Below the pieces are notes generated by a model. That model had not been told where the DNA came from. It saw only the letters and a list, made by a program, of their open reading frames with translations, and searched no databases. From IMG/VR virus record IMGVR_UViG_3300022602_003048, positions 1-64,000 of that record: a stretch of 64,000 nucleotides of DNA, one strand, 5' to 3'. Source of the DNA: a virus. The first letter of the stretch is position 1; each line of letters begins with the position of its first letter. The translations under genes were made by a program, and so were the position numbers. This document shows positions 1 through 64,000 of this stretch, piece after piece.

Positions 1-228
1 GATTTAAACACATTTATAGAAGATTACAATAATAGATACAGTACAGACGTATCGGAAAGATTTACCCACATTTTATACGAACTTTCTAAACCTCATAATC
101 CGAATGCAGCTAAGAAATTTTTACAAGTTAGCCATGATATAGATAAAATTAGAGAAGAATCTATATTTGATGTTATACCGGAATTGGAAATAATTAGGGA
201 TATGTACCCAGAAAGTCTTAGAGATTAG
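1..228 (+). CDS. C-terminus of a twitch-type radical SAM protein (5' cut by window)
   Basis: An open frame enters from the left edge and stops at TAG 226-228, giving 75 residues. The segment FLQVSHDIDKIREESI followed by a VIPEL motif matches the end of the intact twitch-type radical SAM protein at 6616-7884, which has FNQRLDKTRNQR then a VPEFLDYV end. Twitch-type proteins typically close with this 'LDkiR...PEl' element. The iron-sulfur region lies outside the window, so the assignment rests on this tail and on the next gene, also a radical SAM protein, starting 2 nt later. The family call is inference; the coding frame is clear. Confidence 0.55.
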   Translation, partial: DLNTFIEDYNNRYSTDVSERFTHILYELSKPHNPNAAKKFLQVSHDIDKIREESIFDVIPELEIIRDMYPESLRD

Positions 229-230
229 GA

Positions 231-1169
231 ATGACAGATATCATTAAGATAGATCAGCTTAGTCCTTCGTTGTATCTAACATGGGTAGTAAATAATATTT
301 GCACAAATTCGTGTTCGTATTGTCCGCCTGATTTGCACAACGGAAAGAATACTCATTACGAATGGGAAGATGCTGAGCGATTTTCTAAATATCTGATTAG
401 TAAATATTCAAAAATACAACTAGCATTATCGGGAGGTGAACCTACAATAAGTCCTTGGTTTAAAGATCTTGTAAAGCTTTACAGTGACTCAGGAAACCCA
501 ACCGGAATGACTACTAATGGTGCTAGAACAATTAGATATTATGATGAGATATCTAAGTATATGAGTTACATAGTTATGAGTTACCATCCTAGTTTTGAAG
601 ATCCAGAATTATTAGATAAAGCTTTAGCTTGTAGCAAGAATACATTGACCACTATATCTGTTATGTTCGATTCTAGATATTTTAATAAAAGTTTGGAATT
701 TTATGAAAAAGCTAAAATCTATAGTAGTATATCATTACAACCAATAATGATACAGTATTGGCCTGGAGTAGAAACTACTGCTGGAAGAGATTATACAGAA
801 GATCAATTATCTATATTAAAAAACCTAACAACAATCGAAGCCTCAGAAATTACGATGCCTAAAAATTTAGGAGAAATGGGAGGAATAGCAACTTATGACA
901 ACGGAACTATTTCTAGATTTGATGCTCAAATTTTAATTAATAATAAAAAAACTAATTTCTTTGGTTGGGAATGTGATATAGGCATGGAAAGTTTATTTGT
1001 TAGATATGACGGTACTATAAAAACAGCAAATTGCAATAGTGCTAAGATTATAGGAAATCTAAATAAATTTGAAGAGATAGAATGGCCAGATAAAACATTT
1101 ATTTGTCCTCAAACTTTCTGTCATTGTACTACTGATGTATATGTTAGTAAGAGACTAAAAAATGTATGA
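231..1169 (+). CDS. Radical SAM protein with SPASM-like C-terminal cysteines
   Basis: The cluster-binding motif C24-x3-C28-x2-C31 (CTNSCSYC) and an SGGEPT segment near residue 67 mark a radical SAM enzyme, which cleaves S-adenosylmethionine at a [4Fe-4S] cluster to make a 5'-deoxyadenosyl radical. Late cysteines (GWECDIGMES, TANCNS, CPQTFCHC) look like an auxiliary-cluster or zinc region. The protein at 5724-6623 has cysteines at the same positions (24/28/31) and the same tail pattern, so the two are paralogs. The gene overlaps the next one by 8 nt. The substrate is unknown. Confidence 0.85.
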   Translation: MTDIIKIDQLSPSLYLTWVVNNICTNSCSYCPPDLHNGKNTHYEWEDAERFSKYLISKYSKIQLALSGGEPTISPWFKDLVKLYSDSGNPTGMTTNGARTIRYYDEISKYMSYIVMSYHPSFEDPELLDKALACSKNTLTTISVMFDSRYFNKSLEFYEKAKIYSSISLQPIMIQYWPGVETTAGRDYTEDQLSILKNLTTIEASEITMPKNLGEMGGIATYDNGTISRFDAQILINNKKTNFFGWECDIGMESLFVRYDGTIKTANCNSAKIIGNLNKFEEIEWPDKTFICPQTFCHCTTDVYVSKRLKNV

Positions 1170-2478
1170 TATATTTTTCTTGGTAGATCATCGGTTATCT
1201 GATTCTATAAAAAAGCGATTTCCTTTAGCAAAAAAAGCATCTTCGATCGTTGATGCTAAGAATAAATCTATGACTAAGTTTTTTTGGGTCGTAGATCGTG
1301 ATTATAGTCTCTTAGAAGATTTTAAATTTGATTATAAAATACCTGATTGGGATCAGATGTATGTACATGTTTGGAAGACGGTATCTAATGATCATTCTGG
1401 AGTATATTTGATTCCAAAAAAGTATGAAATAACTAATAGAGAAGCTGAATATAGTTTTTTTATTAAAAGAAAAGAAATTGATGTAATCGCAAGTAAGAAA
1501 CAACCTTATGATATTTTTTATATATCAAAACCTAATGATTATATCAACGCACAAACAGAATCTACAACTAAAATGTTTTATGCCATTCTCGATGATGTTG
1601 TAGTTGATCCAAAATTTGATTTTACATATAATGTTCCTAACTGGGATCAAGAATATGTAAATGTATTTTCACAATCGGGAGAAGATACGCACGGTGGTGT
1701 CTATCTTATACCTAAGAATTATAATATTACGAAGAGAGAGGCCGAATATAATTTTTTTATAAACAAAAAAGATATTGACATTATAGCTTCTAAGCCAGGA
1801 TTTGAGATAGTCTTTATCAGCTACGACGAATCAAATGCTGAAGAAAATTGGAATAATTTAAGATACAGGTTTCCATATGCCAAACGTATAGATAAAGTTG
1901 ACGGCATACATAATGCCCATAAAGAAGCTGCCAAGATAACTGATACTAGTATGATATGGGTAGTAGACGGAGATGCGATTGTATTAGATGATTTTAATTT
2001 TGATATAGCTATACCTAAATGGGATAGAAACATTACACATGTTTGTAAAAGTAAAAATCCAATAAATGATTTAGAATATGGATATGGCGGTGTCAAACTA
2101 TTACCTAGAAAATTATTATTAGAGATGAGAACTGACACGGTTGATATGACCACTTCTATATCGAGAGATTTTAAAACTTTAGATATTGTTAGTAATATAA
2201 CAGCATTCAATACAGATACTTTTAATACTTGGAAAAGCGCATTCCGTGAATGTGTTAAATTATCTAGCAAAGTGATAGACGGACAAATAGATGCTGAAAC
2301 ACAAGATAGATTAGAAATCTGGTGTACTAAAGGACAGAATCAAGACTACGGTCATTGGGCATTGCTCGGAGCACAAGCAGGCAGGAAATATGGTTCACAA
2401 AATAAAGATAATAAAGAAATGTTGTTGAAGATAAATGATTGGAAATGGTTACAGGATGAATTCAACAGAAATAACTAA
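1162..2478 (+). CDS. Triplicated glycosyltransferase-like protein
   Basis: This 438-residue protein is built from three related units (about residues 1-112, 113-212 and 213-438). Each opens with YDIFF/YDIFY/FEIVF, continues to IPDWDQ/VPNWDQ/IPKWDR and has a GVYLIPK/GGVYLIPK/GGVKLLPR strand. Units 1 and 2 end almost identically (REAEYSFFIK/REAEYNFFIN, then IDVIASK/IDIIASK). The third unit is complete, with MIWVVDGDAIVLDDF resembling the DxD nucleotide-sugar site of GT-A enzymes. I recall single-unit homologs in marine phages, so units 1 and 2 look like degenerate duplications. The glycosyltransferase role is inferred from the DxD-like motif. It overlaps both neighbours. Confidence 0.6.
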   Translation: MYDIFFLVDHRLSDSIKKRFPLAKKASSIVDAKNKSMTKFFWVVDRDYSLLEDFKFDYKIPDWDQMYVHVWKTVSNDHSGVYLIPKKYEITNREAEYSFFIKRKEIDVIASKKQPYDIFYISKPNDYINAQTESTTKMFYAILDDVVVDPKFDFTYNVPNWDQEYVNVFSQSGEDTHGGVYLIPKNYNITKREAEYNFFINKKDIDIIASKPGFEIVFISYDESNAEENWNNLRYRFPYAKRIDKVDGIHNAHKEAAKITDTSMIWVVDGDAIVLDDFNFDIAIPKWDRNITHVCKSKNPINDLEYGYGGVKLLPRKLLLEMRTDTVDMTTSISRDFKTLDIVSNITAFNTDTFNTWKSAFRECVKLSSKVIDGQIDAETQDRLEIWCTKGQNQDYGHWALLGAQAGRKYGSQNKDNKEMLLKINDWKWLQDEFNRNN

Positions 2479-3085
2479 CATTAGACTTGATATAGATCAT
2501 ATTCTTTTCTGGATGGATGCTATCAGAAATAGTGCAGATAAAGATCGATCGTTAGAAAGTTTTTGGAAAGGCCAGATCAAGAGCAAAATATGGTTGATCG
2601 ATAACCTTATAAATTATATATCTCCTATAAACAATAATATTGTTATCCATGGGGGGTGGAATGGTGTATTAGCTAGCTTATTATTCCAGTCATCGATTAA
2701 ATTAGAAAAAATAATTTCAATAGATATAAATCCGGCTTGTAAAGAAATTGCCGAAACAATGAATAAGATAGAAGAGATAACTGGAAGGTTTCGAGCAGTT
2801 ACATCTGATATGGCAGAATACACCTATGATTTTAATCCCGATATAGTGATAAACACTAGTTGTGAACATATCACTCAGGAAACATATGAAATTTGGTTAT
2901 CAAAGGTTCCATTTAATTCTATAATAGTCCTACAAAGCAATGATTATTTTGATCTAGAGGAGCACATACGCTGTGCTAAAAATTTAGAAGAATTTATAGA
3001 TCAGAGTAAAATCAAAATTATTAGATCAGATATTTTACAACTGCCTAAATATAGTAGGTTTATGTTGATAGGATATAAGCAATGA
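2456..3085 (+). CDS. Class I methyltransferase-like protein
   Basis: I take ATG 2456 as the start; the gene then overlaps the upstream stop by 23 nt. The protein has a Rossmann-like order: SKIWLIDNL, a glycine-containing strand (VIHGGWNGVL), an acidic strand end (IISIDINPAC) and a DIVINTSCEH segment where many methyltransferases have their fourth strand. The same elements occur in the protein at 42555-43121 (SKLWLIKE, ILGSWYGNL, LIINTST, LVALQGRN), so they are distant paralogs. Usual SAM-binding signatures are imperfect, so methyl transfer is an inference. The stop overlaps the next ATG. Confidence 0.55.
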   Translation: MNSTEITNIRLDIDHILFWMDAIRNSADKDRSLESFWKGQIKSKIWLIDNLINYISPINNNIVIHGGWNGVLASLLFQSSIKLEKIISIDINPACKEIAETMNKIEEITGRFRAVTSDMAEYTYDFNPDIVINTSCEHITQETYEIWLSKVPFNSIIVLQSNDYFDLEEHIRCAKNLEEFIDQSKIKIIRSDILQLPKYSRFMLIGYKQ

Positions 3086-4617
3086 ATCATTCTATAATAT
3101 TTTCACCTAGAGGTAAAAGGTGGCAACGAGGTATGGGTGCTCACCGTATTGCTTCATTCTTACGATTGCAAGATTGGGACGTTGAAGTTATTGATTATGT
3201 AATATTCTGGGAATTAGAACAATTAAAAGAACTGGTCAAAAGTAGGGTAAATTCATCTACTGTATTTTTTGGATTTAGTACATTTTTTAATGTATGGTCT
3301 GGAACTATGAATGAGTTTACTAAGTGGTTAAAAGAGGAATATCCTCACATACCAATAGTTATAGGCGGCCAGAGTGTATTATTGACTGATGCAGAAAATA
3401 TAGATTATTGGGTAGACAGTTACGGTGAGAATGCGATAATAGCACTAACTAGAAAACTGATAGGAACTGATACTAGTCCTATAACATATGATGAAAATTA
3501 TAGTGATAAGAAAGTTATACGAGGACTAACGGCATATCCGTCAGCACCGCTATCGTCTTATTATATAGAATTTGAAAAACGAGATTTTATGCGTTCTACA
3601 GAAATGCCTACAATAGAAATTAGCAGAGGTTGTAAGTTTGCATGTGAATATTGTAATTTTCCTATATTAGGCGTAAAGGGTGATCAATCTAGCAGTCAAG
3701 ACAGTTTCCGTAGGCAGATAGAACATGCTTACGATAATTGGGGTATTAAAAATTGGATGATAGCAGACGAAACTTTTAACGATCGCACTGATAAGATTAG
3801 GAAATTTGCTGATGTTGTAGAAAAATTATCTTTCAAACCTTGGTTCTCGGCCTTTATTAGGGGAGATCTATTAGTAAGTCAGCGTAATCAATGGGATGAA
3901 TTGATACGCATGCAAGTACTCGGCCATTCAATGGGCATAGAAACTTTTAATCAGGAAAGCGGGAAGATCATCGGTAAAGGTATGGATCCTGACAGGATAA
4001 AAGAGGGATTGATTGAGTTTGAAAAATATACAGATATTCATGCACCTAGGAGATACAGGGCAAATATAAATCTTATTTGTGGCCTACCAAAAGAAACCGA
4101 ATCGTCATGGAATGATACAATTGATTGGTTGAATAAACATTGGATAAGACAAAGTGCTAGTGCTTGGATATTAGAGATAAGTGATTTTAATAATGATCTA
4201 ACTAATATGAGCAAATTTACTAGGAATTTAAAAAAACACGGCCTCAGGTCTATTGGAGCACAAGAAGCAAATGGTCAGGTACTAACTAGAGATGAAAACG
4301 GAAATCTACAATTTAAATCTACAGTGCAGTATGCTGGAGGTGTTGGCACTACCAGAGAAAAAATATGCATATGGGCCCACGATAATATGGATTGGTATCA
4401 AGCAGGAAATCTAGTTAGGAAATTTTATAGCAATGATGGATTTATCGGACGTTCTGGAAATAATCCTATTTTAACTGATAGACTTTTTGATTTCTATAAT
4501 ACTACTGAATATGAAGATATATGGGATAAAGACATGCGTGATGTAAACGACACTGCGCCTGTTTTTTTAAATATAATAAGAGATTATATTGATAATAAAA
4601 TAAATTGGAGATCTTGA
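3082..4617 (+). CDS. B12-binding-type radical SAM protein
   Basis: Residues 1-130 have the layout of a cobalamin-binding-type domain (SPRG near the start, FFGFSTFFNVW, VIGGQS). A radical SAM domain follows with C184-x3-C188-x2-C191 (CKFACEYC) and an ISRGC lead-in typical of B12-type radical SAM enzymes, which include methylases, mutase-like and oxidative enzymes. The classical DxHxxG cobalamin motif is not visible, so real cobalamin use is uncertain. ATG overlaps the upstream stop. The next gene starts with TTG directly after this stop. Confidence 0.75.
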   Translation: MNHSIIFSPRGKRWQRGMGAHRIASFLRLQDWDVEVIDYVIFWELEQLKELVKSRVNSSTVFFGFSTFFNVWSGTMNEFTKWLKEEYPHIPIVIGGQSVLLTDAENIDYWVDSYGENAIIALTRKLIGTDTSPITYDENYSDKKVIRGLTAYPSAPLSSYYIEFEKRDFMRSTEMPTIEISRGCKFACEYCNFPILGVKGDQSSSQDSFRRQIEHAYDNWGIKNWMIADETFNDRTDKIRKFADVVEKLSFKPWFSAFIRGDLLVSQRNQWDELIRMQVLGHSMGIETFNQESGKIIGKGMDPDRIKEGLIEFEKYTDIHAPRRYRANINLICGLPKETESSWNDTIDWLNKHWIRQSASAWILEISDFNNDLTNMSKFTRNLKKHGLRSIGAQEANGQVLTRDENGNLQFKSTVQYAGGVGTTREKICIWAHDNMDWYQAGNLVRKFYSNDGFIGRSGNNPILTDRLFDFYNTTEYEDIWDKDMRDVNDTAPVFLNIIRDYIDNKINWRS

Positions 4618-5733
4618 TTGTTTAGATTTGATGAGCTAAGGACAGTAGAATTAGAGATAACAAATCGATGCCAAGCTTCTTGTCCTATGTGTCCTAGAAA
4701 CATTCATAGTGGAATCGATAATCCATTTTTAAAAATCAATGATTGGACATATGAGGATTTCGTTACTATATTCGACGAAGAAGTTGTAAAACAAGTAAAG
4801 ACATTTCTATTTTGTGGTAGTTTTGGAGAACCTGTATTAAACAATGATATATTAAAGATGTGCAAATATATAAAAATTAAAAATCCAGAAGCACATGTTA
4901 TGATACACACAAATGGAAGTCTAAGAAAACCAGATTGGTGGGCAGAATTAGTAAGTGTCTTACCTAATAGTCATCAGGTATTTTTTGCTATTGACGGCAT
5001 TGATTCAAAAACACACGCTCTCCATCGAGTAGGTACCGATCTAAATAAAGTAATGGAAAACGCTAAAAGCTTTATTTCTGCAGGAGGGTATGCTGTATGG
5101 AACTTCATAAGATTTAAACATAATCAAGAACAAGTGATTGCTGCTAGATCTCTCTCACAGCAGCTAGGATTTAGTGAGTTTTCCATTAAAGATACTAGGA
5201 GATTTACTGGGCCGAATTTTAAAGTTTTAGATAGTAGTGGAGCTGTTACACATTATCTAGAATCTAATACAGACAATCTTATACATTATGTTGACAAAGG
5301 TGTAATAGAAAGTACGTATAATACCTGGTCAAAGAGTAATAATATCTATTGTTATGCAAAGGATGACAATTCTAGTATTTACATAGATGCACATCTAACT
5401 ATGTTACCTTGTTGCATATTATCATCTTTTTTATATACTAGTTACGATGAATCTATATTGCGCAAATATGGGTTATATAACGAGAAAACATCAGTTAATT
5501 CTCTCGGAATAAAATTAAAGAAACAAGTATATGAAATAATAAGTGAGATGGGCGGAATTGATAATCTAAATGCTCGAGATGTAGGAATTAAAGAAATAAT
5601 GAACTCTCTATCATGGCAAACTATATGGCAGGAAAAATGGAATAACCACGGATCTTTAGTCTGTATGTTGATGTGTAGTAAAGCAAGTCCTTTTATCTCT
5701 ATTGAAGGTCAGTTTTCAAATAATCAAGAATAA
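4618..5733 (+). CDS. Radical SAM protein, TTG start
   Basis: The frame opens at TTG 4618, directly after the upstream TGA, with GGAG 8 nt before it, so a TTG start is well supported. C18-x3-C22-x2-C25 (CQASCPMC) lies close to the N terminus as in SPASM/twitch-type enzymes, followed by FCGSFGEP and IHTNGS, both typical of that barrel. Later cysteines (CYAKDD, LPCCIL, LVCMLMC) could bind an auxiliary cluster. The last 10 nt overlap the convergent gene at 5724-6623, leaving no room for a terminator. Substrate unknown. Confidence 0.8.
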   Translation: MFRFDELRTVELEITNRCQASCPMCPRNIHSGIDNPFLKINDWTYEDFVTIFDEEVVKQVKTFLFCGSFGEPVLNNDILKMCKYIKIKNPEAHVMIHTNGSLRKPDWWAELVSVLPNSHQVFFAIDGIDSKTHALHRVGTDLNKVMENAKSFISAGGYAVWNFIRFKHNQEQVIAARSLSQQLGFSEFSIKDTRRFTGPNFKVLDSSGAVTHYLESNTDNLIHYVDKGVIESTYNTWSKSNNIYCYAKDDNSSIYIDAHLTMLPCCILSSFLYTSYDESILRKYGLYNEKTSVNSLGIKLKKQVYEIISEMGGIDNLNARDVGIKEIMNSLSWQTIWQEKWNNHGSLVCMLMCSKASPFISIEGQFSNNQE

Positions 5734-6623
5734 CTTGTTTTAGTTAAAGGTATATCTGCCGAACAAGTACACCAATTGCGTGTGCATACTATTGGATCCA
5801 CAGGTTTTTGGAAAGTACCATCATATATATTTCCTAAACTACCTCCTACTCTGCAAGTAGCGCGATGTACTTCGCCATCCCAGTTTATCATCAGGCTTTC
5901 CAATCCTGCATTACAGGTCCATCCTTTAAATTGATTCATATGCAATTTAATGATATCGTTAGCGTGCATTTCTTCAATGTCATCTATTGTGCAGTTTGGC
6001 CATATCGTAGCAGTTGAATTTTTGATCCATTCTAGATCATCGGGATGATATCGCATATCGTCAAATAAATCGTGGTTGCCTTCGGTCCAGCGTATCCTCC
6101 TCACAGCATAGGGTATCTTTAAAATTTCTAGATCTCGTTTTGCTGTCCTAACGTGATCCATGTGCTTATGGTGAGCCATTATGTGTACTAGCACCCTGTT
6201 AGTCCTCAGCATTTCAAATTCCATTATATTGTTTAGGCATCTTTCCCAGTCTTTTTCAAAATGGAGGCTAAAGACATATTGATCAACAATGTGCTGCTGT
6301 GATTCATACCATTTTGCGAGCCTAGTAGCATTGGTAGTCATGCTTACCCAAGTAATATTCTCAGCAGCGTGTATAGCAGCTAGAAGCTCTTCTATGCGAG
6401 GGTGTACGCTAGGTTCGCCTCCTGTTATGCTCAGACGCACAGGAGCTTCTAATTTGTTTAAAACCACCACTGTATTTTTAAGATTTTCTATGTCTGTGTG
6501 GGGACTATGATTATCGTGTATGTATTCTGGACAATAGGCACAATCTAGATTGCAGCGTTTTCCTAAATTCCATTCTATTTTTATCTTATCTTGATGAGGC
6601 CAGCGGCTGGTTATCTTATACAT
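5724..6623 (-). CDS. Radical SAM protein, paralog of the 231-1169 protein
   Basis: C24-x3-C28-x2-C31 (CNLDCAYC), SITGGEPSVHP and MTTNATR are classical radical SAM barrel elements. The C-terminal part GWTCNAGLESL, HRATC and CTRNWCTC lines up with the SPASM-like tail of the protein at 231-1169. Its ATG overlaps the stop of the twitch-type gene at 6616 by 8 nt, so it is the last gene of a three-gene minus-strand cassette (QueC-like, twitch radical SAM, this one). The G+C content appears slightly higher than in the first plus-strand genes. Confidence 0.85.
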   Translation of the reverse strand: MYKITSRWPHQDKIKIEWNLGKRCNLDCAYCPEYIHDNHSPHTDIENLKNTVVVLNKLEAPVRLSITGGEPSVHPRIEELLAAIHAAENITWVSMTTNATRLAKWYESQQHIVDQYVFSLHFEKDWERCLNNIMEFEMLRTNRVLVHIMAHHKHMDHVRTAKRDLEILKIPYAVRRIRWTEGNHDLFDDMRYHPDDLEWIKNSTATIWPNCTIDDIEEMHANDIIKLHMNQFKGWTCNAGLESLMINWDGEVHRATCRVGGSLGNIYDGTFQKPVDPIVCTRNWCTCSADIPLTKTSYS

Positions 6624-7884
6624 AGTCTAAAAATTCCGGTACAAAATGACTAATATGACGTTGATTTCTAGTCTTATCTAGTCGTTGATTAAACTCTAAA
6701 TACTTAGACCACAAATGGCTTTGATCTTTTCCGTTTAGATAATTTATATTATCTTGTATAAGTCCTAGCGTGATGTCTAATAATATTGGATGTTCTTTTA
6801 CTAACCGAAAATTTTTAATACGAGGTTTGATGTCTTCTAATTTTGCAATAGCTACTTTTTTTAAATCATTAGGTAGCACCTGTGCTGAAAGTAAGTTTGG
6901 ATGTTCGACTCTGTTTGAATAAAATACTATCCCTATATCGTCTAGAAAATATTCTATTATTTTATCTAAGGACATTATATTGCTTGCTTGTACACACACA
7001 GATCCAACTATTCTAGAAATATTAGGAATTTTTTGTATGATTTTTATGTTTTCAACTATAGTATTCCAATTAGAATTTCCTCTAATATGCTCATATACAT
7101 CGTCTAATCCATCAATGCTTACGTTGACTGCTACACTTTTAAATTTAGGCCAATAATCCCAAATATTTCTTCCTCCCTTTATACCTAATGTAGTTAGATT
7201 AGTAGCGTACTTGATTTCTATCTGATCTCCATATGGTGCAAGCTTATCTAATATACGATAATGTTGTGGATCCATAAGTGGTTCACCACCTGCAAATTCG
7301 GCTCTGCGGAAATAAGGTATAATCTTTTCAAAGCTTTCCCACCAGTTAGGATTGTCTTCAAACTTATCTAAATATGGTTTCTTTTTTAATCCTAATTTGT
7401 TTATAGCATCTACCATGTAGTTGCCTTCTTCTTTATAAAATTCTTCAACCTCGCTCCAGTCATCCCAGCTAGTACTATCAGTAGGTTGACACATGCGACA
7501 TTTTAGATTACAAAGGTTGTTTAACTTTATCTCCATAGTTGGTATCTCAAAAGGCATTGTGTAATCTTTTCTAAGCTGATTCAACGCATTAGGATATCTA
7601 TTGATCCTTGCTTCTGGGATTACTCCTTTAATATGCCGTTGTCTTAGTGATTCAACTCCTTGATCTTCTAATACAAAACATGGACTACATTCCTGGGGGC
7701 GTTCGTTATTTAGAACTTGATGTCGTATACGCCGCATGTTTTCATTGTTCCAGATCTCTTCTAGATTATTTTCTGTAATATTTCCAATAGGATGACTTCG
7801 GCAACAGACCTTAATAGACCCGTCTTCTCTAGTAGCTAGCCCAGTAAATGGATGCATACAAAATGTATTACTTTGATTGATCAA
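6616..7884 (-). CDS. Twitch-domain radical SAM protein
   Basis: The N terminus carries an auxiliary cysteine set (FCMHPF, KVCCRSHPIGN, ECSPC), then the radical SAM motif C125-x3-C129-x2-C132 (CNLKCRMC), AGGEPL and NVSIDG. The end (LDKTRNQR, VPEFLDYV) is typical of twitch-type proteins. The frame opens further at 7923, but I prefer TTG 7884, preceded by AGGAAAGAG and placing the protein just before the expected first cysteine; ATG 7857 is another option. It overlaps the stop of the PP-loop gene. Twitch proteins act on peptides or small molecules; the target here is unknown. Confidence 0.8.
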   Translation of the reverse strand: MINQSNTFCMHPFTGLATREDGSIKVCCRSHPIGNITENNLEEIWNNENMRRIRHQVLNNERPQECSPCFVLEDQGVESLRQRHIKGVIPEARINRYPNALNQLRKDYTMPFEIPTMEIKLNNLCNLKCRMCQPTDSTSWDDWSEVEEFYKEEGNYMVDAINKLGLKKKPYLDKFEDNPNWWESFEKIIPYFRRAEFAGGEPLMDPQHYRILDKLAPYGDQIEIKYATNLTTLGIKGGRNIWDYWPKFKSVAVNVSIDGLDDVYEHIRGNSNWNTIVENIKIIQKIPNISRIVGSVCVQASNIMSLDKIIEYFLDDIGIVFYSNRVEHPNLLSAQVLPNDLKKVAIAKLEDIKPRIKNFRLVKEHPILLDITLGLIQDNINYLNGKDQSHLWSKYLEFNQRLDKTRNQRHISHFVPEFLDYV

Positions 7885-8605
7885 CTGCCCACGCTCTTTC
7901 CTTACACCAAAAACACTCACCACATGTTGGAACTATTTGACCATATTTGTATGATTGGTAATCTAACCCCTCAAATTCTCCTTCACAACTGCGGGTAATA
8001 TCAAAGAGTTCCATAAGATTTAATTTCCTATATTGACTTAATATCCAAGATTTCTCAGTAAATCTAAAAGGATGAGATGCTATTTTACCCATGTGTGTCA
8101 TCAACATGAGATGCTGATTATCCTCGTTTGGGTCAACATCTCTTTTATCCATTCCTTTAAAGTCAACATTTTTTGGGTTTCTAGTTACAGCATTATAATA
8201 AGCATCTATATTATTATAGAAACAGATATATTCAGCATATGATTGTAATTCTATGATGTCTCCGGCAGTCATTTTACCATATTCGTCTTTTATAATATAT
8301 GCTGTATTATACCACTCCATCGCCGGGGGTATGAAATTTTCGTGTCTTATAAACTTTATATTTGTAAATTTTTTAGATAACCAATCAAATATGCGTTTGC
8401 TATCATGTCCTTGCCACGGCCTTGTTTTCCACATTCTAACATGTGATATAATGTGTACTTGTATGTTTAGATTTTCTTCTGTTATAATATTACATAGTAT
8501 ATACGCTAATAAGGTGCTATCAGCACCCCCGCTTAGACTTATTGCAATAGCATTCCAGCTTTTATCAAAAGGTATTTCTACCCCGTCAAAATTATAAATT
8601 ATCAT
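7868..8605 (-). CDS. QueC-like PP-loop ATPase
   Basis: SLSGGADSTLL near the N terminus is the PP-loop (SGGxDS) that binds ATP. The C-terminal ITRSCEG ... CGECFWCKERAWA matches the four-cysteine zinc site of QueC, which converts 7-carboxy-7-deazaguanine to preQ0. The middle (FIPPAMEWYNTA, ELQSYAEY) is not typical QueC, so it may act on another carboxylate or form an amide. Start ATG 8605 (MIIYNF) is chosen because it ends an inverted repeat containing a late promoter. It is first in a minus-strand cassette with two radical SAM genes, about 23 kb from the other deazaguanine genes. Confidence 0.65.
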   Translation of the reverse strand: MIIYNFDGVEIPFDKSWNAIAISLSGGADSTLLAYILCNIITEENLNIQVHIISHVRMWKTRPWQGHDSKRIFDWLSKKFTNIKFIRHENFIPPAMEWYNTAYIIKDEYGKMTAGDIIELQSYAEYICFYNNIDAYYNAVTRNPKNVDFKGMDKRDVDPNEDNQHLMLMTHMGKIASHPFRFTEKSWILSQYRKLNLMELFDITRSCEGEFEGLDYQSYKYGQIVPTCGECFWCKERAWAVDQSK

Positions 8606-8649
8606 TGAAATATTTATAGGGTTCTTCAGTGCAAATAAATATTTCAATG
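8603..8649. promoter_or_regulatory. Divergent late promoters in a 14-bp inverted repeat
   Basis: CATTGAAATATTTA (8603-8616) is exactly mirrored by TAAATATTTCAATG (8636-8649). Each arm contains a T4-type late-promoter core TAAATA, five nucleotides, then the ATG of the gene on that side (8605 minus, 8647 plus). In T4 the late start point lies a few bases after TATAAATA, so both transcripts would begin at or next to the ATG. Confidence 0.7.
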
Positions 8650-9318
8650 TTGCAAAAGCTAGACTTGAAAGTATCTAAAAATTTAATAGATCTTGCACTA
8701 AAATCCTTACCAAGTGAGGATTTTAGATATACAATAAACCAACCAATGAATAGATATTTTTACGATCCTTGGGAAATCAAACCAGAGTTTAAAGGCACAG
8801 TGTGGGAAGATGTTCTAGCTACATTACCGTTTGCTATTGGAGAAGCTAGAATAGCTATATTAAAGTATGGTTCTGCATATCAAATTCATGCAGATATAGA
8901 TGATAGATATCATTTAAATTTACAAGAAGAAAGCAGTTATCTTATTGATTTAGAAAATGAAAAAATGCATAAGTTAATGACAGATGGATTTTGGTATCTA
9001 ATGGATGCTGGAAGATTACATACTGCTACAAATTTTGGTCGCTGTGCTAGAGTACAAATAGTGGTTAGAAAACTATTAGATGAGAGGTTATTACATGACC
9101 CAGTAAGCATTATATTATCATCATCTGGATATAGCAAAGACGATGCTAGATTCTTATTTGATAATACACTTAGTACTTGGTTGAACCGAGCAAATAAGAG
9201 AGGTTTGATAGATGATTTTAAATTTTCTACAAATAAAGTAACATTTAGGTTAGAAAAGTCAGCTATTGATGATTTAAAATCTAGACTCATCAGCGGATTT
9301 ACAATGGAGATATTATGA
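8647..9318 (+). CDS. Fe(II)/2OG-type oxygenase (aspartyl hydroxylase-like)
   Basis: YQIHADIDDRYHLNL supplies a possible HxD metal pair, and DAGRLHTATNFGRCARVQIV supplies the distal histidine and arginine of a double-stranded beta-helix oxygenase. The order and spacing resemble the aspartyl/asparaginyl hydroxylase and prolyl hydroxylase groups. Start ATG 8647 follows the late-promoter arm; an upstream GTG at 8629 in frame is less likely. The stop overlaps the next ATG (ATGA). After about residue 150 there is a helical tail without recognised motifs. Confidence 0.7.
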   Translation: MLQKLDLKVSKNLIDLALKSLPSEDFRYTINQPMNRYFYDPWEIKPEFKGTVWEDVLATLPFAIGEARIAILKYGSAYQIHADIDDRYHLNLQEESSYLIDLENEKMHKLMTDGFWYLMDAGRLHTATNFGRCARVQIVVRKLLDERLLHDPVSIILSSSGYSKDDARFLFDNTLSTWLNRANKRGLIDDFKFSTNKVTFRLEKSAIDDLKSRLISGFTMEIL

Positions 9319-10001
9319 TCGATATTAGTAGTTGGGAATATTATTATAAGATAGATCCGATATACAAATCATTAGGTGCATCTAATATGTTATATACTCC
9401 CTTTGTAAGTCCAAATAAAGACATGATGTGCATGAGTTGGGACATAAACAGTCCCTATCAAAAAAACGGTGACGAGCGTCTAACGATTGAATTGATGGAA
9501 TTTTTCTTTGAGAGAGAAGTAAAGCATCTCGATATATTTAAAGATTATCCATGGGCTCCTAAGATATACGATATAGATATTAGCAATATGAAGATAGTTA
9601 TAGAATGGAATAACGGTACAGTAAACGATATACTCTACGGCAATGGTAGAGATTTAGACAATGATTATCCAGGTTGGCAAGAACAGATGTTTTGTATTCT
9701 AAAAGATATAGTAGATGCTGGATATTATAAAATGGCATTGTACCCTCATTGCTTTTTCTTTGATCAAGATAATAGGATGAAAACTTTTGATTTTTATTCT
9801 TGTTTAAGCCGTGAAGAACGTTATTTGGAAAAGAAGAAGATAGCAGGAATGTTAGGAAAACAGTCTGCACCTAGATTCGATGAAGCCACTACAGACGGTA
9901 TAGTAGATTTTGAGATATTTTTTAAAAGGACGCTATCGACCCATCTAAAATGGCCAGGTGATCCGTTGCCTGCATTTTATAAGAGGATATTTAATGACTA
10001 G
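9315..10001 (+). CDS. Kinase-like protein, paralog of 14022-14720
   Basis: A 228-residue protein whose layout recalls a small kinase fold: EREVKHLDIF (helix with Glu), VIEW (hinge-like), GWQEQMFCIL, then LYPHCFFFD and MKTFDFYS where kinases have the catalytic and DFG-type segments. The paralog at 14022-14720 repeats this order (QREVKFLSLM, DWQEQMIVII, MHPSSYFLI). Neither shows a clear HRD or glycine loop, so kinase activity is speculative and they could be pseudokinases. It sits between two oxygenase genes and overlaps both by a few bases. Confidence 0.5.
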   Translation: MIDISSWEYYYKIDPIYKSLGASNMLYTPFVSPNKDMMCMSWDINSPYQKNGDERLTIELMEFFFEREVKHLDIFKDYPWAPKIYDIDISNMKIVIEWNNGTVNDILYGNGRDLDNDYPGWQEQMFCILKDIVDAGYYKMALYPHCFFFDQDNRMKTFDFYSCLSREERYLEKKKIAGMLGKQSAPRFDEATTDGIVDFEIFFKRTLSTHLKWPGDPLPAFYKRIFND

Positions 10002-10545
10002 TTTCAATCGTCTAGGTACCTATAATAAAATTAGTTGGGTTGATGTGACTAGCAATCTATTACATCAAACAGGAATATCAATAACAACAGATCCGTCGAG
10101 GTGGGAACTTGCTACACCCGGATATTTAGAAATATATAAAATTTGGCAAGAAGCATGCTTCAATCCTAATGCTATCAGATGGACTAATTATTACCCAGGC
10201 AAACATTTCCCAAACGATATAATTGATCAGATATGCTCTCATTTGAAAATTGATCATATTAGGTCTTGGATCAGCAGGCTTGATCCTGGATACTTTGCAC
10301 CATGGCATTGGGACGTTGATGATAATGAACAAGAATATCTATCGAAAGGTGAGATACATAGATTTAGCATCTTTGTAGAACCTCCTACATTTGGACATAT
10401 TTTTATATTAGGTAATGATTATCTAATAAACGAACCTGAAGGTTCTATAGTCGGTTGGAAAAATCATAGAGAATGGCATAGCGGAATCAATGCAGGATTG
10501 AAACCAAAATTTATGTTGCATCTATTAGGATATCAGTTGCCATAA
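9994..10545 (+). CDS. Fe(II)/2OG-type oxygenase (aspartyl/asparaginyl hydroxylase-like)
   Basis: APWHWDVDDNE gives the HxD pair and REWHSGINAG the distal histidine, with a strand pattern (HRFSIFVEPP, GHIFILGNDYL, KFMLHLLGY) typical of cupin-fold oxygenases. I start at ATG 9994, which overlaps the upstream stop by 8 nt; the frame opens earlier at 9958. The 3' end overlaps by 13 nt with the convergent oxygenase at 10533-11057, so two oxygenases meet tail to tail. The substrate is unknown. Confidence 0.7.
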   Translation: MTSFNRLGTYNKISWVDVTSNLLHQTGISITTDPSRWELATPGYLEIYKIWQEACFNPNAIRWTNYYPGKHFPNDIIDQICSHLKIDHIRSWISRLDPGYFAPWHWDVDDNEQEYLSKGEIHRFSIFVEPPTFGHIFILGNDYLINEPEGSIVGWKNHREWHSGINAGLKPKFMLHLLGYQLP

Positions 10546-11057
10546 GTTGTTATTTGGAAAGTGTAACGTGTTTTATAACCTATGTTTACACATCCGTGGT
10601 AGCACATAGGGTCTGACCATCTATACAGGTCACCTGCTTTATAGTCTGATATCATCTTGTTATCCCATACAAATATATGTCCAGGTTGGAAATCCTGCAT
10701 AAAGACGGTATAACGCTGTGGATTTGGGGTTTCTATTAGATGTGGATCAAAATGCATAGCTTGCATTTGTCCGGGCAATAATTTGACAAACCACCAAAGT
10801 TTTTCGCGATCGTCTCCAGGGATATCTGGTAGAGAAAATTTAAAATCCTGCATGTCTCTTGATTTAGAATTAAATTGCTGGAAATCGTGATTGCGATGTG
10901 CATAACCAGGTCTAGCCTTCTCTCGAGCTTCTTCCCATTCGGGACGACCGGTCCATCGTTCTGGTTGCCAGACTGGGGTAGTATCTCCGTCACTTTTTTC
11001 TAGGTGTTCCATCATCTCAGCTGTAATCCATTCTCTTATGTTTCCTAGATAAATCAT
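10533..11057 (-). CDS. Fe(II)/2OG-type oxygenase
   Basis: QAMHFDPHLIE carries HxD, and CYHGCVNIGYKTRYTFQI carries the distal His followed by an Arg that would hold 2-oxoglutarate. GHIFVWDNKMI matches the strand before the turn, as in the neighbouring oxygenase at 9994-10545 (GHIFILGNDYLI), indicating common ancestry. It shares one base with the stop of 11057-11872 and is last in a four-gene minus-strand cassette of two radical SAM enzymes followed by two oxygenases. Confidence 0.7.
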   Translation of the reverse strand: MIYLGNIREWITAEMMEHLEKSDGDTTPVWQPERWTGRPEWEEAREKARPGYAHRNHDFQQFNSKSRDMQDFKFSLPDIPGDDREKLWWFVKLLPGQMQAMHFDPHLIETPNPQRYTVFMQDFQPGHIFVWDNKMISDYKAGDLYRWSDPMCYHGCVNIGYKTRYTFQITTYGN

Positions 11058-11872
11058 TAGTATGACTCCAAATGAGATATTCCTAATTTTTTACGGAAAG
11101 ATTCTGTGAATTTACCGTCTATCCTAAGGCTATAGCTCTGTTCTATGATCTTCTCACCGCCGTGGAAGTCTTGGTCGTTCCACCATGCTGCCCTAGTATT
11201 TAGGTATATCTTGTTTTTATCATCGGGGTCCCATACATAAAATGCTTTTTTAGTATTTGGCCGTATGTGTATGAATTCATTCCGGTGAGGTGTATAGTAG
11301 TCTTTGCTAAAAACACCATTCTTGGCATCTAGATCCCTGTGTTCAAAGGGAATCCCATCTGCTTCGCAATGGAAGAAGATCACGCGACCGATGTGTTCAA
11401 ATATATCATCTGTGATCATTTTCTCAACCCATCTAACTACAGTTGGAAAATAAGCAGCTTCCTCGGTCAGCCTACGAGCCGCTGTGCGATCATCCCAGCT
11501 GCCCTCCTCCCATAAGAAATAATAGATATACGGATCATAAGCACCTAGCGCCATCTTTATGTAGCGAGTAAATTTATTCCTCTGCTTATAATTTTTGATA
11601 TCCTTGAAAAGATCAATACCTCCCTTTTTGATAGGATCGTCGTCGGGTAGTGCTATAAACTCTTCCATAGCCTGGTAAACAGGTTTCCAATTATGCCTAT
11701 AGCTCATATCCTTTAGTTCAAATCCTGGTTTCATCCATGTGCCTTCTTTAGCATATTCTCTCGCCTCAGCGAATCCACGGATGATTTCGGGCTGCATCGC
11801 ATCAAACGCATCCATATCTAAATATTTCTCCATATCAATGTATGGAATATTACCTATTCCTCGTATTGCCAT
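11057..11872 (-). CDS. Fe(II)/2OG-type oxygenase, larger variant
   Basis: The N-terminal half (about 150 residues) has no motif I recognise and is rich in aromatic and charged residues. The C-terminal half shows PFEHRDLD (HxD), KAFYVWDPDDKNKIYLN, WNDQDFHGG (distal His) and QSYSLRIDG, an oxygenase core with a stronger match to the 10533-11057 protein than to TauD. It overlaps the upstream radical SAM gene by 23 nt. Pairing of two oxygenases with two near-identical radical SAM genes suggests that they act in one pathway. Confidence 0.65.
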   Translation of the reverse strand: MAIRGIGNIPYIDMEKYLDMDAFDAMQPEIIRGFAEAREYAKEGTWMKPGFELKDMSYRHNWKPVYQAMEEFIALPDDDPIKKGGIDLFKDIKNYKQRNKFTRYIKMALGAYDPYIYYFLWEEGSWDDRTAARRLTEEAAYFPTVVRWVEKMITDDIFEHIGRVIFFHCEADGIPFEHRDLDAKNGVFSKDYYTPHRNEFIHIRPNTKKAFYVWDPDDKNKIYLNTRAAWWNDQDFHGGEKIIEQSYSLRIDGKFTESFRKKLGISHLESY

Positions 11873-12917
11873 AGTTGTTTATATACTCCTCTGGTATAGT
11901 GTCTAGTAGTGGTAACCCTTTATTTACAGCACCGTCTCGTAAGATCACCTGATGCACTAACGGTGACAATGGCTTTCCTAATAATATGTCTGACCAAGAT
12001 TCTGTCTGTACCTCAGATAAATCTAAAGTCCTAACATCGGGCCACTGTATGATTTTGACCCACAACCCATTTATGTAGGCTGAAAAATGTGACCTGTTTG
12101 ATTGGGTATATTCTTGTTCAAAACTCCAGTCGTATTTTTTACAGAATGATTTAACTTCTTTGACTAAATCTGATAAGAATATCTTTGGCCCACCCGGTGT
12201 CCTGCCTATGTCAGCACCGCAGCGTATCCTATATTGTTGGCATTTTTCTTTGCCAAATTCCTGTATTTCTAGCAGACAATATTCTAGCTGTGACATATCA
12301 TATAGCGTGTAACTGATATTTTTTATAAACATATTTAGATCTTCGCAATTTTTCATCCCTTGTAGTTGCTTTTTACGCACAGCGGCTCCCTGATAGTCTG
12401 GATGATTTAATCCTACCGTCCACCATAGCTGATCTATGTCTCGGAAGCTTTTCGCATATTCGTAATCAGATAAATTTACACCGTTGGTTAGTATGCTTAG
12501 CCTCCTAAATTTCCTAGGCATGTTCCTGATAGCTACGATTAGTTCCGGCAGATCCTTCCTAACGGTAGGCTCTGCTCCGCAGAGAGACATCGAAAATCCG
12601 TCATCGGGCCATCTATCTATCAGCTTGATCAGACTCTCTATAGAAGGATCTCTTGATCTATTATTGGGCATCTGGTAACAGTGTGGACAGGCTAGGTTGC
12701 ATTTGTTGGTGACTTCTAGCAGATAGTGTTCCAAAGGTCGTCTAACGTAATCATAGTTCAGATAAAATTCAGCGTCTGGTTCTACCAGATGCTCGCTATA
12801 TCCGTGTTCGGGGCATTCTTTGCCGAGCCAGATGCTGTCGTCTCTTACAAATCTCTTAGCCGGAACGTGCCTGTAGCAGTGTTCGCATAAGCCTACAGTA
12901 TCTTTGACACTATCCAT
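11850..12917 (-). CDS. Radical SAM protein with zinc-ribbon-like N-terminus (copy 2)
   Basis: The N terminus C11-x2-C14 (CEHCYRHVPA) ... C35-PEHG resembles the zinc-ribbon lead of MoaA-like radical SAM proteins related to tetraether-lipid synthase (Tes); the resemblance is only in this lead. The radical SAM motif C73-x3-C77-x2-C80 (CNLACPHC) follows, then CGAEPTVRKDL in place of the GGEP segment and LSILTNGVNL. It is a tandem duplicate of 12910-13974, with the cysteines at identical positions. ATG overlaps the upstream stop. Confidence 0.8.
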   Translation of the reverse strand: MDSVKDTVGLCEHCYRHVPAKRFVRDDSIWLGKECPEHGYSEHLVEPDAEFYLNYDYVRRPLEHYLLEVTNKCNLACPHCYQMPNNRSRDPSIESLIKLIDRWPDDGFSMSLCGAEPTVRKDLPELIVAIRNMPRKFRRLSILTNGVNLSDYEYAKSFRDIDQLWWTVGLNHPDYQGAAVRKKQLQGMKNCEDLNMFIKNISYTLYDMSQLEYCLLEIQEFGKEKCQQYRIRCGADIGRTPGGPKIFLSDLVKEVKSFCKKYDWSFEQEYTQSNRSHFSAYINGLWVKIIQWPDVRTLDLSEVQTESWSDILLGKPLSPLVHQVILRDGAVNKGLPLLDTIPEEYINNYGNTRNR

Positions 12918-13974
12918 TGTAGCTCCTCTGGTATTTCTCAGGTATAGTATCTAACAATGGCAGATTATTGTTGATAGCACGATCTCTTAGGATTACCTGA
13001 TGGAGCAGTGTTGACATTGGCTTGTTTGAGAGAAGGTCTGCCCACGATTCTGACTGTACTTCCTCTAGATCGATAGTCCTTACATCACACCATTTGATCA
13101 GTTTATGCCTTACGCCATTTATTTTCACAGCATAATGTGTGCGATTCCCCTCAACATTTGATGCTTCGTAAGTCCAATTTTTAGTTATACACAGATCTTT
13201 AGCTGCCTGCACGAGCTCAGAAAGATAGTATTCTCTGTGCTTCTCCAAAGGTGTTCTTCCTATATCTACACCAACCTGTATCCTTGCATTGTCGCAGATA
13301 CCTTTTTTATTAAAATCTTGCATCTCTTCTAGAACATAATCTAACTGTTCAAGGTTAGCTAGCGTATATGTGAAGTTTTTTATTTTTAATCCCAATTTGA
13401 TGCAGTTTTCTACACCCTGCATCTGTCTTTCTCTTATAACTCCGCCGTTGTATTCTGGATGATTTAGTCCTATAGTCCAATGTAGTTTTCCTATATCCTT
13501 AAATCTCTGTGCATATGCTAGCTTCCCTAGATTTATACCATTAGTTACTATAACGATATCTCTTCCTTTGATGGGCAACTGCTGTATAGCCAGTATGAGA
13601 TCAGCAAGATCTCTCCTCACAGTTGGTTCGGCCCCCACGAGAGATACCGGTAATCCATCATCCGGCCATGACAGTATCTTCTCTAATAGAGAATCTATAG
13701 ATGGGTCCCGTGAACTATTCACTGGAATTTGATAGCAATGCGGACAATCTAAGTTGCATCTATTAGTGATATCGAGCCAGTATGAGCTAGGTTTCCTCTT
13801 TTCGTATGCCTGATTTTTATAAAAATCGGAATCTATCTCTATCAGTGTCTCGTGATATCCGTGCTCGCTGCATGTTTTACCTAACCACATCTTGTTATCT
13901 CTCTCAAAACGTGTTGCAGGAACATGTCTATAGCAATGCTCACATAGTGACACAGTATCTTGGATGATGGACAT
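12910..13974 (-). CDS. Radical SAM protein with zinc-ribbon-like N-terminus (copy 1)
   Basis: Same plan as its neighbour: CEHCYRHVPA at 11-20, C35-SEHG, C73-x3-C77-x2-C80 (CNLDCPHC), VGAEPTVRRDL and IVTNGINL. The ends of both copies are alike (VQSESWADLL, HQVILRDRA, LPLLDTIPE). Replacement of the usual GGEP by GAEP in both is a shared oddity. The gene heads a minus-strand cassette; a late-promoter motif TATAAGTA ends 4 nt before its ATG. The duplicates may form a heterodimer or handle two related substrates. Confidence 0.8.
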   Translation of the reverse strand: MSIIQDTVSLCEHCYRHVPATRFERDNKMWLGKTCSEHGYHETLIEIDSDFYKNQAYEKRKPSSYWLDITNRCNLDCPHCYQIPVNSSRDPSIDSLLEKILSWPDDGLPVSLVGAEPTVRRDLADLILAIQQLPIKGRDIVIVTNGINLGKLAYAQRFKDIGKLHWTIGLNHPEYNGGVIRERQMQGVENCIKLGLKIKNFTYTLANLEQLDYVLEEMQDFNKKGICDNARIQVGVDIGRTPLEKHREYYLSELVQAAKDLCITKNWTYEASNVEGNRTHYAVKINGVRHKLIKWCDVRTIDLEEVQSESWADLLSNKPMSTLLHQVILRDRAINNNLPLLDTIPEKYQRSYNG

Positions 13975-13978
13975 TGAT

Positions 13979-13984
13979 TACTTA
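13979..13984 (-). promoter_or_regulatory. Late promoter core TAAGTA, near-leaderless
   Basis: On the minus strand TATAAGTA is followed by four bases and ATG 13974. The spacing matches the class of late promoters seen at 8605, 8647, 22294 and 46859, where transcription should begin at the start codon. Confidence 0.5.
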
Positions 13985-14021
13985 TAAAGAATTTAATTGC
14001 TGCAATTTTTCTTGGATAATT

Positions 14022-14720
14022 ATGTGTATGGATTATGAATACTACTACAATGATGTTCCTGGGAAAGGATTATGTCGCAATAATCTAATCTATACTAGCC
14101 TGATAAGCCACGATAAGAAAACTTTTGTGCAGTGGTACTTCAACGACGGAGTATATCATAAAGGTCAAAATCAGGTAGTTGATCCAGAAAAAATGGATGA
14201 AAAATGGCAGAGAGAGGTAAAATTTCTCTCCCTCATGCAAAAAAATTATCCTGATTTAGTGCCTGAGATACTTGATATAGATTACAAGGAAAGGAAAATA
14301 TATCTAAGGATTGATGGATCAGATTTTTGGCAACGCAGTTTGGACAGAAAATGTAATTTTGATGGTGTATTAGCTGATTGGCAAGAGCAGATGATAGTTA
14401 TAATAAACGCCCATAGTAGCTTAGGATTGCGTAAGTATTCTATGCACCCCAGCAGTTATTTCCTCATCAACGGAAGATTGAAAAGCATCAATTACTTTTT
14501 CACGTATTATAAAAACGAAAAAAATATCAGCATAAAAGAAGTTGAGAGTCATATACACACTACACGACAAGATGAGATAAGGAAAAATTTGAAGACATTA
14601 GGTATTGAATGGGATAAACCACAGCCTTGGAAAACGATGAATAGATTGTGTTGGGAAAGTTTTAGAAATAATTATCCAAATGATTTCATAGATAAGGTAT
14701 TAAATCTAGACAATGTATAA
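14022..14720 (+). CDS. Kinase-like protein, paralog of 9315-10001
   Basis: It contains the same ordered blocks as the 9315-10001 protein: EYYYNDVPG, QREVKFLSLM, PEILDIDYKERKIYLRIDG, DWQEQMIVII, MHPSSYFLI and LKSINYFF. The paralogs are far diverged but collinear. The fold suggests a small kinase or pseudokinase; no catalytic triad is certain. The frame opens at TTG 13974, but I take ATG 14022 (or 14028) because the earlier stretch would overlap the divergent gene start. It overlaps the next gene by 8 nt. Confidence 0.5.
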   Translation: MCMDYEYYYNDVPGKGLCRNNLIYTSLISHDKKTFVQWYFNDGVYHKGQNQVVDPEKMDEKWQREVKFLSLMQKNYPDLVPEILDIDYKERKIYLRIDGSDFWQRSLDRKCNFDGVLADWQEQMIVIINAHSSLGLRKYSMHPSSYFLINGRLKSINYFFTYYKNEKNISIKEVESHIHTTRQDEIRKNLKTLGIEWDKPQPWKTMNRLCWESFRNNYPNDFIDKVLNLDNV

Positions 14721-15300
14721 AATAATAACTTGGACAGAAGATCTAGATTTGTCAAGATTTTATGCGATTGCAGCTGCAAAAGGGTTCGTAAACAATGCCA
14801 GCCAGAAGATGTTGATTGACAGTTTTAAGAACGAAAGAGAAAAGCAAGTTTGGATATTATACTATAATGATAATGCAGTAGGCAGTGTAGCAGCGCATTC
14901 ATTTGATGAGATGGGTGAAAATTGTTACAGGATAGCTGCTAGGACCTGTGTGTTTTCAGATCTGTTACCTAGGAGTGCAGATAGGATAGAAGATGCTGTC
15001 GGTATCGGTGGGCTTAGGACAGTAAAGGGCATTGTGACACACCAGAATGTAACATCGCAGTTTTTAATACCTGCGTGTTTGGAATGGGTACCAAAAGGCA
15101 GCAGTTTATACATAACTTCTAACGAAAACGAAAGCGGAACACAGCGTCTTGTACATCGCATATTTGGACCAGAAATGGAAAAAACCGGACAGATGCGACG
15201 AATAAAAGACATGCAATACAGGGGAACACAGCAAACAGTCTGGCAATTTTTCCCAGATGCATTTTGGGAAACCATAAACAAGTATCCAAGGTGGAAGTAA
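14713..15300 (+). CDS. GNAT-like acetyltransferase (tentative)
   Basis: The 195-residue protein has the look of the N-terminal half of a GNAT fold: QVWILYYNDNAVGSVAAHSF reads as the beta2-beta3 hairpin and RIAARTCVF as beta4. The acetyl-CoA pyrophosphate loop (Q/RxxGxG/A) is not evident; GIGGLRTVKG around residue 97 is the closest. I recall similar proteins in marine phages without a function. It lies between the kinase-like and the large methyltransferase-like gene on the plus strand. Confidence 0.4.
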   Translation: MYKIITWTEDLDLSRFYAIAAAKGFVNNASQKMLIDSFKNEREKQVWILYYNDNAVGSVAAHSFDEMGENCYRIAARTCVFSDLLPRSADRIEDAVGIGGLRTVKGIVTHQNVTSQFLIPACLEWVPKGSSLYITSNENESGTQRLVHRIFGPEMEKTGQMRRIKDMQYRGTQQTVWQFFPDAFWETINKYPRWK

Positions 15301-15301
15301 T

Positions 15302-16708
15302 ATGGTTGATAAATTCATAAAAAAGAACCAAAAAGATATATTATTTTGCATAGTCGATAATCATGATTCCTGTCAAGATGGTTGGTCTAGAGAAATATCA
15401 AAGAATCTATCAGATTTTATGATTTTTAAGATCAATCAACATAGTTATGATATTTTTATAGGAAGCGACGAAGACGATCTTTTAAGATCAGCAGAGGATT
15501 ATAGATATGCAGTAGTAATCGCCTCAGGAACTTCTTTTAAAAGATCTGATCGAATATTCCAAGCAATTGAAGACAAATGCAAAGAAGACTTTTTCCTAGC
15601 TGGACATATATTAGATAGAGAAGAATACTATTATGAATTACATCATCAGTTTTATATAGTCAATTTATTAGAATACAGATCCTTAGGTTGTCCCGATATA
15701 GGTAAAGCAACAGAAGATAAACATACACAGTTCCTTCCAGAAAAAAGTGTTGATTTTTTATATGGTGAGAAAAAAATACCAACATATATAAAACCCGGAA
15801 ACATACTAAAAGAATATACAGGAAAATCACACGGGTGGAATATCTTAGCCGAGGCTCTGCACAATGGAAAAACATTGGTTGATCTAGGAGAAAAAATACG
15901 CAATAATAAGCGGTATTTTTATTATGAATATAATCATGTTTTTATAAAGCATATTCCAGAAGTATTTTATGATCAATTCTTTTGTAATAATTTTTTTGCA
16001 GGATGGAATTCTGATAGAGTGTTAGATAGGATAGATTTTGACGGACCTGTTGAGCAGTATATAACAGTCGGTATTGGGTTTAATTGGATTAAAAATCTTA
16101 TATTATTAGATTACAATTTAGATACTAGAGTAGTTTTTACTGATATAAATTTAAGTTGTTTAACTTTTATGGAAAAAATGATTAGGAATTGGGATGGTAA
16201 AGATTATACAGATTTTTATAAGAAAAATATTCCTAGATTACCAAATGGATTTAGAGAATTAAATGAAGATTATATTAGAGAAGTTGACAGTCAATGGAAT
16301 CAATTTGTTTCAAAATTTACTTCCTGGCATGAAATTTGGAATAAAATACGCCAGCTAAAATATGATTTTGAATTGATAGATTATACTTCAAATTATGATA
16401 TCGATTGGATAGAACCTAACAAAAAAACTTTAATAAATCTAAGTAATCTTTTTAATTATGTTTCTGGATCTCAATCTCAAAGTGTAAAATATCGTATAGC
16501 ATGTGAGAATAGATTAATAAGAAAATTGAAAGATAAAAATCCAGAAATTATATTGATGTTGACTACTAGGGCAGCTGATGGTTTTTCTTCTGATAGAGAC
16601 AGGATTTTGTTAGGTAAAGTATCGGAATATAATTTAACTGATATTAACTTTTTAAAATCGCCAGCATGGCATCTCAACGAATGGTATTCTAATAAAATAT
16701 TAGATTAG
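15302..16708 (+). CDS. Large two-part protein with methyltransferase-like C-terminal half
   Basis: Residues 1-110 look like an alpha/beta domain (KDILFCIVDNH, YAVVIASGTSF). From about residue 240, YITVGIGFNWIKNLILLDYN then TRVVFTDINLSC looks like a Rossmann-type glycine loop and acidic strand end, and ILMLTTRAADG near the end could be a later strand. A SAM-dependent methyltransferase is the best guess. ATG is two bases after the upstream stop; GTGGAAG before it is a weak ribosome site. It converges with 16732-17376, with 23 bases between the stops. Confidence 0.45.
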   Translation: MVDKFIKKNQKDILFCIVDNHDSCQDGWSREISKNLSDFMIFKINQHSYDIFIGSDEDDLLRSAEDYRYAVVIASGTSFKRSDRIFQAIEDKCKEDFFLAGHILDREEYYYELHHQFYIVNLLEYRSLGCPDIGKATEDKHTQFLPEKSVDFLYGEKKIPTYIKPGNILKEYTGKSHGWNILAEALHNGKTLVDLGEKIRNNKRYFYYEYNHVFIKHIPEVFYDQFFCNNFFAGWNSDRVLDRIDFDGPVEQYITVGIGFNWIKNLILLDYNLDTRVVFTDINLSCLTFMEKMIRNWDGKDYTDFYKKNIPRLPNGFRELNEDYIREVDSQWNQFVSKFTSWHEIWNKIRQLKYDFELIDYTSNYDIDWIEPNKKTLINLSNLFNYVSGSQSQSVKYRIACENRLIRKLKDKNPEIILMLTTRAADGFSSDRDRILLGKVSEYNLTDINFLKSPAWHLNEWYSNKILD

Positions 16709-16731
16709 ATAGAACATTAGTATATCGTTAT

Positions 16732-17376
16732 TTACGGTAAATCGTTTAGTGTAATGTATCTTCCGTGTATGTTAGCTTTTTTAGCAGCATCGTCTATAAT
16801 TTTCCTCCATTCTTCAGTAGAATCATATCTTGACACTATGATATGATATCTATCTTGGTTGCTTGTATTGACAAGACGATGATGATAACTTACATTTATA
16901 GTAAATGCATCACCGTCGTTCATTTCTAGATTAGGATGATCGTCTCCCCAATACCATGTACACCCTTCAGGATTATTTAATACCAGGTTTATGTTTTCTA
17001 ATAATCGTGTATTACCGTCACTGTGTAATCCGATGTAACCACCGGCTTCTAATAGCATAAATCTAACCCTACCATAATGTTTAGAGGGAAATCTATTTAA
17101 GAAAAAATCATGTGTAGTTGGACATTCGTATGCTGCTTTTGTCCAGTGCATATCTTTGTCCGCATCTTGTCCACTGCTGTATCCGTATGTTTTCCAACCG
17201 CCGGTTTTGTCTTCTCCTAACCCGTATAATGTTAGAGATTTCCAGCCCTTTGAATCGTCACTTCTGTGATATACAAATCTGTCTTTTAATTTATTTGCTT
17301 CTTTTAGCATTTCTTTATGAGGGAAATCGATATCTAATTTTAAAAATCGAGCTTCTGATTCAAAAAAATGTTTCAC
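16732..17376 (-). CDS. Fe(II)/2OG-type oxygenase, GTG start
   Basis: YIGLHSDGNTRLLENINLVL holds HxD with the following strand, and NVSYHHRLVNTSNQDRYHIIV holds the distal His and Arg, typical of the aspartyl/asparaginyl hydroxylase group. The GTG start (17376) overlaps the TGA of the upstream gene (GTGA), which argues for translational coupling of two different oxygenases. It is 214 residues, a normal size for a single-domain enzyme. Confidence 0.7.
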   Translation of the reverse strand: MKHFFESEARFLKLDIDFPHKEMLKEANKLKDRFVYHRSDDSKGWKSLTLYGLGEDKTGGWKTYGYSSGQDADKDMHWTKAAYECPTTHDFFLNRFPSKHYGRVRFMLLEAGGYIGLHSDGNTRLLENINLVLNNPEGCTWYWGDDHPNLEMNDGDAFTINVSYHHRLVNTSNQDRYHIIVSRYDSTEEWRKIIDDAAKKANIHGRYITLNDLP

Positions 17377-17900
17377 GACAGTATTTTACCTTCAGCGTGT
17401 AATTTTAAAATATCTCCCCAAGGTGCTAATAGGGAAATTTGTAAAGCATCTCTGGTGTTTAAATCATTTCTAACACCATGCAGTATTTGTGCATTGACTA
17501 TAGTAGGACATCTATAATAGTGTTCATATAATATTTTTGTTGGATTTTGATAAGTCCCCTCAGCATAATAGATAGGAGCAAATATTTCCGGCTGTATCGG
17601 AAATATAATAACAGCTTGTCTAACTGCATCTAGGTGTGCATCTAATCCACCATCGGGTGGCATTCTGAGTATCTCAGCTCTTACAATTTTTAAAGCAGGT
17701 GAAAAGATTGAAATTAGTTCTTTGATATAATCATTTTCCATGATTATATCGCCAGAAAGCACGTAATACATAGTATCTTTCTTATCAACAGATACTGATT
17801 TTGTATCCCAATTATCTGCCGAATCGCATATTTCTTTTAGTTTTAATTTATCATATTTGACTTCCGGCAATTCTATCACATATTCGTTTGCGACTACCAA
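17373..17900 (-). CDS. Fe(II)/2OG-type oxygenase, TTG start
   Basis: GGLDAHLDAVRQAVIIF gives HxD, and QILHGVRNDLNTRDALQIS gives the distal His and Arg. IVRAEILRMPPDGG is the strand-turn before the metal pair in this group. Start TTG 17900 has GGAG eight bases upstream, and a late-promoter TAAATA lies at 17919-17924, giving a normal short leader. It is followed by 16732-17376 with a four-base overlap. Confidence 0.65.
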   Translation of the reverse strand: MVVANEYVIELPEVKYDKLKLKEICDSADNWDTKSVSVDKKDTMYYVLSGDIIMENDYIKELISIFSPALKIVRAEILRMPPDGGLDAHLDAVRQAVIIFPIQPEIFAPIYYAEGTYQNPTKILYEHYYRCPTIVNAQILHGVRNDLNTRDALQISLLAPWGDILKLHAEGKILS

Positions 17901-17918
17901 ATGTTGCTCCTTTTGAAA

Positions 17919-17949
17919 TATTTATCAGCTTGTTTTCCGTCAATAAATA
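17919..17949. promoter_or_regulatory. Divergent late promoters with SD-bearing leaders
   Basis: TAAATA on the minus strand (17919-17924) is 18 nt from the TTG at 17900, and TAAATA on the plus strand (17944-17949) is 24 nt from ATG 17974. Both leaders contain a ribosome site: AAAAGGAG on the minus strand and GCGAGGGAAAG on the plus strand. Confidence 0.6.
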
Positions 17950-17973
17950 TCTTTAGATAGCGAGGGAAAGCAC

Positions 17974-18807
17974 ATGCAATACCATTTACATGACAATGGA
18001 TGGACGGTTATTTTAGATAATTTTGATTTTAAAACAGCGACGCAAGAAGATATAAATCAAATAGCTAAGCTGATAGCAAATAATACTTGCGTAGTAGCTA
18101 AAAATCAATCACTAACAATAGATGATGAATTGCGTATTGCTAATATGTTTAAAAATCCACAGCCTTTTATAAGAGAACACGATCCAAATAATCATCATTT
18201 TTGGGTAGAAGGCACTGGGGGAACTATACAGAGAGTTACTGGCGAGCTAAACGAACATGGATTTCCGGGCATAGCAGGTTATGTTGACGAAATGTTATGG
18301 CATTGTAATGAACCACAGAAGGAGACTCGATCTCCCATCATATGGTTATACGGTGTAAAGGGCACAAAAGGATCTAGGACATCTTGGAATAATAATATAA
18401 TGTCTTATAATGATCTAAGTCAGGAAATGAAAGATAAATTATCTACATTGCAAATAATATGTATGACAGGACTTTCATTGAAGGATGAAAGAGATGGTAT
18501 TCCTGTTGATACATATACACCAAATATAGTACATACAAACAATGCAGGGAAGACAGGATTGTTTTTCCCATTTTTACAAATGAGTCATTTTAAGAGAATG
18601 TCTGTTGAAGAAAGCAGAAAAATAATGGATCCATTAGCTGAACATACTATACAAGAGAAATATTGTTATCATCATGATTGGGATGACGGCGATGTTGTTA
18701 TTGCAGAACAATGGTTAGGTATCCATAAGCGTTGGCCATTTGAAGGAATCGCTACTAGATTGTTACATAGAATAGCATTTGATTTTCCAGATCAGGATTA
18801 TGTATGA
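17974..18807 (+). CDS. TauD/TfdA-like dioxygenase with altered metal motif
   Basis: The 277-residue length, the NGWTVILDNFDF opening, EMLWHCNEP, TGLFFPF and the end QWLGIHKRWPFEG ... RLLHRIAFD match the TauD/TfdA family, which hydroxylates small acids with 2-oxoglutarate. The usual first metal motif WHxD reads WHCN here, followed by Glu, so the carboxylate ligand has moved or is lost; a changed reaction, as in halogenase-like enzymes, is conceivable but unproven. ATG is preceded by GAGGGAAAG. The stop overlaps the next start (ATGATAA). Confidence 0.75.
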   Translation: MQYHLHDNGWTVILDNFDFKTATQEDINQIAKLIANNTCVVAKNQSLTIDDELRIANMFKNPQPFIREHDPNNHHFWVEGTGGTIQRVTGELNEHGFPGIAGYVDEMLWHCNEPQKETRSPIIWLYGVKGTKGSRTSWNNNIMSYNDLSQEMKDKLSTLQIICMTGLSLKDERDGIPVDTYTPNIVHTNNAGKTGLFFPFLQMSHFKRMSVEESRKIMDPLAEHTIQEKYCYHHDWDDGDVVIAEQWLGIHKRWPFEGIATRLLHRIAFDFPDQDYV

Positions 18808-19517
18808 TAAAAAATATTTTAGAATCACCGATGATAACAGATCCATGGAAACATCAAATTATAGATAAATTTTTTGATGAGAGTGATTTTAAAAAAATAT
18901 GGGATGCTTCTAAAAAATTACAAGAAACATATAGAGATAAAACTATTACATCTAACGATTGTTTAACGTTGGCGGAGGTGTTAGATATAATTGGTGATGA
19001 CGTTTTTGATATTATACTAAAAAGTAATACAGAAATATTAGATCATATAACAGATATAACAAATCTATATCCTAATCATTATAAACATAATGAATATGTT
19101 TCTTTTCCAACATTTCATATATTACCTCCTAATACTGGTTACCAAAAAATACATGATGAATCTAGTGATAAGACAATAAGTATTGTAGTTTACCTCTATC
19201 CGGAAAACAGTACCGGGACTTTTTTATACAAATCAAAAGATCGAGATTCTCTAGTTAAAGAAATAAGTTGGAAACCAAATAGTGCTATGTTATTTTGTGG
19301 AGAAAGTGATATTACTTGGCATGATTTTTGCTCTAGAGAATATCCTAGAGTAACACTTAATTATTTTGTTCGTTCTATATCATCTAGAGATTTAAAAGAA
19401 AAAGATGACAGATATTATTGGGAATTTGGTAATGGAATGAACGCATATATACCAAAGAATGTACCATCGGAGAAATTAAATTTACTCAAAAGCGGTATAT
19501 TATTTAGAAATTTATAG
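18804..19517 (+). CDS. Fe(II)/2OG-type oxygenase (prolyl 4-hydroxylase-like)
   Basis: FHILPPNTGYQKIHDESSDK gives HxE (or a shifted HD) metal ligands, VVYLYPENSTGTFLY is the following strand pair, and DITWHDF then RVTLNYFVR hold the distal His and Arg. The layout follows prolyl 4-hydroxylase-like enzymes, in which HxD is usual; HDE is a variant. It overlaps the TauD-like gene by four bases and the convergent minus-strand gene at 19512 by six. Confidence 0.65.
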   Translation: MIKNILESPMITDPWKHQIIDKFFDESDFKKIWDASKKLQETYRDKTITSNDCLTLAEVLDIIGDDVFDIILKSNTEILDHITDITNLYPNHYKHNEYVSFPTFHILPPNTGYQKIHDESSDKTISIVVYLYPENSTGTFLYKSKDRDSLVKEISWKPNSAMLFCGESDITWHDFCSREYPRVTLNYFVRSISSRDLKEKDDRYYWEFGNGMNAYIPKNVPSEKLNLLKSGILFRNL

Positions 19518-20144
19518 TAATTTTTGCGTTAGATAGTTTATATTATTAGAGTTACTATCTTTTAAATAGAATATAAAACACATTGCTTTATTTTTTTCAT
19601 CATTATTTCGCAGAGAATGATATTTTTCGACATTAAATGCATAAACATCTCCAGGCGATACAAGAAAACTATCTAAAACTATAGTTTCTATAGACGAATC
19701 TAAAGATCCGAACTCTCTAATATTAAACAACTCGTCGTCTTTTAGTCTAAGATTTTCATCTTTTATGTCGTAAAATTCAACATATGACGGATCACTAGTT
19801 TCTCTTATTATACATATATTCCAACGAGCATTCTTAGAATGTATATGTCTATGTTTTTCAAAATTGCTAGCGTATGTTATTCCTATAAATGGTTCTAATC
19901 CTGCATCTAATAAAAGTTCTTCTAATTCTGGAAAAATATTACATATATTGCTCCATTTTAAATCTATTTTACGGTCTACATTTAGTTGTTCATCTAGTAA
20001 TAAAAATTGATGATCTGTTGGGTAATCTTTACATATTGCCCAATAACTTGGAATTATTGGTGATATAATAACATTTATGTAGTCTTTGATATTATTTGAG
20101 ATAGAAATTATTTTCTTAATCTGATCGTTATCTTGGTTGAGTAT
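19512..20144 (-). CDS. Hidden cupin/2OG-oxygenase-like gene without a canonical start
   Basis: The frame is open on the minus strand from 20144 to the TAA at 19512, about 210 codons, but contains no ATG or GTG and only TTG at 19730. Upstream of that TTG it still reads like protein: YWAICKDYPTDHQFLLLDE, GLEPFIGITYASNFEKHRHI, NARWNICIIRET. GDVYAFNVEKYHSL resembles the distal His region of neighbouring oxygenases. The TAAATA late motif (20142-20147) abuts the 5' end, so transcription seems intact. It may use a rare start codon (ATA or ATT), have lost its start, or carry a sequence error. Confidence 0.55.
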   Translation of the reverse strand: MLNQDNDQIKKIISISNNIKDYINVIISPIIPSYWAICKDYPTDHQFLLLDEQLNVDRKIDLKWSNICNIFPELEELLLDAGLEPFIGITYASNFEKHRHIHSKNARWNICIIRETSDPSYVEFYDIKDENLRLKDDELFNIREFGSLDSSIETIVLDSFLVSPGDVYAFNVEKYHSLRNNDEKNKAMCFIFYLKDSNSNNINYLTQKLL

Positions 20145-20229
20145 TTATGTTTGACAACATTTTGTATTCCTGTGCGACGGTTAGCTTTTAAGATATTTTC
20201 TAAAAGTTATTTATTGACTGTAATAAATA
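20142..20229. promoter_or_regulatory. Divergent late-promoter motifs
   Basis: Minus-strand CATAAATA (core 20142-20147) sits at the 5' end of the start-less gene. Plus-strand AATAAATA (core 20224-20229) is eight bases before ATG 20238. The bases between show no gene I can support. Confidence 0.5.
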
Positions 20230-20237
20230 TTCCTGAC

Positions 20238-20828
20238 ATGGATTATAAGAGAATAATAGCAGCATCACTAAATCTCGATATTGATTATGCACAGATGTCT
20301 AAAGAATTAGTTAGATCTATGTCTAGTAATGCGTGTGTTCCTTTTTCCTATGACGGATATACGGCATATTCTTTATTCCTAAGAGAAAGTACAGAACCAA
20401 CTACTTATAGTTATAGGGGTGCCAAATCTGCCGATATAGCATCGTGGTCTTGGAATGAGTTATTAGATATTCCCTACACAATAAAGGCTATTGAAGAATT
20501 ACCATTTAATAAATTAGGTACAGTGAGGGTAGTTTATTTTCCAAATATTCCCTGTAAGATACACACTGATTGGGATGATCCAACTGATTATGAACATACA
20601 CTTGGATTGAGTTTAATACCACAAACAGCTGATACAGTCTGTAGAGTATATATTGATAAAGAAGATCGATGGGTAGAAATACCAGGTAATGCTATGTTAC
20701 TCAACGATTCTGTACCACATGCAGTTCCTGAAGCAAAAGGAATTAGAATTACGATGAGATTATTTGGCGAAATCGATTACGATTGGTTTAAAGATAAAAT
20801 ATCTCTCAAAGATTCTTATTTTTTTTAA
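20238..20828 (+). CDS. Fe(II)/2OG-type oxygenase (aspartyl hydroxylase-like)
   Basis: PCKIHTDWDDPTDYEHTLG provides HxD, and NDSVPHAVPEAKGIRITMRL provides the distal His and Arg. VVYFPNIP and the IPGNAMLLND turn complete the fold. I start at ATG 20238 rather than the earlier frame opening at 20133, because the upstream part lies in the divergent promoter region and a late-promoter core ends at 20229. It converges with the ANL-type gene with a four-base overlap. Confidence 0.7.
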   Translation: MDYKRIIAASLNLDIDYAQMSKELVRSMSSNACVPFSYDGYTAYSLFLRESTEPTTYSYRGAKSADIASWSWNELLDIPYTIKAIEELPFNKLGTVRVVYFPNIPCKIHTDWDDPTDYEHTLGLSLIPQTADTVCRVYIDKEDRWVEIPGNAMLLNDSVPHAVPEAKGIRITMRLFGEIDYDWFKDKISLKDSYFF

Positions 20829-22294
20829 TTTTGTCGGCAAAGTATCCTGATAGCTTCAGGATCAAATTTAATTCCGGCAAAGAAATTAGATCTCGGCGAT
20901 ATTATTTTTTTTGATATATTATATACATCGCTTGCTAACATTTTTTGTATATTATGATTGATATAATCTAAATCTTTGTTTTCATTTAACCTTATATAGA
21001 TACTATCTTGTTCACTGTCTATTATAATATCAAAATCTATATCTTTTTTTAAATTTATTGTCTTTTCTATAACTTCATTTAATAAATCTATATAGATAGT
21101 CTTATTTTTTATTCTATAGACATTATCTCTTCCTAAGAAATAATAATTTCCATCTATTATTTTAAACTTGTCTCCGGTCTTTATTCTAGACCCATCCGGC
21201 ATTTCGATAATGATATAATTTTCATTATCTATGTGTACTTTATAAAAGTTATCTAAAGTTTTTCCCATAAATGAAGGATTATAACTCTTATAATTATCTT
21301 TAGTTATTTCTGGTAAAAAAACAAATCCTTTTATCTCATTTGCTCCAAAGATCGATACTATTTTATAACCAAAATTCCCCACTAGATTGTTTATTTCTTC
21401 TTGTTTAATTTTTGATAAAGCATAGATAATTAAATCGTCGTGTTGCTTATCTTCGATCTTTAAAAAATTGTTCAAAATTTCTAATTGATCAGAAAACATC
21501 AAACATCTGTTTATTTTTTCTTTTTGGAATAATTCTATCCATTTACAGATCATGGGACCTTCTGCATCCATGAATTTACTTGAGTCATATTGCATGAATT
21601 TAAAAGGAGCATGATAATGATGCGCACAATATTTCATGACAGGTAAGAAATATATTGTACATACGCTTCCATGATGTAATCCTTTAGAATGGAAGCATCT
21701 ATCTTCAGATTTTAATTGATAAACTTTTTTTTCTCTTTCTATTGTATCATAAAACCAACTGTGTGTGTTTTCTATTATTTTAGGAGTACCCGTTGTTCCT
21801 GAACTTGTTGCTAATAATATAATATCATCTTCCTTAGCCCATGTAGGCGTAGGATTTCCAGAATAATTGTATTCATATGCATCTTTTATATTTAAGATTT
21901 TGTCTGGATAAAACTTCTCAAATAACGGAACGCTACCATCTTGTATAATATAATCAATCTCTCCATAGATAGATAGCTTTTTAATAGTTATATCTGATTG
22001 AGGATAATCGGAAACAACAAATGTTAGGCCTAATTCAGCACATGCATAAAACCATGTTATATAATCTGGCCAGAACCAAATACAAAATATTACTTTTTGA
22101 CCGGGCCTGCATTTTTTTACATTAATTAGATATTCTTTAGCATGATCGATTGATTTTATGATATCATCATAGTGTGTTACTGTTTTCTTGATATTTCCTA
22201 TATTATCGTCTATGACAGATAATTTTTTATCCGTCATAGACAATGCTGTCACTATTAGATCTTTATGTAAACAATTCCGATCGATTATTTTCAT
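20825..22294 (-). CDS. ANL-superfamily adenylating enzyme (acyl-CoA synthetase-like)
   Basis: ATSSGTTGTPK (residues 162-172) is the ATP-binding P-loop of acyl-CoA synthetases and nonribosomal adenylation domains. YKIVSIFGANE matches the A5 region, and GDKFKIIDGNYYFLGRDN the hinge motif before the C-terminal lid. Length 489 is normal. Such enzymes activate a carboxylate as an acyl-adenylate. The partner thiolation protein is not visible. Its ATG lies four bases after a late-promoter core (22299-22304). It is the last gene of the AT-rich island. Confidence 0.85.
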   Translation of the reverse strand: MKIIDRNCLHKDLIVTALSMTDKKLSVIDDNIGNIKKTVTHYDDIIKSIDHAKEYLINVKKCRPGQKVIFCIWFWPDYITWFYACAELGLTFVVSDYPQSDITIKKLSIYGEIDYIIQDGSVPLFEKFYPDKILNIKDAYEYNYSGNPTPTWAKEDDIILLATSSGTTGTPKIIENTHSWFYDTIEREKKVYQLKSEDRCFHSKGLHHGSVCTIYFLPVMKYCAHHYHAPFKFMQYDSSKFMDAEGPMICKWIELFQKEKINRCLMFSDQLEILNNFLKIEDKQHDDLIIYALSKIKQEEINNLVGNFGYKIVSIFGANEIKGFVFLPEITKDNYKSYNPSFMGKTLDNFYKVHIDNENYIIIEMPDGSRIKTGDKFKIIDGNYYFLGRDNVYRIKNKTIYIDLLNEVIEKTINLKKDIDFDIIIDSEQDSIYIRLNENKDLDYINHNIQKMLASDVYNISKKIISPRSNFFAGIKFDPEAIRILCRQN

Positions 22295-22298
22295 TCGG

Positions 22299-22304
22299 TA
22301 TTTA
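22299..22304 (-). promoter_or_regulatory. Late promoter core TAAATA, near-leaderless
   Basis: Minus-strand GTCAATAAATACCGAATG: the core is separated from ATG 22294 by only four bases and no Shine-Dalgarno sequence can fit in between. Confidence 0.5.
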
Positions 22305-22326
22305 TTGACTATATTATGTTTGGCTT

Positions 22327-23094
22327 TTAATTATCTAACTGTTTCCAAGCACTGCCATTGTACCCATAAAAATGAGTGTTTGAACTATCAAATATAATCA
22401 TTCCAGCAGATGGAGATGCCGGATATCCTGCAGAACCAGCATATGATCCCGTTTGCATCACAGGAGCAGAAAACACTCCGTTATAATTAAAAATAAACGT
22501 ATTATATCCGCCTGCGTTATTTCCTGTAAAGACTCTTAGTTGAGAACCTGGTGCACTATTAGTTAGGGTTGAAGTATCTGACCAACCACCGACAATGGAT
22601 GCAACATTGGTATATTGACTGCCAGTGTATCCTCTAAACGCGATACCAGATATAATATCTCCTTGATTGGTAGTAGTTGGTGCTGATATAGTCCCCCTTG
22701 ATGCTGCTACTGTTATGTAAGGCACACCAGAAGGAGAACCAGAAGTAATACCTGTAAATGTTGAAATAGTAAGTCCGGGAGACTGTACATTGAGTGAAGA
22801 ATGCCCGTCAGTAATGCTAATTGTGTTGTTGCTTAAAGATAAATTAGTAGTTAAAACAGCTCCAGTGGCCCCATTTATACTTAAAGAACTTCCATTAGTG
22901 ATTGAGAAAGTAGATGTGTTCAGGTTTGAGCTAAGCGTACCACCTGCAAAAGTTCCTGTTATTTGATTACCACCTAGCGTAGTGCCATCTCCTACGAATA
23001 CGTTTTTGGTATCGGTGGTATATATTATCTCACCCTGGGCTGGTGTAATCGTCAATCTCTGACTATCAGTACCGCGTCTTACTAAAAATGGCAT
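22327..23094 (-). CDS. Tail fibre/tropism-determinant-like structural protein
   Basis: The N terminus (VRRGTDSQRLTITPAQGE, then IIYTTDTKNVFVGDGTTLGG) is the repeat-like head found on many phage fibre and major-tropism-determinant N-terminal domains. The middle is rich in Ser, Thr, Asn and Gly with beta-strand periodicity (LSNNTISI, ISTFTGI), and the end IIFDSSNTHFYGYNGSAWKQL is a common fibre C-terminal motif. It has its own late promoter with a hairpin. It probably forms part of a fibre or baseplate appendage on the virion surface. Confidence 0.75.
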   Translation of the reverse strand: MPFLVRRGTDSQRLTITPAQGEIIYTTDTKNVFVGDGTTLGGNQITGTFAGGTLSSNLNTSTFSITNGSSLSINGATGAVLTTNLSLSNNTISITDGHSSLNVQSPGLTISTFTGITSGSPSGVPYITVAASRGTISAPTTTNQGDIISGIAFRGYTGSQYTNVASIVGGWSDTSTLTNSAPGSQLRVFTGNNAGGYNTFIFNYNGVFSAPVMQTGSYAGSAGYPASPSAGMIIFDSSNTHFYGYNGSAWKQLDN

Positions 23095-23102
23095 TTTTAA
23101 CT

Positions 23103-23129
23103 CCTGGATATATCTTTTATTTATCCAGG
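23103..23129 (-). promoter_or_regulatory. Late promoter inside an 8-bp inverted repeat
   Basis: On the minus strand CCTGGATA (23129-23122) pairs with TATCCAGG (23110-23103). The core TAAATA (23123-23118) overlaps the first arm and the loop. It lies 23 nt before ATG 23094, and the downstream arm contributes CCAGGAG as ribosome site, so the leader hairpin could hide the SD. Confidence 0.55.
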
Positions 23130-23133
23130 ATTG

Positions 23134-24009
23134 TTATATGCCTAGCCACTTCTGTTTGAAGTCATCTAGTTCGCGCTTGCTTAGATCAAATTTCGTAGCG
23201 ATACCTGCTTCGTTACGGAAATCTTCAAGGAGATTTTCCCATTTTTCTTTATCGATGAGACGCTTGAGTAGCGGTATCTCTAGAGCACTGACCTTGGCAG
23301 CATTGACTGAGTAGTCCTCGAAAGCTTCACAGGCTAGAGGAAAAAATGGTTTAGCAAGCAGGTACATAGCACGGGCAAACTCCTGTATCTCCCACTGTGC
23401 ATGGCTATCCATGCGCAGACGTGCCATATGCAGGAAATTCTTTAGGTTAGCTTTCCAATAGCACTCTGTATAACCACCTACCGGGAGGATCGATCTAGCA
23501 GTTTCTCTAGCCAACCCAATACCGTCGATATGTTGTTGGTAGATACTGTAAGCACTATCCCAGAGCTCGATCTGATCCGCGATAATGTGTGCTCTCTGTT
23601 CGTCTGTGAGGTCACCTTCTCGACCCTGTTTATTGGTTGTACTCTGTGGCTTGAGGCTGTCCGGTTCGGGTATATAGAACTCGTCCGTAACGACCGAGTA
23701 ACGTGCTGAATACTCATTTAGGCTGGCTGTCCTATGTCTAACAAGCTGGCGCATCACGAAGATCGGCAGCTTTAGGTGGAATTTAACTTCACACATCTCA
23801 AACGGAGTGGTGTGTTCGTGGCGCATCAAATAGCGTATCAGGCCGCGATCTCCCTGCACTTTCTTGGTGCCTTCTCCGTAGCTAACACGGGCAGCTCTGA
23901 CTATAGCATCATCACTGCCCATGTGATCTACTAGGCCAACAAATCCATGATCTAATACAGGGACATAGCTCTTATCTTTTTCAAAATCTATGTCGGAACG
24001 TAATGTCAT
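23134..24009 (-). CDS. thyX: FAD-dependent thymidylate synthase
   Basis: RHRTASLNEYSARY is the ThyX signature (RHRxxSxNExSxRY) that binds FAD and dUMP. VGGYTECYWKANLKNF and MARLRMDSHAQWEIQEFA cover the C-terminal substrate region. The enzyme makes dTMP from dUMP with methylenetetrahydrofolate and NADPH, without releasing dihydrofolate, and is common in marine phages. Length 291 is slightly above average for the family. The ATG overlaps the stop of the upstream gene by four bases. Confidence 0.95.
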   Translation of the reverse strand: MTLRSDIDFEKDKSYVPVLDHGFVGLVDHMGSDDAIVRAARVSYGEGTKKVQGDRGLIRYLMRHEHTTPFEMCEVKFHLKLPIFVMRQLVRHRTASLNEYSARYSVVTDEFYIPEPDSLKPQSTTNKQGREGDLTDEQRAHIIADQIELWDSAYSIYQQHIDGIGLARETARSILPVGGYTECYWKANLKNFLHMARLRMDSHAQWEIQEFARAMYLLAKPFFPLACEAFEDYSVNAAKVSALEIPLLKRLIDKEKWENLLEDFRNEAGIATKFDLSKRELDDFKQKWLGI

Positions 24010-24326
24010 TTTTTCCCCCTCAAAAACTTTCTTGTGCTCTTGGTGATGTCTTTCCGCAGTTTCTCAACGTCGAGGCGGAAATCAACATGCTGTATCTTAT
24101 CTCTATAGTTGCGAAACATCTCGCTCATGGTTTCGGAAAACCAATCGGTTTCGTTTTCGCGATCTTCTTTCCTAAGAACAATCTCCCAAGAATCACCATC
24201 ATTAAAAGTCACAACTATGCTGTGTAGGTAGTTTACAGGAATAGCTGAAAGATCTATATCTTCAAGGATTTCTGGCCATTGATCTATTAGATTCTGATCA
24301 ATTGGTTTCCTTGTTTTTCGCGGCAC
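24006..24326 (-). CDS. Conserved phage hypothetical protein
   Basis: A 106-residue protein with a basic N terminus (MPRKTRKP) and basic C terminus (STRKFLRGKK). HSIVVTFNDGDSWEIVL looks like an edge of a small beta sheet. No catalytic motif is seen. It overlaps both neighbours (four and 29 bases) in the run ending with thyX, so it is probably translated together with it. Function unknown. Confidence 0.6.
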   Translation of the reverse strand: MPRKTRKPIDQNLIDQWPEILEDIDLSAIPVNYLHSIVVTFNDGDSWEIVLRKEDRENETDWFSETMSEMFRNYRDKIQHVDFRLDVEKLRKDITKSTRKFLRGKK

Positions 24327-24933
24327 TAGTAACCTTCTTCTTAGGCGGATCCATTTCGTCCGCTATTTTTTTTAGTTTTGCTGCTTCTTTATAGAGTCTA
24401 TCTGCTTCGCTCCTGTAGAACTTAGCATCCTTGTTCTCTGTTATAATGTTAGTGCTATCAGTGATAGTTACTTCGGACTTTTCAGATGCTTTAGATAGAT
24501 CTTTGATCTCAACATCTGTTGTCTTGGTCTTGTGCTTTACGTGAGGCATGTCGTCTTTGATAGACAGATCATCTAGGGTCACACCTTTCTGTTCAGCTAT
24601 GATAACATTGAGCTCATCTAGGCTAACTTCTGCACCTGCTGCCGGTATCATGCTCACATCAGATGTACTGACCTTTATCAGCTTACCTGTGCGATGCAGC
24701 TGTTCCAACATGTTGGTTCCATCCTGGAAGTAACGGTTGCTTAGGTGATCGCCTAGCTCATTTGCCTGCTGTCCAAGAGGAGACTCTAGTTCGCTCATAA
24801 GTGTGTTGTGGTAAACATCACTGAGGCTAGAAGTTCCTACGACCAATGCGCTAAAAGCATCTCCGGGGAGTGTGCGATAGACTACGCACACCTTAGCCCC
24901 ATTATGCTTCATCTTTCCGATGTGTTTAAGCAT
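24298..24933 (-). CDS. Conserved phage hypothetical protein with charged C-terminus
   Basis: The N-terminal 90 residues (GAKVCVVYRTLPGDAFSALV, SPLGQQANELGD) form a compact part that I recall in other marine phages with unknown role. The rest is Lys/Glu/Asp-rich and probably helical (EADRLYKEAAKLKKIAD). ATG 24933 overlaps the upstream stop; ATG 24912 (MKHNGAKV) is an alternative start closer to the usual N terminus. Nothing indicates membrane or secretion. Confidence 0.6.
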   Translation of the reverse strand: MLKHIGKMKHNGAKVCVVYRTLPGDAFSALVVGTSSLSDVYHNTLMSELESPLGQQANELGDHLSNRYFQDGTNMLEQLHRTGKLIKVSTSDVSMIPAAGAEVSLDELNVIIAEQKGVTLDDLSIKDDMPHVKHKTKTTDVEIKDLSKASEKSEVTITDSTNIITENKDAKFYRSEADRLYKEAAKLKKIADEMDPPKKKVTSAAKNKETN

Positions 24934-25150
24934 TGGTCTGCTGCGCCTGCTGTGCTGCTGCTAGGAACTTTTCTAGCTTGTTATAGATAGTGCCTACAGG
25001 AACCATTTCATTTGGTTTGAAAGCGCCACGTGCGCTAGCTACGTCGATGATGCTCTTGATAGCAGAAAGATCATTTACAGTGAAATCTGCTGAATCATCG
25101 GCAGGAGCCTCTGGGGCAGTATTCGTGTTTGCTGTAGTATCGTCGGTCAT
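24926..25150 (-). CDS. Small acidic hypothetical protein
   Basis: Start ATG 25150 (MTDDTTANT) follows AAAGGAAATTAC and is preferred to ATG 25171. The 74 residues have an Ala/Asp-rich first part and a helical second part (DLSAIKSIIDVASARGAF, KLEKFLAAAQQAQQ). It overlaps the next gene by eight bases. No family recognised. Confidence 0.55.
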   Translation of the reverse strand: MTDDTTANTNTAPEAPADDSADFTVNDLSAIKSIIDVASARGAFKPNEMVPVGTIYNKLEKFLAAAQQAQQTNA

Positions 25151-25208
25151 GTAATTTCCTTTCGTTGACATTACTATACTATATAATCAAGATCTTTAAA
25201 ACATCGAG

Positions 25209-25475
25209 TTATTTTTGGCCAACGTTGTTTAAGATAAAAAATGTGGCTTCTTTTGGATCTTCAAAAGCGATAACATAGCATTCTATGATCTGATTGTTAT
25301 TATCCAGTTTGGTTGTCTTGCCTCGAAAATAACGACCTCTCAAGTTCGTCATGATCCAATTATCGACTTCAGGAGTCACAAAGTTTGATATCTCAATTGA
25401 TTTAAAGTGTGGTGGGAGGAAATCCAATCTCCTCCCACCCAGTAGGTTTAGTGCGTTTACTTTAAACTCTCTCAT
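25209..25475 (-). CDS. Small hypothetical protein downstream of the VWA gene
   Basis: An 88-residue basic protein; its ATG overlaps the VWA-protein stop (ATGA), so the two are probably coupled. IEISNFVTPEVDNWIMTNL and YVIAFEDPKEATFFIL give alternating helices and strands. A strong hairpin falls within its codons 13-22. No motif is recognised. Confidence 0.55.
   Translation of the reverse strand: MREFKVNALNLLGGRRLDFLPPHFKSIEISNFVTPEVDNWIMTNLRGRYFRGKTTKLDNNNQIIECYVIAFEDPKEATFFILNNVGQK
25411..25439. repeat. 10-bp perfect inverted repeat in a coding 5' end
   Basis: GGTGGGAGGA (25411-25420) and TCCTCCCACC (25430-25439) form a perfect GC-rich stem with a nine-base loop, early in the 25209-25475 gene. 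No T-run follows on either strand, so it is not a standard terminator. Confidence 0.6.
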
Positions 25476-26695
25476 CGTTCTTTAAACTCGTAATGGCTAT
25501 ATGTACCAAACGGTGGAATGATATTTTCTGGGCTATGGATGATGAATACCGTGTCGCAGTAGTCTGGATCACCCCAGCTGCTCCAAGGATAACCGTCTGT
25601 AAACATGATGAACTTTTTAGGAACAAAGTTCTCTTCTTTCATGAATTTCCAGTTAGCATCAAAGTCTGTACCACCGCCTCCTCTGAGTTCATATGTTTCG
25701 AAATCTTGGATGTTGTCTGCTGTGATATCAACTACATCGTAAACATTAGTGTCAAAGCACCAAAGTTTGATATGGAAGTCTTTAAACTGGTCCATGATCC
25801 CCTTGATCTCGCTGAGGAAATCTCTGCCCTGTTTGTTACTGATAGAACCACTCATATCAATAGCAACCGCTACATCGATAGTCTGGTCGTAGTTCATGCC
25901 AGGCAACACAGCACCGGTGTGCCAGCCTTTGCGTGAAGGACGCATCCATGTGTAATCATTTCGGATAGTACTCTGGATCTGTTGTTTTAGTAGCTCGCGC
26001 CAATCGATCTTAGGCTCAGTAAGCTCGCTGATCATGCGACGCACACCTGCTGGGATATTGCCAGCACCGGCACTCTGTGCAGCACTGATCATAGCTTCTT
26101 TCATCTCATCACGGATCTTGCGCAGTTCTTCTTTTGAATATTTCTTGCGTTTGCTCTTACCGTCACCTTCGCCGTTGTCCTTATCAGGATCGAGATGTTG
26201 ATCGAGCAGTTCGCCGAGAGCCTGCAACTGTTTGAGATCATATTTTTCAAAGATGATATCGTAGATCTCTTCGGCGCTCTTGCCTCGATATTTGTTATCC
26301 TGGAAGATTTTTATCTGCGTGATCTTGTCACCGATCTTATCATCTACGAGGATCTGGTTGATAGCATAGTCTGCTGCGATGTTCCAGATATCAGGATTGC
26401 GTGAACCACGCCGTCCCATGTGATCGAATACGTTATGGAGTACTTCGTGGCAGAACAAGAATTCTGTTTGCTTCGGGCTCAGTTTATCAACGAAGGTAGT
26501 ATCGAAATAGAAATGACGACCGTCTGTTGCAGCAGTATTGATGTACGGATCGTCTGTACAATCTACCATGCGCAAGCGTGTAGCGAGATTGCCAAAGAAA
26601 CTATGACGAAGCAATAGTCCAACTCGGGCAGTGATGAGTTTGTCCTCGATCTTTTTGCTTGCGATACGCGGCGGTGTAGCAACATCTGTAGTCAT
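25472..26695 (-). CDS. VWA-domain protein with metallopeptidase-like N-terminus
   Basis: FLFCHEVLHNVFDHMG carries HExxH in a DUF2201-type N-terminal domain; DYAINQIL follows. After a basic linker, VAIDMSGSIS (DxSGS) is the metal site of a von Willebrand A-type domain, completed by ELRGGGGTDFD and MFTDGYPW. Proteins of this type partner with MoxR AAA+ ATPases, and such an ATPase lies in the same block (27628-28713). The pair is thought to remodel target proteins. Its own TTGACA-type promoter is at 26721-26748. Confidence 0.85.
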   Translation of the reverse strand: MTTDVATPPRIASKKIEDKLITARVGLLLRHSFFGNLATRLRMVDCTDDPYINTAATDGRHFYFDTTFVDKLSPKQTEFLFCHEVLHNVFDHMGRRGSRNPDIWNIAADYAINQILVDDKIGDKITQIKIFQDNKYRGKSAEEIYDIIFEKYDLKQLQALGELLDQHLDPDKDNGEGDGKSKRKKYSKEELRKIRDEMKEAMISAAQSAGAGNIPAGVRRMISELTEPKIDWRELLKQQIQSTIRNDYTWMRPSRKGWHTGAVLPGMNYDQTIDVAVAIDMSGSISNKQGRDFLSEIKGIMDQFKDFHIKLWCFDTNVYDVVDITADNIQDFETYELRGGGGTDFDANWKFMKEENFVPKKFIMFTDGYPWSSWGDPDYCDTVFIIHSPENIIPPFGTYSHYEFKER

Positions 26696-26720
26696 TTCTA
26701 TCTCCTTTGTTTATACACTT

Positions 26721-26748
26721 ATAATAGCATCTATTACGATGCTGTCAA
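26721..26748 (-). promoter_or_regulatory. Sigma70-type promoter with operator-like inverted repeat
   Basis: TTGACA (26748-26743), a 16-nt spacer and TATTAT (26726-26721) precede the VWA gene by 25 bases. Within the spacer AGCATC/GATGCT (26726-26731 and 26738-26743) form an inverted repeat that a repressor could use. Ribosome site AAAGGAG precedes ATG 26695. Confidence 0.7.
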
Positions 26749-26750
26749 GC

Positions 26751-27251
26751 TTACTTGCGAGAGTCTTTTGGGAAAGTGAGGACGATAACACGAGGTTCGA
26801 TGTATTGTGGCGCGATCTTATCAGATCCTGGAACTTTACACATCACCCAAGTACCTTCTGTTGAAGCTGGACTAAACAACCCATTTGGATCAGCTTGTGG
26901 AAGGATCGCATATCCGCTTTGATAACGATCGGCGATCTTCTGTGGATTGGTATACTGTGTAGCAGCACTAATACCATATCCGAGGCTGTCACAGACCTTT
27001 TCTCCGATCACTCCTTGCTGTTCTCCCGCCAAGTATGTGTAAGTAGGTTGCATCTTATCACGTAGCTCGATGATATCCTTAAGCATACGCTTCTCAGCAA
27101 AGTTAGTGATAGCTGGCATTCCAACCTGTGTAACAGACTGTAAGCTCAGTTCTTCTTGCTTCTTGCGTTCGATTTGTGTGCTAGAATCTTGAGCATCGCA
27201 ACCTGCAACAGCCAACGCTAAAGCAATAGGTAGTAAGATTCTTTTGTTCAT
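26751..27251 (-). CDS. Lipoprotein, possible outer-membrane partner
   Basis: MNKRILLPIALALAVAGC is a lipoprotein signal with lipobox AVAGC (Cys18). The mature part starts with a helical, Gln/Glu-rich stretch (STQIERKKQEELSLQ), continues with KRMLKDIIELRDKMQ and ends with a beta-rich region containing WVMCKVPG. The gene overlaps the 3' end of a one-helix membrane protein by four bases, the arrangement of a two-component spanin. It is longer than typical o-spanins, so a periplasmic adaptor role is equally possible. Confidence 0.65.
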   Translation of the reverse strand: MNKRILLPIALALAVAGCDAQDSSTQIERKKQEELSLQSVTQVGMPAITNFAEKRMLKDIIELRDKMQPTYTYLAGEQQGVIGEKVCDSLGYGISAATQYTNPQKIADRYQSGYAILPQADPNGLFSPASTEGTWVMCKVPGSDKIAPQYIEPRVIVLTFPKDSRK

Positions 27252-27571
27252 TGTCCATTCCTCAATTGGTCATAAAAGTTACGCAGATTGGCTGGCAGTT
27301 TTTCTTCAGGATAGACACTAAAGCGATGCAAGATGATCGCCTTCATTGCGCCCTTCTGTTCATCGTTTGCTTTCACATATTCCATCTGCAGGTTTTCTAG
27401 ATCGCGAACCATACCGTCGTTGTACTGTTCACTCTGTTTGAACACTTGGTTATCTACTGCGCGATAGCGAGGCGCAAAGAACGCATACATCTGATAGCCA
27501 CCGTAGCTGATACCAAAGATTATCAAAGCAGCAAATACGATCATTCCGATCGTTCCAAAAAATTCTTTCAT
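27248..27571 (-). CDS. Single-pass membrane protein (possible inner-membrane spanin)
   Basis: Residues 8-32 (TIGMIVFAALIIFGISYGGY) form one transmembrane helix, followed by about 75 residues that look helical and charged (YNDGMVRDLENLQMEYVKAN). N-in topology with a periplasmic helical part, followed by an overlapping lipoprotein gene, matches an i-spanin/o-spanin pair. No endolysin or holin is nearby, which weakens this. It lies directly downstream of the MoxR-type gene. Confidence 0.6.
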   Translation of the reverse strand: MKEFFGTIGMIVFAALIIFGISYGGYQMYAFFAPRYRAVDNQVFKQSEQYNDGMVRDLENLQMEYVKANDEQKGAMKAIILHRFSVYPEEKLPANLRNFYDQLRNGQ

Positions 27572-27593
27572 GGTTTACCTCTATATGTGGAAT

Positions 27594-27629
27594 AGCTGCG
27601 GAGCACTATTACCCCGCAGCTGGTTTTTT
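27594..27629 (+). terminator. Intrinsic-terminator-like hairpin reading on the plus strand
   Basis: AGCTGCGG (27594-27601) and CCGCAGCT (27614-27621) pair, followed on the plus strand by GGTTTTTT. All nearby genes are on the minus strand, so as an intrinsic terminator it would stop antisense transcription entering the MoxR gene's 3' end. On the minus strand it lies just after that gene's stop without a T-run. Confidence 0.55.
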
Positions 27630-28713
27630 ACTGATTAGCAGCGACAACATATTTGCCGAAGCGATCGTGGAATTCATCGAAGTTCTTGAGTTTGCTGGGA
27701 TCTAACGGCAAGTCATAGTTAGTAAGTGCGACCTTAGCACCCATAACAACTAGCTCAGTTTCGAAGTTATCCATCATAAAGCGGAAGAAGTTATCTGCCT
27801 GTTCGTCCCAGTTCTTTACCTTCTTCTCTGCGCCATCCTTGAGCTCATAGCACAAGCTAACAGTGAGCGAATACATCGCACTGATCTCCTTGACCTTGAG
27901 CTCTTTTACCTTACCGCTAAGAATGTCGGAAGGGTTAGGCATGCGTCCAGCAACCTTGCGATGTGCCATGAACTTCACGCCCGTACCCTCACCGACTGCC
28001 CCCGACACAAGATCTGCGAGCGTTGCTTCGCTGATATCATCATCGAGCAACTCACTCACGAAACTCCAGGAGCGCGGAGTCGCAAATGAACGGCTCGCAG
28101 TCTTGGGGTCGAAGTCATACAAGTCTTGTTTAGCAAAGCTGATATAACCAACAACATCGCGATGCACTTTGTTTTCAACAGCCCAGTTGAACCAATCTTC
28201 GAAATCAACACGCAGTTCCATGTGTACGAAACGATTGGCTAACGGAGCAGGCATGCGATAAGTAACGCCTTTATCTGCTTCGCGGTTACCAGCGGCAACG
28301 ATGATCACATTGTCTGGGAGGTTGTAAGTACCAACCTTACGATTGAGGATCAGCTGATAAGCAGCAGCCTGCACACTTGGCGGCGCTGAGTTCATCTCGT
28401 CGAGGAAAAGGATGATGGTTTTGTAGTTGCTGGCAAGTTCCGCATTAGGAAGCTCAACAGGAGGAGCCCAGCTCATCGTGTTGTCGTTAGCATTGAAATA
28501 TGGAATGCCCTTGATGTCAGTGGGTTCCCAAAGAGAAAGCCGGACGTCGATAACGTGGCAATTCTCCATCTCGTCTCCCAGCTGATGGACTAGGTCTGAT
28601 TTACCAATACCTGGAGGTCCCCACAGGAACAATGGACGCTGCTTTTTAAATGCATGGCGCAAAGCAGCTTTGGCGCCGGAAATGCTTACAGTGCGAGTGC
28701 TCAAGTCTGACAT
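27628..28713 (-). CDS. MoxR-type AAA+ ATPase
   Basis: WGPPGIGKSDLV is Walker A and TIILFLDEMNSAPP Walker B of the MoxR/dynein-like AAA+ group; AAGNREADKG is sensor 1 and APLANRFVHMEL the arginine-finger region. Such ATPases work with VWA-domain proteins as chaperones for assembly or activation of other proteins. The VWA partner is 0.9 kb downstream (25472-26695), with a membrane protein and a lipoprotein between. Promoter at 28747-28774; ribosome site AAGGAG. Confidence 0.85.
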   Translation of the reverse strand: MSDLSTRTVSISGAKAALRHAFKKQRPLFLWGPPGIGKSDLVHQLGDEMENCHVIDVRLSLWEPTDIKGIPYFNANDNTMSWAPPVELPNAELASNYKTIILFLDEMNSAPPSVQAAAYQLILNRKVGTYNLPDNVIIVAAGNREADKGVTYRMPAPLANRFVHMELRVDFEDWFNWAVENKVHRDVVGYISFAKQDLYDFDPKTASRSFATPRSWSFVSELLDDDISEATLADLVSGAVGEGTGVKFMAHRKVAGRMPNPSDILSGKVKELKVKEISAMYSLTVSLCYELKDGAEKKVKNWDEQADNFFRFMMDNFETELVVMGAKVALTNYDLPLDPSKLKNFDEFHDRFGKYVVAANQ

Positions 28714-28746
28714 TATTTTGCTCCTTCTTGCTAATGTCTATAATAC

Positions 28747-28774
28747 ATAATAGCACCTTGTGCATATGCGTCAA
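28747..28774 (-). promoter_or_regulatory. Sigma70-type promoter of the MoxR gene
   Basis: TTGACG (28774-28769), 16 nt, then TATTAT (28752-28747). The layout mirrors the promoter of the VWA gene, so the two parts of the pair are likely co-expressed. Confidence 0.65.
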
Positions 28775-28790
28775 GCACTTTTAAAGTTTT

Positions 28791-29186
28791 CTAAGGATTT
28801 AATTCGCGCTGTCGAGCCAATGCTTTAGCTAATCCATATTTCCTAACATCACCGGAGAAGAGAAGCAGTTCTACTGCTTTCGCCTCTTTGAATACAGAGA
28901 TAGATTTCTTAGTATAAAAATGTGGACAGTCGATAAATTGGTCCATGAATAACACTACCTGTGTGGTAAAAACGAAATCATCCGGAAAAGGTATCTTGTA
29001 CGATTTCAGCCCTAGGGTATTAGAGAGGAAATCGAAGCCTTCTTCAGTGAGGGTCAGACCTCCTTCTTTCTTCTGTCGCGGGTTCTTCCACCATGCTATT
29101 GTTGATTTCTTTACAGTATCTTTATCTGTGGGGAGATTTGCCTGCTGCAGGAATAGTAGTGTGAGGTTTTCTTTTAGGCTTGCCAT
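28791..29186 (-). CDS. Conserved phage hypothetical protein
   Basis: A 131-residue protein with a KKSTIAWWKNPRQK segment and a TLTEEGFDFLSNTLGLKSY helix pair that resembles a winged-helix-like unit; PFPDDFVFTTQVVLFMDQF follows. DNA binding is a guess from this layout. It overlaps the upstream gene by 13 bases and ends before the MoxR promoter. Confidence 0.55.
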   Translation of the reverse strand: MASLKENLTLLFLQQANLPTDKDTVKKSTIAWWKNPRQKKEGGLTLTEEGFDFLSNTLGLKSYKIPFPDDFVFTTQVVLFMDQFIDCPHFYTKKSISVFKEAKAVELLLFSGDVRKYGLAKALARQRELNP

Positions 29187-29467
29187 TTGATGATCTCCCC
29201 AGCAGTCAGTTTGACCACCTGGAAATCATCTGTCTTGAACAGCTTGTTTAGCTTTTTAGCTAGATTTATGGCATGACCTGGATTGCTAAAGCTGGTCTTC
29301 TTATATTTAGGACCAGGATAGTTGCTTACTAGACTACCGCTCTTTAGATTGAAAGGTTTACCTTTATGGAACACTGCCCAGATGGCTTCGGCATCAAGAA
29401 CTTGATCAACTTTAAAATTCTTCTTATTGGTATATTCCAATATGATAGTTGGTTTAGGGCGGCTCAT
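29174..29467 (-). CDS. Small hypothetical protein
   Basis: I take ATG 29467 (MSRPKPTIILEY) as the start, because a late-promoter core ends seven bases before it; the frame opens earlier at 29515. The 97 residues are Lys-rich with NLKSGSLVSNYPGPKYKKTS and AINLAKKLNKLF. A DNA-binding role is possible from the charge only. Confidence 0.55.
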   Translation of the reverse strand: MSRPKPTIILEYTNKKNFKVDQVLDAEAIWAVFHKGKPFNLKSGSLVSNYPGPKYKKTSFSNPGHAINLAKKLNKLFKTDDFQVVKLTAGEIIKWQA

Positions 29468-29474
29468 TACATAA

Positions 29475-29480
29475 TATTTA
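29475..29480 (-). promoter_or_regulatory. Late promoter core TAAATA, near-leaderless
   Basis: Minus-strand GCGATAAATATTATGTAATG: the core ends seven bases before ATG 29467 and lies over the 3' end of the upstream gene (29478-29717). Confidence 0.45.
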
Positions 29481-29717
29481 TCGCTTTTCATTGAAATTAC
29501 CACCATCCATCTCAACTACTATAACGTCCTGCTGATCTCTCACTGCTTCTTTCTGCATCTTATCCAGCAGTCGGAGCAATAACAGATTCATATTATGGGA
29601 CAGCTCTTCGGCTTCGTTTATGGGTAATGTTATGACCTTGCTGTTGCTACGCTTGGCCATCTTGACCTTGTTTATGAAATCTTCTAGTATCAGAGTAGAT
29701 ATGTTATTTGTTGACAT
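29478..29717 (-). CDS. Small helical hypothetical protein
   Basis: 79 residues, mostly helical: TLILEDFINKVKMAKRS, then ELSHNMNLLLLRLLDKMQKE. It overlaps the stop of the upstream gene by 14 bases. The Leu-rich helix suggests an oligomeric protein. No family is recognised. Confidence 0.55.
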   Translation of the reverse strand: MSTNNISTLILEDFINKVKMAKRSNSKVITLPINEAEELSHNMNLLLLRLLDKMQKEAVRDQQDVIVVEMDGGNFNEKR

Positions 29718-30171
29718 TGCTAAGCACCTGTTTAAGCTCTAGCTCCGTCTTGAATGGACCTTTATACTCATATCTCTGTACCGTGATTAGCTTTGGACAG
29801 AAACTACGTACCCATCCTTTTTCAAAACGGATGGCATAGTATCCTGCACAGTAAACGCTCTTGCTAGCATCGCTTTTGGTAAACAGCGGCAGCTTCTTTT
29901 TAACATCATACATAGGGTTATGCGGTTCACAGTTAGTACCAAAACCGTAGATCTCGTTATTGATCTTTATGTCTTCTTTCTTAGAAACAGTGAAGAAGTT
30001 CTTACCAAACTGTTTCTCCAAGGTCTTTAGATCCTTGAATATCGACTTATTGTTCTTGGCTACTAGGACGAACTTGTTAGTTTCGTCTTTCTGTAGAGTT
30101 CCGATGCGTGTTCCTGCGTCTTCGACGATCCAGAACTTGCCATCTATGATTGGTTTAGCTTTTATTTCCAT
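29704..30171 (-). CDS. Conserved phage hypothetical protein
   Basis: ATG 30171 follows GGAGTGATAAA four bases after the upstream stop. The 155-residue protein has a two-strand start (IIDGKFWIVEDAGTRIGTL) and a C-terminal AGYYAIRFEKGW, RSFCPKLITVQRYEY region. Homologs without a function occur in marine phages as far as I recall. It lies in the replication block after the flap nuclease. Confidence 0.6.
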   Translation of the reverse strand: MEIKAKPIIDGKFWIVEDAGTRIGTLQKDETNKFVLVAKNNKSIFKDLKTLEKQFGKNFFTVSKKEDIKINNEIYGFGTNCEPHNPMYDVKKKLPLFTKSDASKSVYCAGYYAIRFEKGWVRSFCPKLITVQRYEYKGPFKTELELKQVLSNVNK

Positions 30172-30175
30172 TTTA

Positions 30176-31141
30176 TCACTCCGGATATTTTGCATTCAGC
30201 GGTTCGGCATATGATTGTGCCTGTTCGCTGATCTTTACTAGATCAAACAATCCACAGAATTTAAGCAGCCTCATGCCTACCTGGTCTACATTTTTAGCTA
30301 CTGATTTCTCAGAAATAGTCTGCTTGATGATGTATTTGATGTCATCTGGCTGATGTTTAAGATCGATCAATCTACGATTGCGCTCATAATCATCGAGCAC
30401 ACGATGTTCTTCACCATTGTGGTCTACCCAACGCTGCAACATCATATTGTTCCAAGCGAATCCTCTATTTTTGCGATCTTCAAATGCTTCTTCGAGTTTG
30501 TTCTTCCTCACCTTGGGATACGCACTAAAAACATTGTCAGTAGGATCACCCCGCATGCATTTTTCAAACAGCAACCATTCGGGGTTAGGGATTACTTTTG
30601 GTTCCTTTGTCTTGTTATCGATGACTATCTTGCCCTTCTTATCGAACACACCTTCGTGTGTAGTCGTCGTCTCTAGCACGCCGTTATACTGCTTGACGTT
30701 CGGAGCAATGAGCTGCACGAAATCGCTGTCTGTAGAGATGATAATATGATTGTCGTTAGGATGATTTTCAATCCAACCTGCGATGAGATCATCTGCTTCA
30801 AGTCTTGGATTCTGCAGGACTGTGCAATTAGTCTTGTCTGTGATGAATTCTTTAAACTTATCAAAGGTCTCCCAAAACAGCCTATCTTCTTCTGCTTCTT
30901 TTTCTGTGAGAGCTGCTCGTGCTTCTGTGCGATTACGCTTATAGGGCGCATAATAGTCTTTGCGCCAGCTGCGTCCTTCTAAGCAGAACACGACATGATC
31001 GCCTTTGAAATCCTGCCAAGCCTTCTTGATGCTAGCCAGTGTAACATGTAGTGCCATGCCAATCTTTATGTCAGCGTCACCTCGCACGACATGTCTAGCG
31101 CGGAAGAAAGTATTAGCTGTATCTACTATGATGTAGTTCAT
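30176..31141 (-). CDS. T4 RNase H-like 5'-3' exonuclease
   Basis: IIVDTANTFFRARH at the N terminus, HVVFCLEGRSWRKDYYAPYK, LEADDLIAGWI and IISTDSDFVQLI are the acidic metal-binding segments of the FEN-1/RNase H nuclease family. CMRGDPTDNVF matches the region before the helix-hairpin-helix. In T4 this enzyme removes RNA primers and flaps behind the replication fork. Length 321 is close to T4 RNase H (305). It overlaps 31138-31455 by four bases. Confidence 0.85.
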   Translation of the reverse strand: MNYIIVDTANTFFRARHVVRGDADIKIGMALHVTLASIKKAWQDFKGDHVVFCLEGRSWRKDYYAPYKRNRTEARAALTEKEAEEDRLFWETFDKFKEFITDKTNCTVLQNPRLEADDLIAGWIENHPNDNHIIISTDSDFVQLIAPNVKQYNGVLETTTTHEGVFDKKGKIVIDNKTKEPKVIPNPEWLLFEKCMRGDPTDNVFSAYPKVRKNKLEEAFEDRKNRGFAWNNMMLQRWVDHNGEEHRVLDDYERNRRLIDLKHQPDDIKYIIKQTISEKSVAKNVDQVGMRLLKFCGLFDLVKISEQAQSYAEPLNAKYPE

Positions 31142-31455
31142 ATGATCCTGATTTCTCTGTTTGCTTCACCTTCGTTGACAACAGTTTGGCACAATGCACG
31201 GAACCATTTGTCAACGATCTCTTCTTCTGTAACCCCAGTATAACCTGCTTTGCGCAAATCGTCAATGAAAAAGCTGTTCCAATCTAGCTCAAAATAACCA
31301 TCTGCTGGATTAGCTCTATCTACTTTGGTATCTAGGACCCTTATATAAGGTTCTTTACGTGCAGTAGCCATATCTTTTTCTGATATGAGATCTTGGTTTT
31401 CTTTTTTTGGACTTACACTTTGACCAAACATCTTTAAAAACTTATCTAACATCAT
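31138..31455 (-). CDS. Small hypothetical protein beside queE
   Basis: A 105-residue protein: helical basic N terminus (MLDKFLKMFGQS), then IRVLDTKVDRANPADGYFEL and DDLRKAGYTGVTEEEIVD. I recall versions in other marine phages but no role. It starts 6 bases after QueE and overlaps the flap nuclease start, so all three are one transcription unit. Confidence 0.6.
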   Translation of the reverse strand: MMLDKFLKMFGQSVSPKKENQDLISEKDMATARKEPYIRVLDTKVDRANPADGYFELDWNSFFIDDLRKAGYTGVTEEEIVDKWFRALCQTVVNEGEANREIRII

Positions 31456-31461
31456 GTCTCC

Positions 31462-32316
31462 TCAGGCCAAGCTAGCATATAAATGTATCTGTAGATTCAG
31501 GGTGAATCCATTTTGCGCACAATACTGTGCTGTGTATTCGTGATTTCTTTGATTTGCCTTCATATCGAGCAGACCTTCTTCCCAAAAACTGATGACTTCA
31601 TCTACGGCGCTGCGTTCCTCGATGGTGATATCGTTCTTTGTGCTACGCATCTGCTTGCTCTTCTGTGGCTCACGATTGTAGATGTTCATGGGACTGATAA
31701 ACACCTGCTTGCCACTGCCCACGCTAGCATATTCATGTGCCCAATCTGGGATGCTGCTGTAAGGACTATCTGGATCTGCACTCATGACAAACTTGAGACA
31801 ATCGGCTCGTTCCATAACATCTGCATTGGGACGCAGATACTTGACAGGTTTGCCATCTTTTTCTAGGCATTTAGGACTGCATACCAACGTAGTCGAACTG
31901 GGAATATCCTGCCATACTGTGCCATTGCTTTCAATCTGTGTCCATGCAAAATGATCTTTTATATGATATAGGAAAGCACCTAGGTTTTTTTGCAACATTG
32001 GCTCGCCACCAGTTACTACTAATCCGACTTTTTGGCTAAACCAGTTTGGAATGATATCATCGTGATCATCGAAATAATTGTTTACGACATTCCATATCCT
32101 AGCTTCTAGCTCATCAAAAGATAACCAATCGCCGCCATCAAAATAAGTATCGCAGAAAGAGCAAGCCAAGTTGCACTTGGCAAGTCTAACGAAAACTGCT
32201 GGCTCGCCTCGGTATGGACCTTCGCCTTGGAGTGTGTAAAAAATACTGGTGACAAAGAGCTTATCACCAGCATCATTGAAATATTTTTGTCCGACAATCT
32301 CATTTTTTCCAAACAT
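31462..32316 (-). CDS. queE: 7-carboxy-7-deazaguanine synthase
   Basis: FYTLQGEGPYRGEPAVFVRL, C48-x3-C52-x2-C55 (CNLACSFC), VTGGEPMLQ and ESNGT are the QueE hallmarks. The enzyme turns carboxytetrahydropterin into 7-carboxy-7-deazaguanine by a radical SAM ring contraction. At 284 residues it is longer than common QueE, with an insert around residues 60-85. With folE, a QueD-like gene and a DpdA-like transglycosylase nearby, it points to deazaguanine modification of phage DNA. Confidence 0.92.
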   Translation of the reverse strand: MFGKNEIVGQKYFNDAGDKLFVTSIFYTLQGEGPYRGEPAVFVRLAKCNLACSFCDTYFDGGDWLSFDELEARIWNVVNNYFDDHDDIIPNWFSQKVGLVVTGGEPMLQKNLGAFLYHIKDHFAWTQIESNGTVWQDIPSSTTLVCSPKCLEKDGKPVKYLRPNADVMERADCLKFVMSADPDSPYSSIPDWAHEYASVGSGKQVFISPMNIYNREPQKSKQMRSTKNDITIEERSAVDEVISFWEEGLLDMKANQRNHEYTAQYCAQNGFTLNLQIHLYASLA

Positions 32317-32331
32317 TATCTATGATTCCTG

Positions 32332-32871
32332 TTAGTCTTTAATATAGTGTATTTGTGCAGATCTGTCAAGTCCTCGTTTCCACCACTCCTCCCATGGAAA
32401 CACGATCCAGCAGTCGTCTTCGGCTTTGTTCACTTCGATAGCATAGAAGTCAACGTTTTCCTTGCTGGCTAAATTGTTTACTAGCACTGCTATCTTCACA
32501 CGCTCGTGCCACCACATGTTGCGGTCTGGATCCATCCCAGCTACGCTGCTAAACCAATCATTGCGTATCCAGGCCAATGTATCTCCTGTGTCGTTGATGT
32601 CGTCAACGATGAGGACATTTGTGGCATTAGCGACATCTTCAGGCATCCAACAGTTATGATCGCAATCTATCTCTTCACCGTCACGTAGCTGTACTTTTAA
32701 AGTCTGCATCGGAATACCTAGATAATGGCTTAGCATGACAGCAGGATTGAGACCACCTCGTGTAAGTCCAACAAGATAATCAGGTTTCCAATCGCTCATA
32801 TAAATTTGGCTAGCAATAGAGTTTACAGCCTTTTCTATATCTTTCCAATTATAGTATATCTTGTTGGTCAT
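32332..32871 (-). CDS. Phosphoribosyltransferase
   Basis: VLIVDDINDTGDTLAW is the PRPP-binding motif of type I phosphoribosyltransferases, and YLVGLTRGGLNPAVMLSHYL is the N-terminal strand/helix. The layout best fits the hypoxanthine/xanthine-guanine group (Gpt-like). Its place between queE and folE raises the possibility of a deazapurine substrate, but ordinary purine salvage is the simpler reading. Length 179. It overlaps the upstream gene by four bases. Confidence 0.85.
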   Translation of the reverse strand: MTNKIYYNWKDIEKAVNSIASQIYMSDWKPDYLVGLTRGGLNPAVMLSHYLGIPMQTLKVQLRDGEEIDCDHNCWMPEDVANATNVLIVDDINDTGDTLAWIRNDWFSSVAGMDPDRNMWWHERVKIAVLVNNLASKENVDFYAIEVNKAEDDCWIVFPWEEWWKRGLDRSAQIHYIKD

Positions 32872-33341
32872 TTCTTTTCTCCTACGACCATGGATTCTAA
32901 CAGTTTATAATGTTCGTATGCCTTTTTAAGAGCAGCATATTTCTCATGCTTTTCAAAATCCGGAATGATGATCAAGAAACGCTCGCGCAAGATACACATC
33001 GTTTCTGCTAGTTCGTCTAGATCTATTTCATTTTTATCTGTTGATAATTTTGGTTTATCACCACTAATTATTATGTTGGCATTATTATAATTAGTCCAAA
33101 CAGGGCCACTACTGGTTGAAGTGATGAATGCTCCGGTTCCCGACGACAAACCTATAGCAGAACCTACAGCACCGATAGTAACTGTCTGTGGATTTGCTGT
33201 TAGGGGATAACTAGTCCCTCCGCTGGTGACAGATACGGTGCCAATGGGCGGAACAGCCCCATACGAGGTGTTAAAAGTACCAGTTCCGCCTCCTCCTCCT
33301 CCGCCTGCTCCAGTTGCCATTGTGATATTTGTAAATGTCAT
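32868..33341 (-). CDS. Glycine-rich protein with helical C-terminus
   Basis: The first part is Gly/Thr/Ser-rich (GAGGGGGGGTGTF) like a decoration or fibre protein. The second part (LDELAETMCILRERFLIIIP, HEKYAALKKAYEHYKLLE) is helical and similar to short stand-alone proteins I recall in marine phages, so this looks like a fusion. It overlaps folE and the phosphoribosyltransferase by four bases each, although neither neighbour is structural. Confidence 0.6.
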   Translation of the reverse strand: MTFTNITMATGAGGGGGGGTGTFNTSYGAVPPIGTVSVTSGGTSYPLTANPQTVTIGAVGSAIGLSSGTGAFITSTSSGPVWTNYNNANIIISGDKPKLSTDKNEIDLDELAETMCILRERFLIIIPDFEKHEKYAALKKAYEHYKLLESMVVGEKK

Positions 33342-34024
33342 CGTGGTAGATATCCTTGCTGTAGCTTTATGTTCTCAAAGAACTCATTCTTGGTAGCAGG
33401 ATCGCTATAAAAAGCACCGCGCAATACTGTGGTCTGTGTTAGCGAGCTATGTGCCATAATGCCTCGATTCTCACAGCAACCATGCGTGGCTTGTATGTAT
33501 ACAGCAACATCGCTGCTATCTGTTGCCTTCATGATCTCTCTCGCAATATCATTACAAAGCTCTTCCTGGAGTGTTCCACGACGAGCACACCATTGTGCGA
33601 TGCGAGTGTACTTACTAAGTCCGATAAGCTTCTTAGCAGCAATAATGCCGATATAAGATACACCATTTACTGGTTGATGATGATGGCTACACATGCTCTT
33701 AAGCTCGCTGCGCACCACTAGCATACCTTCATAAGGTTCGTTGCTGTTATTTGGAAAGCTAGTAGCATCGGGAGCAGGGTCATATCGACCGCTCATGATC
33801 TCCCTGACATACATTTTGGCCAATCGACGCCCTGTGCCCGTGCTGTTTGGATCATTCTCACGATCGATAACCAAGCTATCTAACACAGCATCAAACCGAG
33901 CATGTAACTCATCAATAAGTGGATCAATTTCTTCTGGTTTTATGTATTTTGAAATATTATCTCCGGCCCAGTAACGGCCCCCGTCTTCTTTTATGCGATT
34001 GCGTATAGTTTCTGAAATGCTCAA
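33338..34024 (-). CDS. folE: GTP cyclohydrolase I
   Basis: MCSHHHQPVNGVSYIGI contains the zinc Cys-His-His site, and LIGLSKYTRIAQWCARRGTL matches the conserved GLSKxxRiv..fa.R helix. HGCCENRGI supplies the second zinc cysteine and arginine. It converts GTP to dihydroneopterin triphosphate, the first step of deazaguanine and folate synthesis. Length 228 is normal. A sigma70-type promoter lies at 34067-34095. Confidence 0.93.
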   Translation of the reverse strand: MSISETIRNRIKEDGGRYWAGDNISKYIKPEEIDPLIDELHARFDAVLDSLVIDRENDPNSTGTGRRLAKMYVREIMSGRYDPAPDATSFPNNSNEPYEGMLVVRSELKSMCSHHHQPVNGVSYIGIIAAKKLIGLSKYTRIAQWCARRGTLQEELCNDIAREIMKATDSSDVAVYIQATHGCCENRGIMAHSSLTQTTVLRGAFYSDPATKNEFFENIKLQQGYLPR

Positions 34025-34066
34025 TTTTTTTCTCCGATGTTAAAGCAGTGGATTGCTTAAAATATT

Positions 34067-34095
34067 ATTATAGGTTATTTAGGTTCTAGAGTCAA
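34067..34095 (-). promoter_or_regulatory. Sigma70-type promoter of folE
   Basis: TTGACT (34095-34090), 17 nt, TATAAT (34072-34067). The -35 box overlaps the 3' end of the upstream glycosyltransferase gene. This drives folE and the overlapping genes after it. Confidence 0.7.
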
Positions 34096-35188
34096 GAATT
34101 GCTTTATATAAAGCATTACCTTCGAAAAATTCCATACCAGTCCATTTAGCGTGTAGTCTAGCATTTACGTCGGTTGGTTGATTCGTTTCCATCAACCCCT
34201 TGATCTTTTCCATCAGATTGTTCTTGTTCTTTTGATAACTGTCCCAATCTTTAGTCCATTCGCTAGGATATTTCACCCCCGCACCATCCCACATTTCGCT
34301 GTAGCTCAGCCTATCGGGCATCAACGGCAGCGTACCTACCAATGCTCCTTCATAGACGCTTATTCCCAACGTCTCTTGTAGATTAGCACTGAATACCAGC
34401 TTGCTTTCTGCTAGATGCTGATGATATTCGTCTTTGGTTAGGGTGTTTTCCTGTGCTACGAACCATTCATATTCTGGCATAGCTTTAGCTAAGTCCTTGA
34501 ATATTTCCAGCTGCTTCTCTGGTGCCAAGCGATGCGGGAAGATGATTTTTTGCTTTTTATCAACAAACATGTAAGGTTTCAGGATGTCTTTTAGGTATTC
34601 CATAGGCCATCCTACTATCATAATCTTAGGTCCGTTTAGATTTGTCTGTGTGTTCCATTCGTCGAGTTCATCATCACCAAACAACACATCAACCCCAAAA
34701 AGATTACGGAGGAACATGTTAGCATGGAATTGCGTGGCGAAGAAATTATGGTTATAGCAATAGAACATGCTCGATTCAGCATTGCGTACCCAAGGAACGT
34801 CTCCGATTAAACGTCCGAGAAAATCTTGAGGATCATAGCTGCCGGCATGCCACAGCCCTCCGATCTTGATCTCGATTCCTAGCAGCTCGGCCATGTACTT
34901 TAGCTGTATAACAGTAGGATTCCAAGCATCAGTATAGAGGAAATAGTCTCCATTTTTAACAGATCCATTAGCAAATAATTCTGCTATCTTCAGCATCTGT
35001 TGGCTCTTGTAGCTGTTAGTGCCTGCGAAGTTGAGGAACGCACCTGGCGTAGTTGCCTGCGGTACATCTCCGCCTGAGATAATGTAAACATCCAGTCCAG
35101 CATCTCGCATCTGTTGCGGAAGATGATCCTTCCATTGTTTTGTGTAACGTGTGTCAACAGCTTCGAGATCAACTAGATATACTGTCAT
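34079..35188 (-). CDS. GT-B-type glycosyltransferase
   Basis: IIFPHRLAPEKQLEIFKDLA is the start of a GT4-type C-terminal nucleotide-sugar domain, and LQETLGISVYEGALVGTLPL contains the E-x7-E-like acceptor of that fold. VYLVDLEAVDTRYTKQW starts the N-terminal Rossmann half. It may glycosylate DNA bases, virion proteins or host surface; the position among deazaguanine genes makes DNA-base decoration attractive but unproven. Length 369. It overlaps the upstream small gene by 20 bases. Confidence 0.75.
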   Translation of the reverse strand: MTVYLVDLEAVDTRYTKQWKDHLPQQMRDAGLDVYIISGGDVPQATTPGAFLNFAGTNSYKSQQMLKIAELFANGSVKNGDYFLYTDAWNPTVIQLKYMAELLGIEIKIGGLWHAGSYDPQDFLGRLIGDVPWVRNAESSMFYCYNHNFFATQFHANMFLRNLFGVDVLFGDDELDEWNTQTNLNGPKIMIVGWPMEYLKDILKPYMFVDKKQKIIFPHRLAPEKQLEIFKDLAKAMPEYEWFVAQENTLTKDEYHQHLAESKLVFSANLQETLGISVYEGALVGTLPLMPDRLSYSEMWDGAGVKYPSEWTKDWDSYQKNKNNLMEKIKGLMETNQPTDVNARLHAKWTGMEFFEGNALYKAILDSRT

Positions 35189-35369
35189 CTTTTTCCTTCT
35201 TCTCTCTTATTATGACTTGACCGTTATCCTGCACATCCCACCATAGTTCTGTACCTTCGGTCCACCCCATCTGGCTCAATAGGTCAGGAGGAAAGGGGAG
35301 CAGGAGCTCCCCAGTTTTTGGATCTTCTTCTATTTCTACTATCCAATTAGTGGTGGCGTTGGTTGGCAA
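35169..35369 (-). CDS. AbrB/MazE-like small protein
   Basis: 66 residues with LLLPFPPDLLSQMGWTEGTE then LWWDVQDNGQVIIRE, the pattern of the swapped-hairpin AbrB/SpoVT DNA-binding domain (x-hP-ppll..lgw..Gd.l.w...dg..i). No toxin gene is adjacent. It could be a phage transcription regulator. It overlaps both neighbouring genes. Confidence 0.6.
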   Translation of the reverse strand: MPTNATTNWIVEIEEDPKTGELLLPFPPDLLSQMGWTEGTELWWDVQDNGQVIIREKKEKDDSISS

Positions 35370-35562
35370 GCCAAGTCCTCCGGTCTTCTTTCCAGTTATT
35401 GGTTACACGCTGTCCTCGGCGATAGCGTTCAAAGTGACCATAAGCAGTCCTCGGATCATATAGGTGTGCTTCATTGAACACATGTCCGAATTCTCTACAG
35501 AAATCTCTATAAACGTCGAGCTCGTCAAATATCTTCTTGATATCAGGGTATCTAGCAGCCAC
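35347..35562 (-). CDS. Small conserved hypothetical protein, GTG start
   Basis: GTG 35562 has AAGGAG seven bases upstream, directly after the stop of 35573-35956, so I choose it over ATGs at 35613/35604 that overlap that gene. The 71-residue product is rich in Tyr, Arg and Asp (DELDVYRDFCREFGHVFNEA, RYRRGQRVTNNW). Homologs occur in other T4-like phages as far as I recall; unknown role. Confidence 0.6.
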   Translation of the reverse strand: MAARYPDIKKIFDELDVYRDFCREFGHVFNEAHLYDPRTAYGHFERYRRGQRVTNNWKEDRRTWLANQRHH

Positions 35563-35572
35563 TATCTTCTCC

Positions 35573-35956
35573 TTAGTTCTTGCTGTACTTGTTGAGGCAA
35601 CCATTTTCGCCATCTTCGCTGACTTCGATCCAGACTTCTCTATCTGGATATCTTGCGATGATTTGATCGTATAGATCATCTGCGATCATCTCGCAGCTCT
35701 TGTAGTTTAGTTGCAGCACTCCTTCTACAGTATAGAGCCTCTGCAACCAACGCTTAAACTGTATGAATTCAACATCTCGATCGTCGTGAAATACCTCAAG
35801 GTATACCTTGAAATGGAAGATATGTCTATGTGGAACACCTAAAAAAGCGACGTCATCCCAGTCACCTGTTGCTAGCTTGGGATCCGTTACTGCTGCCGGG
35901 TAACAATGCACACCTTCTTGTGTGAACGTGACCCAGATCATTGAACTACTTTTCAT
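35573..35956 (-). CDS. QueD-like (6-pyruvoyl-tetrahydropterin synthase fold)
   Basis: GVPHRHIFHFKVYLEVFHDD has the paired HxH of the zinc site and the long strand of the QueD fold; DRDVEFIQFKRWL occupies the place of 'G.viDf..lk', and WIEVSEDGENG the catalytic Glu strand. QueD makes carboxytetrahydropterin, the substrate of QueE. It lies 1.5 kb from folE, with DpdA further on. ATG 35941 is an alternative start to 35956. The family call is from motif layout, not an alignment. Confidence 0.65.
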   Translation of the reverse strand: MKSSSMIWVTFTQEGVHCYPAAVTDPKLATGDWDDVAFLGVPHRHIFHFKVYLEVFHDDRDVEFIQFKRWLQRLYTVEGVLQLNYKSCEMIADDLYDQIIARYPDREVWIEVSEDGENGCLNKYSKN

Positions 35957-36260
35957 TCTTTTTCATTTCCTCAAAATATGTATCGTATGCTATTTTATAA
36001 TCAGACAGCATCTTTTGCAAGACATCAACGTCCTTGCGTTTTATGATAGCATCGTGCCACTTTACACCATCGTACCCAACCGCATATTTTATCGCAGCCC
36101 ATACTCGCTTGTACCAAGGGAGATAGTGGCATGCTTGTACTTCTACGAAAAACTCAGGCATATCATCTGTACCCCAATCGTAGAAACTATAACGTACGAT
36201 GTGTTCCGGAGAGTGACATTCACAATCTAGATGTATTACACATGATTTATCTTCTTTCAT
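35946..36260 (-). CDS. Conserved phage hypothetical protein
   Basis: A 104-residue protein beginning with a Cys/His-rich strand (SCVIHLDCECHSPEHIVRY) that could bind metal, then FFVEVQACHYLPWYKRVWAA, a helix that may lie on a membrane, and a charged C-terminal helix. I recall similar proteins in T4-like marine phages. Its 3' end overlaps the QueD-like gene by 11 bases. Confidence 0.6.
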   Translation of the reverse strand: MKEDKSCVIHLDCECHSPEHIVRYSFYDWGTDDMPEFFVEVQACHYLPWYKRVWAAIKYAVGYDGVKWHDAIIKRKDVDVLQKMLSDYKIAYDTYFEEMKKNEK

Positions 36261-36276
36261 TGCCTTTTCCTTTGCC

Positions 36277-36801
36277 TTATTTGATTATCTTATCTTGACC
36301 ATATACTGACCAATCGTTGAACTTTGATCTATCCATGAGATCGTGTAGTTGATGTACCCAAACTCCAGGATTAGTAGCATCAAAATCCTTATCATCGATT
36401 TTGACACAGGTATTGTAATTCATATTGCTTATATAAGGAAGTTTCACTGATACCTGCAATATGAATTTGTTGTATTCGCAGAGATATGCTATTAGATCGA
36501 GGCTAGCGTTATAATAAGAAACATCCATGTCTAAGGTAACCCATAGTCCAGAATCTAACAAGTCTTTAGCCATACTCTCCCAGATGGTCAATGATTCATA
36601 ATTTGTAGCACTATAACTATGGTTAGCACCTAAATATATGTGATAGCAATCGTGTTCCTTGGCAAGATCTACTAACATTTTAGCATCATGTACACCTACT
36701 ACGAATAGTGTAGGCATACCATGCGCTGGAGTCTTTTCGACTTCTATGCCCGTGAAGAGCACCACATTGCTTTTAGAACCGTCCTGGTATTCTCTCTGCA
36801 T
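36277..36801 (-). CDS. Conserved hypothetical protein next to the DpdA-like gene
   Basis: A 174-residue alpha/beta protein with strands VVLFTGIEVEKTP, LFVVGVHDA, CYHIYLGAN, LWVTLDMDV and FILQVSVKLP, resembling a small TIM-barrel or Rossmann-like fold. I recall it near deazaguanine genes in other phages, but no activity. The ATG overlaps the upstream gene by 29 bases. A link to base modification is inference from neighbours. Confidence 0.6.
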   Translation of the reverse strand: MQREYQDGSKSNVVLFTGIEVEKTPAHGMPTLFVVGVHDAKMLVDLAKEHDCYHIYLGANHSYSATNYESLTIWESMAKDLLDSGLWVTLDMDVSYYNASLDLIAYLCEYNKFILQVSVKLPYISNMNYNTCVKIDDKDFDATNPGVWVHQLHDLMDRSKFNDWSVYGQDKIIK

Positions 36802-36988
36802 CTTTTTTGTTTAAATCCTGAGTAATATTAAACATCTGTTCTTTGAGAAGTAGCTTTTCCTGCTTCATCTTATGAACGGTCTCGTCGTTAGTATAATGAT
36901 TATAAGCTTCTGTTATCTGTTTGTCAAGCAAATCGTGTTTCTCTTGGATCTTCTTGTAGTGTGAAATCAATTTTTCTCTATCACTCAT
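36773..36988 (-). CDS. YdcH/DUF465-like small helical protein
   Basis: 71 residues: LISHYKKIQEKHDLLDKQIT and VHKMKQEKLLLKEQMFNI form a helical hairpin like the YdcH family of small bacterial proteins. It overlaps the DpdA-like gene by eight bases and the next gene by 29. Function unknown. Confidence 0.55.
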   Translation of the reverse strand: MSDREKLISHYKKIQEKHDLLDKQITEAYNHYTNDETVHKMKQEKLLLKEQMFNITQDLNKKDAERIPGRF

Positions 36989-38534
36989 CTACTAACTCCT
37001 CTAGGTTGGTGAGCTTGCCATCATCTAACCCGCTATCATCGCGATGATATTCTGCAGGTTCTTCTATCTCAAAGTTCTTGTTGAACATGGTAGAAGAATT
37101 CACTGTCTTCTTTCCAGTAGCACCGCGTGTTCCAATGACACTGATCCAGAACTTGTTGTATTCTTCAACTAGTTCTAGTGCTTTGTTGCGATCATCAGTT
37201 TCAAATATGCGATCCACTACGTCTCGGAAATACTTCCTATCATATACGGTATTGAATACCATCATGTTAGGGATCACTCCTTGATCATATTGGCGGTTAG
37301 CTTCTTGGACAGAATTGATGTGCATCCACACGTTATGCCCCATCTGTATCGCATAGCTAAAACTATCCCAGCTGGTACGACCTTCCTTGCCGTTCTTGTT
37401 TAGGTCTCCGGGCTTATAGATACATACATCCTTTACTAGAGTGAGATCGGTGATAGGACTATCATTAAACATACTACTCTTTTTGAAGATACCGTCGCCG
37501 TTCACAGCAGTACTGAACTTTCGCTGATCGATGGAATATTTCTTGTCGTCAACGCTGGCTTCCATGCGATAGGTCCACTTTTTCATGTGTTCTATTTCAG
37601 TCTGCGTATATATCTGTCCATTAGCAGTTGCGAGGAACGGACTAGCACAGTCAAAGCTAATGGTTAGCGTGGGATTATGATATTTTCGCACAGCCCGCTG
37701 GATGTCTGTAAGTAGGCATGCCCATTCTAGCTTAGAAGTACCTAGGAAGTGTATCCAATCTTGCTTACCTGATTCTAACAGACCGTCAAAACGAAGGTCT
37801 ACTAACCTCTTTAGCGTTAGATGGACGTCACACATGTTCTGGCCTCCCATAGACCATCCGTTAAAATGTTCATTTGGATAGAGCTTTGGGTCGCTGTATT
37901 TCTTGACCTGTTGATACCAGTCTTCTGCTTCTGTATGATTTTCTCCCTGTAAAACATTTAAAAACTTACAGTTACCGTTGCGATTGCGTATGAAATAATC
38001 ATTATTGATATGGGTAGCATCTACTGCTTCTTGGTATGTGCTGATACCAGTCGCTTTAGCACCTGCAGGACTACGTGCGACCCAGGCCGGTATATCTAAT
38101 ATCATTCCCCAATCCATGAGACCGTCCATCCAAGCAAGAACCTGTTGCCTTTTCTTGCTGGCTTTTGGACAGTTGGGATCTTTCCAGTCGCCTTCCCATA
38201 CGCCCTTACCAATCTGGAATCCACCACTATCGCCAACGACGATGCTTTCACCGTTGCGAGGTCGGCTGCGGAACATATCATCTTTCTCGCTAGCACGGGT
38301 CATGTCTAGATCAGCATGACCTGCTGAATACAGCCCCCATTTATAATAGAAGTAGCCTTTCTCTGGATCAAAGAAATTTAATCCTTCTACTCCGCTAGTA
38401 AAACCTGCGGGCAAGCGGGCTGGATCGACATAATTGCCAAACCGCTGTTTGCCGATAAATGTTGAATAAAACGAACTTACTGCTGGTAAGAATGTTGCAT
38501 AATCATTCTGCGCTGTTGTTAAATTTTTGTTCAT
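36981..38534 (-). CDS. DpdA-like tRNA-guanine transglycosylase homolog (DNA base exchange)
   Basis: IVVGDSGGFQIGKG holds the D-S-G-G-F-Q substrate site of the TGT family, and LTISFDCASPFLA resembles the segment with the nucleophilic Asp. WIHFLGTSKLEWACLL matches the barrel strand before it. At 517 residues it is longer than bacterial Tgt and lacks the four-ligand zinc site, as phage DpdA proteins do. Phage DpdA enzymes exchange guanine in DNA for a deazaguanine. The ATG overlaps the stop of a small membrane-protein gene. Confidence 0.8.
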   Translation of the reverse strand: MNKNLTTAQNDYATFLPAVSSFYSTFIGKQRFGNYVDPARLPAGFTSGVEGLNFFDPEKGYFYYKWGLYSAGHADLDMTRASEKDDMFRSRPRNGESIVVGDSGGFQIGKGVWEGDWKDPNCPKASKKRQQVLAWMDGLMDWGMILDIPAWVARSPAGAKATGISTYQEAVDATHINNDYFIRNRNGNCKFLNVLQGENHTEAEDWYQQVKKYSDPKLYPNEHFNGWSMGGQNMCDVHLTLKRLVDLRFDGLLESGKQDWIHFLGTSKLEWACLLTDIQRAVRKYHNPTLTISFDCASPFLATANGQIYTQTEIEHMKKWTYRMEASVDDKKYSIDQRKFSTAVNGDGIFKKSSMFNDSPITDLTLVKDVCIYKPGDLNKNGKEGRTSWDSFSYAIQMGHNVWMHINSVQEANRQYDQGVIPNMMVFNTVYDRKYFRDVVDRIFETDDRNKALELVEEYNKFWISVIGTRGATGKKTVNSSTMFNKNFEIEEPAEYHRDDSGLDDGKLTNLEELVDE

Positions 38535-38707
38535 TCCTTACCCCAATCAATTTTTAACCATATTCTTTCATGTATATAATGAACTGTTGTTAGGATAATA
38601 TGAATAATAATAGCATCACTTATTCCAGTCCACAACGCCGTTATTAAAAGAGCTAAAATTCTATAAGTTATAGCTCTAATAATGGTTCTTTTATGTGTTT
38701 CTATCAT
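38531..38707 (-). CDS. DUF2061-like small membrane protein
   Basis: A 58-residue gene that fills the space between the clamp and the DpdA-like gene, joined to both by ATGA overlaps (start 38707 with clamp stop, stop 38531 with DpdA ATG). KRTIIRAITYRILALLITAL opens with the basic, hydrophobic pattern of DUF2061, and the end HYIHERIWLKIDWG matches its H-E-R-W tail. Two transmembrane helices are likely. The double overlap strongly supports a real gene despite its size. Confidence 0.75.
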   Translation of the reverse strand: MIETHKRTIIRAITYRILALLITALWTGISDAIIIHIILTTVHYIHERIWLKIDWGKE

Positions 38708-39435
38708 TTGGTTTGTGCTGGAATGTAATAATTGTATTTTGCGATACCGCTATCTACAGTAACCAATGCTACACCGTCGTCGCTAAATTTGACAGTCTTG
38801 TCTCCGTCTAGGTTCAGTATACTGATGAACTGTGATACCGGATAGCTCCAGTTCTGCCTAAGTTTTCCCGTGATTCCTGTTTGGAACACGAAGCTGCCTT
38901 CGTGCGTGTTTGCATCACCGAAGAATATTTTCAAGGAATCGTTATCAGTCTTGACCATAAACACAGTTTCTTCAGAATGTGCCGCTGCCTGTAACTTGAG
39001 CCTATTGATACTAGCAACTGCTGGCCCAAACTCAACCTGCCAAGATGCTCCTTTGAATTTCACAGTCTTTAGTTTTTCGTTGATAAGTTCAGTGCCCATG
39101 AGCTTGTAATCGTTCTTGAAATCGCCAGCAGCATTTTCAAAATGTATCATGACTGGACGATTTTCACCGTTGCGCACTTCCCAAACAACTTGGATGTCTG
39201 CGCCGTCTTTGTATTCTGGATTCTTTAGATGCAGATCTAGCTTGTTTAGATCTGGTAATCCAAACGTCCCCTTGAATTCCTTTACTGCGTTGTTTGTTTC
39301 TGCTTGCACGATGACCGAACGATTCTCAGCCAATGCTTCGATATTGGTCTTGTCATCGTCACCTAATATTTTTACTAAATCGATGAAGCCTAATGCGTGT
39401 GTATGTGCTACTAAATCTTTAAGAATGTCTTTCAT
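38704..39435 (-). CDS. T4 gp45-like sliding clamp
   Basis: KDILKDLVAHTHALGFIDLVKI then later strands (VFMVKTDNDSLKIFFGD, VALVTVDSGIAKYNYYI) look like the marine-phage form of the gp45 clamp: two or three similar beta-rich units, length 243, typical for a trimeric clamp (T4 gp45 is 228). It tethers the polymerase to DNA and in T4 also activates late transcription. Start ATG 39435 has GGAG upstream; ATG 39447 overlaps that site and is less likely. Confidence 0.75.
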   Translation of the reverse strand: MKDILKDLVAHTHALGFIDLVKILGDDDKTNIEALAENRSVIVQAETNNAVKEFKGTFGLPDLNKLDLHLKNPEYKDGADIQVVWEVRNGENRPVMIHFENAAGDFKNDYKLMGTELINEKLKTVKFKGASWQVEFGPAVASINRLKLQAAAHSEETVFMVKTDNDSLKIFFGDANTHEGSFVFQTGITGKLRQNWSYPVSQFISILNLDGDKTVKFSDDGVALVTVDSGIAKYNYYIPAQTK

Positions 39436-39455
39436 ATGAATCTCCATGTGTTATG

Positions 39456-39484
39456 ATTATATTTAGGTTTTGTCTAAGAGTCAA
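39456..39484 (-). promoter_or_regulatory. Sigma70-type promoter of the clamp gene
   Basis: TTGACT (39484-39479), 17 nt, TATAAT (39461-39456), 20 bases before ATG 39435. The best match to consensus in the window. The clamp thus has its own early transcription between the polymerase gene and itself. Confidence 0.75.
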
Positions 39485-39491
39485 GATAATT

Positions 39492-42158
39492 TTAGAACTC
39501 AAATAGCTTGTTGAAAGTGTTAGTTTGTTCAGTGCTGACCACGTCCCATTCCAAAACTCCGATGAGATTGTCTAGTTTAGCGTCAATGATGGTAGCTTCC
39601 ATCTCAGCATCATCAAAAGGTAGATCCTTAAACCATTGGGGTAAGCGCAATTCATCTACAGGATACGCTACGCTGTTGAACCCCATTGGATTGTTTTTCA
39701 GCTTACAGACGATGACTTTAGCACCATCGCTGATGCTCATGGCATAATTATCGCTGTACATCTTCTTGAGCGTGTTCCAATTGATGCTTGCCCGAACGTG
39801 ACCAGGCATATTTGCTTTTCCTGCCTTAGCTTCTTTCTTGCTATAGTCAGTAATATTGTTGGCACGTTTAGGGCTTCCCTTCTCCCAACCAGGTCGTCCC
39901 TTAAAGGCAGTGCGGAAGTCAGTGATCATCTCCAGTATCTCTTCTTCCTTATGACCAGTCAGCACGCTTTCTAATACTTCACTAAGGAAGTTCTGTATAA
40001 ATTCTGGAGTATCCGAACGCTTGAGATCCAATCCCATGGCTTTAATCTTACCAGGTTTATCATTATTATCGTAACGCTTGCCTTCTTTATCGTAATAGAG
40101 GACGGCATAGCGTTTCTTAGTGATGAACAGTCCCTTGATAGCCACGATCTCTCGCCCAGCCTTGATCACATCACCTCTGCTCTTTGGGCAATGGAACGCA
40201 TCTAGCATGAACTTAGGGAATGTTCCGTTTACTTCTTCAGCTATCTGATCATAGAGCTGTATGACATTATCCTTAGACCAAGGTATCACACCTTTATCTA
40301 TGTCTTTCTTTAGGGTAGTGTATGCTGAGAAATACACAGAGTCAGTATCGCCATATATGATGCTCTTGCCTATGTGATCATTTACGCCTGTTATCACTTC
40401 GTTCACTTTTCCGGCCATGTGCTTGGCTATGCTCCTACCAGTCAGTGTAGTTGACTGTCCGATGCGTTTATCAAAGAATCGGCATCCTGGATTTAGGATA
40501 GCACCATATAAGCTGTTGAGATTGATCTTCTTTACTAACTGTCGCTTATCCCAGAATTCAGTTTCTATCTTGTTACCGGCGTTTAGTGATTCGCGCATCT
40601 TGGCCTGTAGTTCCTTGCGCTCAGCATACCAACGCTTTAGCAGTCCAGGTATAACCCCCTCAAACTCATAGGTAAAGATAGTACCGTTGGCACTGAGCAT
40701 CCAGGGTTGGTTGCTGTCATAGATCATCTTATAGATCTCTGCACCACTCATCACTACGCTTTCGCCGTTTTCCCAGTCAACAGTTATATCAGTAGCCTTG
40801 TCTTGAGACATGACTATATCGTATTCCAAACAGGCAAACTTACCCTCCCATGCGCTTGCGAAACTCTTTTTATGCACGGTTATCTGTTCGTCTATGTATG
40901 CATCTGTGTAGGTCTGGCGCAGTTGTCCAACAATGGTTTCTGGAGCCATGTTTAGCGCACGGATGGCTGATGGATATAGGCTGTTTAGATCCATTGATCC
41001 AATCCAGTCATGCAATCCTTTTTTTGGATATGCGACATAGGCGCCTGCTGCCTGTGTGTTCTCGCTGTCATCACGTTTTGGACGATTGGGCACTATCAAG
41101 CCACGGCGATGTGCTTCATTGATGATAGCCTGTTCAGTAACAGCGACAGCACCCATGGTAGTCTGTAGCAGAACCGTGTTAGCATGGGCTAGTTCGTTGC
41201 TGAGATCGATGAATTTGAGTTTTTTATCTAATTTATCTAGCAATGCTACGTCTTGCCTGTTGTATTCGATGAACTTTCGGAAGTCGTTATTATATAGGCT
41301 GTCTAGCGTGCCTTCGTATACGGTTTTCTTTTCCCCTATCTCCATTTCGCCGATAGCATCGAGTCGATAGGTGTGTCTTTCTTCATAGGTATATTTGCGA
41401 TACAGTTCTAAGCTATCTAGGTGTACTCTACCTACTAGGTCGTAGGTAATAAGCTGCCGACCATATTTCTCAAATTCACGCTTTTTTGGAAACTCGTTCC
41501 AGAGGCAGAAACGGCGTGTATCTTCTTTGCTCAACACTCGTGCTACGCGATTCACAGTGTAGGGAATATCGTAACCTTCGCTGTTCCAACCACTTAGTAT
41601 GTCTGCATCCTCGATGAGATCTAAGAATGTTTCTAGCATATCTGCTTCGCTGTCAAATATGAAACAGTCGTTGAATTCCTCACACTGTTTCTTTGCTTCT
41701 TCTACAGACAGTCTCTTTGGGGGTACTGCTAGAGTGACTAACCTCTCTAACCACTGCAGATGCACTGTTATGGCAGTGATGCCCATGAACGGATCGCTAG
41801 GATCTGCGAAGCCACGTTCTGGATCAAAGTCTGTCTCGATGTCAAAGAACGCTACGTTCAGCTTCGGAGCATCTAGGTTTAGATAGTTTTCTTCGAGGCA
41901 GCGGAAAGCTGGATTGATATCACTTTCATAAAGGCGTTTGGTTCCGTGTATCTTTAATTCTTTATGGAAATCTTTGAGATTTCGGGCAGTTACTCTACCC
42001 AACTTCTCACCGTAAACACTTTCGTGCTTGCCCTTAGGGTCGGGATAATAAAATATATAACGAGCAGGATATTCTTTATATAATCGTTTGCCGTTTACAC
42101 GTTCAACTACTTTAACAGATTCATCATCTCTCTTATAGAGAGCATCTACATAACTCAT
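39492..42158 (-). CDS. T4-type family B DNA polymerase
   Basis: FFDIETDFDP (exonuclease I), DADILSGWNSEGYDIPYTVN (exo II region), YNRQDVALL (exo III), SMDLNSLYPSAI (motif A), KKINLNSLYGAIL (motif B) and IYGDTDSVYF (motif C) are all intact, so both proofreading and synthesis should work. Length 888 matches T4 gp43 (898). The C terminus ends in an aromatic clamp-binding-like peptide (FNKLFEF). ATG follows GGAGACAA; an overlapping ATGAATGAG offers a second start 4 bases upstream in another frame. Confidence 0.95.
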   Translation of the reverse strand: MSYVDALYKRDDESVKVVERVNGKRLYKEYPARYIFYYPDPKGKHESVYGEKLGRVTARNLKDFHKELKIHGTKRLYESDINPAFRCLEENYLNLDAPKLNVAFFDIETDFDPERGFADPSDPFMGITAITVHLQWLERLVTLAVPPKRLSVEEAKKQCEEFNDCFIFDSEADMLETFLDLIEDADILSGWNSEGYDIPYTVNRVARVLSKEDTRRFCLWNEFPKKREFEKYGRQLITYDLVGRVHLDSLELYRKYTYEERHTYRLDAIGEMEIGEKKTVYEGTLDSLYNNDFRKFIEYNRQDVALLDKLDKKLKFIDLSNELAHANTVLLQTTMGAVAVTEQAIINEAHRRGLIVPNRPKRDDSENTQAAGAYVAYPKKGLHDWIGSMDLNSLYPSAIRALNMAPETIVGQLRQTYTDAYIDEQITVHKKSFASAWEGKFACLEYDIVMSQDKATDITVDWENGESVVMSGAEIYKMIYDSNQPWMLSANGTIFTYEFEGVIPGLLKRWYAERKELQAKMRESLNAGNKIETEFWDKRQLVKKINLNSLYGAILNPGCRFFDKRIGQSTTLTGRSIAKHMAGKVNEVITGVNDHIGKSIIYGDTDSVYFSAYTTLKKDIDKGVIPWSKDNVIQLYDQIAEEVNGTFPKFMLDAFHCPKSRGDVIKAGREIVAIKGLFITKKRYAVLYYDKEGKRYDNNDKPGKIKAMGLDLKRSDTPEFIQNFLSEVLESVLTGHKEEEILEMITDFRTAFKGRPGWEKGSPKRANNITDYSKKEAKAGKANMPGHVRASINWNTLKKMYSDNYAMSISDGAKVIVCKLKNNPMGFNSVAYPVDELRLPQWFKDLPFDDAEMEATIIDAKLDNLIGVLEWDVVSTEQTNTFNKLFEF

Positions 42159-42243
42159 TCATTTGTCTCCTATTGCGATTTGTGGCTCGCAAAATACCAA
42201 TAGCGTGGTTTATGGCCCAACCTACCTTGCTCACAGTTACTTA

Positions 42244-42501
42244 TCAGACGTCCTTGCCTGTGGTAACTAAAATACTCTCTAGTTCTGCGAATTCTTCGTT
42301 TACTGCACCCCAGTTACGCTTATACGCGACCGAGATAGCCTTGTTTAGCAGTGCTGGTTTGATATCTAGTTCTTCTGCTACTGCTTTGACGGTGTCTTTC
42401 ATACCGCCCTTGAGGTCATCAACTTCCTGCAATACCTGCACACATTGATCGATAACGCTCAACAATTTTGCTTTTTCTTCAGATCCGTAAGTGCGACTCA
42501 T
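42244..42501 (-). CDS. Small helical protein, resembles T4 DsbA
   Basis: 85 residues: CVQVLQEVDDLKGGMKDTVK, then AVAEELDIKPALLNKAISVA and FAELESILVTTG. The helix order and length match T4 DsbA, a small dsDNA-binding protein at late promoters. The similarity is pattern-level. It has its own TTGACC-17-TATACT promoter and ends 85 bases before the polymerase gene. Confidence 0.5.
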   Translation of the reverse strand: MSRTYGSEEKAKLLSVIDQCVQVLQEVDDLKGGMKDTVKAVAEELDIKPALLNKAISVAYKRNWGAVNEEFAELESILVTTGKDV

Positions 42502-42522
42502 CTATCTCTCCTTATTTTCTAT

Positions 42523-42551
42523 AGTATACAGGAACGATGGACTAAGGTCAA
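42523..42551 (-). promoter_or_regulatory. Sigma70-type promoter of the DsbA-like/polymerase unit
   Basis: TTGACC (42551-42546), 17 nt, TATACT (42528-42523). The ribosome site AAGGAGAG precedes ATG 42501. Confidence 0.7.
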
Positions 42552-42554
42552 TGT

Positions 42555-43121
42555 TTATGTTAGTCCTATGATCATGTAGCGATCGTATTCTGTTTCTGGA
42601 TCTTCTAGAGTTATAGTCCCCTCAAACATCAATTCACGCAGTGGATAATCTCTCCGGAATTGTTCTAGGCTATCATACTGATTGACCGCACCGAGATCGT
42701 TGTTCCTACCCTGAAGAGCTACTAACGTGTTTTTCGGAATCGCATCAAACCATCCATCGTTTTTCATGTTAGTTGTGCTTGTGTTTATTATCAAGCTCTT
42801 TTTAGTCACTTGCCTGTAGTCTAGGTCGTTCGCATCTTTGAGCATGTCTACGATGCGATCGTGCAGACCTAATTTCTTGGCGAATCGCTTTCCGTCTCTT
42901 AATACTCTAGGATCTGTCTCTACGTTTATTATCTTGTTAAAATCCCAGTGCTTAGATATCAGCATGATGCTGAGATTGCCGTACCAGCTACCCAATATAT
43001 AAATAACATCAAATCTATCACTTATCTTAGTGATTTCTTTTATCAACCAGAGTTTGCTAAACACTAGATCTCGTGTAAAACTACCTTCTAAAGTGTTTGG
43101 ACTGACTTCATTTATCTTCAT
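42555..43121 (-). CDS. Methyltransferase-like protein with capsid-targeting-like N-terminus
   Basis: A second copy of the Rossmann-like family seen at 2456-3085: SKLWLIKEITK, IYILGSWYGNLSIML, IINVETDP, LIINTSTTN and TLVALQGRN occupy the same order. The N terminus MKINEV belongs to the M-[KNL]-[IFL]-x-E group shared with eight genes downstream, which the island copy lacks. SAM binding is possible but unproven. It overlaps the upstream gene by 14 bases. Confidence 0.6.
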   Translation of the reverse strand: MKINEVSPNTLEGSFTRDLVFSKLWLIKEITKISDRFDVIYILGSWYGNLSIMLISKHWDFNKIINVETDPRVLRDGKRFAKKLGLHDRIVDMLKDANDLDYRQVTKKSLIINTSTTNMKNDGWFDAIPKNTLVALQGRNNDLGAVNQYDSLEQFRRDYPLRELMFEGTITLEDPETEYDRYMIIGLT

Positions 43122-43296
43122 CGTCCCACCGAGTTTCTATATCTTTTACTATGTCTATGTAGCGCCTGAGAGGATTATTTGATTTCAGTCTCTTATCCTT
43201 GGCCAGTGTTTCGAGACCCCGCGCACCCGGACTGACTGGGTCCTTTATCTGTTTCTTGATATCTTCGACTCCTGGAGATCCCTTGATCTTCTTCAT
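43108..43296 (-). CDS. Small basic hypothetical protein
   Basis: ATG 43296 (MKKIKGSPGVEDIK) follows the LamG-like gene's TAA by one base; the frame opens at 43326 but those codons overlap that gene. 62 residues, basic, Pro/Gly-rich middle (DPVSPGARGLETLAK). Its end overlaps the methyltransferase-like gene. I recall similar short proteins in marine T4-like phages. Confidence 0.55.
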   Translation of the reverse strand: MKKIKGSPGVEDIKKQIKDPVSPGARGLETLAKDKRLKSNNPLRRYIDIVKDIETRWDDEDK

Positions 43297-43297
43297 A

Positions 43298-44056
43298 TTA
43301 GATTCCGTAGGTGCTCTTGACAGCATTGTAGTTGGCTGTAACCTGTGTTTGATTCAATGCTATATTATAGACACGCATCTGATAATAGGTTCCGACGCAC
43401 GCATCCATTGGAGTGCTTGAGGTTCCTGCGTTTGGATGCCTAGATCCAAAATTTAGGCCGGTAGAGGTGCTTCCTGGATTAGCATATAGCGTTTGGCTAG
43501 CAGTCTGCAAACTACCGTTGATGTATAGCTTCAAGCTAGGGGTAGCATCGACGGTAACTATTATCTGTCTTATGTTTCCAGTATTTGCCGAAATGCTGTA
43601 AGAATTTGCAGCAGCTGAACCACCTATGCTAAGCAATGAAGAGCCGCTCCAATATGCGAGATATCCCTTAGAGGCAGTGTAGCTCTCATTGCCCCACAGC
43701 GACGACCAATAGGCTGATGGATTTAAATTTACGATAACTTCTACAGTAAAAGGTACTACTAAATTGTATGTGGTGGCTATCATGGCCATATTAGTAATCT
43801 GAGAAGGACCTAGTATCAATCCGCCGTTATGCGCAGAAGTATATGTAGCAGATCCTGTACCTGTTTTTATTATAGTACCATTATTGCCATAACCGCTAAC
43901 ATCAGTCCAAGAAATTCCTGAACTAGGAGCGTTCAAAAGATTCATGACCAGCCCAGTACTAGTACCGGTCCAGGTATTACCTACCGGTCCTTTGCTAGCT
44001 GAAACAACAGTTGCAATCTTGCTGATAGCAGTAGTTCGGCCTGGCTTACGGAACAT
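43298..44056 (-). CDS. LamG/concanavalin-like structural protein
   Basis: WTDVSGYGNNGTI, PFTVEVIVNL, LKLYINGSLQT and VYNIALNQTQVTANYNAV are the ordered blocks of a LamG/concanavalin A-like sandwich, ending with the standard 'iynraLs..ei..ny'-type helix. The protein probably sits on the virion surface and binds glycans. No cleavage signal. It is preceded at two bases by another structural gene. Confidence 0.8.
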   Translation of the reverse strand: MFRKPGRTTAISKIATVVSASKGPVGNTWTGTSTGLVMNLLNAPSSGISWTDVSGYGNNGTIIKTGTGSATYTSAHNGGLILGPSQITNMAMIATTYNLVVPFTVEVIVNLNPSAYWSSLWGNESYTASKGYLAYWSGSSLLSIGGSAAANSYSISANTGNIRQIIVTVDATPSLKLYINGSLQTASQTLYANPGSTSTGLNFGSRHPNAGTSSTPMDACVGTYYQMRVYNIALNQTQVTANYNAVKSTYGI

Positions 44057-44057
44057 A

Positions 44058-44351
44058 TCAAGCCAATTCTGTTATGCTGATATAACCACTAGTGGTAACC
44101 TGCAGGAAAGCAATGTAAGTAAAGCCTGTTCCTGTGCCTACGGCTATGAATTCTATCTGACCAGCTGGAATGATCATGCTGCTATTTGTAGCAGTAACAC
44201 TAGATCCGCCTAGGGCTATATAAGTATCTGCTTGCACAGCTACCCTTATGACGCTAGTTGATGTGCCAAATGCAGCTGAAACTTGGCTGCTGCCTGAAGT
44301 AGCAAAGTTCTGCGTAGTGCCTGGTGCGTAGGCGCCTTTTCTTAGTAACAT
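44058..44351 (-). CDS. Small structural/decoration-like protein
   Basis: 97 residues, Ser/Thr/Ala/Gly-rich with beta strands (VIRVAVQADTYIAL, SSMIIPAGQIEFIAV, YISITELA), of the type seen in minor capsid decoration or fibre-tip proteins. Two bases separate it from the LamG gene. No Cys, no signal peptide. Role inferred from composition and place. Confidence 0.6.
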   Translation of the reverse strand: MLLRKGAYAPGTTQNFATSGSSQVSAAFGTSTSVIRVAVQADTYIALGGSSVTATNSSMIIPAGQIEFIAVGTGTGFTYIAFLQVTTSGYISITELA

Positions 44352-44361
44352 ATTAGTTTCC

Positions 44362-44583
44362 TCATTTCTTTATGGGACGACAGTCATTGACCATCTTGCC
44401 GCCTTTTTTCTTCAATCCTGCTTTACGATATCCAGACCAGCAGTGCGTGTTTCCGTTATCATCGGCTTTCTCGTTGATACCTTCAGATTTGATAGAGAGA
44501 GAAGATAACCTTCCGGATAGATTCTCTCCGAGACCGTGCTTATGGTTTAGTTCTATCGCTTTTTCAAGCTCAGTTATTTTCAT
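44362..44583 (-). CDS. Small protein with CWxGYRKxGxKxKGGK motif
   Basis: 73 residues. The N terminus MKITELEKAI has the capsid-targeting-like pattern. The C-terminal CWSGYRKAGLKKKGGKMVND resembles a motif in the 408-residue protein at 44883-46109 (CWTGKHKEGTKIKGG then VNNCVP). Two Cys and many Lys suggest a metal- or DNA-binding tail packaged with the genome. ATG 44583 lies five bases after a late-promoter core. Confidence 0.65.
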   Translation of the reverse strand: MKITELEKAIELNHKHGLGENLSGRLSSLSIKSEGINEKADDNGNTHCWSGYRKAGLKKKGGKMVNDCRPIKK

Positions 44584-44878
44584 GCAGATATTTATCTGTT
44601 CGCCTGTGATAGGCTAGATACCATCTGACATATCTGAGTAGTTCGCCGCCATTTGATCTGATCTGTTTTTCGTTATGCTTCTTGATCTTTTTGGCTTTAG
44701 AGCTTATCTCTTTTAGGAATCTAGGATCAGAGCTACTGCGCCACTGGCTAAGGTCCATATATTGTGCTGCTTGGGATTTTAGGTTTGAATATCTAGGCCT
44801 ATTCTCAACGTCTTCCAACAGATAATCCCAGTCGGACCAATCTATCTCAGTCCAACTACTTAAAGTATCGTAGCGCAT
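44570..44878 (-). CDS. Small hypothetical protein
   Basis: 102 residues. The acidic, Trp-rich N terminus (WTEIDWSDWDYLLEDV) contrasts with a basic C terminus (KAKKIKKHNEKQIRSNGGEL, YLAYHRRTDKYL). Its end overlaps the start of the next gene by 14 bases. Several similar Trp-rich starts are known to me in phage proteins but without function. Confidence 0.5.
   Translation of the reverse strand: MRYDTLSSWTEIDWSDWDYLLEDVENRPRYSNLKSQAAQYMDLSQWRSSSDPRFLKEISSKAKKIKKHNEKQIRSNGGELLRYVRWYLAYHRRTDKYLHENN
44585..44598 (-). promoter_or_regulatory. Palindromic late promoter, near-leaderless
   Basis: CAGATAAATATCTG is a full palindrome apart from its centre, with the core TAAATA ending five bases before ATG 44583. 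Confidence 0.5.
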
Positions 44879-44882
44879 TTGC

Positions 44883-46109
44883 TTACTCCTTATGGTGTTT
44901 TTTCTGTCCAGAGCGCATGTTAGCCATCCAACGGGCTAGTTGTCCTTTGCGACCCTTAGCGTGGCTTGCTTTCTCTAGCTCTGACTTGGTGGCGTGCTTT
45001 GGGATACCGTGCCTAGCACTATCTCCTGCTCGTCCTGGACCTTTGCCATCGGCAAAGTTCTCGTTAGTTGGAGCAGAAACTTTTTTCTTGTATACGTATA
45101 GTTTGTAACCTGAAGCATCATCGCTAAAAATCTTTTTCTGTTGGACTGGATCAGTTACAGCCTTAAAACCCATCTGCTCAAAGAATTTTGCTGCCCTATC
45201 ATATAACTTGATTCTGCTTGGTTCGTTTGATTTTGCACCCATGACAATTACTTCGGTTTTAGGATGTCTTGCAATAAAGTGGTTCAAGCAATAGGCAACA
45301 CCATTGAATATTTTAAAAACAGTATCTCTTTCAGTACCAGTTGCAGCATGGGTATCAGGTCTACTCTGCGTTTTATTTTCAAATGCCAATATATAATAAT
45401 TTTCATTATATTCTTTAAATGTGACTTCGATTTTGGTTTTACCAACGGTGAAATCATAATCAGAACCGTAACTATCTTCATACACATCAAAGTTCTCTGG
45501 CGCTTTGTTTACGTCGATAAATTCTCCGATCACTTCTTTTTTAGCTATCGCTATAGCTGCTTGCTGTGCGGCATTAGCTGCTTCATCTATGTCTTCATTT
45601 GGTACACAGTTGTTGACACGGATACCGCCCTTGATCTTAGTGCCTTCCTTGTGCTTGCCAGTCCAGCATTTTGGATCTAAACGCTGTTTCGTCTCAGCGA
45701 TATAAGCCTCAGCATATACTATGAGATCGCGCATCTCTTCGATGCTCTCGCAGTGCCACTTGCGCAGGCTCTTGTTGATCCTTGAGTTTGGATCATGTGC
45801 AGTCTTGGCGCCAGTGCGATGTTTCTTCATGCCACGCATGCGAGCACAGAAGCTCTTGCGACGCTTGCTAGCCTTGCTGCCCTTCTTGAGCTTGCTAGGC
45901 TTTGTAGTGACTGCTGTCTGTAAATGGCTACCTGGATGGCTGCGGCGATAGCTAGCAACGCCCTTCTTGTTGAGGCCGCCGTTCTTGTTCTTGCCTTTCT
46001 TGGTCTGCCAAGCTTCTGCTTCGTCTATCGGATCGTTGCAGCCGCAATCACATTCGGCATTACCTATGCATTCTCTGAGATTTTCTGATAAGATTTCTCT
46101 GAATTTCAT
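44883..46109 (-). CDS. Modular virion-type protein (basic core domain, GNAT-like module)
   Basis: Start MKFREILSENL has the capsid-targeting-like pattern. A basic segment (TKKGKNKNGGLNKKGVASYR, KSFCARMRGMKKH, RINKSLRKWHC) resembles a domain I recall as DUF6321. CWTGKHKEGTKIKGG follows, then a folded module (about residues 205-325: KIEVTFKEYNENYYILAF, FIARHPKTEVIVMGA, RIKLYDRAAKFFEQMGF), and a C-terminal KGPGRAGDSARHG element known from other phage proteins. The folded module recurs in 49826-51322. It looks like a protein assembled from packaged-protein modules. Confidence 0.65.
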   Translation of the reverse strand: MKFREILSENLRECIGNAECDCGCNDPIDEAEAWQTKKGKNKNGGLNKKGVASYRRSHPGSHLQTAVTTKPSKLKKGSKASKRRKSFCARMRGMKKHRTGAKTAHDPNSRINKSLRKWHCESIEEMRDLIVYAEAYIAETKQRLDPKCWTGKHKEGTKIKGGIRVNNCVPNEDIDEAANAAQQAAIAIAKKEVIGEFIDVNKAPENFDVYEDSYGSDYDFTVGKTKIEVTFKEYNENYYILAFENKTQSRPDTHAATGTERDTVFKIFNGVAYCLNHFIARHPKTEVIVMGAKSNEPSRIKLYDRAAKFFEQMGFKAVTDPVQQKKIFSDDASGYKLYVYKKKVSAPTNENFADGKGPGRAGDSARHGIPKHATKSELEKASHAKGRKGQLARWMANMRSGQKKHHKE

Positions 46110-46112
46110 AGC

Positions 46113-46592
46113 TTACCTCTTGACATTCTTCCACATCGCTGCGGCAGCTACTTTTTCGCCTTTTTCTTTAGAGCCATACTTCTTGGCAGCTTTGTCTGCT
46201 ATTGCTTTGAATCCTTTACCCTTCTTGCCAATATCTTTACCTGCATGGGCTTTCTTAGCTACTGCTGATTTCTTCTTCTTGCTGAGACCCGCAGACGGCT
46301 TAGATTCTATCAGTTGATTCTCAAGATTACGATGTAGTGCTTCCATGTATTCCTCGCCTACTGGTTCGTTCGTACCGTATTGTTTTTCATACATCATGTA
46401 ATCATGCACTGTGTTTAGATAATCTGCTGCTTTAGTGATCTTGGCAGCTACCCAGCCCTCTAGATTTTCGCCTGGTTCTATCATCTTGAATAGTTCCATA
46501 GCGTTCTTTATAGCATTGTAAAGCTCACCTCTCGCCATGCTAGCTTCATGATCGTGTGTTCCGTAATCAGTTGGTTCGTGCATATCGTGCAT
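46113..46592 (-). CDS. Two-module conserved phage protein
   Basis: The N-terminal module (ARGELYNAIKNAMELFKMIE, NLEGWVAAKITKAADYLNTV) is helical and occurs widely in marine T4-like phages as I recall it. The C-terminal module (KSAVAKKAHAGKDIGKKGKG, KAAKKYGSKEKGEKVAAAAM, WKNVKR) is a basic tail found on various phage proteins. Such tails suit contact with packaged DNA. Three bases separate it from the next gene. Confidence 0.65.
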   Translation of the reverse strand: MHDMHEPTDYGTHDHEASMARGELYNAIKNAMELFKMIEPGENLEGWVAAKITKAADYLNTVHDYMMYEKQYGTNEPVGEEYMEALHRNLENQLIESKPSAGLSKKKKSAVAKKAHAGKDIGKKGKGFKAIADKAAKKYGSKEKGEKVAAAAMWKNVKR

Positions 46593-46601
46593 GGCAATAT
46601 C

Positions 46602-46859
46602 CTATCTCTTTATGGATGGGCCGCCGAATAGGCTAGTGCCCTTCATATCTAATGCGTTTACAGCAGTACCCATCTTGGTCTTTGGTTGTACTGCTTTTGG
46701 GGGTTTCGGTGCTTTGGTTCCGCTCTTGCCAGGGGATCCTGTATAGCTCTTGTTTCCTCGGGCTTTTCCTATAGCTACGTTTGGATTGACGACAGTAGCT
46801 ATGCTGCCTGCTGAAGTAGCACCTGCTGAAGCATACTCAAATAACTCTTTTATCTTCAT
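46602..46859 (-). CDS. Small protein with capsid-targeting-like N-terminus
   Basis: 85 residues starting MKIKELFEYASAGATSAGS, with a possible cleavage after the Glu in IKE or LFE. The rest is low-complexity Gly/Lys/Pro (SGTKAPKPPKAVQPKTKMGT). ATG lies five bases after the late core TAAATA, whose sequence GATAAATATTTCTATG is nearly the same as at 8605 and 8647. Confidence 0.6.
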   Translation of the reverse strand: MKIKELFEYASAGATSAGSIATVVNPNVAIGKARGNKSYTGSPGKSGTKAPKPPKAVQPKTKMGTAVNALDMKGTSLFGGPSIKR

Positions 46860-46864
46860 AGAAA

Positions 46865-46870
46865 TATTTA
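46865..46870 (-). promoter_or_regulatory. Late promoter core TAAATA, near-leaderless
   Basis: Core ends five bases before ATG 46859; it follows the terminator of the nuclease gene. Confidence 0.55.
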
Positions 46871-46890
46871 TCTCTGAATCAGATAAGAAG

Positions 46891-46915
46891 GTGCGGGAGA
46901 TTGGATCTCCCGCAC
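46891..46915 (-). terminator. Strong terminator-type hairpin after the nuclease gene
   Basis: GTGCGGGAGAT (46891-46901) pairs perfectly with ATCTCCCGCAC (46905-46915) around a three-base loop. On the minus strand it follows the nuclease stop by 23 bases and precedes CTTCTTAT, a weak T-rich tail. Confidence 0.65.
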
Positions 46916-46938
46916 TGATATATTATTAAAGATCGATA

Positions 46939-47775
46939 TTAGTCTTCGGTGCCTGGTGCGCCCTTGCAAGCTGCCTTCTTAGCATCGGCAGTCTTCTTTA
47001 GATCCACTGGCCAAACTGCTGCGGCTGGCTTGGTCTTGTCAGTGCCTGGGGGGACAGGGAAACTGATACCTGTAGCCTGTTCGATGCTAGCGATGCTAAC
47101 CAAATGTGCTGGTAGATCGATAGGTTGTGAAGCTACCTGTGGGAAAGTGAAAGCCAGCACCTGTTTGGTATTGTCGTCGATCACGATCTTGTAGAGGAAG
47201 TCTGGAACTACGACATTGTCTGCACCGATAGTCTTGCTCTTGCCCACTGTGTAGATGTTACCTGCATATACTGTGTAGTTATGACCATTTCCATAAGTCC
47301 ATGCACGCACGTTGCTTTCTAGAGCTTTCCAGATACCGCGGTTTAGGTTTGGTAACTGTGGACTCATGTTTGACATTAGGAATGATTCGTATTCAACCTG
47401 TGTATCCCAGCTCATGTCACCGTCTGGAGCAAGATGTCCTTGGTCATATCCTGAACCAGCGTAATCAGATGGTTTAGAACCGTTAGCACCAAGGATAGTA
47501 TCAGCTACGAATGCATTTGTGCGAGGAACACATCCGATAGCGTGTTGCGGGGTGAGCGTATATGCTACCCAAGCTGGTATCTTAGCTGCATTGTCGTGCT
47601 GTAGGGCATACCCAGTGTGGCATTCCACAACAGTGTTTGCTTTATTTAGAACCGGCGCACCATATGGTACCTGTGCTGCGCAAGCTGTGATCGGTTGGTT
47701 GGGTTTTTGATCCCAAGCAAATACTGCACCTGTGAATCCTAGGAACAATAATGCTGATATTACTATTTTCTTCAT
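46939..47775 (-). CDS. Secreted DNA/RNA non-specific endonuclease
   Basis: MKKIVISALLFLGFTGAVFA is a cleavable signal peptide. GYDQGHLAPDGDMS is the DRGH-type catalytic motif of beta-beta-alpha-metal nucleases with Gln in place of Arg, and FLMSNMSPQLPNLNRGIWKA carries the metal-binding Asn. The enzyme would digest nucleic acid in the periplasm or outside. In a phage it may feed nucleotides to the host cell or clear DNA in the periplasm. Length 278. Confidence 0.9.
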   Translation of the reverse strand: MKKIVISALLFLGFTGAVFAWDQKPNQPITACAAQVPYGAPVLNKANTVVECHTGYALQHDNAAKIPAWVAYTLTPQHAIGCVPRTNAFVADTILGANGSKPSDYAGSGYDQGHLAPDGDMSWDTQVEYESFLMSNMSPQLPNLNRGIWKALESNVRAWTYGNGHNYTVYAGNIYTVGKSKTIGADNVVVPDFLYKIVIDDNTKQVLAFTFPQVASQPIDLPAHLVSIASIEQATGISFPVPPGTDKTKPAAAVWPVDLKKTADAKKAACKGAPGTED

Positions 47776-47790
47776 GCTATCTCCTTTTGC

Positions 47791-47804
47791 ATAAGTATAC
47801 TTAT
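47791..47804. promoter_or_regulatory. Palindromic bidirectional late promoter
   Basis: ATAAGTATACTTAT is a perfect palindrome giving TAAGTA on both strands. On the plus strand the core ends five bases before ATG 47803; on the minus strand it is 22 bases before ATG 47775, with AAAAGGAG between. Confidence 0.6.
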
Positions 47805-48273
47805 GACTATTAAAGTAACAGATATTTATTCCAGAATCAAGAATAATCTATCTCTGGAAAATGCAAAAAAAGCACTATGGTTTTCAGCTGGTATCATATT
47901 CCTAGGTATAGCTTATCTAGGGACGTTTGTTCCTGGATTACCTTGGTCAACTCCGAGCCTGTTAGCTGCATGGTGCTTTAGCAAAAGCAGCAAGCGTTTT
48001 CACGACTACATGCTCAACCATAGACTTTTTGGACCGTTCATAAAGAACTGGAGCAGTGGGAGGGTATTTCCTAAGATCGCTAAGTGGCTCATGTTCTTGA
48101 GCATGGATGGTAGTTTAGTGATCATGTGGTTTACAACACATAATGTGAAACTAGTTGTAGGTATGGCAGTGTTTTTTGCTTTGATATTGATTTGGGCAAG
48201 TCGTTATCCAGGATCTAAGGAAGAAGCTGATCGCAGGATAGCAGCCGGCGAAAAATTAGGTTGGTTTAAGTAG
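47803..48273 (+). CDS. YbaN/DUF454-family inner membrane protein
   Basis: The block FLGIAYLGTFVPGLPWSTPS, LLAAWCFSKSSKRFHDYMLN and HRLFGPFIKNW is the DUF454 (YbaN) core. Two to four transmembrane segments are visible (ALWFSAGIIFLGIAYLGTF, VVGMAVFFALILIWAS). In bacteria the family is an uncharacterised inner membrane protein. It is the only plus-strand gene after 20.8 kb, and its end overlaps the convergent HAD gene by 18 bases. Confidence 0.85.
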   Translation: MTIKVTDIYSRIKNNLSLENAKKALWFSAGIIFLGIAYLGTFVPGLPWSTPSLLAAWCFSKSSKRFHDYMLNHRLFGPFIKNWSSGRVFPKIAKWLMFLSMDGSLVIMWFTTHNVKLVVGMAVFFALILIWASRYPGSKEEADRRIAAGEKLGWFK

Positions 48274-48792
48274 ACTCTTCTTTAATGCCTGTATAGCATC
48301 GCCTACGTGGCTGTCTTCGTATTTTATTCCTATACCACCAGCAGCTTCCCAAGCACGTATGTTCTTACCAAAATCGTCAATCAGTATGTTAGGAGTGCCA
48401 TCTGCTTGGGTGGCATGTGCTGCCTTGTTATGTGTGATAATCACTTCTTTTGGAGGGAACGCATGCAGATGCTTCTTGACCCACTCTCTCTTCTGTGGCT
48501 CGCTGTTTGGATCGCCTGCTAAGGGTGTGCTGCATATGTTGTAAGCACCTGCGAATTTCTTCACTGCTCCCAATAGCTTTCCTGCTCCTTGCAAGACCGG
48601 TAAGTCGATCCAAAATGTGGGATGATCTCTCACTAGCTGTAGCTTTGCTTCTGGATTCTCTATGTCCTTGTAGTGAGATTTACCGTCTAGCGCAGCCCAT
48701 GCTCCAAAGAAATCAGCTAATACTCCATCCATGTCTACGTAGACTTCTGGTTTCTTTTCTCTGCCTTCGCTGTCTACTTCGAATATCTTCAT
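48256..48792 (-). CDS. HAD-type nucleotidase/phosphatase with capsid-targeting-like N-terminus
   Basis: VYVDMDGVLADFFGAW is HAD motif I with the nucleophilic Asp, as in 5'(3')-deoxyribonucleotidases. YNICSTPL corresponds to motif II, NKAAHATQ and ILIDDFGKNI to motifs III and IV. The N terminus MKIFEVDSEGREKKP precedes the first strand and matches the M-[KNL]-[IFL]-x-E group. A dNMP or small phosphate ester is a likely substrate. A virion-packaged nucleotidase would be unusual. Confidence 0.8.
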   Translation of the reverse strand: MKIFEVDSEGREKKPEVYVDMDGVLADFFGAWAALDGKSHYKDIENPEAKLQLVRDHPTFWIDLPVLQGAGKLLGAVKKFAGAYNICSTPLAGDPNSEPQKREWVKKHLHAFPPKEVIITHNKAAHATQADGTPNILIDDFGKNIRAWEAAGGIGIKYEDSHVGDAIQALKKSLLKPT

Positions 48793-49614
48793 CTATCCTA
48801 CCTCTTGGTATTCGATCCACTCGTCTGGAGTGACTCCTTGTTTCTTTTTAAATGCATCATGCAGCTGCTTTGGTGTTATATCGTTATCTTTGCTTATCTT
48901 TTTCATCATGCTATCGATCTCAAAATAGGTATGATCGCGCTTGTTAGTAGCCAGCAGGTCATCTTCTAGCCTGCTGACTGCTGTGTCTAGAGATTTCTCT
49001 AGCTTCTTCTTGGCCTTCTTATCAGCTTCAAAGATATTGCACCATCCTTTTGGATCTATGTTTCCTATGACAGCTGTGCATTGATTTGGTTTCTTCCACA
49101 TAGTGCATAGTTCGCAGTAGTTGTCCTTCTTAGGATGATCTTGGTACTTTACAGCACCCTTTGTCTTCCGAGGTTTGGCTACTTCAAACAGTTTTTTGTT
49201 GAGTTCTAAACCTTCTCTCAGCGGTTTGATATCAAACGCTTCGGGATGTGCTGCATCAAACTTGCGCATGATGATACCTGCGACCGCATGTGCTTCGTTT
49301 TCTTGTGGACTTCCATCCTCGCCGCTACGATGATTGATCTCGCCCTTGAGATTCTGTTTATAATGTACTAGCTCATGGGCTAGTGTGCGCATGATGTCTA
49401 GTATGTGTCTGTTTCCTATCTCTACTAATACTTCATTTGTGTTGTTAGTAAAACTACCAAAGCTGTGGTGCTTTCGGTGATGTTCACCGTCTATCGCCCA
49501 TTTGATAGGAGGTAAGTGATCTAGTTCTAGCATTTCCTTACACAGTATAAGGAAATCTCTGAATAAGTCAATCAGCTGATTTGGATTTGGGCTGTTTACT
49601 TCATTTATCTTCAT
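48793..49614 (-). CDS. Metallopeptidase fused to a HiPIP-like cysteine domain
   Basis: RTLAHELVHYKQN has HExxH, with NEAHAVAG as possible third ligand region, in a SprT-like or gluzincin-type domain (residues 1-130). A second part, NYCELCTMWKKPNQCTAVIG followed by DPKGWCNIF, follows the C-x2-C-x7-C...GWC pattern of high-potential iron-sulfur proteins. The C-terminal 80 residues are helical. N terminus MKINEVNSPN fits the capsid-targeting-like group. A protease packaged in the head or delivered into the host is one reading. Confidence 0.7.
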   Translation of the reverse strand: MKINEVNSPNPNQLIDLFRDFLILCKEMLELDHLPPIKWAIDGEHHRKHHSFGSFTNNTNEVLVEIGNRHILDIMRTLAHELVHYKQNLKGEINHRSGEDGSPQENEAHAVAGIIMRKFDAAHPEAFDIKPLREGLELNKKLFEVAKPRKTKGAVKYQDHPKKDNYCELCTMWKKPNQCTAVIGNIDPKGWCNIFEADKKAKKKLEKSLDTAVSRLEDDLLATNKRDHTYFEIDSMMKKISKDNDITPKQLHDAFKKKQGVTPDEWIEYQEVG

Positions 49615-49829
49615 TTCGTGCGCCCCCTAAACCCAACCGGGCGTTCCTGTGTTAGATAAGGCCTGCTAAACCACAGCTGGAACCATTCTGGAGTTCCTGG
49701 ACGTATGTTATTAGTCTTCATCAGATTGGCTTTTTCCATGCCAGTGACAGAGATATTGCTACCTTCATATGGTGTCATGCCCTTGTATTCTTGTATCCCT
49801 GCCAGTTTCCTAAGTTCATCTAGATTCAT
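49611..49829 (-). CDS. Small protein with capsid-targeting-like N-terminus
   Basis: 72 residues: MNLDELRKLAGIQEY, with two (L/I)xE sites in the first 15 residues, then a short folded part (GTPEWFQLWFSRPYL, ERPVGFRG). It overlaps neighbours by four bases on both sides (ATGA type). Role unknown. Confidence 0.6.
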   Translation of the reverse strand: MNLDELRKLAGIQEYKGMTPYEGSNISVTGMEKANLMKTNNIRPGTPEWFQLWFSRPYLTQERPVGFRGRTK

Positions 49830-51322
49830 AATTTGAACGCCTTTAGATTTTTTTTGATAGTCCTTGGACCTACGTCTGCTGTGCTGTTTTGCTTTGTTAC
49901 AATTCCAACTCCTGCAGCTTCTTCGTCGACATTATAATCTGTTAGATTAATTGGTCTTATTCTAAAATGAGGTTGAAAATAATATCCTATATTTTTATTC
50001 AGATTTTTTAATACTTCTTGTTTTGCTAAGTTATATGCTTTATCTTTATCTTTAAGTTTTTTATAAAAAGTATAAAAGCTACTATTTTCTTTTATTTGCC
50101 TTTCAATAAACTTTTCGAACATAGGAAGAGTTAATCCAAATTCTTCAATATTATGTTTTTTGTAAATTGCTTCAATTGATAGTAATTGACTATCCTCAGC
50201 AACCGCAACATTTGGGAATTCATAAGAAGCATATTTCTTGTGATAATCAGGATTACTGCTACCACCGAAACGCTTTGCTATAGCGTTATATGCCCTAAGT
50301 CGACCTAAATCTTTCTTAGCAGCTTGGAATGAGATATTCTTGATCTCAGGATGGCGTTTCATATGATAGATGACGATGGCCTTTACTGTTCCTAGGATTT
50401 TTGCTGCGTCAAAAGGATGCTCACCAGTCATCTCTTCAGAATCATCGCTGGCCCTGTAAAATGTCACATGGCCTGTGCCTGTTCTTTCCTCATAAAATAT
50501 AGAGACATTGATTTTAGATCCCTTACTAGGGGTAAAACTATAGATGGAGACATTATCGCCATCATAACCTTTATACTTGAACTTATATGCAGAATCTAAT
50601 GTTTCATCTATGTCTTCTGCTGTGCCTCTGGAAGCTCTGAATATATCCTGTGTCGAAGCATAGTTACCCCATACATCGGCAGCATTGCTGCCTTTCTTTC
50701 CAGCAGCACTTAGTGGGCTCTGGTTATCACCTGCTTCTTTGACTTTCTTGCCCTTCTTGGCAGCAGCATCTGCATAAGGAAGGAGATATTCTGCTACTAG
50801 ATCAAAGAATGGCTTGCCTGCTATCTTGGTTTCGCTTGAAACTCCGGCAGCATCGCTAAATGCTTTGCGATCACCCTTTATCACAGCGTCACGCAGGGCT
50901 GTAGCACTGCTCAAACGAGGAGTAGGTGTCTGTTCTATGTGTGGGAAATCGTAATATCCGTGTGGACCTTCTTTGCCGTTATACTGCATAATGGTCTTAG
51001 TGACCCAATCTTCATCAGTTAGGCACTTGAGATTTACTTTTCCGTGCTTTTCGTAAACCATGCTAGCCAAGGTAAGCCAACTGATTTCAGCTATTATATG
51101 TTTGGCTACGTCGGGCCATATAGCTTCCATGGCCTGTACTTTTACTTCATAAGGTAATGGATCCTTTGGGCCAACTGTGCTCTTGTTGGTACCTACGTAC
51201 CAAACGGGGCTCTTAGCAGCCAATTCCCAAGCGGCCCTATGTCCCTTGTGTGGTGGATTGAATCTGCCGAAGATTATAGCGACTTCGTTTCCAGTTGACT
51301 CAAAAAATTCTCTCAATAACAT
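49826..51322 (-). CDS. Nucleotidyltransferase fused to a GNAT-like module
   Basis: Start ATG 51322 gives MLLREFFESTGNE, a capsid-targeting-like start. IIFGRFNPPHKGHRAAW is the HxGH site of cytidylyltransferase-like enzymes (NMN adenylyltransferase or phosphopantetheine adenylyltransferase type), followed by VWYVGTNKS and TPRLSSATALRDAV, where the ISSTxxR motif lies. The second part (about residues 250-370: KINVSIFYEERTGTGHVTFY, YHMKRHPEIKNISFQAA) matches the module in the 44883-46109 protein. The last 120 residues are helical. NAD-related chemistry is plausible. Confidence 0.75.
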   Translation of the reverse strand: MLLREFFESTGNEVAIIFGRFNPPHKGHRAAWELAAKSPVWYVGTNKSTVGPKDPLPYEVKVQAMEAIWPDVAKHIIAEISWLTLASMVYEKHGKVNLKCLTDEDWVTKTIMQYNGKEGPHGYYDFPHIEQTPTPRLSSATALRDAVIKGDRKAFSDAAGVSSETKIAGKPFFDLVAEYLLPYADAAAKKGKKVKEAGDNQSPLSAAGKKGSNAADVWGNYASTQDIFRASRGTAEDIDETLDSAYKFKYKGYDGDNVSIYSFTPSKGSKINVSIFYEERTGTGHVTFYRASDDSEEMTGEHPFDAAKILGTVKAIVIYHMKRHPEIKNISFQAAKKDLGRLRAYNAIAKRFGGSSNPDYHKKYASYEFPNVAVAEDSQLLSIEAIYKKHNIEEFGLTLPMFEKFIERQIKENSSFYTFYKKLKDKDKAYNLAKQEVLKNLNKNIGYYFQPHFRIRPINLTDYNVDEEAAGVGIVTKQNSTADVGPRTIKKNLKAFKL

Positions 51323-51330
51323 ATCTATTC

Positions 51331-52488
51331 CTAGGTTGGCGTCCAACGCTTTCGCGGCACGAATTTCACGTTGCCAAACTGCTTGTTCTGGTCAGCATAA
51401 CGCACACGCCCTTCGCCCTTAGTATCCCATATATCTCCCTGTGGTCCGTCCACTTGGTCGATGATATCGTCCTTCATCTTCTGTATCTCTTTGACCAGAG
51501 TGAACATGGCTTCCAGTGCTTGAGGATGCGCCACTGCTATCTCTTTTATCTTGGCCTGCTTTGGTCCGCTTACCTTGCTCTTAGAAAGCCACTCGTTGAA
51601 ACTTTTTGCTCCTAGATTGTCTAGCTGTTTGGCCTTAGCAGTCTGGTTTACATAGGTATAGATTATATTCTTGAGATCACTCATTCCTGCACGGTCTTCT
51701 AGGAAACCGTTTATCTGTGCGCCGTGCTTCCTGACATATGCTTCTACTTGGTCTATCGACTGTGTGTTGATCTTTACTGGTTTAGTGTTGTATACTGGTC
51801 CTAGCACTATGAGATTTTGATTGCTGTTGAACTTGCTGAAATCGCTGATTGGTTTCTGATCGCTATCTGCCATACCAAATTCTGGAAAGAACGCATGCCC
51901 TACGACCATCACCTGTGCATTAGCTATCCTCTTACCTAGCTCGCTGTTAGCACGGACATGGTAACCTGTACCACTCTTGGGGTTAGGAAAGAAGTTATAG
52001 ACTCCTTGTGCGTCTAACTGCGGACGCTTTAAGAACAGTCCGTCTGCGTAGACGAACCCAACAAAATCCTTAGGTGTTCCCTTGTTGAATATAGGATATA
52101 GGCTAGCGAATTCATCAGCAAACTGATCCCTAGCTTCTTTCTCTTCTGGAGTCTTTGGTGATCCGCTCTTGTTAGCGATGAAATCTTTTAGATCTTCCGG
52201 ATTGTCTGTCTTAGCACCTCGGCTCCAACCGTTGTGTCCTGCCAGTATCAGAGGACCGTTTTTAACCTCACGTCCCCAATATATCTGCGGATTACCGTCC
52301 CACTTCATGCGCAGGCTACCAGCACCTTCTTGGGTGCTCATCTCTTTTATGTGTGCTAGTGCTTCGCCAGCACCTTCGGTACCATGGAAGAAGACTAAGT
52401 CTTCGAGATGATTGAACGCACGACCTAGCTTCTTAGCAGGTGCAGCTTCCTCAGCTTCTCTGATACCAAACAGTTCATTCAACAACAT
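51331..52488 (-). CDS. Ligase-like protein (KxDG nucleotidyltransferase motif)
   Basis: RMKWDGNPQIYWGRE contains the KxDG motif of the covalent nucleotidyltransferases (RNA/DNA ligases, capping enzymes). FVGFVYADGLFLKR and MVVGHAFFPEF could be motifs III-IV; KPVKIN a later lysine motif. I recall relatives as an uncharacterised phage family (DUF6267), so ligase activity is inferred. N terminus MLLNELFGIREAEEA belongs to the capsid-targeting-like group. The gene has an SD and a late promoter 24 bases upstream. Confidence 0.65.
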   Translation of the reverse strand: MLLNELFGIREAEEAAPAKKLGRAFNHLEDLVFFHGTEGAGEALAHIKEMSTQEGAGSLRMKWDGNPQIYWGREVKNGPLILAGHNGWSRGAKTDNPEDLKDFIANKSGSPKTPEEKEARDQFADEFASLYPIFNKGTPKDFVGFVYADGLFLKRPQLDAQGVYNFFPNPKSGTGYHVRANSELGKRIANAQVMVVGHAFFPEFGMADSDQKPISDFSKFNSNQNLIVLGPVYNTKPVKINTQSIDQVEAYVRKHGAQINGFLEDRAGMSDLKNIIYTYVNQTAKAKQLDNLGAKSFNEWLSKSKVSGPKQAKIKEIAVAHPQALEAMFTLVKEIQKMKDDIIDQVDGPQGDIWDTKGEGRVRYADQNKQFGNVKFVPRKRWTPT

Positions 52489-52512
52489 TACTGATAAACT
52501 TCCTTATTGGAA

Positions 52513-52518
52513 TATTTA
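52513..52518 (-). promoter_or_regulatory. Late promoter core TAAATA with leader
   Basis: Core 24 bases before ATG 52488; the leader contains AATAAGGAAG as ribosome site. Confidence 0.55.
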
Positions 52519-52734
52519 TCAATCCAAGTGTACTGTAAAGTACTGTCCATTATGTGCCCCTCGATAGGGGATGGTCTCGTCAGCACGTACCATGAAGATC
52601 TCGATCTTGGTGCCCTGTGGACGCACAGTCATCTTGGTTTTGTCCTTGCTCAATATATCAGCAGAGATCTTTTGACCAGTTTCTGGATGTACAAGCGTGC
52701 ATTTAGTCTTGTTTGGAACCTTGGTTGACTTCAT
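52519..52734 (-). CDS. Small basic beta-rich protein
   Basis: ATG 52734 has GGAGAG upstream. The 71 residues form a beta-rich small domain (KCTLVHPETGQKISADI, KTKMTVRPQGTKIEIFM) resembling an OB- or SH3-like barrel; I do not recognise a family. It has its own sigma70-type promoter although it is between structural genes. Confidence 0.55.
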   Translation of the reverse strand: MKSTKVPNKTKCTLVHPETGQKISADILSKDKTKMTVRPQGTKIEIFMVRADETIPYRGAHNGQYFTVHLD

Positions 52735-52755
52735 GATACTCTCCAATTTTGTTTA

Positions 52756-52784
52756 AGTATAACACAAAATCAGAGGATCGTCAA
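52756..52784 (-). promoter_or_regulatory. Sigma70-type promoter
   Basis: TTGACG (52784-52779), 17 nt, TATACT (52761-52756), 21 bases upstream of ATG 52734. An early promoter between late genes. Confidence 0.65.
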
Positions 52785-52787
52785 CCT

Positions 52788-55700
52788 TTATGCCCAGGTA
52801 CCTACACTGGTATTGGCACCACTTGCGCCGATCGGCCATATCTCTATAGTAGCACCTGCCTGCACGTATGAGCTAGACCCTGGGGTTTGGCTGTTAGAGA
52901 ATCCAAGTTGTGGTATCACTGTACCACCTGTGGTTACATCTATACTGCCATCTATGATAAGGTTGTAGTAAGCAGTACCGCTTATGCTATTTGACACAGT
53001 GACTAGGGTAGTGAATCCTGTGGTGATGTGGTTGCTCATCTGATAGACCTGGGTCGGAGTTGTTTGACCGCTGCTGCATGCTGGATTTACGATGTAGGTA
53101 TGCTGTGCCAATGTTGCGGTCCCTGCCAGTGCATACTGTATGCCGCTCGAAGTCCTTACTCCGCTTGACGCATATATTGTGCAGAGTATGCGATACTGAT
53201 AACGTGTTCCGCTGCTCAAAGTCACACCAACACCTAGCAGGCTCTGTGTGCTAGATTGGTTAGCTAGAGAATAGTTAGCGTTTAACACATAGTATTGCAA
53301 GGACGGTAATATACCACGCTGTGCTCCTTGTGGTGTGAAATATAACGCCTTGCCATCATATTCTGTAGCACCAGCTGAGGCACTGGTTAGGTTAGAACCA
53401 GCCACGAATGTCAGCGGATCGACGCTGTTGGTTCCTGCTGACAGTGTGACCGGACCTGGGAAAGTAACTGCGCTAGGCAAGCTGATCGTTACTGAACCCG
53501 TGCTAGCTGAAACTGATATCTGGTTAGCTGTCCCTGCTAAGCTGGTTACTGCTGTCTGCAGAGGAGTGAATCCTAATGCTGTAGTGACTTGGCTGGATGA
53601 GAGTGAACCGCTATAGGTTCCTGTTATGCTAGCTGCTGTACCGCTAACGTTACCGGTAACGTTACCGGTCAAGTTACCAGTGAAGGTCGTAGCACTCACG
53701 CTGGTCAGCCCGCCTAGAATGGTTGATGTAGCACCTAGTGAGATGCTGGTAGAACCTATAGTAACTGAGCTGTTAGTGAGCTTGCTGTTGGCGATGCTGC
53801 CTGCTAACATGGCGTTTGTTACAGTGCCAGTGTCATTGGATGTTATTATGCCAGTCACTGAACCGGTGTATCCGTTGACAGCGAGGACGCCATTGTTGGT
53901 TATAGTAACATTGCCTGTGCCTGAGCTAACTCCTATACCTAGTCCTGCTACAGCAGAAGTAACACCTGCGTTCGTCAGTGTACCGCCACCAGTGACTGCT
54001 AGTCCTGTGCTGACTATCACACTACCGAGCGTTGAAGTAGTCGCTGCTATGTTTGGACCAACCGATCCAGTATAACCTATGTTGCCCTGCGATCCCGCAT
54101 AGCCGACTGTTCCCTGCGATCCAGTGTAACCGAACGATCCCCAATAGCCCTGCGAGCCTGTGTAACCATAGGAACCAGTAAATCCGAATGATCCAACAAA
54201 ACCTAGATTGCCCTGAGAGCCTACATATCCGACTGCGCCTAGTGATCCTGTATAACCTATGGTTCCTTGCGATCCCGCGTATCCACTACCAGTATAACCT
54301 GTGGGTCCTACGATAGCACCAACATCGGTCCATGCAGCACCACTCCATACATATAAGTGGCCGCTAGCAATGACTATGTATCCGTCGCCGACAGTGTTGC
54401 CGCTGGCTGGGAGAGCACCTACGGTAGCTACAGATCCCTTGAGTGTAGTGTTTGTTCCCTGTGCGCCCTGTGGACCTTGTGATCCTGCATAGCCTACAGA
54501 ACCCGCATAACCTGTGAATCCTATAGAACCAGTATAACCTGCGACACCAAATGATCCAGTGTACCCGCTGATTCCCTGTATGCCCTGTGATCCAGTAAAG
54601 CCAACGCCTTGCATGCCCTGTGGACCCTGTGAACCAGTATATCCGATAGATCCAAATGACCCGGTGTATCCTACAGCACCAGCTGCGCCAGCTGATCCTA
54701 GATAGCCTCTAGAACCAGTATAACCTATTGGAACAGTGCTGCTGACCGTGATAGTGCTTCCTGCTGTGGTCATAGACACACCGCTACCTGCAGTGAATGT
54801 TAGGGTATCGTTGTTAGAGATAGCAGTGATAGTGCCCTGTCCGGTCACGAATACGTTTTTGAATATGTTCTGCTGCGAACCTCCGTCTGCGTTGGTCAAT
54901 ATTATAGATCCACCGAGCGACACAGTGCCACCGCCCGATAGGCCAGAGCCAGCAGTTACAGTCACTGAGCTGTTGGTTAGCTTGCCGTTGGTAATGCTGC
55001 CGGCTAGCATTAGGTTAGTGACCGTACCTGTATCAGTGGTATAGACACCGTGTGTCACTGTTCCGGCATTGCCAGAGACGTTGCCTGTCACGTTTCCGGT
55101 CACGTTACCTATGACATTACCATATACAGATCCAGTGAATCCAGTTGCCGTGACAGAACCTGCCACGTTTAAACCTGTATCGCTGATAATAGCACGTATG
55201 TTAGTGCTTAGTGTCCCCCCGGTGTGGAACTTTATTACAGCACCTGCTGTGCTAGTACCTATCGTTAGGTTACCGTTAGCATTGTATAGATAAGCGTCAT
55301 TAGCTCCACTGACTGTCCAACCCACACTGGTGCCATTATAAGTACTGGAATTGATACCCATGTCTATGAAATAGCTGCTATCGTCGCCTAGGTCGTTGCT
55401 AGCTACGAAATCTGTGCTTGCGTTGGTACCATTGCTGTGGTTCTGCTGTACCAGCTGCACGTAAGAATTAGCATTTTCATCTATCTGTAGGAAAGCGTTC
55501 GGGTAAGCAGATCCAACGTAAGCAGTACCGAACCTAGCAGTATTAGAAACGCTGATAGTGTTAGCAGATAAGCTGCCTGTGTCTACTTCGCTGGCTACTT
55601 TTATGCCAGCAGTTCCTAGATCCCAGTAGTTGTTGGTCAGATTGTAGAGTATCTGTTGCGCGAACGGACTGGCGCCTAATATGATACCACCGCCGTCTAT

Positions 55701-57710
55701 CTGGCTCGCACCTGTTGATCCTGTAGCTAGATATAGTATCTTACCGGCTATTGTTGAGCTGGTGTTTACTGTGCTGGTCCCATTGACAGTGAGATTGTTC
55801 ACTGTTAGGTTGTTGAATGTTGGATTGGCAGTAGAATCTATGTTCTGTGGCAAGCTAAGCGTTAGGTTCTTGTTACCGGCGTCCGTGACATAGATTTGTG
55901 CCTGCGTACCGTACACATTCTGAACGCCCGTAGCGTTCATCGTGATGTTACCTGTAGTTCCGCTTTGGTACAGGCCGGTGCCCGCAGTGATGCTGGTTAC
56001 TACATTTCCTGTGATCTGGTTGGCGCTTACGGAACCAGTCCACGCAGTAGTTTGCCTAGTGCCATCTGACCAAGTGATACCTCCGCTGCCTCCCTGTAGA
56101 AGGGTGATGCCTGTGGTGTCTATGGTTAGGGTGTTGTCCTGTATGGTATTCGTGCCTACTGGTGTAAGGTTTATGGCAATCTTGCTGCCTTTGGCTGAAT
56201 CTGTGTAATTTTCAGCAGCAACAACGCTGATGTTTCCGACACCCAGACTATTAAAACCAGTCGCACCATAACCATTTCCGGCTATCCTCATCAGCGTGTC
56301 GCCTATCTGCGTAGCTGATGGAGCACTAACAGTACCTCGGGCCATGCGCCCTGCTATGACATTATATGTTCCTGCGCCATAGGCGTCAACGATTAGCCTA
56401 GCAGACTGTCCTGTTTGGTTGATCCAATGTGTGAGCGTTCCAGCATTGCTCAATGGAGTACCGCTTTGGCCGCTTCCATAGATCTTTAGAGGGCTGTCAT
56501 TTGCCCCAAATGCTGTTGAGATGACAGTGAAATTACCGCTGTTGACCGTAGTGCTTCGGTTGATGATGAAACTGCCAGTGGCTTCGATACTGCCTAACAA
56601 TATGTCCTGCGATGTATCTACTAATCCAATCTTGTTGCCGTTGAAGAGGAAATTACCGACCTGGAGTCCATCGCCACCTTGTACATATAGGTTACCATCG
56701 CGGGCTCCTATGGCTATATCTGTTCCTAGCGTCTCGTCTAACACGTAGATCGTGCCAGCACCTAACCATATTTCCCTGAATCTCCTGGCGGGACTACCTA
56801 GCCTCCATTGGTCTGTGGTATAGGGTAGGATATCGTTGTGAGGCACGATATTACCACCAGGTCCCGCATTTAGCGTGATATCTGTGTTGGCCTGTGTCTG
56901 TATACTCAATCCAGCGTTGACGATTGACCGTGCGGTGGTTACTGTAGTGCCTGCAGCAGGCGCGGTCGCTGTACCAAAATCAGTGTTAACTATCACATAG
57001 GTAGCATATGAATTGCTACCTACATAGACTACTGTGCTGTTCGTAGGGATACCGGCACCTGCTATTATATCTCCGACCTGTAGTATGGGTGAGGGAGTAG
57101 TAGTGAAAGAATAGACAGTCCAAGGAGCTATTATACCGTTGGGTATCCCATACTGTCCCACGGTCAATGCTGTAGTAGAACTGTGGTCTATCACTGCTGC
57201 TAATGTTAGGTTGGCTATGTTGGCTACTATCTGGCTGGTGTCGCTGATCAGCGTACCCGCCGGTATCTTGACGCCATTGGTTGATAGATATCCCGAGCCG
57301 TTGGGATTTATCACTATGTCGCCGTTGACATCATTGCCTGTTATGGTTTGGTCTACGATGGTTAGATTGCCTAGATTGTTGAAGTTGCTGGTAGTGAGAT
57401 AGCCAGCATCATTGAAGAAAGCACTCACATTGGTAGGGATCGCTGCTACAGATATAACACCATTGCTGTCGATGTTGATGTTAGAACCTATCTTCACGCC
57501 GCCTAGTGTTGAACTGGTAGCCTGTGGCAGCGTGTAAGCCATAGCGATGCGATTGGTATTGTCTGTGAGCTGGCTAACATCGGTAGGTATGTTCGAAGTA
57601 GCAGCGTAAACCTCACCAAAGTTCTGGTTGATCTTATCAAAGGCAGAGTATAAACCTTCTCCATCTCCTGCTAGCGGTCCTGAACCTATGTTGATTATCT
57701 GTTTTGTCAT
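52788..57710 (-). CDS. Giant tail fibre with collagen-like region
   Basis: 1640 residues. The N terminus INIGSGPLAGDGEGLYSAFD then KINQNFGEVY is the standard attachment head of many phage fibres. A long Ser/Thr/Gly beta-rich shaft follows, including GNVTGNV runs, then collagen-like blocks of GYTGSQG/GYAGSQG triplets (about residues 990-1085 and 1135-1220), another shaft, and a C-terminal domain with SQTPGSSSYVQAGATIEIWP that may form the tip. It is the principal host-recognition candidate. Plus-strand long frames across it are artefacts of its codon bias. Confidence 0.9.
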   Translation of the reverse strand: MTKQIINIGSGPLAGDGEGLYSAFDKINQNFGEVYAATSNIPTDVSQLTDNTNRIAMAYTLPQATSSTLGGVKIGSNINIDSNGVISVAAIPTNVSAFFNDAGYLTTSNFNNLGNLTIVDQTITGNDVNGDIVINPNGSGYLSTNGVKIPAGTLISDTSQIVANIANLTLAAVIDHSSTTALTVGQYGIPNGIIAPWTVYSFTTTPSPILQVGDIIAGAGIPTNSTVVYVGSNSYATYVIVNTDFGTATAPAAGTTVTTARSIVNAGLSIQTQANTDITLNAGPGGNIVPHNDILPYTTDQWRLGSPARRFREIWLGAGTIYVLDETLGTDIAIGARDGNLYVQGGDGLQVGNFLFNGNKIGLVDTSQDILLGSIEATGSFIINRSTTVNSGNFTVISTAFGANDSPLKIYGSGQSGTPLSNAGTLTHWINQTGQSARLIVDAYGAGTYNVIAGRMARGTVSAPSATQIGDTLMRIAGNGYGATGFNSLGVGNISVVAAENYTDSAKGSKIAINLTPVGTNTIQDNTLTIDTTGITLLQGGSGGITWSDGTRQTTAWTGSVSANQITGNVVTSITAGTGLYQSGTTGNITMNATGVQNVYGTQAQIYVTDAGNKNLTLSLPQNIDSTANPTFNNLTVNNLTVNGTSTVNTSSTIAGKILYLATGSTGASQIDGGGIILGASPFAQQILYNLTNNYWDLGTAGIKVASEVDTGSLSANTISVSNTARFGTAYVGSAYPNAFLQIDENANSYVQLVQQNHSNGTNASTDFVASNDLGDDSSYFIDMGINSSTYNGTSVGWTVSGANDAYLYNANGNLTIGTSTAGAVIKFHTGGTLSTNIRAIISDTGLNVAGSVTATGFTGSVYGNVIGNVTGNVTGNVSGNAGTVTHGVYTTDTGTVTNLMLAGSITNGKLTNSSVTVTAGSGLSGGGTVSLGGSIILTNADGGSQQNIFKNVFVTGQGTITAISNNDTLTFTAGSGVSMTTAGSTITVSSTVPIGYTGSRGYLGSAGAAGAVGYTGSFGSIGYTGSQGPQGMQGVGFTGSQGIQGISGYTGSFGVAGYTGSIGFTGYAGSVGYAGSQGPQGAQGTNTTLKGSVATVGALPASGNTVGDGYIVIASGHLYVWSGAAWTDVGAIVGPTGYTGSGYAGSQGTIGYTGSLGAVGYVGSQGNLGFVGSFGFTGSYGYTGSQGYWGSFGYTGSQGTVGYAGSQGNIGYTGSVGPNIAATTSTLGSVIVSTGLAVTGGGTLTNAGVTSAVAGLGIGVSSGTGNVTITNNGVLAVNGYTGSVTGIITSNDTGTVTNAMLAGSIANSKLTNSSVTIGSTSISLGATSTILGGLTSVSATTFTGNLTGNVTGNVSGTAASITGTYSGSLSSSQVTTALGFTPLQTAVTSLAGTANQISVSASTGSVTISLPSAVTFPGPVTLSAGTNSVDPLTFVAGSNLTSASAGATEYDGKALYFTPQGAQRGILPSLQYYVLNANYSLANQSSTQSLLGVGVTLSSGTRYQYRILCTIYASSGVRTSSGIQYALAGTATLAQHTYIVNPACSSGQTTPTQVYQMSNHITTGFTTLVTVSNSISGTAYYNLIIDGSIDVTTGGTVIPQLGFSNSQTPGSSSYVQAGATIEIWPIGASGANTSVGTWA
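54050..54735 (-). repeat. Collagen-like GxxG coding repeats in the tail fibre
   Basis: Two blocks of triplets with Gly every third residue, dominated by GYTGSxG and GPQG. Unlike bacterial collagen they are rich in Tyr, Phe and Ser and contain little proline. The DNA repeats are imperfect (CCAGTATAACC/CCTGCATAGCC-like), so they could recombine and change fibre length. Confidence 0.8.
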
Positions 57711-57720
57711 TTATGGCACC

Positions 57721-58137
57721 TTAGTGATTGAGCAATATCTGTGTTATGGTACCCTGGGTCCAATTAGTAACATTGGCGCGGATCCATATGAAATTACCTA
57801 CGAAATTGTAAGAAGTTACTGAAGTAGTCGCTGAAACGTATGTTAGCAGGCTAGCGGGGCTGAGCCTCAGCACTAGTCCTGTCGTGTCAACTGAGAATCT
57901 ATCTTGCGAAGATAATGGGATGTTTACCCAATCTCCCGCACCGGGCGAAGCAGCTAGTGTGCCCTGTATGTTTATGCTGCCTATGAAATTGGCTAACTCT
58001 ATCTGTACGGTATGGGTACCATCGCCCCATCCGTAGTAACCATCTCCCTTGAAAGGATCTCCTACGAGCGTGGTAGGACCTGTACCCATCGTAGGGTAGC
58101 TGGTGCTGGGAACTATAACATCGCTGATTGCTGGCAT
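57721..58137 (-). CDS. Virion structural protein
   Basis: 138 residues, beta-rich and low in charge: ISDVIVPSTSYPTMGTGPTT, GDGTHTVQIELANFIGSINI, VSATTSVTSYNFVGNFIWIR. This layout is frequent in baseplate or fibre-connector proteins of marine myoviruses. It is ten bases from the fibre gene and has its own late promoter in a hairpin, so it probably co-assembles with the fibre. Confidence 0.7.
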   Translation of the reverse strand: MPAISDVIVPSTSYPTMGTGPTTLVGDPFKGDGYYGWGDGTHTVQIELANFIGSINIQGTLAASPGAGDWVNIPLSSQDRFSVDTTGLVLRLSPASLLTYVSATTSVTSYNFVGNFIWIRANVTNWTQGTITQILLNH

Positions 58138-58147
58138 TTCTGATCTT

Positions 58148-58174
58148 CCTGTCGTGTATATTTACCACGACAGG
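58148..58174 (-). promoter_or_regulatory. Late promoter in the loop of a 9-bp perfect hairpin
   Basis: On the minus strand CCTGTCGTG (58174-58166) pairs with CACGACAGG (58156-58148). The nine-base loop holds TAAATA (58164-58159). The second arm ends with AGGAAG, the ribosome site of the gene starting at 58137, 21 bases from the core. It could also end transcription of the upstream gene. Confidence 0.6.
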
Positions 58175-58198
58175 GCTTATGCAGACCAGCGCCTCAGA

Positions 58199-58486
58199 TC
58201 ATTTGTATTTTTTAGCGGGTTTTATGCGATAGGCCTGTGCGAAGCGAGGAACGTCCATGCCCTCGATAGTCATGATGTCTTCAAAATCCGCATGCCTCTG
58301 CTTGCCTCCCTCGAAAATAGCCGTGATACCAGTAGGATCTATGCTGTGTATCGTGCCAAACTTTTCGCGTGTGACAGGTATGTGACCGAACGCATTGACT
58401 GGAACCCTTGCGCTCACAGTCATACCTACGTTCAAGAAACGCTTATCTGCCAGCAGTTTAGCTAGATTTATCATGTTATTAGACAT
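58199..58486 (-). CDS. Small hypothetical protein
   Basis: 95 residues with a helical start (NMINLAKLLADKRFLNV) and beta part (GMTVSARVPVNAFGHIPV, FGTIHSIDPTGITAIFEGG) resembling an SH3- or KOW-like barrel. A basic end (YRIKPAKKYK). It overlaps the upstream gene by eight bases. RNA or DNA contact is possible but not shown. Confidence 0.55.
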   Translation of the reverse strand: MSNNMINLAKLLADKRFLNVGMTVSARVPVNAFGHIPVTREKFGTIHSIDPTGITAIFEGGKQRHADFEDIMTIEGMDVPRFAQAYRIKPAKKYK

Positions 58487-59189
58487 TTGCTTCTTCCTGT
58501 TGTTTGAGTTCTTCTTCTGTTATCATCCTTATCACTTCTTTAATAATGGGATCTGCTACTAATCTCATCATCAAGAGGTACTGTTCGTCCTTGATGTATA
58601 GATAATTCTGATAGAACCAACGCTTATCCGGTTCTCTCAGGTACTGCCTAAACCCATGAGTTACGTGTTTGAACTTATCTGGATGCCTCTCTAATAGATT
58701 GTATATGGACTGTTTGTTGGTGTATGGCAGACTAGTCTTTGGGTTGGTCAGCATGAGCTTGTAGCGGCAATCGTGTGTCAGCTGTTTCTTTATCATAGTC
58801 CTTTCGTTGGACAATAGATAATCTAGAGCCTGATTATCAACTGGTTCATAGAATTCTTGGAAACAGTCCTCGGGGAGGACAGCTAGTGCCCGGTCTAAGA
58901 AACTGCGATCCTTGAAGAACAGGCTGAATCTGTATCCTTCTATCCTAGTGCGCAGCTCATTACGATCATATCCTGATAACAGATCAAAGAGATTGGACAC
59001 AGCAGCTTGGTTCCTCCAAGCTGCTTCTCTAACTCGTCCGGCCGGTGGTTTCTTGTGCTTCTTTACCTGCTCAAATTCATGAGCAGACAACAGCTTTGCG
59101 CACATAGCCCATGTTGATCCTATGACCAATTTGTAGGGGAAGATCCTATAATATAGGCTCTCAGACTTGTGATAAGACAGCATCAGCAT
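58479..59189 (-). CDS. Conserved phage hypothetical protein next to clpA
   Basis: 236 residues, helical, rich in Tyr, Phe, Leu and Arg: GYRFSLFFKDRSFLDRALAV, ERTMIKKQLTHDCRYKLMLT, FYQNYLYIKDEQYLLMMRLV. I recall homologs in T4-like marine phages. The first 28 residues overlap the clpA 3' end; ATG 59105 (MCAKLLSAHEFEQ) is an alternative start. No enzyme motif. Confidence 0.6.
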   Translation of the reverse strand: MLMLSYHKSESLYYRIFPYKLVIGSTWAMCAKLLSAHEFEQVKKHKKPPAGRVREAAWRNQAAVSNLFDLLSGYDRNELRTRIEGYRFSLFFKDRSFLDRALAVLPEDCFQEFYEPVDNQALDYLLSNERTMIKKQLTHDCRYKLMLTNPKTSLPYTNKQSIYNLLERHPDKFKHVTHGFRQYLREPDKRWFYQNYLYIKDEQYLLMMRLVADPIIKEVIRMITEEELKQQEEANV

Positions 59190-61410
59190 CAGTTATTGCT
59201 CCAATTTCAAGTATAACATCATCGTTGCTAGCGTCAACCGTCACAGTTCCGCCACTCTTCAGCTTACCAAACAGCAGTTCACGGCTCATTGGTTTCTTGA
59301 TCTCTTGATCGATGATGCGTGATAGCGGTCTAGCACCCATCTTTGGATCAAATCCTCTCTTGATCAGCAGATCGATCCCATCTAAGGTCAGCACTACCTT
59401 GACGTTTTTCTCTCTCACTAGGTCATTCAGTTCTTTCACGAACTTGTAGACGATCATAGTCATGCTTGATTTGCTTAGCTTATTGAATTTGATGATACCA
59501 TCGAGCCTGTTGCGGAATTCTGGAGCAAAGAAAGATTTCATAGCATCGTCGCTGTCGTTATAACGATCCTCTGACGAGAATCCGATAGTCGCACGTTCTG
59601 CGTCCTTAGCACCTAGATTGCTGGTCATTATCAGTATCAAATTCCTGCAATCTGCTACCTTACCATTGGACCCTGTCACTTGTCCGTTATCCATGATCTG
59701 CAACAGTACGTTGCTCACGTCTGGATGTGCTTTTTCTATCTCATCCAGCAGCAGCACACAGTTGGGGCTTTCCTGTATCTTGGTGATCAGCTGTCCTGCA
59801 TTGTCATCAAACCCCACATAACCCGGAGGTGAACCTATCAGCTTGGCTACACTGTGCTTTTCTTGGTACTCACTCATATCAAAACGAATCAATTTTACTG
59901 CTAGATTGTCCGCCAGCTGCTTAGCTGTCTCAGTCTTGCCACAGCCAGTGGGTCCAACGAACAAGAAGCTACCGATAGGCTTAGTAGGACTCTTTAATCC
60001 TGCGCGGGCGATAAAGATCTTGTCCAGCACATCGTTGATGGCGGTATCTTGTCCAAACACTTTAGACTTCATGTTGCTTTCTAACATTGACAACCCTTCG
60101 CTTTCGGTCTCAGCTACAGCTTCGACCGGTAGCTTGACCATCTTGCTCAGTTCAAACTCGATATTTGACTTGCGTACCACACGCTCTGAATTAGGATCTA
60201 GCTTGAAACGGCTGCAGGCTAGATCGATGAGATCGATGGCCTTATCGGGCAGCTTCTTGTCAGTGAGATATTTCACAGACAGTTTTACTGAGTTTTCCAA
60301 CGCTTCATCTGTGATTTCAGCGGCATGAAATTTCTCATAGTACTTGCGTATGCCCTTTAAGATATCGATAGTGACTTCCGTGCTGGGTTCGTCGACTGTG
60401 ACACGCTGGAACCGACGCATCAGCGCACGATCCTTCTCAAAGTGCTTGCGGTATTCCTCCCACGTAGTGCTAGCGATGACCTTGATAGCACCCTTGCTGA
60501 GCGCAGGCTTTAGCATGTTGGCCATATCGTTGGGATTATTGCTGCTTGATCCTGCTCCGTTCATCATGTGTGCTTCGTCAATGAACACGACAGCCTTGCC
60601 TTTTTTCTCGATGGCTTTGATGACAGCTTTGAGTCGCTCTTCAAACTCACCACGATACTTAGATCCAGCCAGCAGTGATCCAATATCTAGATTGTAAAGC
60701 GTATGTTCATGCAAAAACTCCGGTATGTCACCGTTGACGATCTTATAGGCGAGACCCTCTGCGATAGCGGTCTTACCGACGCCTGGGTCACCGACCATGA
60801 TCACGTTGGCCTTGTTGCGGCGTCCTAGCGCAAGCACTATGCTTTCGATCTCAATATCTCTACCGATCACCGGATCGATCTTGTTCTTCTCTACCTGCTG
60901 GTTTAGGTTAGTAGTATACTGTGCCAGCATCTTGTCTATCTGGTTGCCGGAGAAATTCTCTTCGTCTACGCTGATAGTTTCTGTATCAACATATTCAGCG
61001 AACTGCGCTTTAGTGAAGCCTGCTTTGTTTAGATAGAAAACAGCGTGGCTTTTCTTCTCGCTCAGTATGCTGAGCAGTAGGTCGTTCACTTCGATCTTCT
61101 GCCTGCCATTGAACAGCACTTGTGTGAAAGCACGATTCAAGCAGCGTTCTACACTAGCGGTCTTCTGCGGTTTAATTTTCTTGCTGCTCCCAACGATAGA
61201 TACAAGGTTGTTCCTGATGAAATGATCTAGATTGGCACGCACATAATTTAGATCACTGGGATAGTCCTTGATGAATTCTACAAATTTTTCATCAGTGAGT
61301 ATAGCTAGAGTTAGATGTTCTATAGTGAGATATTCGTGCATAAATGATGCAGCTATCTCTAATGCTTTCTCGAAAACGTTCTGTAGCTCTTCGCTTGGTT
61401 CTAGCATCAT
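59161..61410 (-). CDS. clpA: ClpA-type AAA+ unfoldase
   Basis: An N-domain (FEKALEIAASFMHEYLTIEH), first AAA+ module with GDPGVGKTA and VVFIDEAHMM, second with GPTGCGKTE and VLLLDEIEKAHPDV, and FFAPEFRNRLDG close to the end: the full double-ring ClpA plan at 749 residues (E. coli ClpA 758). RATIGFSSEDRY provides the IGF tripeptide that docks onto ClpP, so it could redirect host ClpP. ATG overlaps none; four bases separate it from def. Confidence 0.92.
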   Translation of the reverse strand: MMLEPSEELQNVFEKALEIAASFMHEYLTIEHLTLAILTDEKFVEFIKDYPSDLNYVRANLDHFIRNNLVSIVGSSKKIKPQKTASVERCLNRAFTQVLFNGRQKIEVNDLLLSILSEKKSHAVFYLNKAGFTKAQFAEYVDTETISVDEENFSGNQIDKMLAQYTTNLNQQVEKNKIDPVIGRDIEIESIVLALGRRNKANVIMVGDPGVGKTAIAEGLAYKIVNGDIPEFLHEHTLYNLDIGSLLAGSKYRGEFEERLKAVIKAIEKKGKAVVFIDEAHMMNGAGSSSNNPNDMANMLKPALSKGAIKVIASTTWEEYRKHFEKDRALMRRFQRVTVDEPSTEVTIDILKGIRKYYEKFHAAEITDEALENSVKLSVKYLTDKKLPDKAIDLIDLACSRFKLDPNSERVVRKSNIEFELSKMVKLPVEAVAETESEGLSMLESNMKSKVFGQDTAINDVLDKIFIARAGLKSPTKPIGSFLFVGPTGCGKTETAKQLADNLAVKLIRFDMSEYQEKHSVAKLIGSPPGYVGFDDNAGQLITKIQESPNCVLLLDEIEKAHPDVSNVLLQIMDNGQVTGSNGKVADCRNLILIMTSNLGAKDAERATIGFSSEDRYNDSDDAMKSFFAPEFRNRLDGIIKFNKLSKSSMTMIVYKFVKELNDLVREKNVKVVLTLDGIDLLIKRGFDPKMGARPLSRIIDQEIKKPMSRELLFGKLKSGGTVTVDASNDDVILEIGAITDADAVLSQV

Positions 61411-61414
61411 AACA

Positions 61415-61915
61415 TTATCTCCAATTCTTCTTCATCTTTTTGAGGGCCATTTCTATCTTCAGCTTGCTTACCCTATTAGTAAAGCATATGCCATCTAGGT
61501 GGTCTATCTCGTGCTGCACTACTTTTGCAACATAACCATCTACCCTTACATCGTTCCATAAACCTCTGCTATCTTGATAGGTCATCTCAACCCATATAGG
61601 TCGGCTTACCTTTAACCATAGTCCAGGGAAGCTGAGACAGCCTTCTCTATCTAGAGAAGTTTCTCGACTGGTACCAGTAATCATTGGATTGAAGAACGCC
61701 TGAGGTTTTGGAAATCCATCTATACCGTTAGATCCTATGACGAAGACTCTGCTCTGTATATCGACTTGGTTGGCAGCAAGCCCTATACCTCTGTTTTCAT
61801 GCATGACAGCGAGCATGTCGTGCTCTAACTGTTCAGGGTCTAGGTCTCCGTCAAATGTGAATTCCGTGAGTCTCTGGTGGAGGAGTGCGTGTGGTTCATA
61901 TTTTAATTCTAGCAT
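61415..61915 (-). CDS. def: Peptide deformylase
   Basis: GIGLAANQVDIQSRVFVIG (motif 1), EGCLSFPGLW (motif 2, metal Cys) and VVQHEIDHLDG (motif 3, HExxH) are intact. It removes the N-formyl group from new proteins. 166 residues is full-length (E. coli 169), unlike shorter cyanophage deformylases. ATG is six bases after a TATAAT box, so its mRNA may be leaderless. With clpA and dnaJ it forms a protein-quality block. Confidence 0.95.
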   Translation of the reverse strand: MLELKYEPHALLHQRLTEFTFDGDLDPEQLEHDMLAVMHENRGIGLAANQVDIQSRVFVIGSNGIDGFPKPQAFFNPMITGTSRETSLDREGCLSFPGLWLKVSRPIWVEMTYQDSRGLWNDVRVDGYVAKVVQHEIDHLDGICFTNRVSKLKIEMALKKMKKNWR

Positions 61916-61921
61916 AACATT

Positions 61922-61950
61922 ATTATATAACAGAACCCAAGTTTAATCAA
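61922..61950 (-). promoter_or_regulatory. Sigma70-type promoter giving a leaderless def mRNA
   Basis: TTGATT (61950-61945), 17 nt, TATAAT (61927-61922), six bases, ATG 61915. No SD is possible with a normal start point. Confidence 0.6.
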
Positions 61951-61953
61951 CAG

Positions 61954-62823
61954 TTATCTGTTAGACCCGCGGACTTTGTTTGCCAAATCGTTTACCATAG
62001 ATATCAGCTGCGGATCTTTTATCACAGGAGTCTTCACGTTCACCGTCACGATCATGTGTCCTCTGAGATTGGTAAACTTTACACTAGGAAAACCTATGTC
62101 ATGGCAGCTGTATTTCCTACCGTGCTGTGTTCCTGGTTGTATGACGATCTCTATGTTAGTTCCGTCTATGTTCTTGATCGTTTTCTTGCAGCCCAGCATA
62201 GCTTCAAAGATGTCAATCTCTGTAGCAGTGACTAGATTTAGATCTTCTCTATGGAAGTAAGGATCTTTTTCTACTTCTATAATGACTGTTAGATCGCCGC
62301 GCCTCAGGGTAGGTATGCTATCGTCACCGTACTCTGATACCTTTAGCGTCATACCATTTTCAACACCTGGCGGTATGTGCAGGGTAACTTTTTCATCGCG
62401 TCCGCTCGGGAGCCTATAGGTTATGTCAATGTTTTTACCTAGATATGTGTCTTTTAAACTAACACGGCATTTTAAGTTTAGATCTCTGTTCCTCTGCGGC
62501 ATGTTATTGGTGCGGAAGGTGAATCCAAAATTGCCCATGATGTCTTGGAACTCTGGCGGCATATTTCCGAAAGGATTGAAGCCAAAATCATGGAAATTGC
62601 CACCAGTGTGTGCATGGAAATGCTGCTGGTTATGGCCACCGTGATCGTACATCATCTTCTTCTCAGGGTCGCTGAGTGTGTTATATGCTTCGTTTAATTC
62701 CTTGAATTTAGCTTCATCACCTCCGCGATCGGGGTGGTGCTTCATAGCCATCTTCTTAAATGCTGATTTAATCTCTTCTGGACTTGCGTTCCGTCCAACA
62801 CCTAACGTATCATAATAGCTCAT
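61954..62823 (-). CDS. DnaJ/CbpA-like co-chaperone
   Basis: YYDTLGVGRNASPEEIKSAF and MKHHPDRGGDEAKFKELNEA give the J-domain with HPD; a Gly/Phe-rich linker (NFHDFGFNPFGN) and two C-terminal beta sandwiches (FRTNN...SLKDTYLGKNIDITYR, HREDLNLVTATEIDIFEAML) follow. No zinc finger, so it is of the CbpA or class B type. It may recruit host DnaK for virion assembly or host takeover. ATG lies five bases after a TAAGTA late core. Confidence 0.92.
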   Translation of the reverse strand: MSYYDTLGVGRNASPEEIKSAFKKMAMKHHPDRGGDEAKFKELNEAYNTLSDPEKKMMYDHGGHNQQHFHAHTGGNFHDFGFNPFGNMPPEFQDIMGNFGFTFRTNNMPQRNRDLNLKCRVSLKDTYLGKNIDITYRLPSGRDEKVTLHIPPGVENGMTLKVSEYGDDSIPTLRRGDLTVIIEVEKDPYFHREDLNLVTATEIDIFEAMLGCKKTIKNIDGTNIEIVIQPGTQHGRKYSCHDIGFPSVKFTNLRGHMIVTVNVKTPVIKDPQLISMVNDLANKVRGSNR

Positions 62824-62828
62824 GACAA

Positions 62829-62834
62829 TACTTA
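62829..62834 (-). promoter_or_regulatory. Late promoter core TAAGTA, near-leaderless
   Basis: Minus-strand AATAAGTATTGTCATG; the core is five bases before ATG 62823. Confidence 0.45.
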
Positions 62835-62855
62835 TTCCACTGTTTTTTGCTCTAA

Positions 62856-63587
62856 TTATTTCTTGAGTTCAAAAACCATCACAGTGTTATCATTTTCAAA
62901 CACGAAATGGTCTCCGTATTTGGTAATATTATAGTCACCGAAGTATTTTGTCAACCATGTAGTTTCAGCAGTCGCAGATTCATCTACACGTATGTTGCCT
63001 GCTAGTTTGTTTAGTATATCAGTTCTCGTACCGTGTTCGATCATTTTCATCTTGATAGGACTGTTGAAAGATCTCTTAAATATCAGATCACCGTTTTCTA
63101 TCAGCAGATAGTCTAGTGGGCTCTGGCGGAAGAAAAACCTAAGCTCGTTCTCAAATATGTCTCCCATCTTGGCCTTGTATTCGTCCGGAGATTTAGGTAT
63201 AACATCTCGCAGGTCTCTGAGAGGTTTGCTTTGATAATCTCTATAGTAACGGAATCGCCAATCATCTATGCCTGAAAGCTCAGATAGCCCATACAATATT
63301 TCGTCTATCTGTTCAGCTACTTTCCTGTCTCTTTCGAGTTCTACGAACACTCTATACGTGTTTCTAGAAACTTCACCTTCGCTAGAATCTGCATCTATCA
63401 CAGCTTCGTAACTTTTCTCTATAAAGTTTTCTAGATCTTTGGCAGGCTGACGTCCTGTGACTTCGAAGCTGAGCACTGCTATATCTTCGTCGTTGCCCAT
63501 CTTGCTTTTGTATGCATCTACTTCAAAAGTTGGATCGATGAGATCTGTTAGGTCTCCGGAACTAAGCCCTTCACGCAGTTGGTTCAT
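62856..63587 (-). CDS. Conserved phage hypothetical protein
   Basis: 243 residues, with two halves: an alpha/beta part (DEDIAVLSFEVTGRQPAKDL, YRVFVELERDRKVAEQIDEI) that resembles a ferredoxin-like fold, and FFFRQSPLDYLLIENGDLIF with a short beta sheet at the end (YGDHFVFENDNTVMVFEL). I recall homologs in T4-like phages with no function. It overlaps the upstream gene by 17 bases. Confidence 0.65.
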   Translation of the reverse strand: MNQLREGLSSGDLTDLIDPTFEVDAYKSKMGNDEDIAVLSFEVTGRQPAKDLENFIEKSYEAVIDADSSEGEVSRNTYRVFVELERDRKVAEQIDEILYGLSELSGIDDWRFRYYRDYQSKPLRDLRDVIPKSPDEYKAKMGDIFENELRFFFRQSPLDYLLIENGDLIFKRSFNSPIKMKMIEHGTRTDILNKLAGNIRVDESATAETTWLTKYFGDYNITKYGDHFVFENDNTVMVFELKK

Positions 63588-64000
63588 TGGTTATATCCTG
63601 GACTGGTTGATCTAGAGCTGCACTAGCGCCGCCTTTGCCTGGCATGGTATCTAGTTCCTGGTAGATGCTTTCGAGGTCGACTTCGCTGTCTTGAGAACCT
63701 CGTATAGAACCCTTGAACACTTCAAACATCAGTTCCTTTGGCATCTTTATGGTTACTATCCATATAGGGTGTTTGTCGAGTATACCCTTCTTGCTCTTTG
63801 GACGGAAGTCGCTTGGCTGTTTGATCTTACGAGGCTGTTCTAAGAAATCTTTGAGATATGATATTTTGCAGTTGTAATCTAGCAGCATCTTTCCGCCCAT
63901 TGGATCCGGCATCTTTTCTTTGGGCCACATGAAGCTGCATTCGACCCAGTGCCTCGATATTTTTGGACCTCTAACTAGCTCACCATCTTCCCAGTTCTTG
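63571..64000 (-). CDS. Conserved phage hypothetical protein (5' end beyond window)
   Basis: The frame stays open to the right edge. Codons upstream of ATG 63930 still read as protein (NWEDGELVRGPKISRHWVEC), so the true start lies outside. SFMWPKEKMPDPMGGKMLLD and KHPIWIVTIKMPKELMFEVF are the conserved-looking segments; the C terminus is acidic and Gln/Pro-rich. Function unknown. Confidence 0.65.
   Translation of the reverse strand, partial: KNWEDGELVRGPKISRHWVECSFMWPKEKMPDPMGGKMLLDYNCKISYLKDFLEQPRKIKQPSDFRPKSKKGILDKHPIWIVTIKMPKELMFEVFKGSIRGSQDSEVDLESIYQELDTMPGKGGASAALDQPVQDITNEPTA

Follow-up and report, generated by a model that had tools for sequence, protein, structure and literature searches.

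The window, a stretch of 64,000 nucleotides of viral DNA, begins at the end of its record, and because the record stops at window base 1, the left part of the gene island described here is missing. In positions 1-22294 we found 26 ORFs (Table 1), packed with intergenic gaps of 73 bases or less and with many overlaps. The original prediction had called this region an AT-rich island, and this held for most of its length, with a GC content of 0.29-0.36 compared to 0.40-0.50 in the remaining window, except for the part at 10-14 kb (0.39-0.41). No tRNA genes were found within the window, and none of its island proteins exceeded the hydropathy threshold for a membrane segment.

Table 1. Genes of the island and of its boundary in the window (values given after family, model or profile names are E-values)
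Feature	Position	Strand	Evidence
3' end of edge-cut gene (75 aa)	1..228	+	no Pfam, PHROG or family-model match
rS1, radical SAM, CTNSCSYC	231..1169	+	PF04055 4.2e-11; nearest island families rS1/N16/rS4
GT, N40 family, 438 aa, internal repeats	1162..2478	+	N40 family 5.2e-82
MT, putative class I methyltransferase (INTSCEHI)	2435..3085	+	own family 2.1e-85; weak MTase profile
B12rS, B12-binding + radical SAM	3082..4617	+	PF04055 1.6e-13, PF02310 1.2e-4
rS3, radical SAM, TTG start	4618..5733	+	PF04055 9.6e-11; 10/10 fuller islands
rS4, radical SAM	5724..6623	-	PF04055 2.5e-13; 10/10 fuller islands
rS5, N-terminal SPASM/twitch radical SAM	6616..7923	-	PF13186 5.4e-11, PF04055 2.9e-10; 10/10 fuller islands
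PP-loop ATPase, QueC-like C-terminal Cys motif	7868..8647	-	ATP_bind_3 0.0046; QueC-like PHROG 1.1e-5
OG1, Fe/2OG (Asp/Asn hydroxylase type)	8629..9318	+	PF05118 0.0034 (weak); 10/10 fuller islands
Kin1, pseudokinase, protein-kinase fold	9315..10001	+	Kin1+Kin2 profile vs TTK kinase 6.7e-7
OG2, Fe/2OG-type	9958..10545	+	alignment: invariant H117-x-D119...H174; 10/10 fuller islands
OG3, OG2 paralogue	10533..11057	-	invariant H102-x-D104...H154; OG2 profile 5.3e-21
OG4, Fe/2OG-type	11057..11872	-	alignment: H178-x-D180...H237, R250; 414 viral relatives
rS6, zinc-ribbon (Zn_ribbon_HMPTM) + radical SAM	11850..12917	-	PF23545 4.8e-14, PF04055 1e-13
rS7, rS6 tandem paralogue, Zn_ribbon_HMPTM + radical SAM	12910..13974	-	PF23545 8.6e-16, PF04055 3.9e-15
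Kin2, pseudokinase, Kin1 paralogue	13974..14720	+	Kin1+Kin2 profile vs TTK; 10/10 fuller islands
GNAT/FeeM-like acyltransferase candidate	14713..15300	+	FeeM 0.015, below cut-off; 8/10 fuller islands
X468, two-domain: N-terminal GT-A-like (weak), C-terminal class I methyltransferase-like	15302..16708	+	AlphaFold pLDDT 90.5
OG5, Fe/2OG (Asp/Asn hydroxylase type)	16732..17376	-	PF05118 5e-14
OG6, candidate Fe/2OG	17373..17900	-	no family match
TauD-like Fe/2OG	17974..18807	+	PF02668 6e-21; HxD ligand motif is H110-x-N112
OG7, candidate Fe/2OG	18804..19517	+	no convincing family match
OG8, degenerate OG5/N22 relative	19512..20096	-	family models 7e-6 and 3.7e-5; no HxD/E
OG9, Fe/2OG-type candidate, small conserved family	20133..20828	+	family model 9.3e-71; HxD/E...H in 7/7
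ANL, AMP-binding (adenylate-forming) enzyme	20825..22294	-	PF00501 5.4e-11; optional, in few relatives
Small tail-fibre-like protein, Mtd_N domain	22327..23094	-	PF18454 2.5e-10; candidate substrate or partner
Thymidylate synthase (ThyX-like by sequence), backbone boundary of insertion site	23134..24009	-	

Eight radical SAM genes had been predicted in the island. Seven intact ones (231-13974) scored above the Pfam PF04055 cut-off, each with the CxxxCxxC motif, which was kept in nearly all relatives of these proteins. The edge-cut ORF (1-228) matched no family model, and its assignment as a radical SAM C-terminus was not confirmed; the true eighth radical SAM gene of the window was a QueE-like gene located outside the island, at 31462-32316 on the minus strand. 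rS5 was a clear member of the NCBIfam family N_Twi_rSAM (NF033640; E 1.5e-95, 320.6 bits vs a cut-off of 170), a model that names no reaction, and it is one among many radical SAM genes in the module. In the comparison with defence families, pVip (prokaryotic viperin) was matched at the generic radical SAM level only, far below the viperin cut-off, and B12rS gave a partial match to the candidate defence family PDC-M51A. A known anti-phage defence system was rejected on these grounds; PADLOC gave no match for the island PP-loop protein.

In a single sequence, the HxD...H motif is not significant, since it was present in 21-79% of shuffles; thus, we took the invariance of the motif within families as evidence for Fe/2OG-type enzymes. 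The HxD/E...H facial triad was conserved in the families of OG2, OG3 and OG4 (alignments) and of OG1, OG5 and OG9 (motif search). It was missing from OG8, which also had no ATG, GTG or TTG start upstream of 19730, and it was replaced by HxN in the TauD-like gene, as in 38 of 50 unique sequences. Instead of the nine or ten oxygenases originally proposed, seven or eight of the ten candidates were supported, whereas OG6 and OG7 had no convincing family match.

The predicted QueC-like PP-loop ATPase and ANL adenylating enzyme were both recovered by profile matches, and the SGGxDS motif of the former was kept in 23/23 relatives. The two kinase-like paralogs indeed share the protein-kinase fold, but the catalytic HRD Asp was absent in all 61 Kin sequences (S, A or T instead), hence they are pseudokinases and active kinases were ruled out. 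The DFG Asp was replaced by N in 35 of the 61 (Kin2 type) and retained in 26 (Kin1 type). The GNAT-like protein was kept as a candidate, with a weak FeeM match under the cut-off as its sole support. As to the three proposed methyltransferase/glycosyltransferase-like proteins, a methyltransferase fold was found in X468 and a weak MTase profile match in MT, a conserved island gene (8/10 fuller islands), whereas GT gave nothing above the Pfam cut-off and is glycosyltransferase-like by sequence reading only. The predicted structure of X468 matched NNMT in Foldseek (4.8e-4) and aligned weakly over its full length to LH3; its full-length BFVD matches came from uncultured Caudovirales only. N1, a family present in relatives and absent from the window, has a PLP fold-type I structure (Foldseek NifS 8.7e-9, pLDDT 91.3), with the Schiff-base Lys motif SxSKG in 66/66. 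Sulfotransferase and SGNH-hydrolase candidates were also found among the optional genes.

The island families co-occurred in other viral contigs, with the gene order largely kept. At least 8 of the 22 island families were present in 72 of the best 80 loci of the OG4 relatives, which ruled out scattered independent genes, and 13 syntenic loci were recovered with rS7 as the query; chance clustering was ruled out by this conserved co-occurrence in many viral contigs. Island-bearing records, up to 353 kb in size, had 7-17 radical SAM genes each, mostly within 20-30 kb, while the island-free relative G020 (229,675 bases) had one. The core common to 10/10 fuller islands comprised OG1, OG2, OG4, Kin2, rS3, rS4, rS5, N7 and N15. 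The optional finishing genes differed from phage to phage, and radical SAM alleles were shuffled within islands, which may indicate several partly separate pathways. Bacterial viruses in their hundreds, uncultured and often giant, carry this 20-30 kb block of more than 20 unusual enzymes. The results support the view that the island forms a single system with a new combination of parts, and the best explanation of positions 1-22294 is that they make up the right-hand portion of a mobile module, ~20-30 genes in size, in the host-recognition region of large T4-like phages.

Our search of 50,697 phage records for cultured relatives gave none for X468, OG4, N1, rS5, Kin2, GNAT and B12rS at the E limits used (1e-8 for rS5), and one weak partial match for rS7. 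Relatives of X468 and N1 were also absent from 84,980 species genomes, in a pattern-seeded scan that could miss distant homologues, and a bacterial origin of the island was rejected on the basis of these scans. These viruses probably make an elaborate chemical decoration, one not known from any of the cultured viruses or sequenced bacteria searched.

The insertion site has the thymidylate synthase and the Mtd_N fibre at one end, and tail-fibre repeats together with glycosyltransferase-like genes at the opposite end. An 82% identical thymidylate synthase homologue was located at the equivalent boundary in G015, and in island-free relatives the flanks were joined or had only the glycosyltransferase-like genes between them. 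The region is thus variable, lies at tail-fibre genes and has empty or alternative contents in relatives, as is characteristic of a host-recognition cluster in T4-like phages. Island genes were present in 20 of 22 loci with the Mtd_N fibre gene and in 3 of 21 without it (Fisher p 3.6e-7, a value that overstates independence, as the loci are related). The three exceptional loci had no Mtd_N fibre in the stretch examined, and in one of them (L173) the fibre lies further on. The same association would also be expected from a joint exchange of fibre and island as one host-range cassette.

The location at the tail-fibre site, the co-travel with Mtd_N and the lack of a clear membrane protein or of any sign of a DNA-modification pathway narrow down the target. 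Most likely, the decoration is put on the fibre encoded alongside the island, or otherwise on the surface of the host. We favour the fibre as the predicted target of a sequential post-translational pathway, with a probability of about 0.38. The island enzymes would act one after another in the cytoplasm of the infected cell: Fe/2OG enzymes would hydroxylate side chains, cross-linking, epimerisation or C-methylation of unactivated carbons would fall to the radical SAM enzymes of the SPASM/twitch and B12 types, and carboxylate activation to the PP-loop and ANL enzymes. A phage-variable decoration could then be finished by the PLP enzyme, GNAT, methyltransferases and glycosyltransferase-like proteins, in some cases also by sulfotransferase or SGNH proteins, with the pseudokinases as putative substrate-binding scaffolds, and the product may alter receptor binding or shield the virion. 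The catalytic motifs (Fe-S and Fe-binding) were near-invariant across the families. There is precedent for protein modification by QueC-family PP-loop proteins (PMC11996544, PMC13279940). The island PP-loop protein shares the QueC-like Cys motif with the proteins of QueC-family protein deazaguanylation (type IV CBASS Cap9) and of qatABCD; unlike in these systems, no Cap10/TGT-like or Qat partners were seen. On the other hand, about ten radical SAM enzymes far exceed any protein modification pathway known to us, and small-molecule pathways are the more usual place for ANL, PP-loop and PLP enzymes. We put forward only tentatively the fuller proposal of a virus-only mobile pathway in which pseudokinases guide some ten radical SAM enzymes and eight of the Fe/2OG type to put a complex variable adduct on the receptor-binding fibre. 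If true, no virus would be known with a more elaborate post-translational chemistry than this hypermodification.

Alternatively, the island may remodel the host cell surface (O-chain, inner core or lipid) during infection, for example to block superinfection; the neighbouring fibre would recognise the corresponding host, and the two would be exchanged as a unit. This agrees with its position in the host-recognition region next to glycosyltransferase-like genes, with the GNAT, SGNH-hydrolase and sulfotransferase candidates among the optional genes, and with the likeness of the zinc-ribbon pair rS6/rS7 to tetraether lipid synthase (Tes), whose score lay far below the cut-off. For the equivalent region of pelagimyophages, surface change and coinfection avoidance were proposed in PMC7029224. 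However, clear membrane proteins are lacking from the island, the annotated parts showed neither a flippase nor a polymerase, and the glycosyltransferase-like genes occupy the equivalent site also without the island. We also know of no described glycan pathway that employs about ten radical SAM enzymes together with about eight of the Fe/2OG type, and consider this explanation rather doubtful.

The ANL, PP-loop, PLP (N1), B12 radical SAM, Fe/2OG and methyltransferase proteins resemble a biosynthetic gene cluster, with finishing genes that vary between phages, as could be expected if the product were a small metabolite with an amino acid, peptide or nucleoside as its base, kept in the cytoplasm or set free at lysis and acting, for example, as an antimicrobial, a signal, a siderophore or an inhibitor of an enzyme. 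Such a product seems unlikely, as genes for export, for carrier proteins or for recognisable self-resistance were not found, the distribution was phage-only within the searches made, and the link with the tail-fibre site is tight. Radical SAM enzymes, C-methylation by B12 radical SAM enzymes and Fe/2OG hydroxylation also occur together in proteusin RiPP pathways (polytheonamide type), the SPASM/twitch type among them, so a hypermodified RiPP-like system with a precursor encoded elsewhere in the genome could be considered. Unlike in those pathways, no precursor, recognition domain or dehydratase was found in the island. As originally argued, the intergenic space is virtually nil and no short precursor peptide gene was found, the gaps being tiny in ten relatives as well as in the window. 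The one minor conserved small gap ORF of the ten islands (31 aa, '...DPFIYK') was present in few contigs and was not convincing as a precursor, and Pfam gave no PqqD-like match at E 0.05, a search that remote forms could escape; we consider this option improbable. Modification of DNA or RNA is the least probable, for although phage hypermodification pathways employ PLP, radical SAM, acetyltransferase and kinase enzymes and a QueE-like gene lies in the window outside the island, the catalytic residue is missing from the kinase-like proteins, Pfam does not place the 2OG proteins with TET/JBP, and the island is inserted optionally at the tail-fibre region of backbones that are otherwise similar, rather than being a fixed trait of the replication module.

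Some of the most difficult C-H reactions in biology are carried out by radical SAM and Fe/2OG enzymes, and about twenty such enzymes in a conserved module point to a viral natural product or surface modification of a class not known so far. This would bear on the host choice or rival exclusion of large environmental phages, and the island families make up a large untapped enzyme set.

The statement that no phage cluster with this combination is known should be toned down: sets of radical SAM genes had already been reported in PMC5332604 and PMC7029224, where the system was not recognised. The pelagimyophage host-recognition clusters of PMC7029224, whose radical SAM cassettes are named in passing, resemble the island as a variable T4-like region at tail-fibre genes with glycosyltransferases; in contrast, the passages concerned describe no Fe/2OG expansion, pseudokinases, PP-loop or PLP enzyme, or conserved module. 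The T4-like ocean virus TARA_ERS488813_N000010 (PMC5332604) has 12 radical SAM genes, a count similar to that of the island-bearing records, but no single island is shown there, and the likeness is by gene number alone. These genes were discussed as Fe-S cluster metabolism, for which our results offer an alternative reading. No description of the system was found in the literature on this enzyme combination, in a search that covered few preprints and no subscription papers. The DNA polymerase of the window was closest to those of rhizobial jumbo phages (50.7%), which is a mere hint on the host.

The enzyme island is a real module. A query with the radical SAM gene rS7 recovered 13 viral contigs with near gene-for-gene equal neighbourhoods, mostly at about 40-78% protein identity. 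In IMG/VR, the oxygenase candidate OG4, the two-domain protein X468 and the family N1 had 414, 58 and 264 relatives, respectively, and among the best 80 of the 414 OG4 relatives, 72 carried at least 8 of the 22 island families within 10 kb (median 11). Gene content was compared across ten fuller islands, 19-32 kb in length. All ten carried OG1, OG2, OG4, Kin2, rS3, rS4, rS5, N7 and N15, and nine carried Kin1, X468, OG5 and N16. Radical SAM matches numbered 7-15 in each of fourteen records (67-353 kb), mostly in a single block; among nine further records, G015-G019 and G022-G023 held 8-17, G021 held two and the island-free G020 (229,675 bases) held one.

The IMG/VR virus record is linear, with a length of 93,537 bases, and the window is its first 64 kb; the record end cuts off the island on its left side. 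The 26 ORFs across the island are separated by gaps of at most 73 bases. Its GC content is 29-36%, rising to 39-41% at 10-14 kb, where OG3, OG4, rS6 and rS7 form a block; the remaining window has 40-50%. The T4-type DNA polymerase in the window is closest to those of two rhizobial jumbo phages, Phosso (50.7%) and Atu_ph07 (46.5%).

Positions of features in the window and in related contigs
Feature	Position	Strand	Remark
Island	1-22294		
Kin1	9315-10001		
OG4	11057-11872	-	
rS7	12910-13974	-	
Kin2	13974-14720		
X468	15302-16708		
TauD-like gene	17974-18807		
OG8	19512-20146	-	
Mtd_N fibre	22327-23094	-	
Thymidylate synthase	23134-24009	-	
Conserved backbone gene	25472-26695		adjoins island site
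QueE-like radical SAM gene	31462-32316	-	outside island (phrog_2076 9.2e-52)
Cytidylyltransferase-like protein	49826-51346	-	phrog_3041 1.4e-13
Tail-fibre protein	52788-57710	-	1640 aa; resembles collagen-like minor tail proteins
Extra cassette (L333)	G015:C1:21507-29814		
Secreted protein (predicted)	L003:13459-14010		outer-membrane-like
31-aa conserved ORF	L085:20718-20810; L160:7668-7760; others		C-terminal end DPFIYK

The original prediction listed eight radical SAM genes in the island. Seven intact ones were confirmed, including one B12-binding, one SPASM/N_Twi and two with an HMPTM zinc ribbon, but the ORF at the edge received no family assignment. Nine or ten Fe/2OG oxygenases had also been proposed; we count ten candidates, with support for OG1-OG5, the TauD-like gene and OG9. 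OG5 and the TauD-like gene passed Pfam, and OG1 gave a weak Pfam match. The HxD...H motif, which in one sequence is not significant by itself, was invariant or nearly so in the separate alignments of OG2, OG3 and OG4, and was kept in the family of OG9. OG6 and OG7 are candidates only. OG8 is open for about 200 codons, with no ATG, GTG or TTG before 19730, and may be either a degenerate oxygenase relative or a gene using an unusual start.

Of 50 unique sequences in the TauD-like family, 38 carried H-x-N rather than H-x-D. The two His and two Arg were invariant, and HxD copies occurred only in contigs also holding an HxN copy. This distribution needs about two changes on a tree. The pattern suggests a stable paralogue whose iron coordination has changed; altered chemistry, e.g. 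halogenase-like, is possible.

The kinase-like paralogues Kin1 and Kin2 did match a kinase as a joint profile (TTK, 6.7e-7), but the catalytic HRD Asp is gone, and they are pseudokinases. Throughout 61 sequences of these two paralogous families the HRD Asp was S, A or T and the His position an invariant Lys, within an invariant K-x-[SAT]-[MLI]-[HY]-P at the place of the HRD loop; the DFG Asp was Asn in all 35 Kin2-type sequences. In its C-terminal part, the predicted model of X468 (pLDDT 90.5) resembled a class I methyltransferase; for the N-terminal part, no more than a weak alignment, over the full length, to lysyl hydroxylase LH3 was seen. The close structural relatives of X468 were proteins from uncultured Caudovirales. 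N1 (F12, 281 aa), present in many relatives and missing from the window, is a PLP fold-type I enzyme, as indicated by a Foldseek match to NifS (8.7e-9) and an SxSKG motif kept in 66/66 sequences.

Thymidylate synthase borders the island on one flank, together with a small fibre that has an Mtd_N domain; at the opposite flank, in G015, G004 and G005, the glycosyltransferase-like family N40 and more such genes are followed by tail-fibre-like genes. Among backbone relatives with enough sequence, island genes were found in 20/22 loci with the Mtd_N fibre vs 3/21 lacking it (Fisher p 3.6e-7). As the loci are related to one another, this p-value does not describe independent samples. One locus scored as lacking the fibre, L173, has it further on. 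None of the window's island proteins appeared membrane-bound.

The module, its site, the accompanying fibre, the preserved catalytic motifs and the pseudokinases are observations; beyond these, the island enzymes would form a cytoplasmic stepwise modification pathway, with the fibre as our first choice of target. This preference is based on location, co-inheritance, the lack of membrane or export genes and peptide-side-chain precedents for most enzyme classes, as well as on QueC-family proteins, which can modify proteins (PMC11996544, PMC13279940). Remodelling of the host surface would account for location and co-inheritance almost as well, and production of a small metabolite comes next. Nucleic acid modification is unlikely, as is a classical RiPP; no precursor peptide was found for the island.

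Among 50,697 phage records, X468, OG4, N1, rS5, Kin2, GNAT and B12rS had no match and rS7 one weak partial match; X468 and N1 also had none in genomes of 84,980 species, in scans seeded by short patterns, which distant relatives may escape. For a single T4-like ocean virus, an earlier paper reported 12 radical SAM genes and treated them alongside Fe-S metabolism (PMC5332604). A pelagimyophage study describes a variable host-recognition cluster, mentions radical SAM cassettes and reports freshwater members without radical SAM proteins (PMC7029224). Our literature search found this enzyme set nowhere described as one system. The island location is of a known kind and the gene set is new, from which it follows that the chemistry is presumably new.

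The island is mobile and mosaic. In the site comparison, anchored on the adjoining backbone gene, thymidylate synthase directly abuts tail-fibre repeats in L234 and L219, L182 and L207 hold glycosyltransferase-like genes only, and other backbone relatives carry the island. In addition to the island, the closest relative, G015, has an AT-rich cassette (about 8 kb) carrying radical SAM and SGNH-like genes; this extra cassette lies between the backbone gene N91 and thymidylate synthase, where the window lacks it. Allele distances of OG2, Kin1 and X468 correlate (Spearman 0.60-0.65) and those of rS4 and N7 hardly do so with most other island genes, which shows internal reshuffling. The predicted secreted protein of L003 is inserted in one island, with an oxygenase gene on either side. 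The DPFIYK-ending ORF lies near island edges, and longer versions with the same terminus occur in other contigs.
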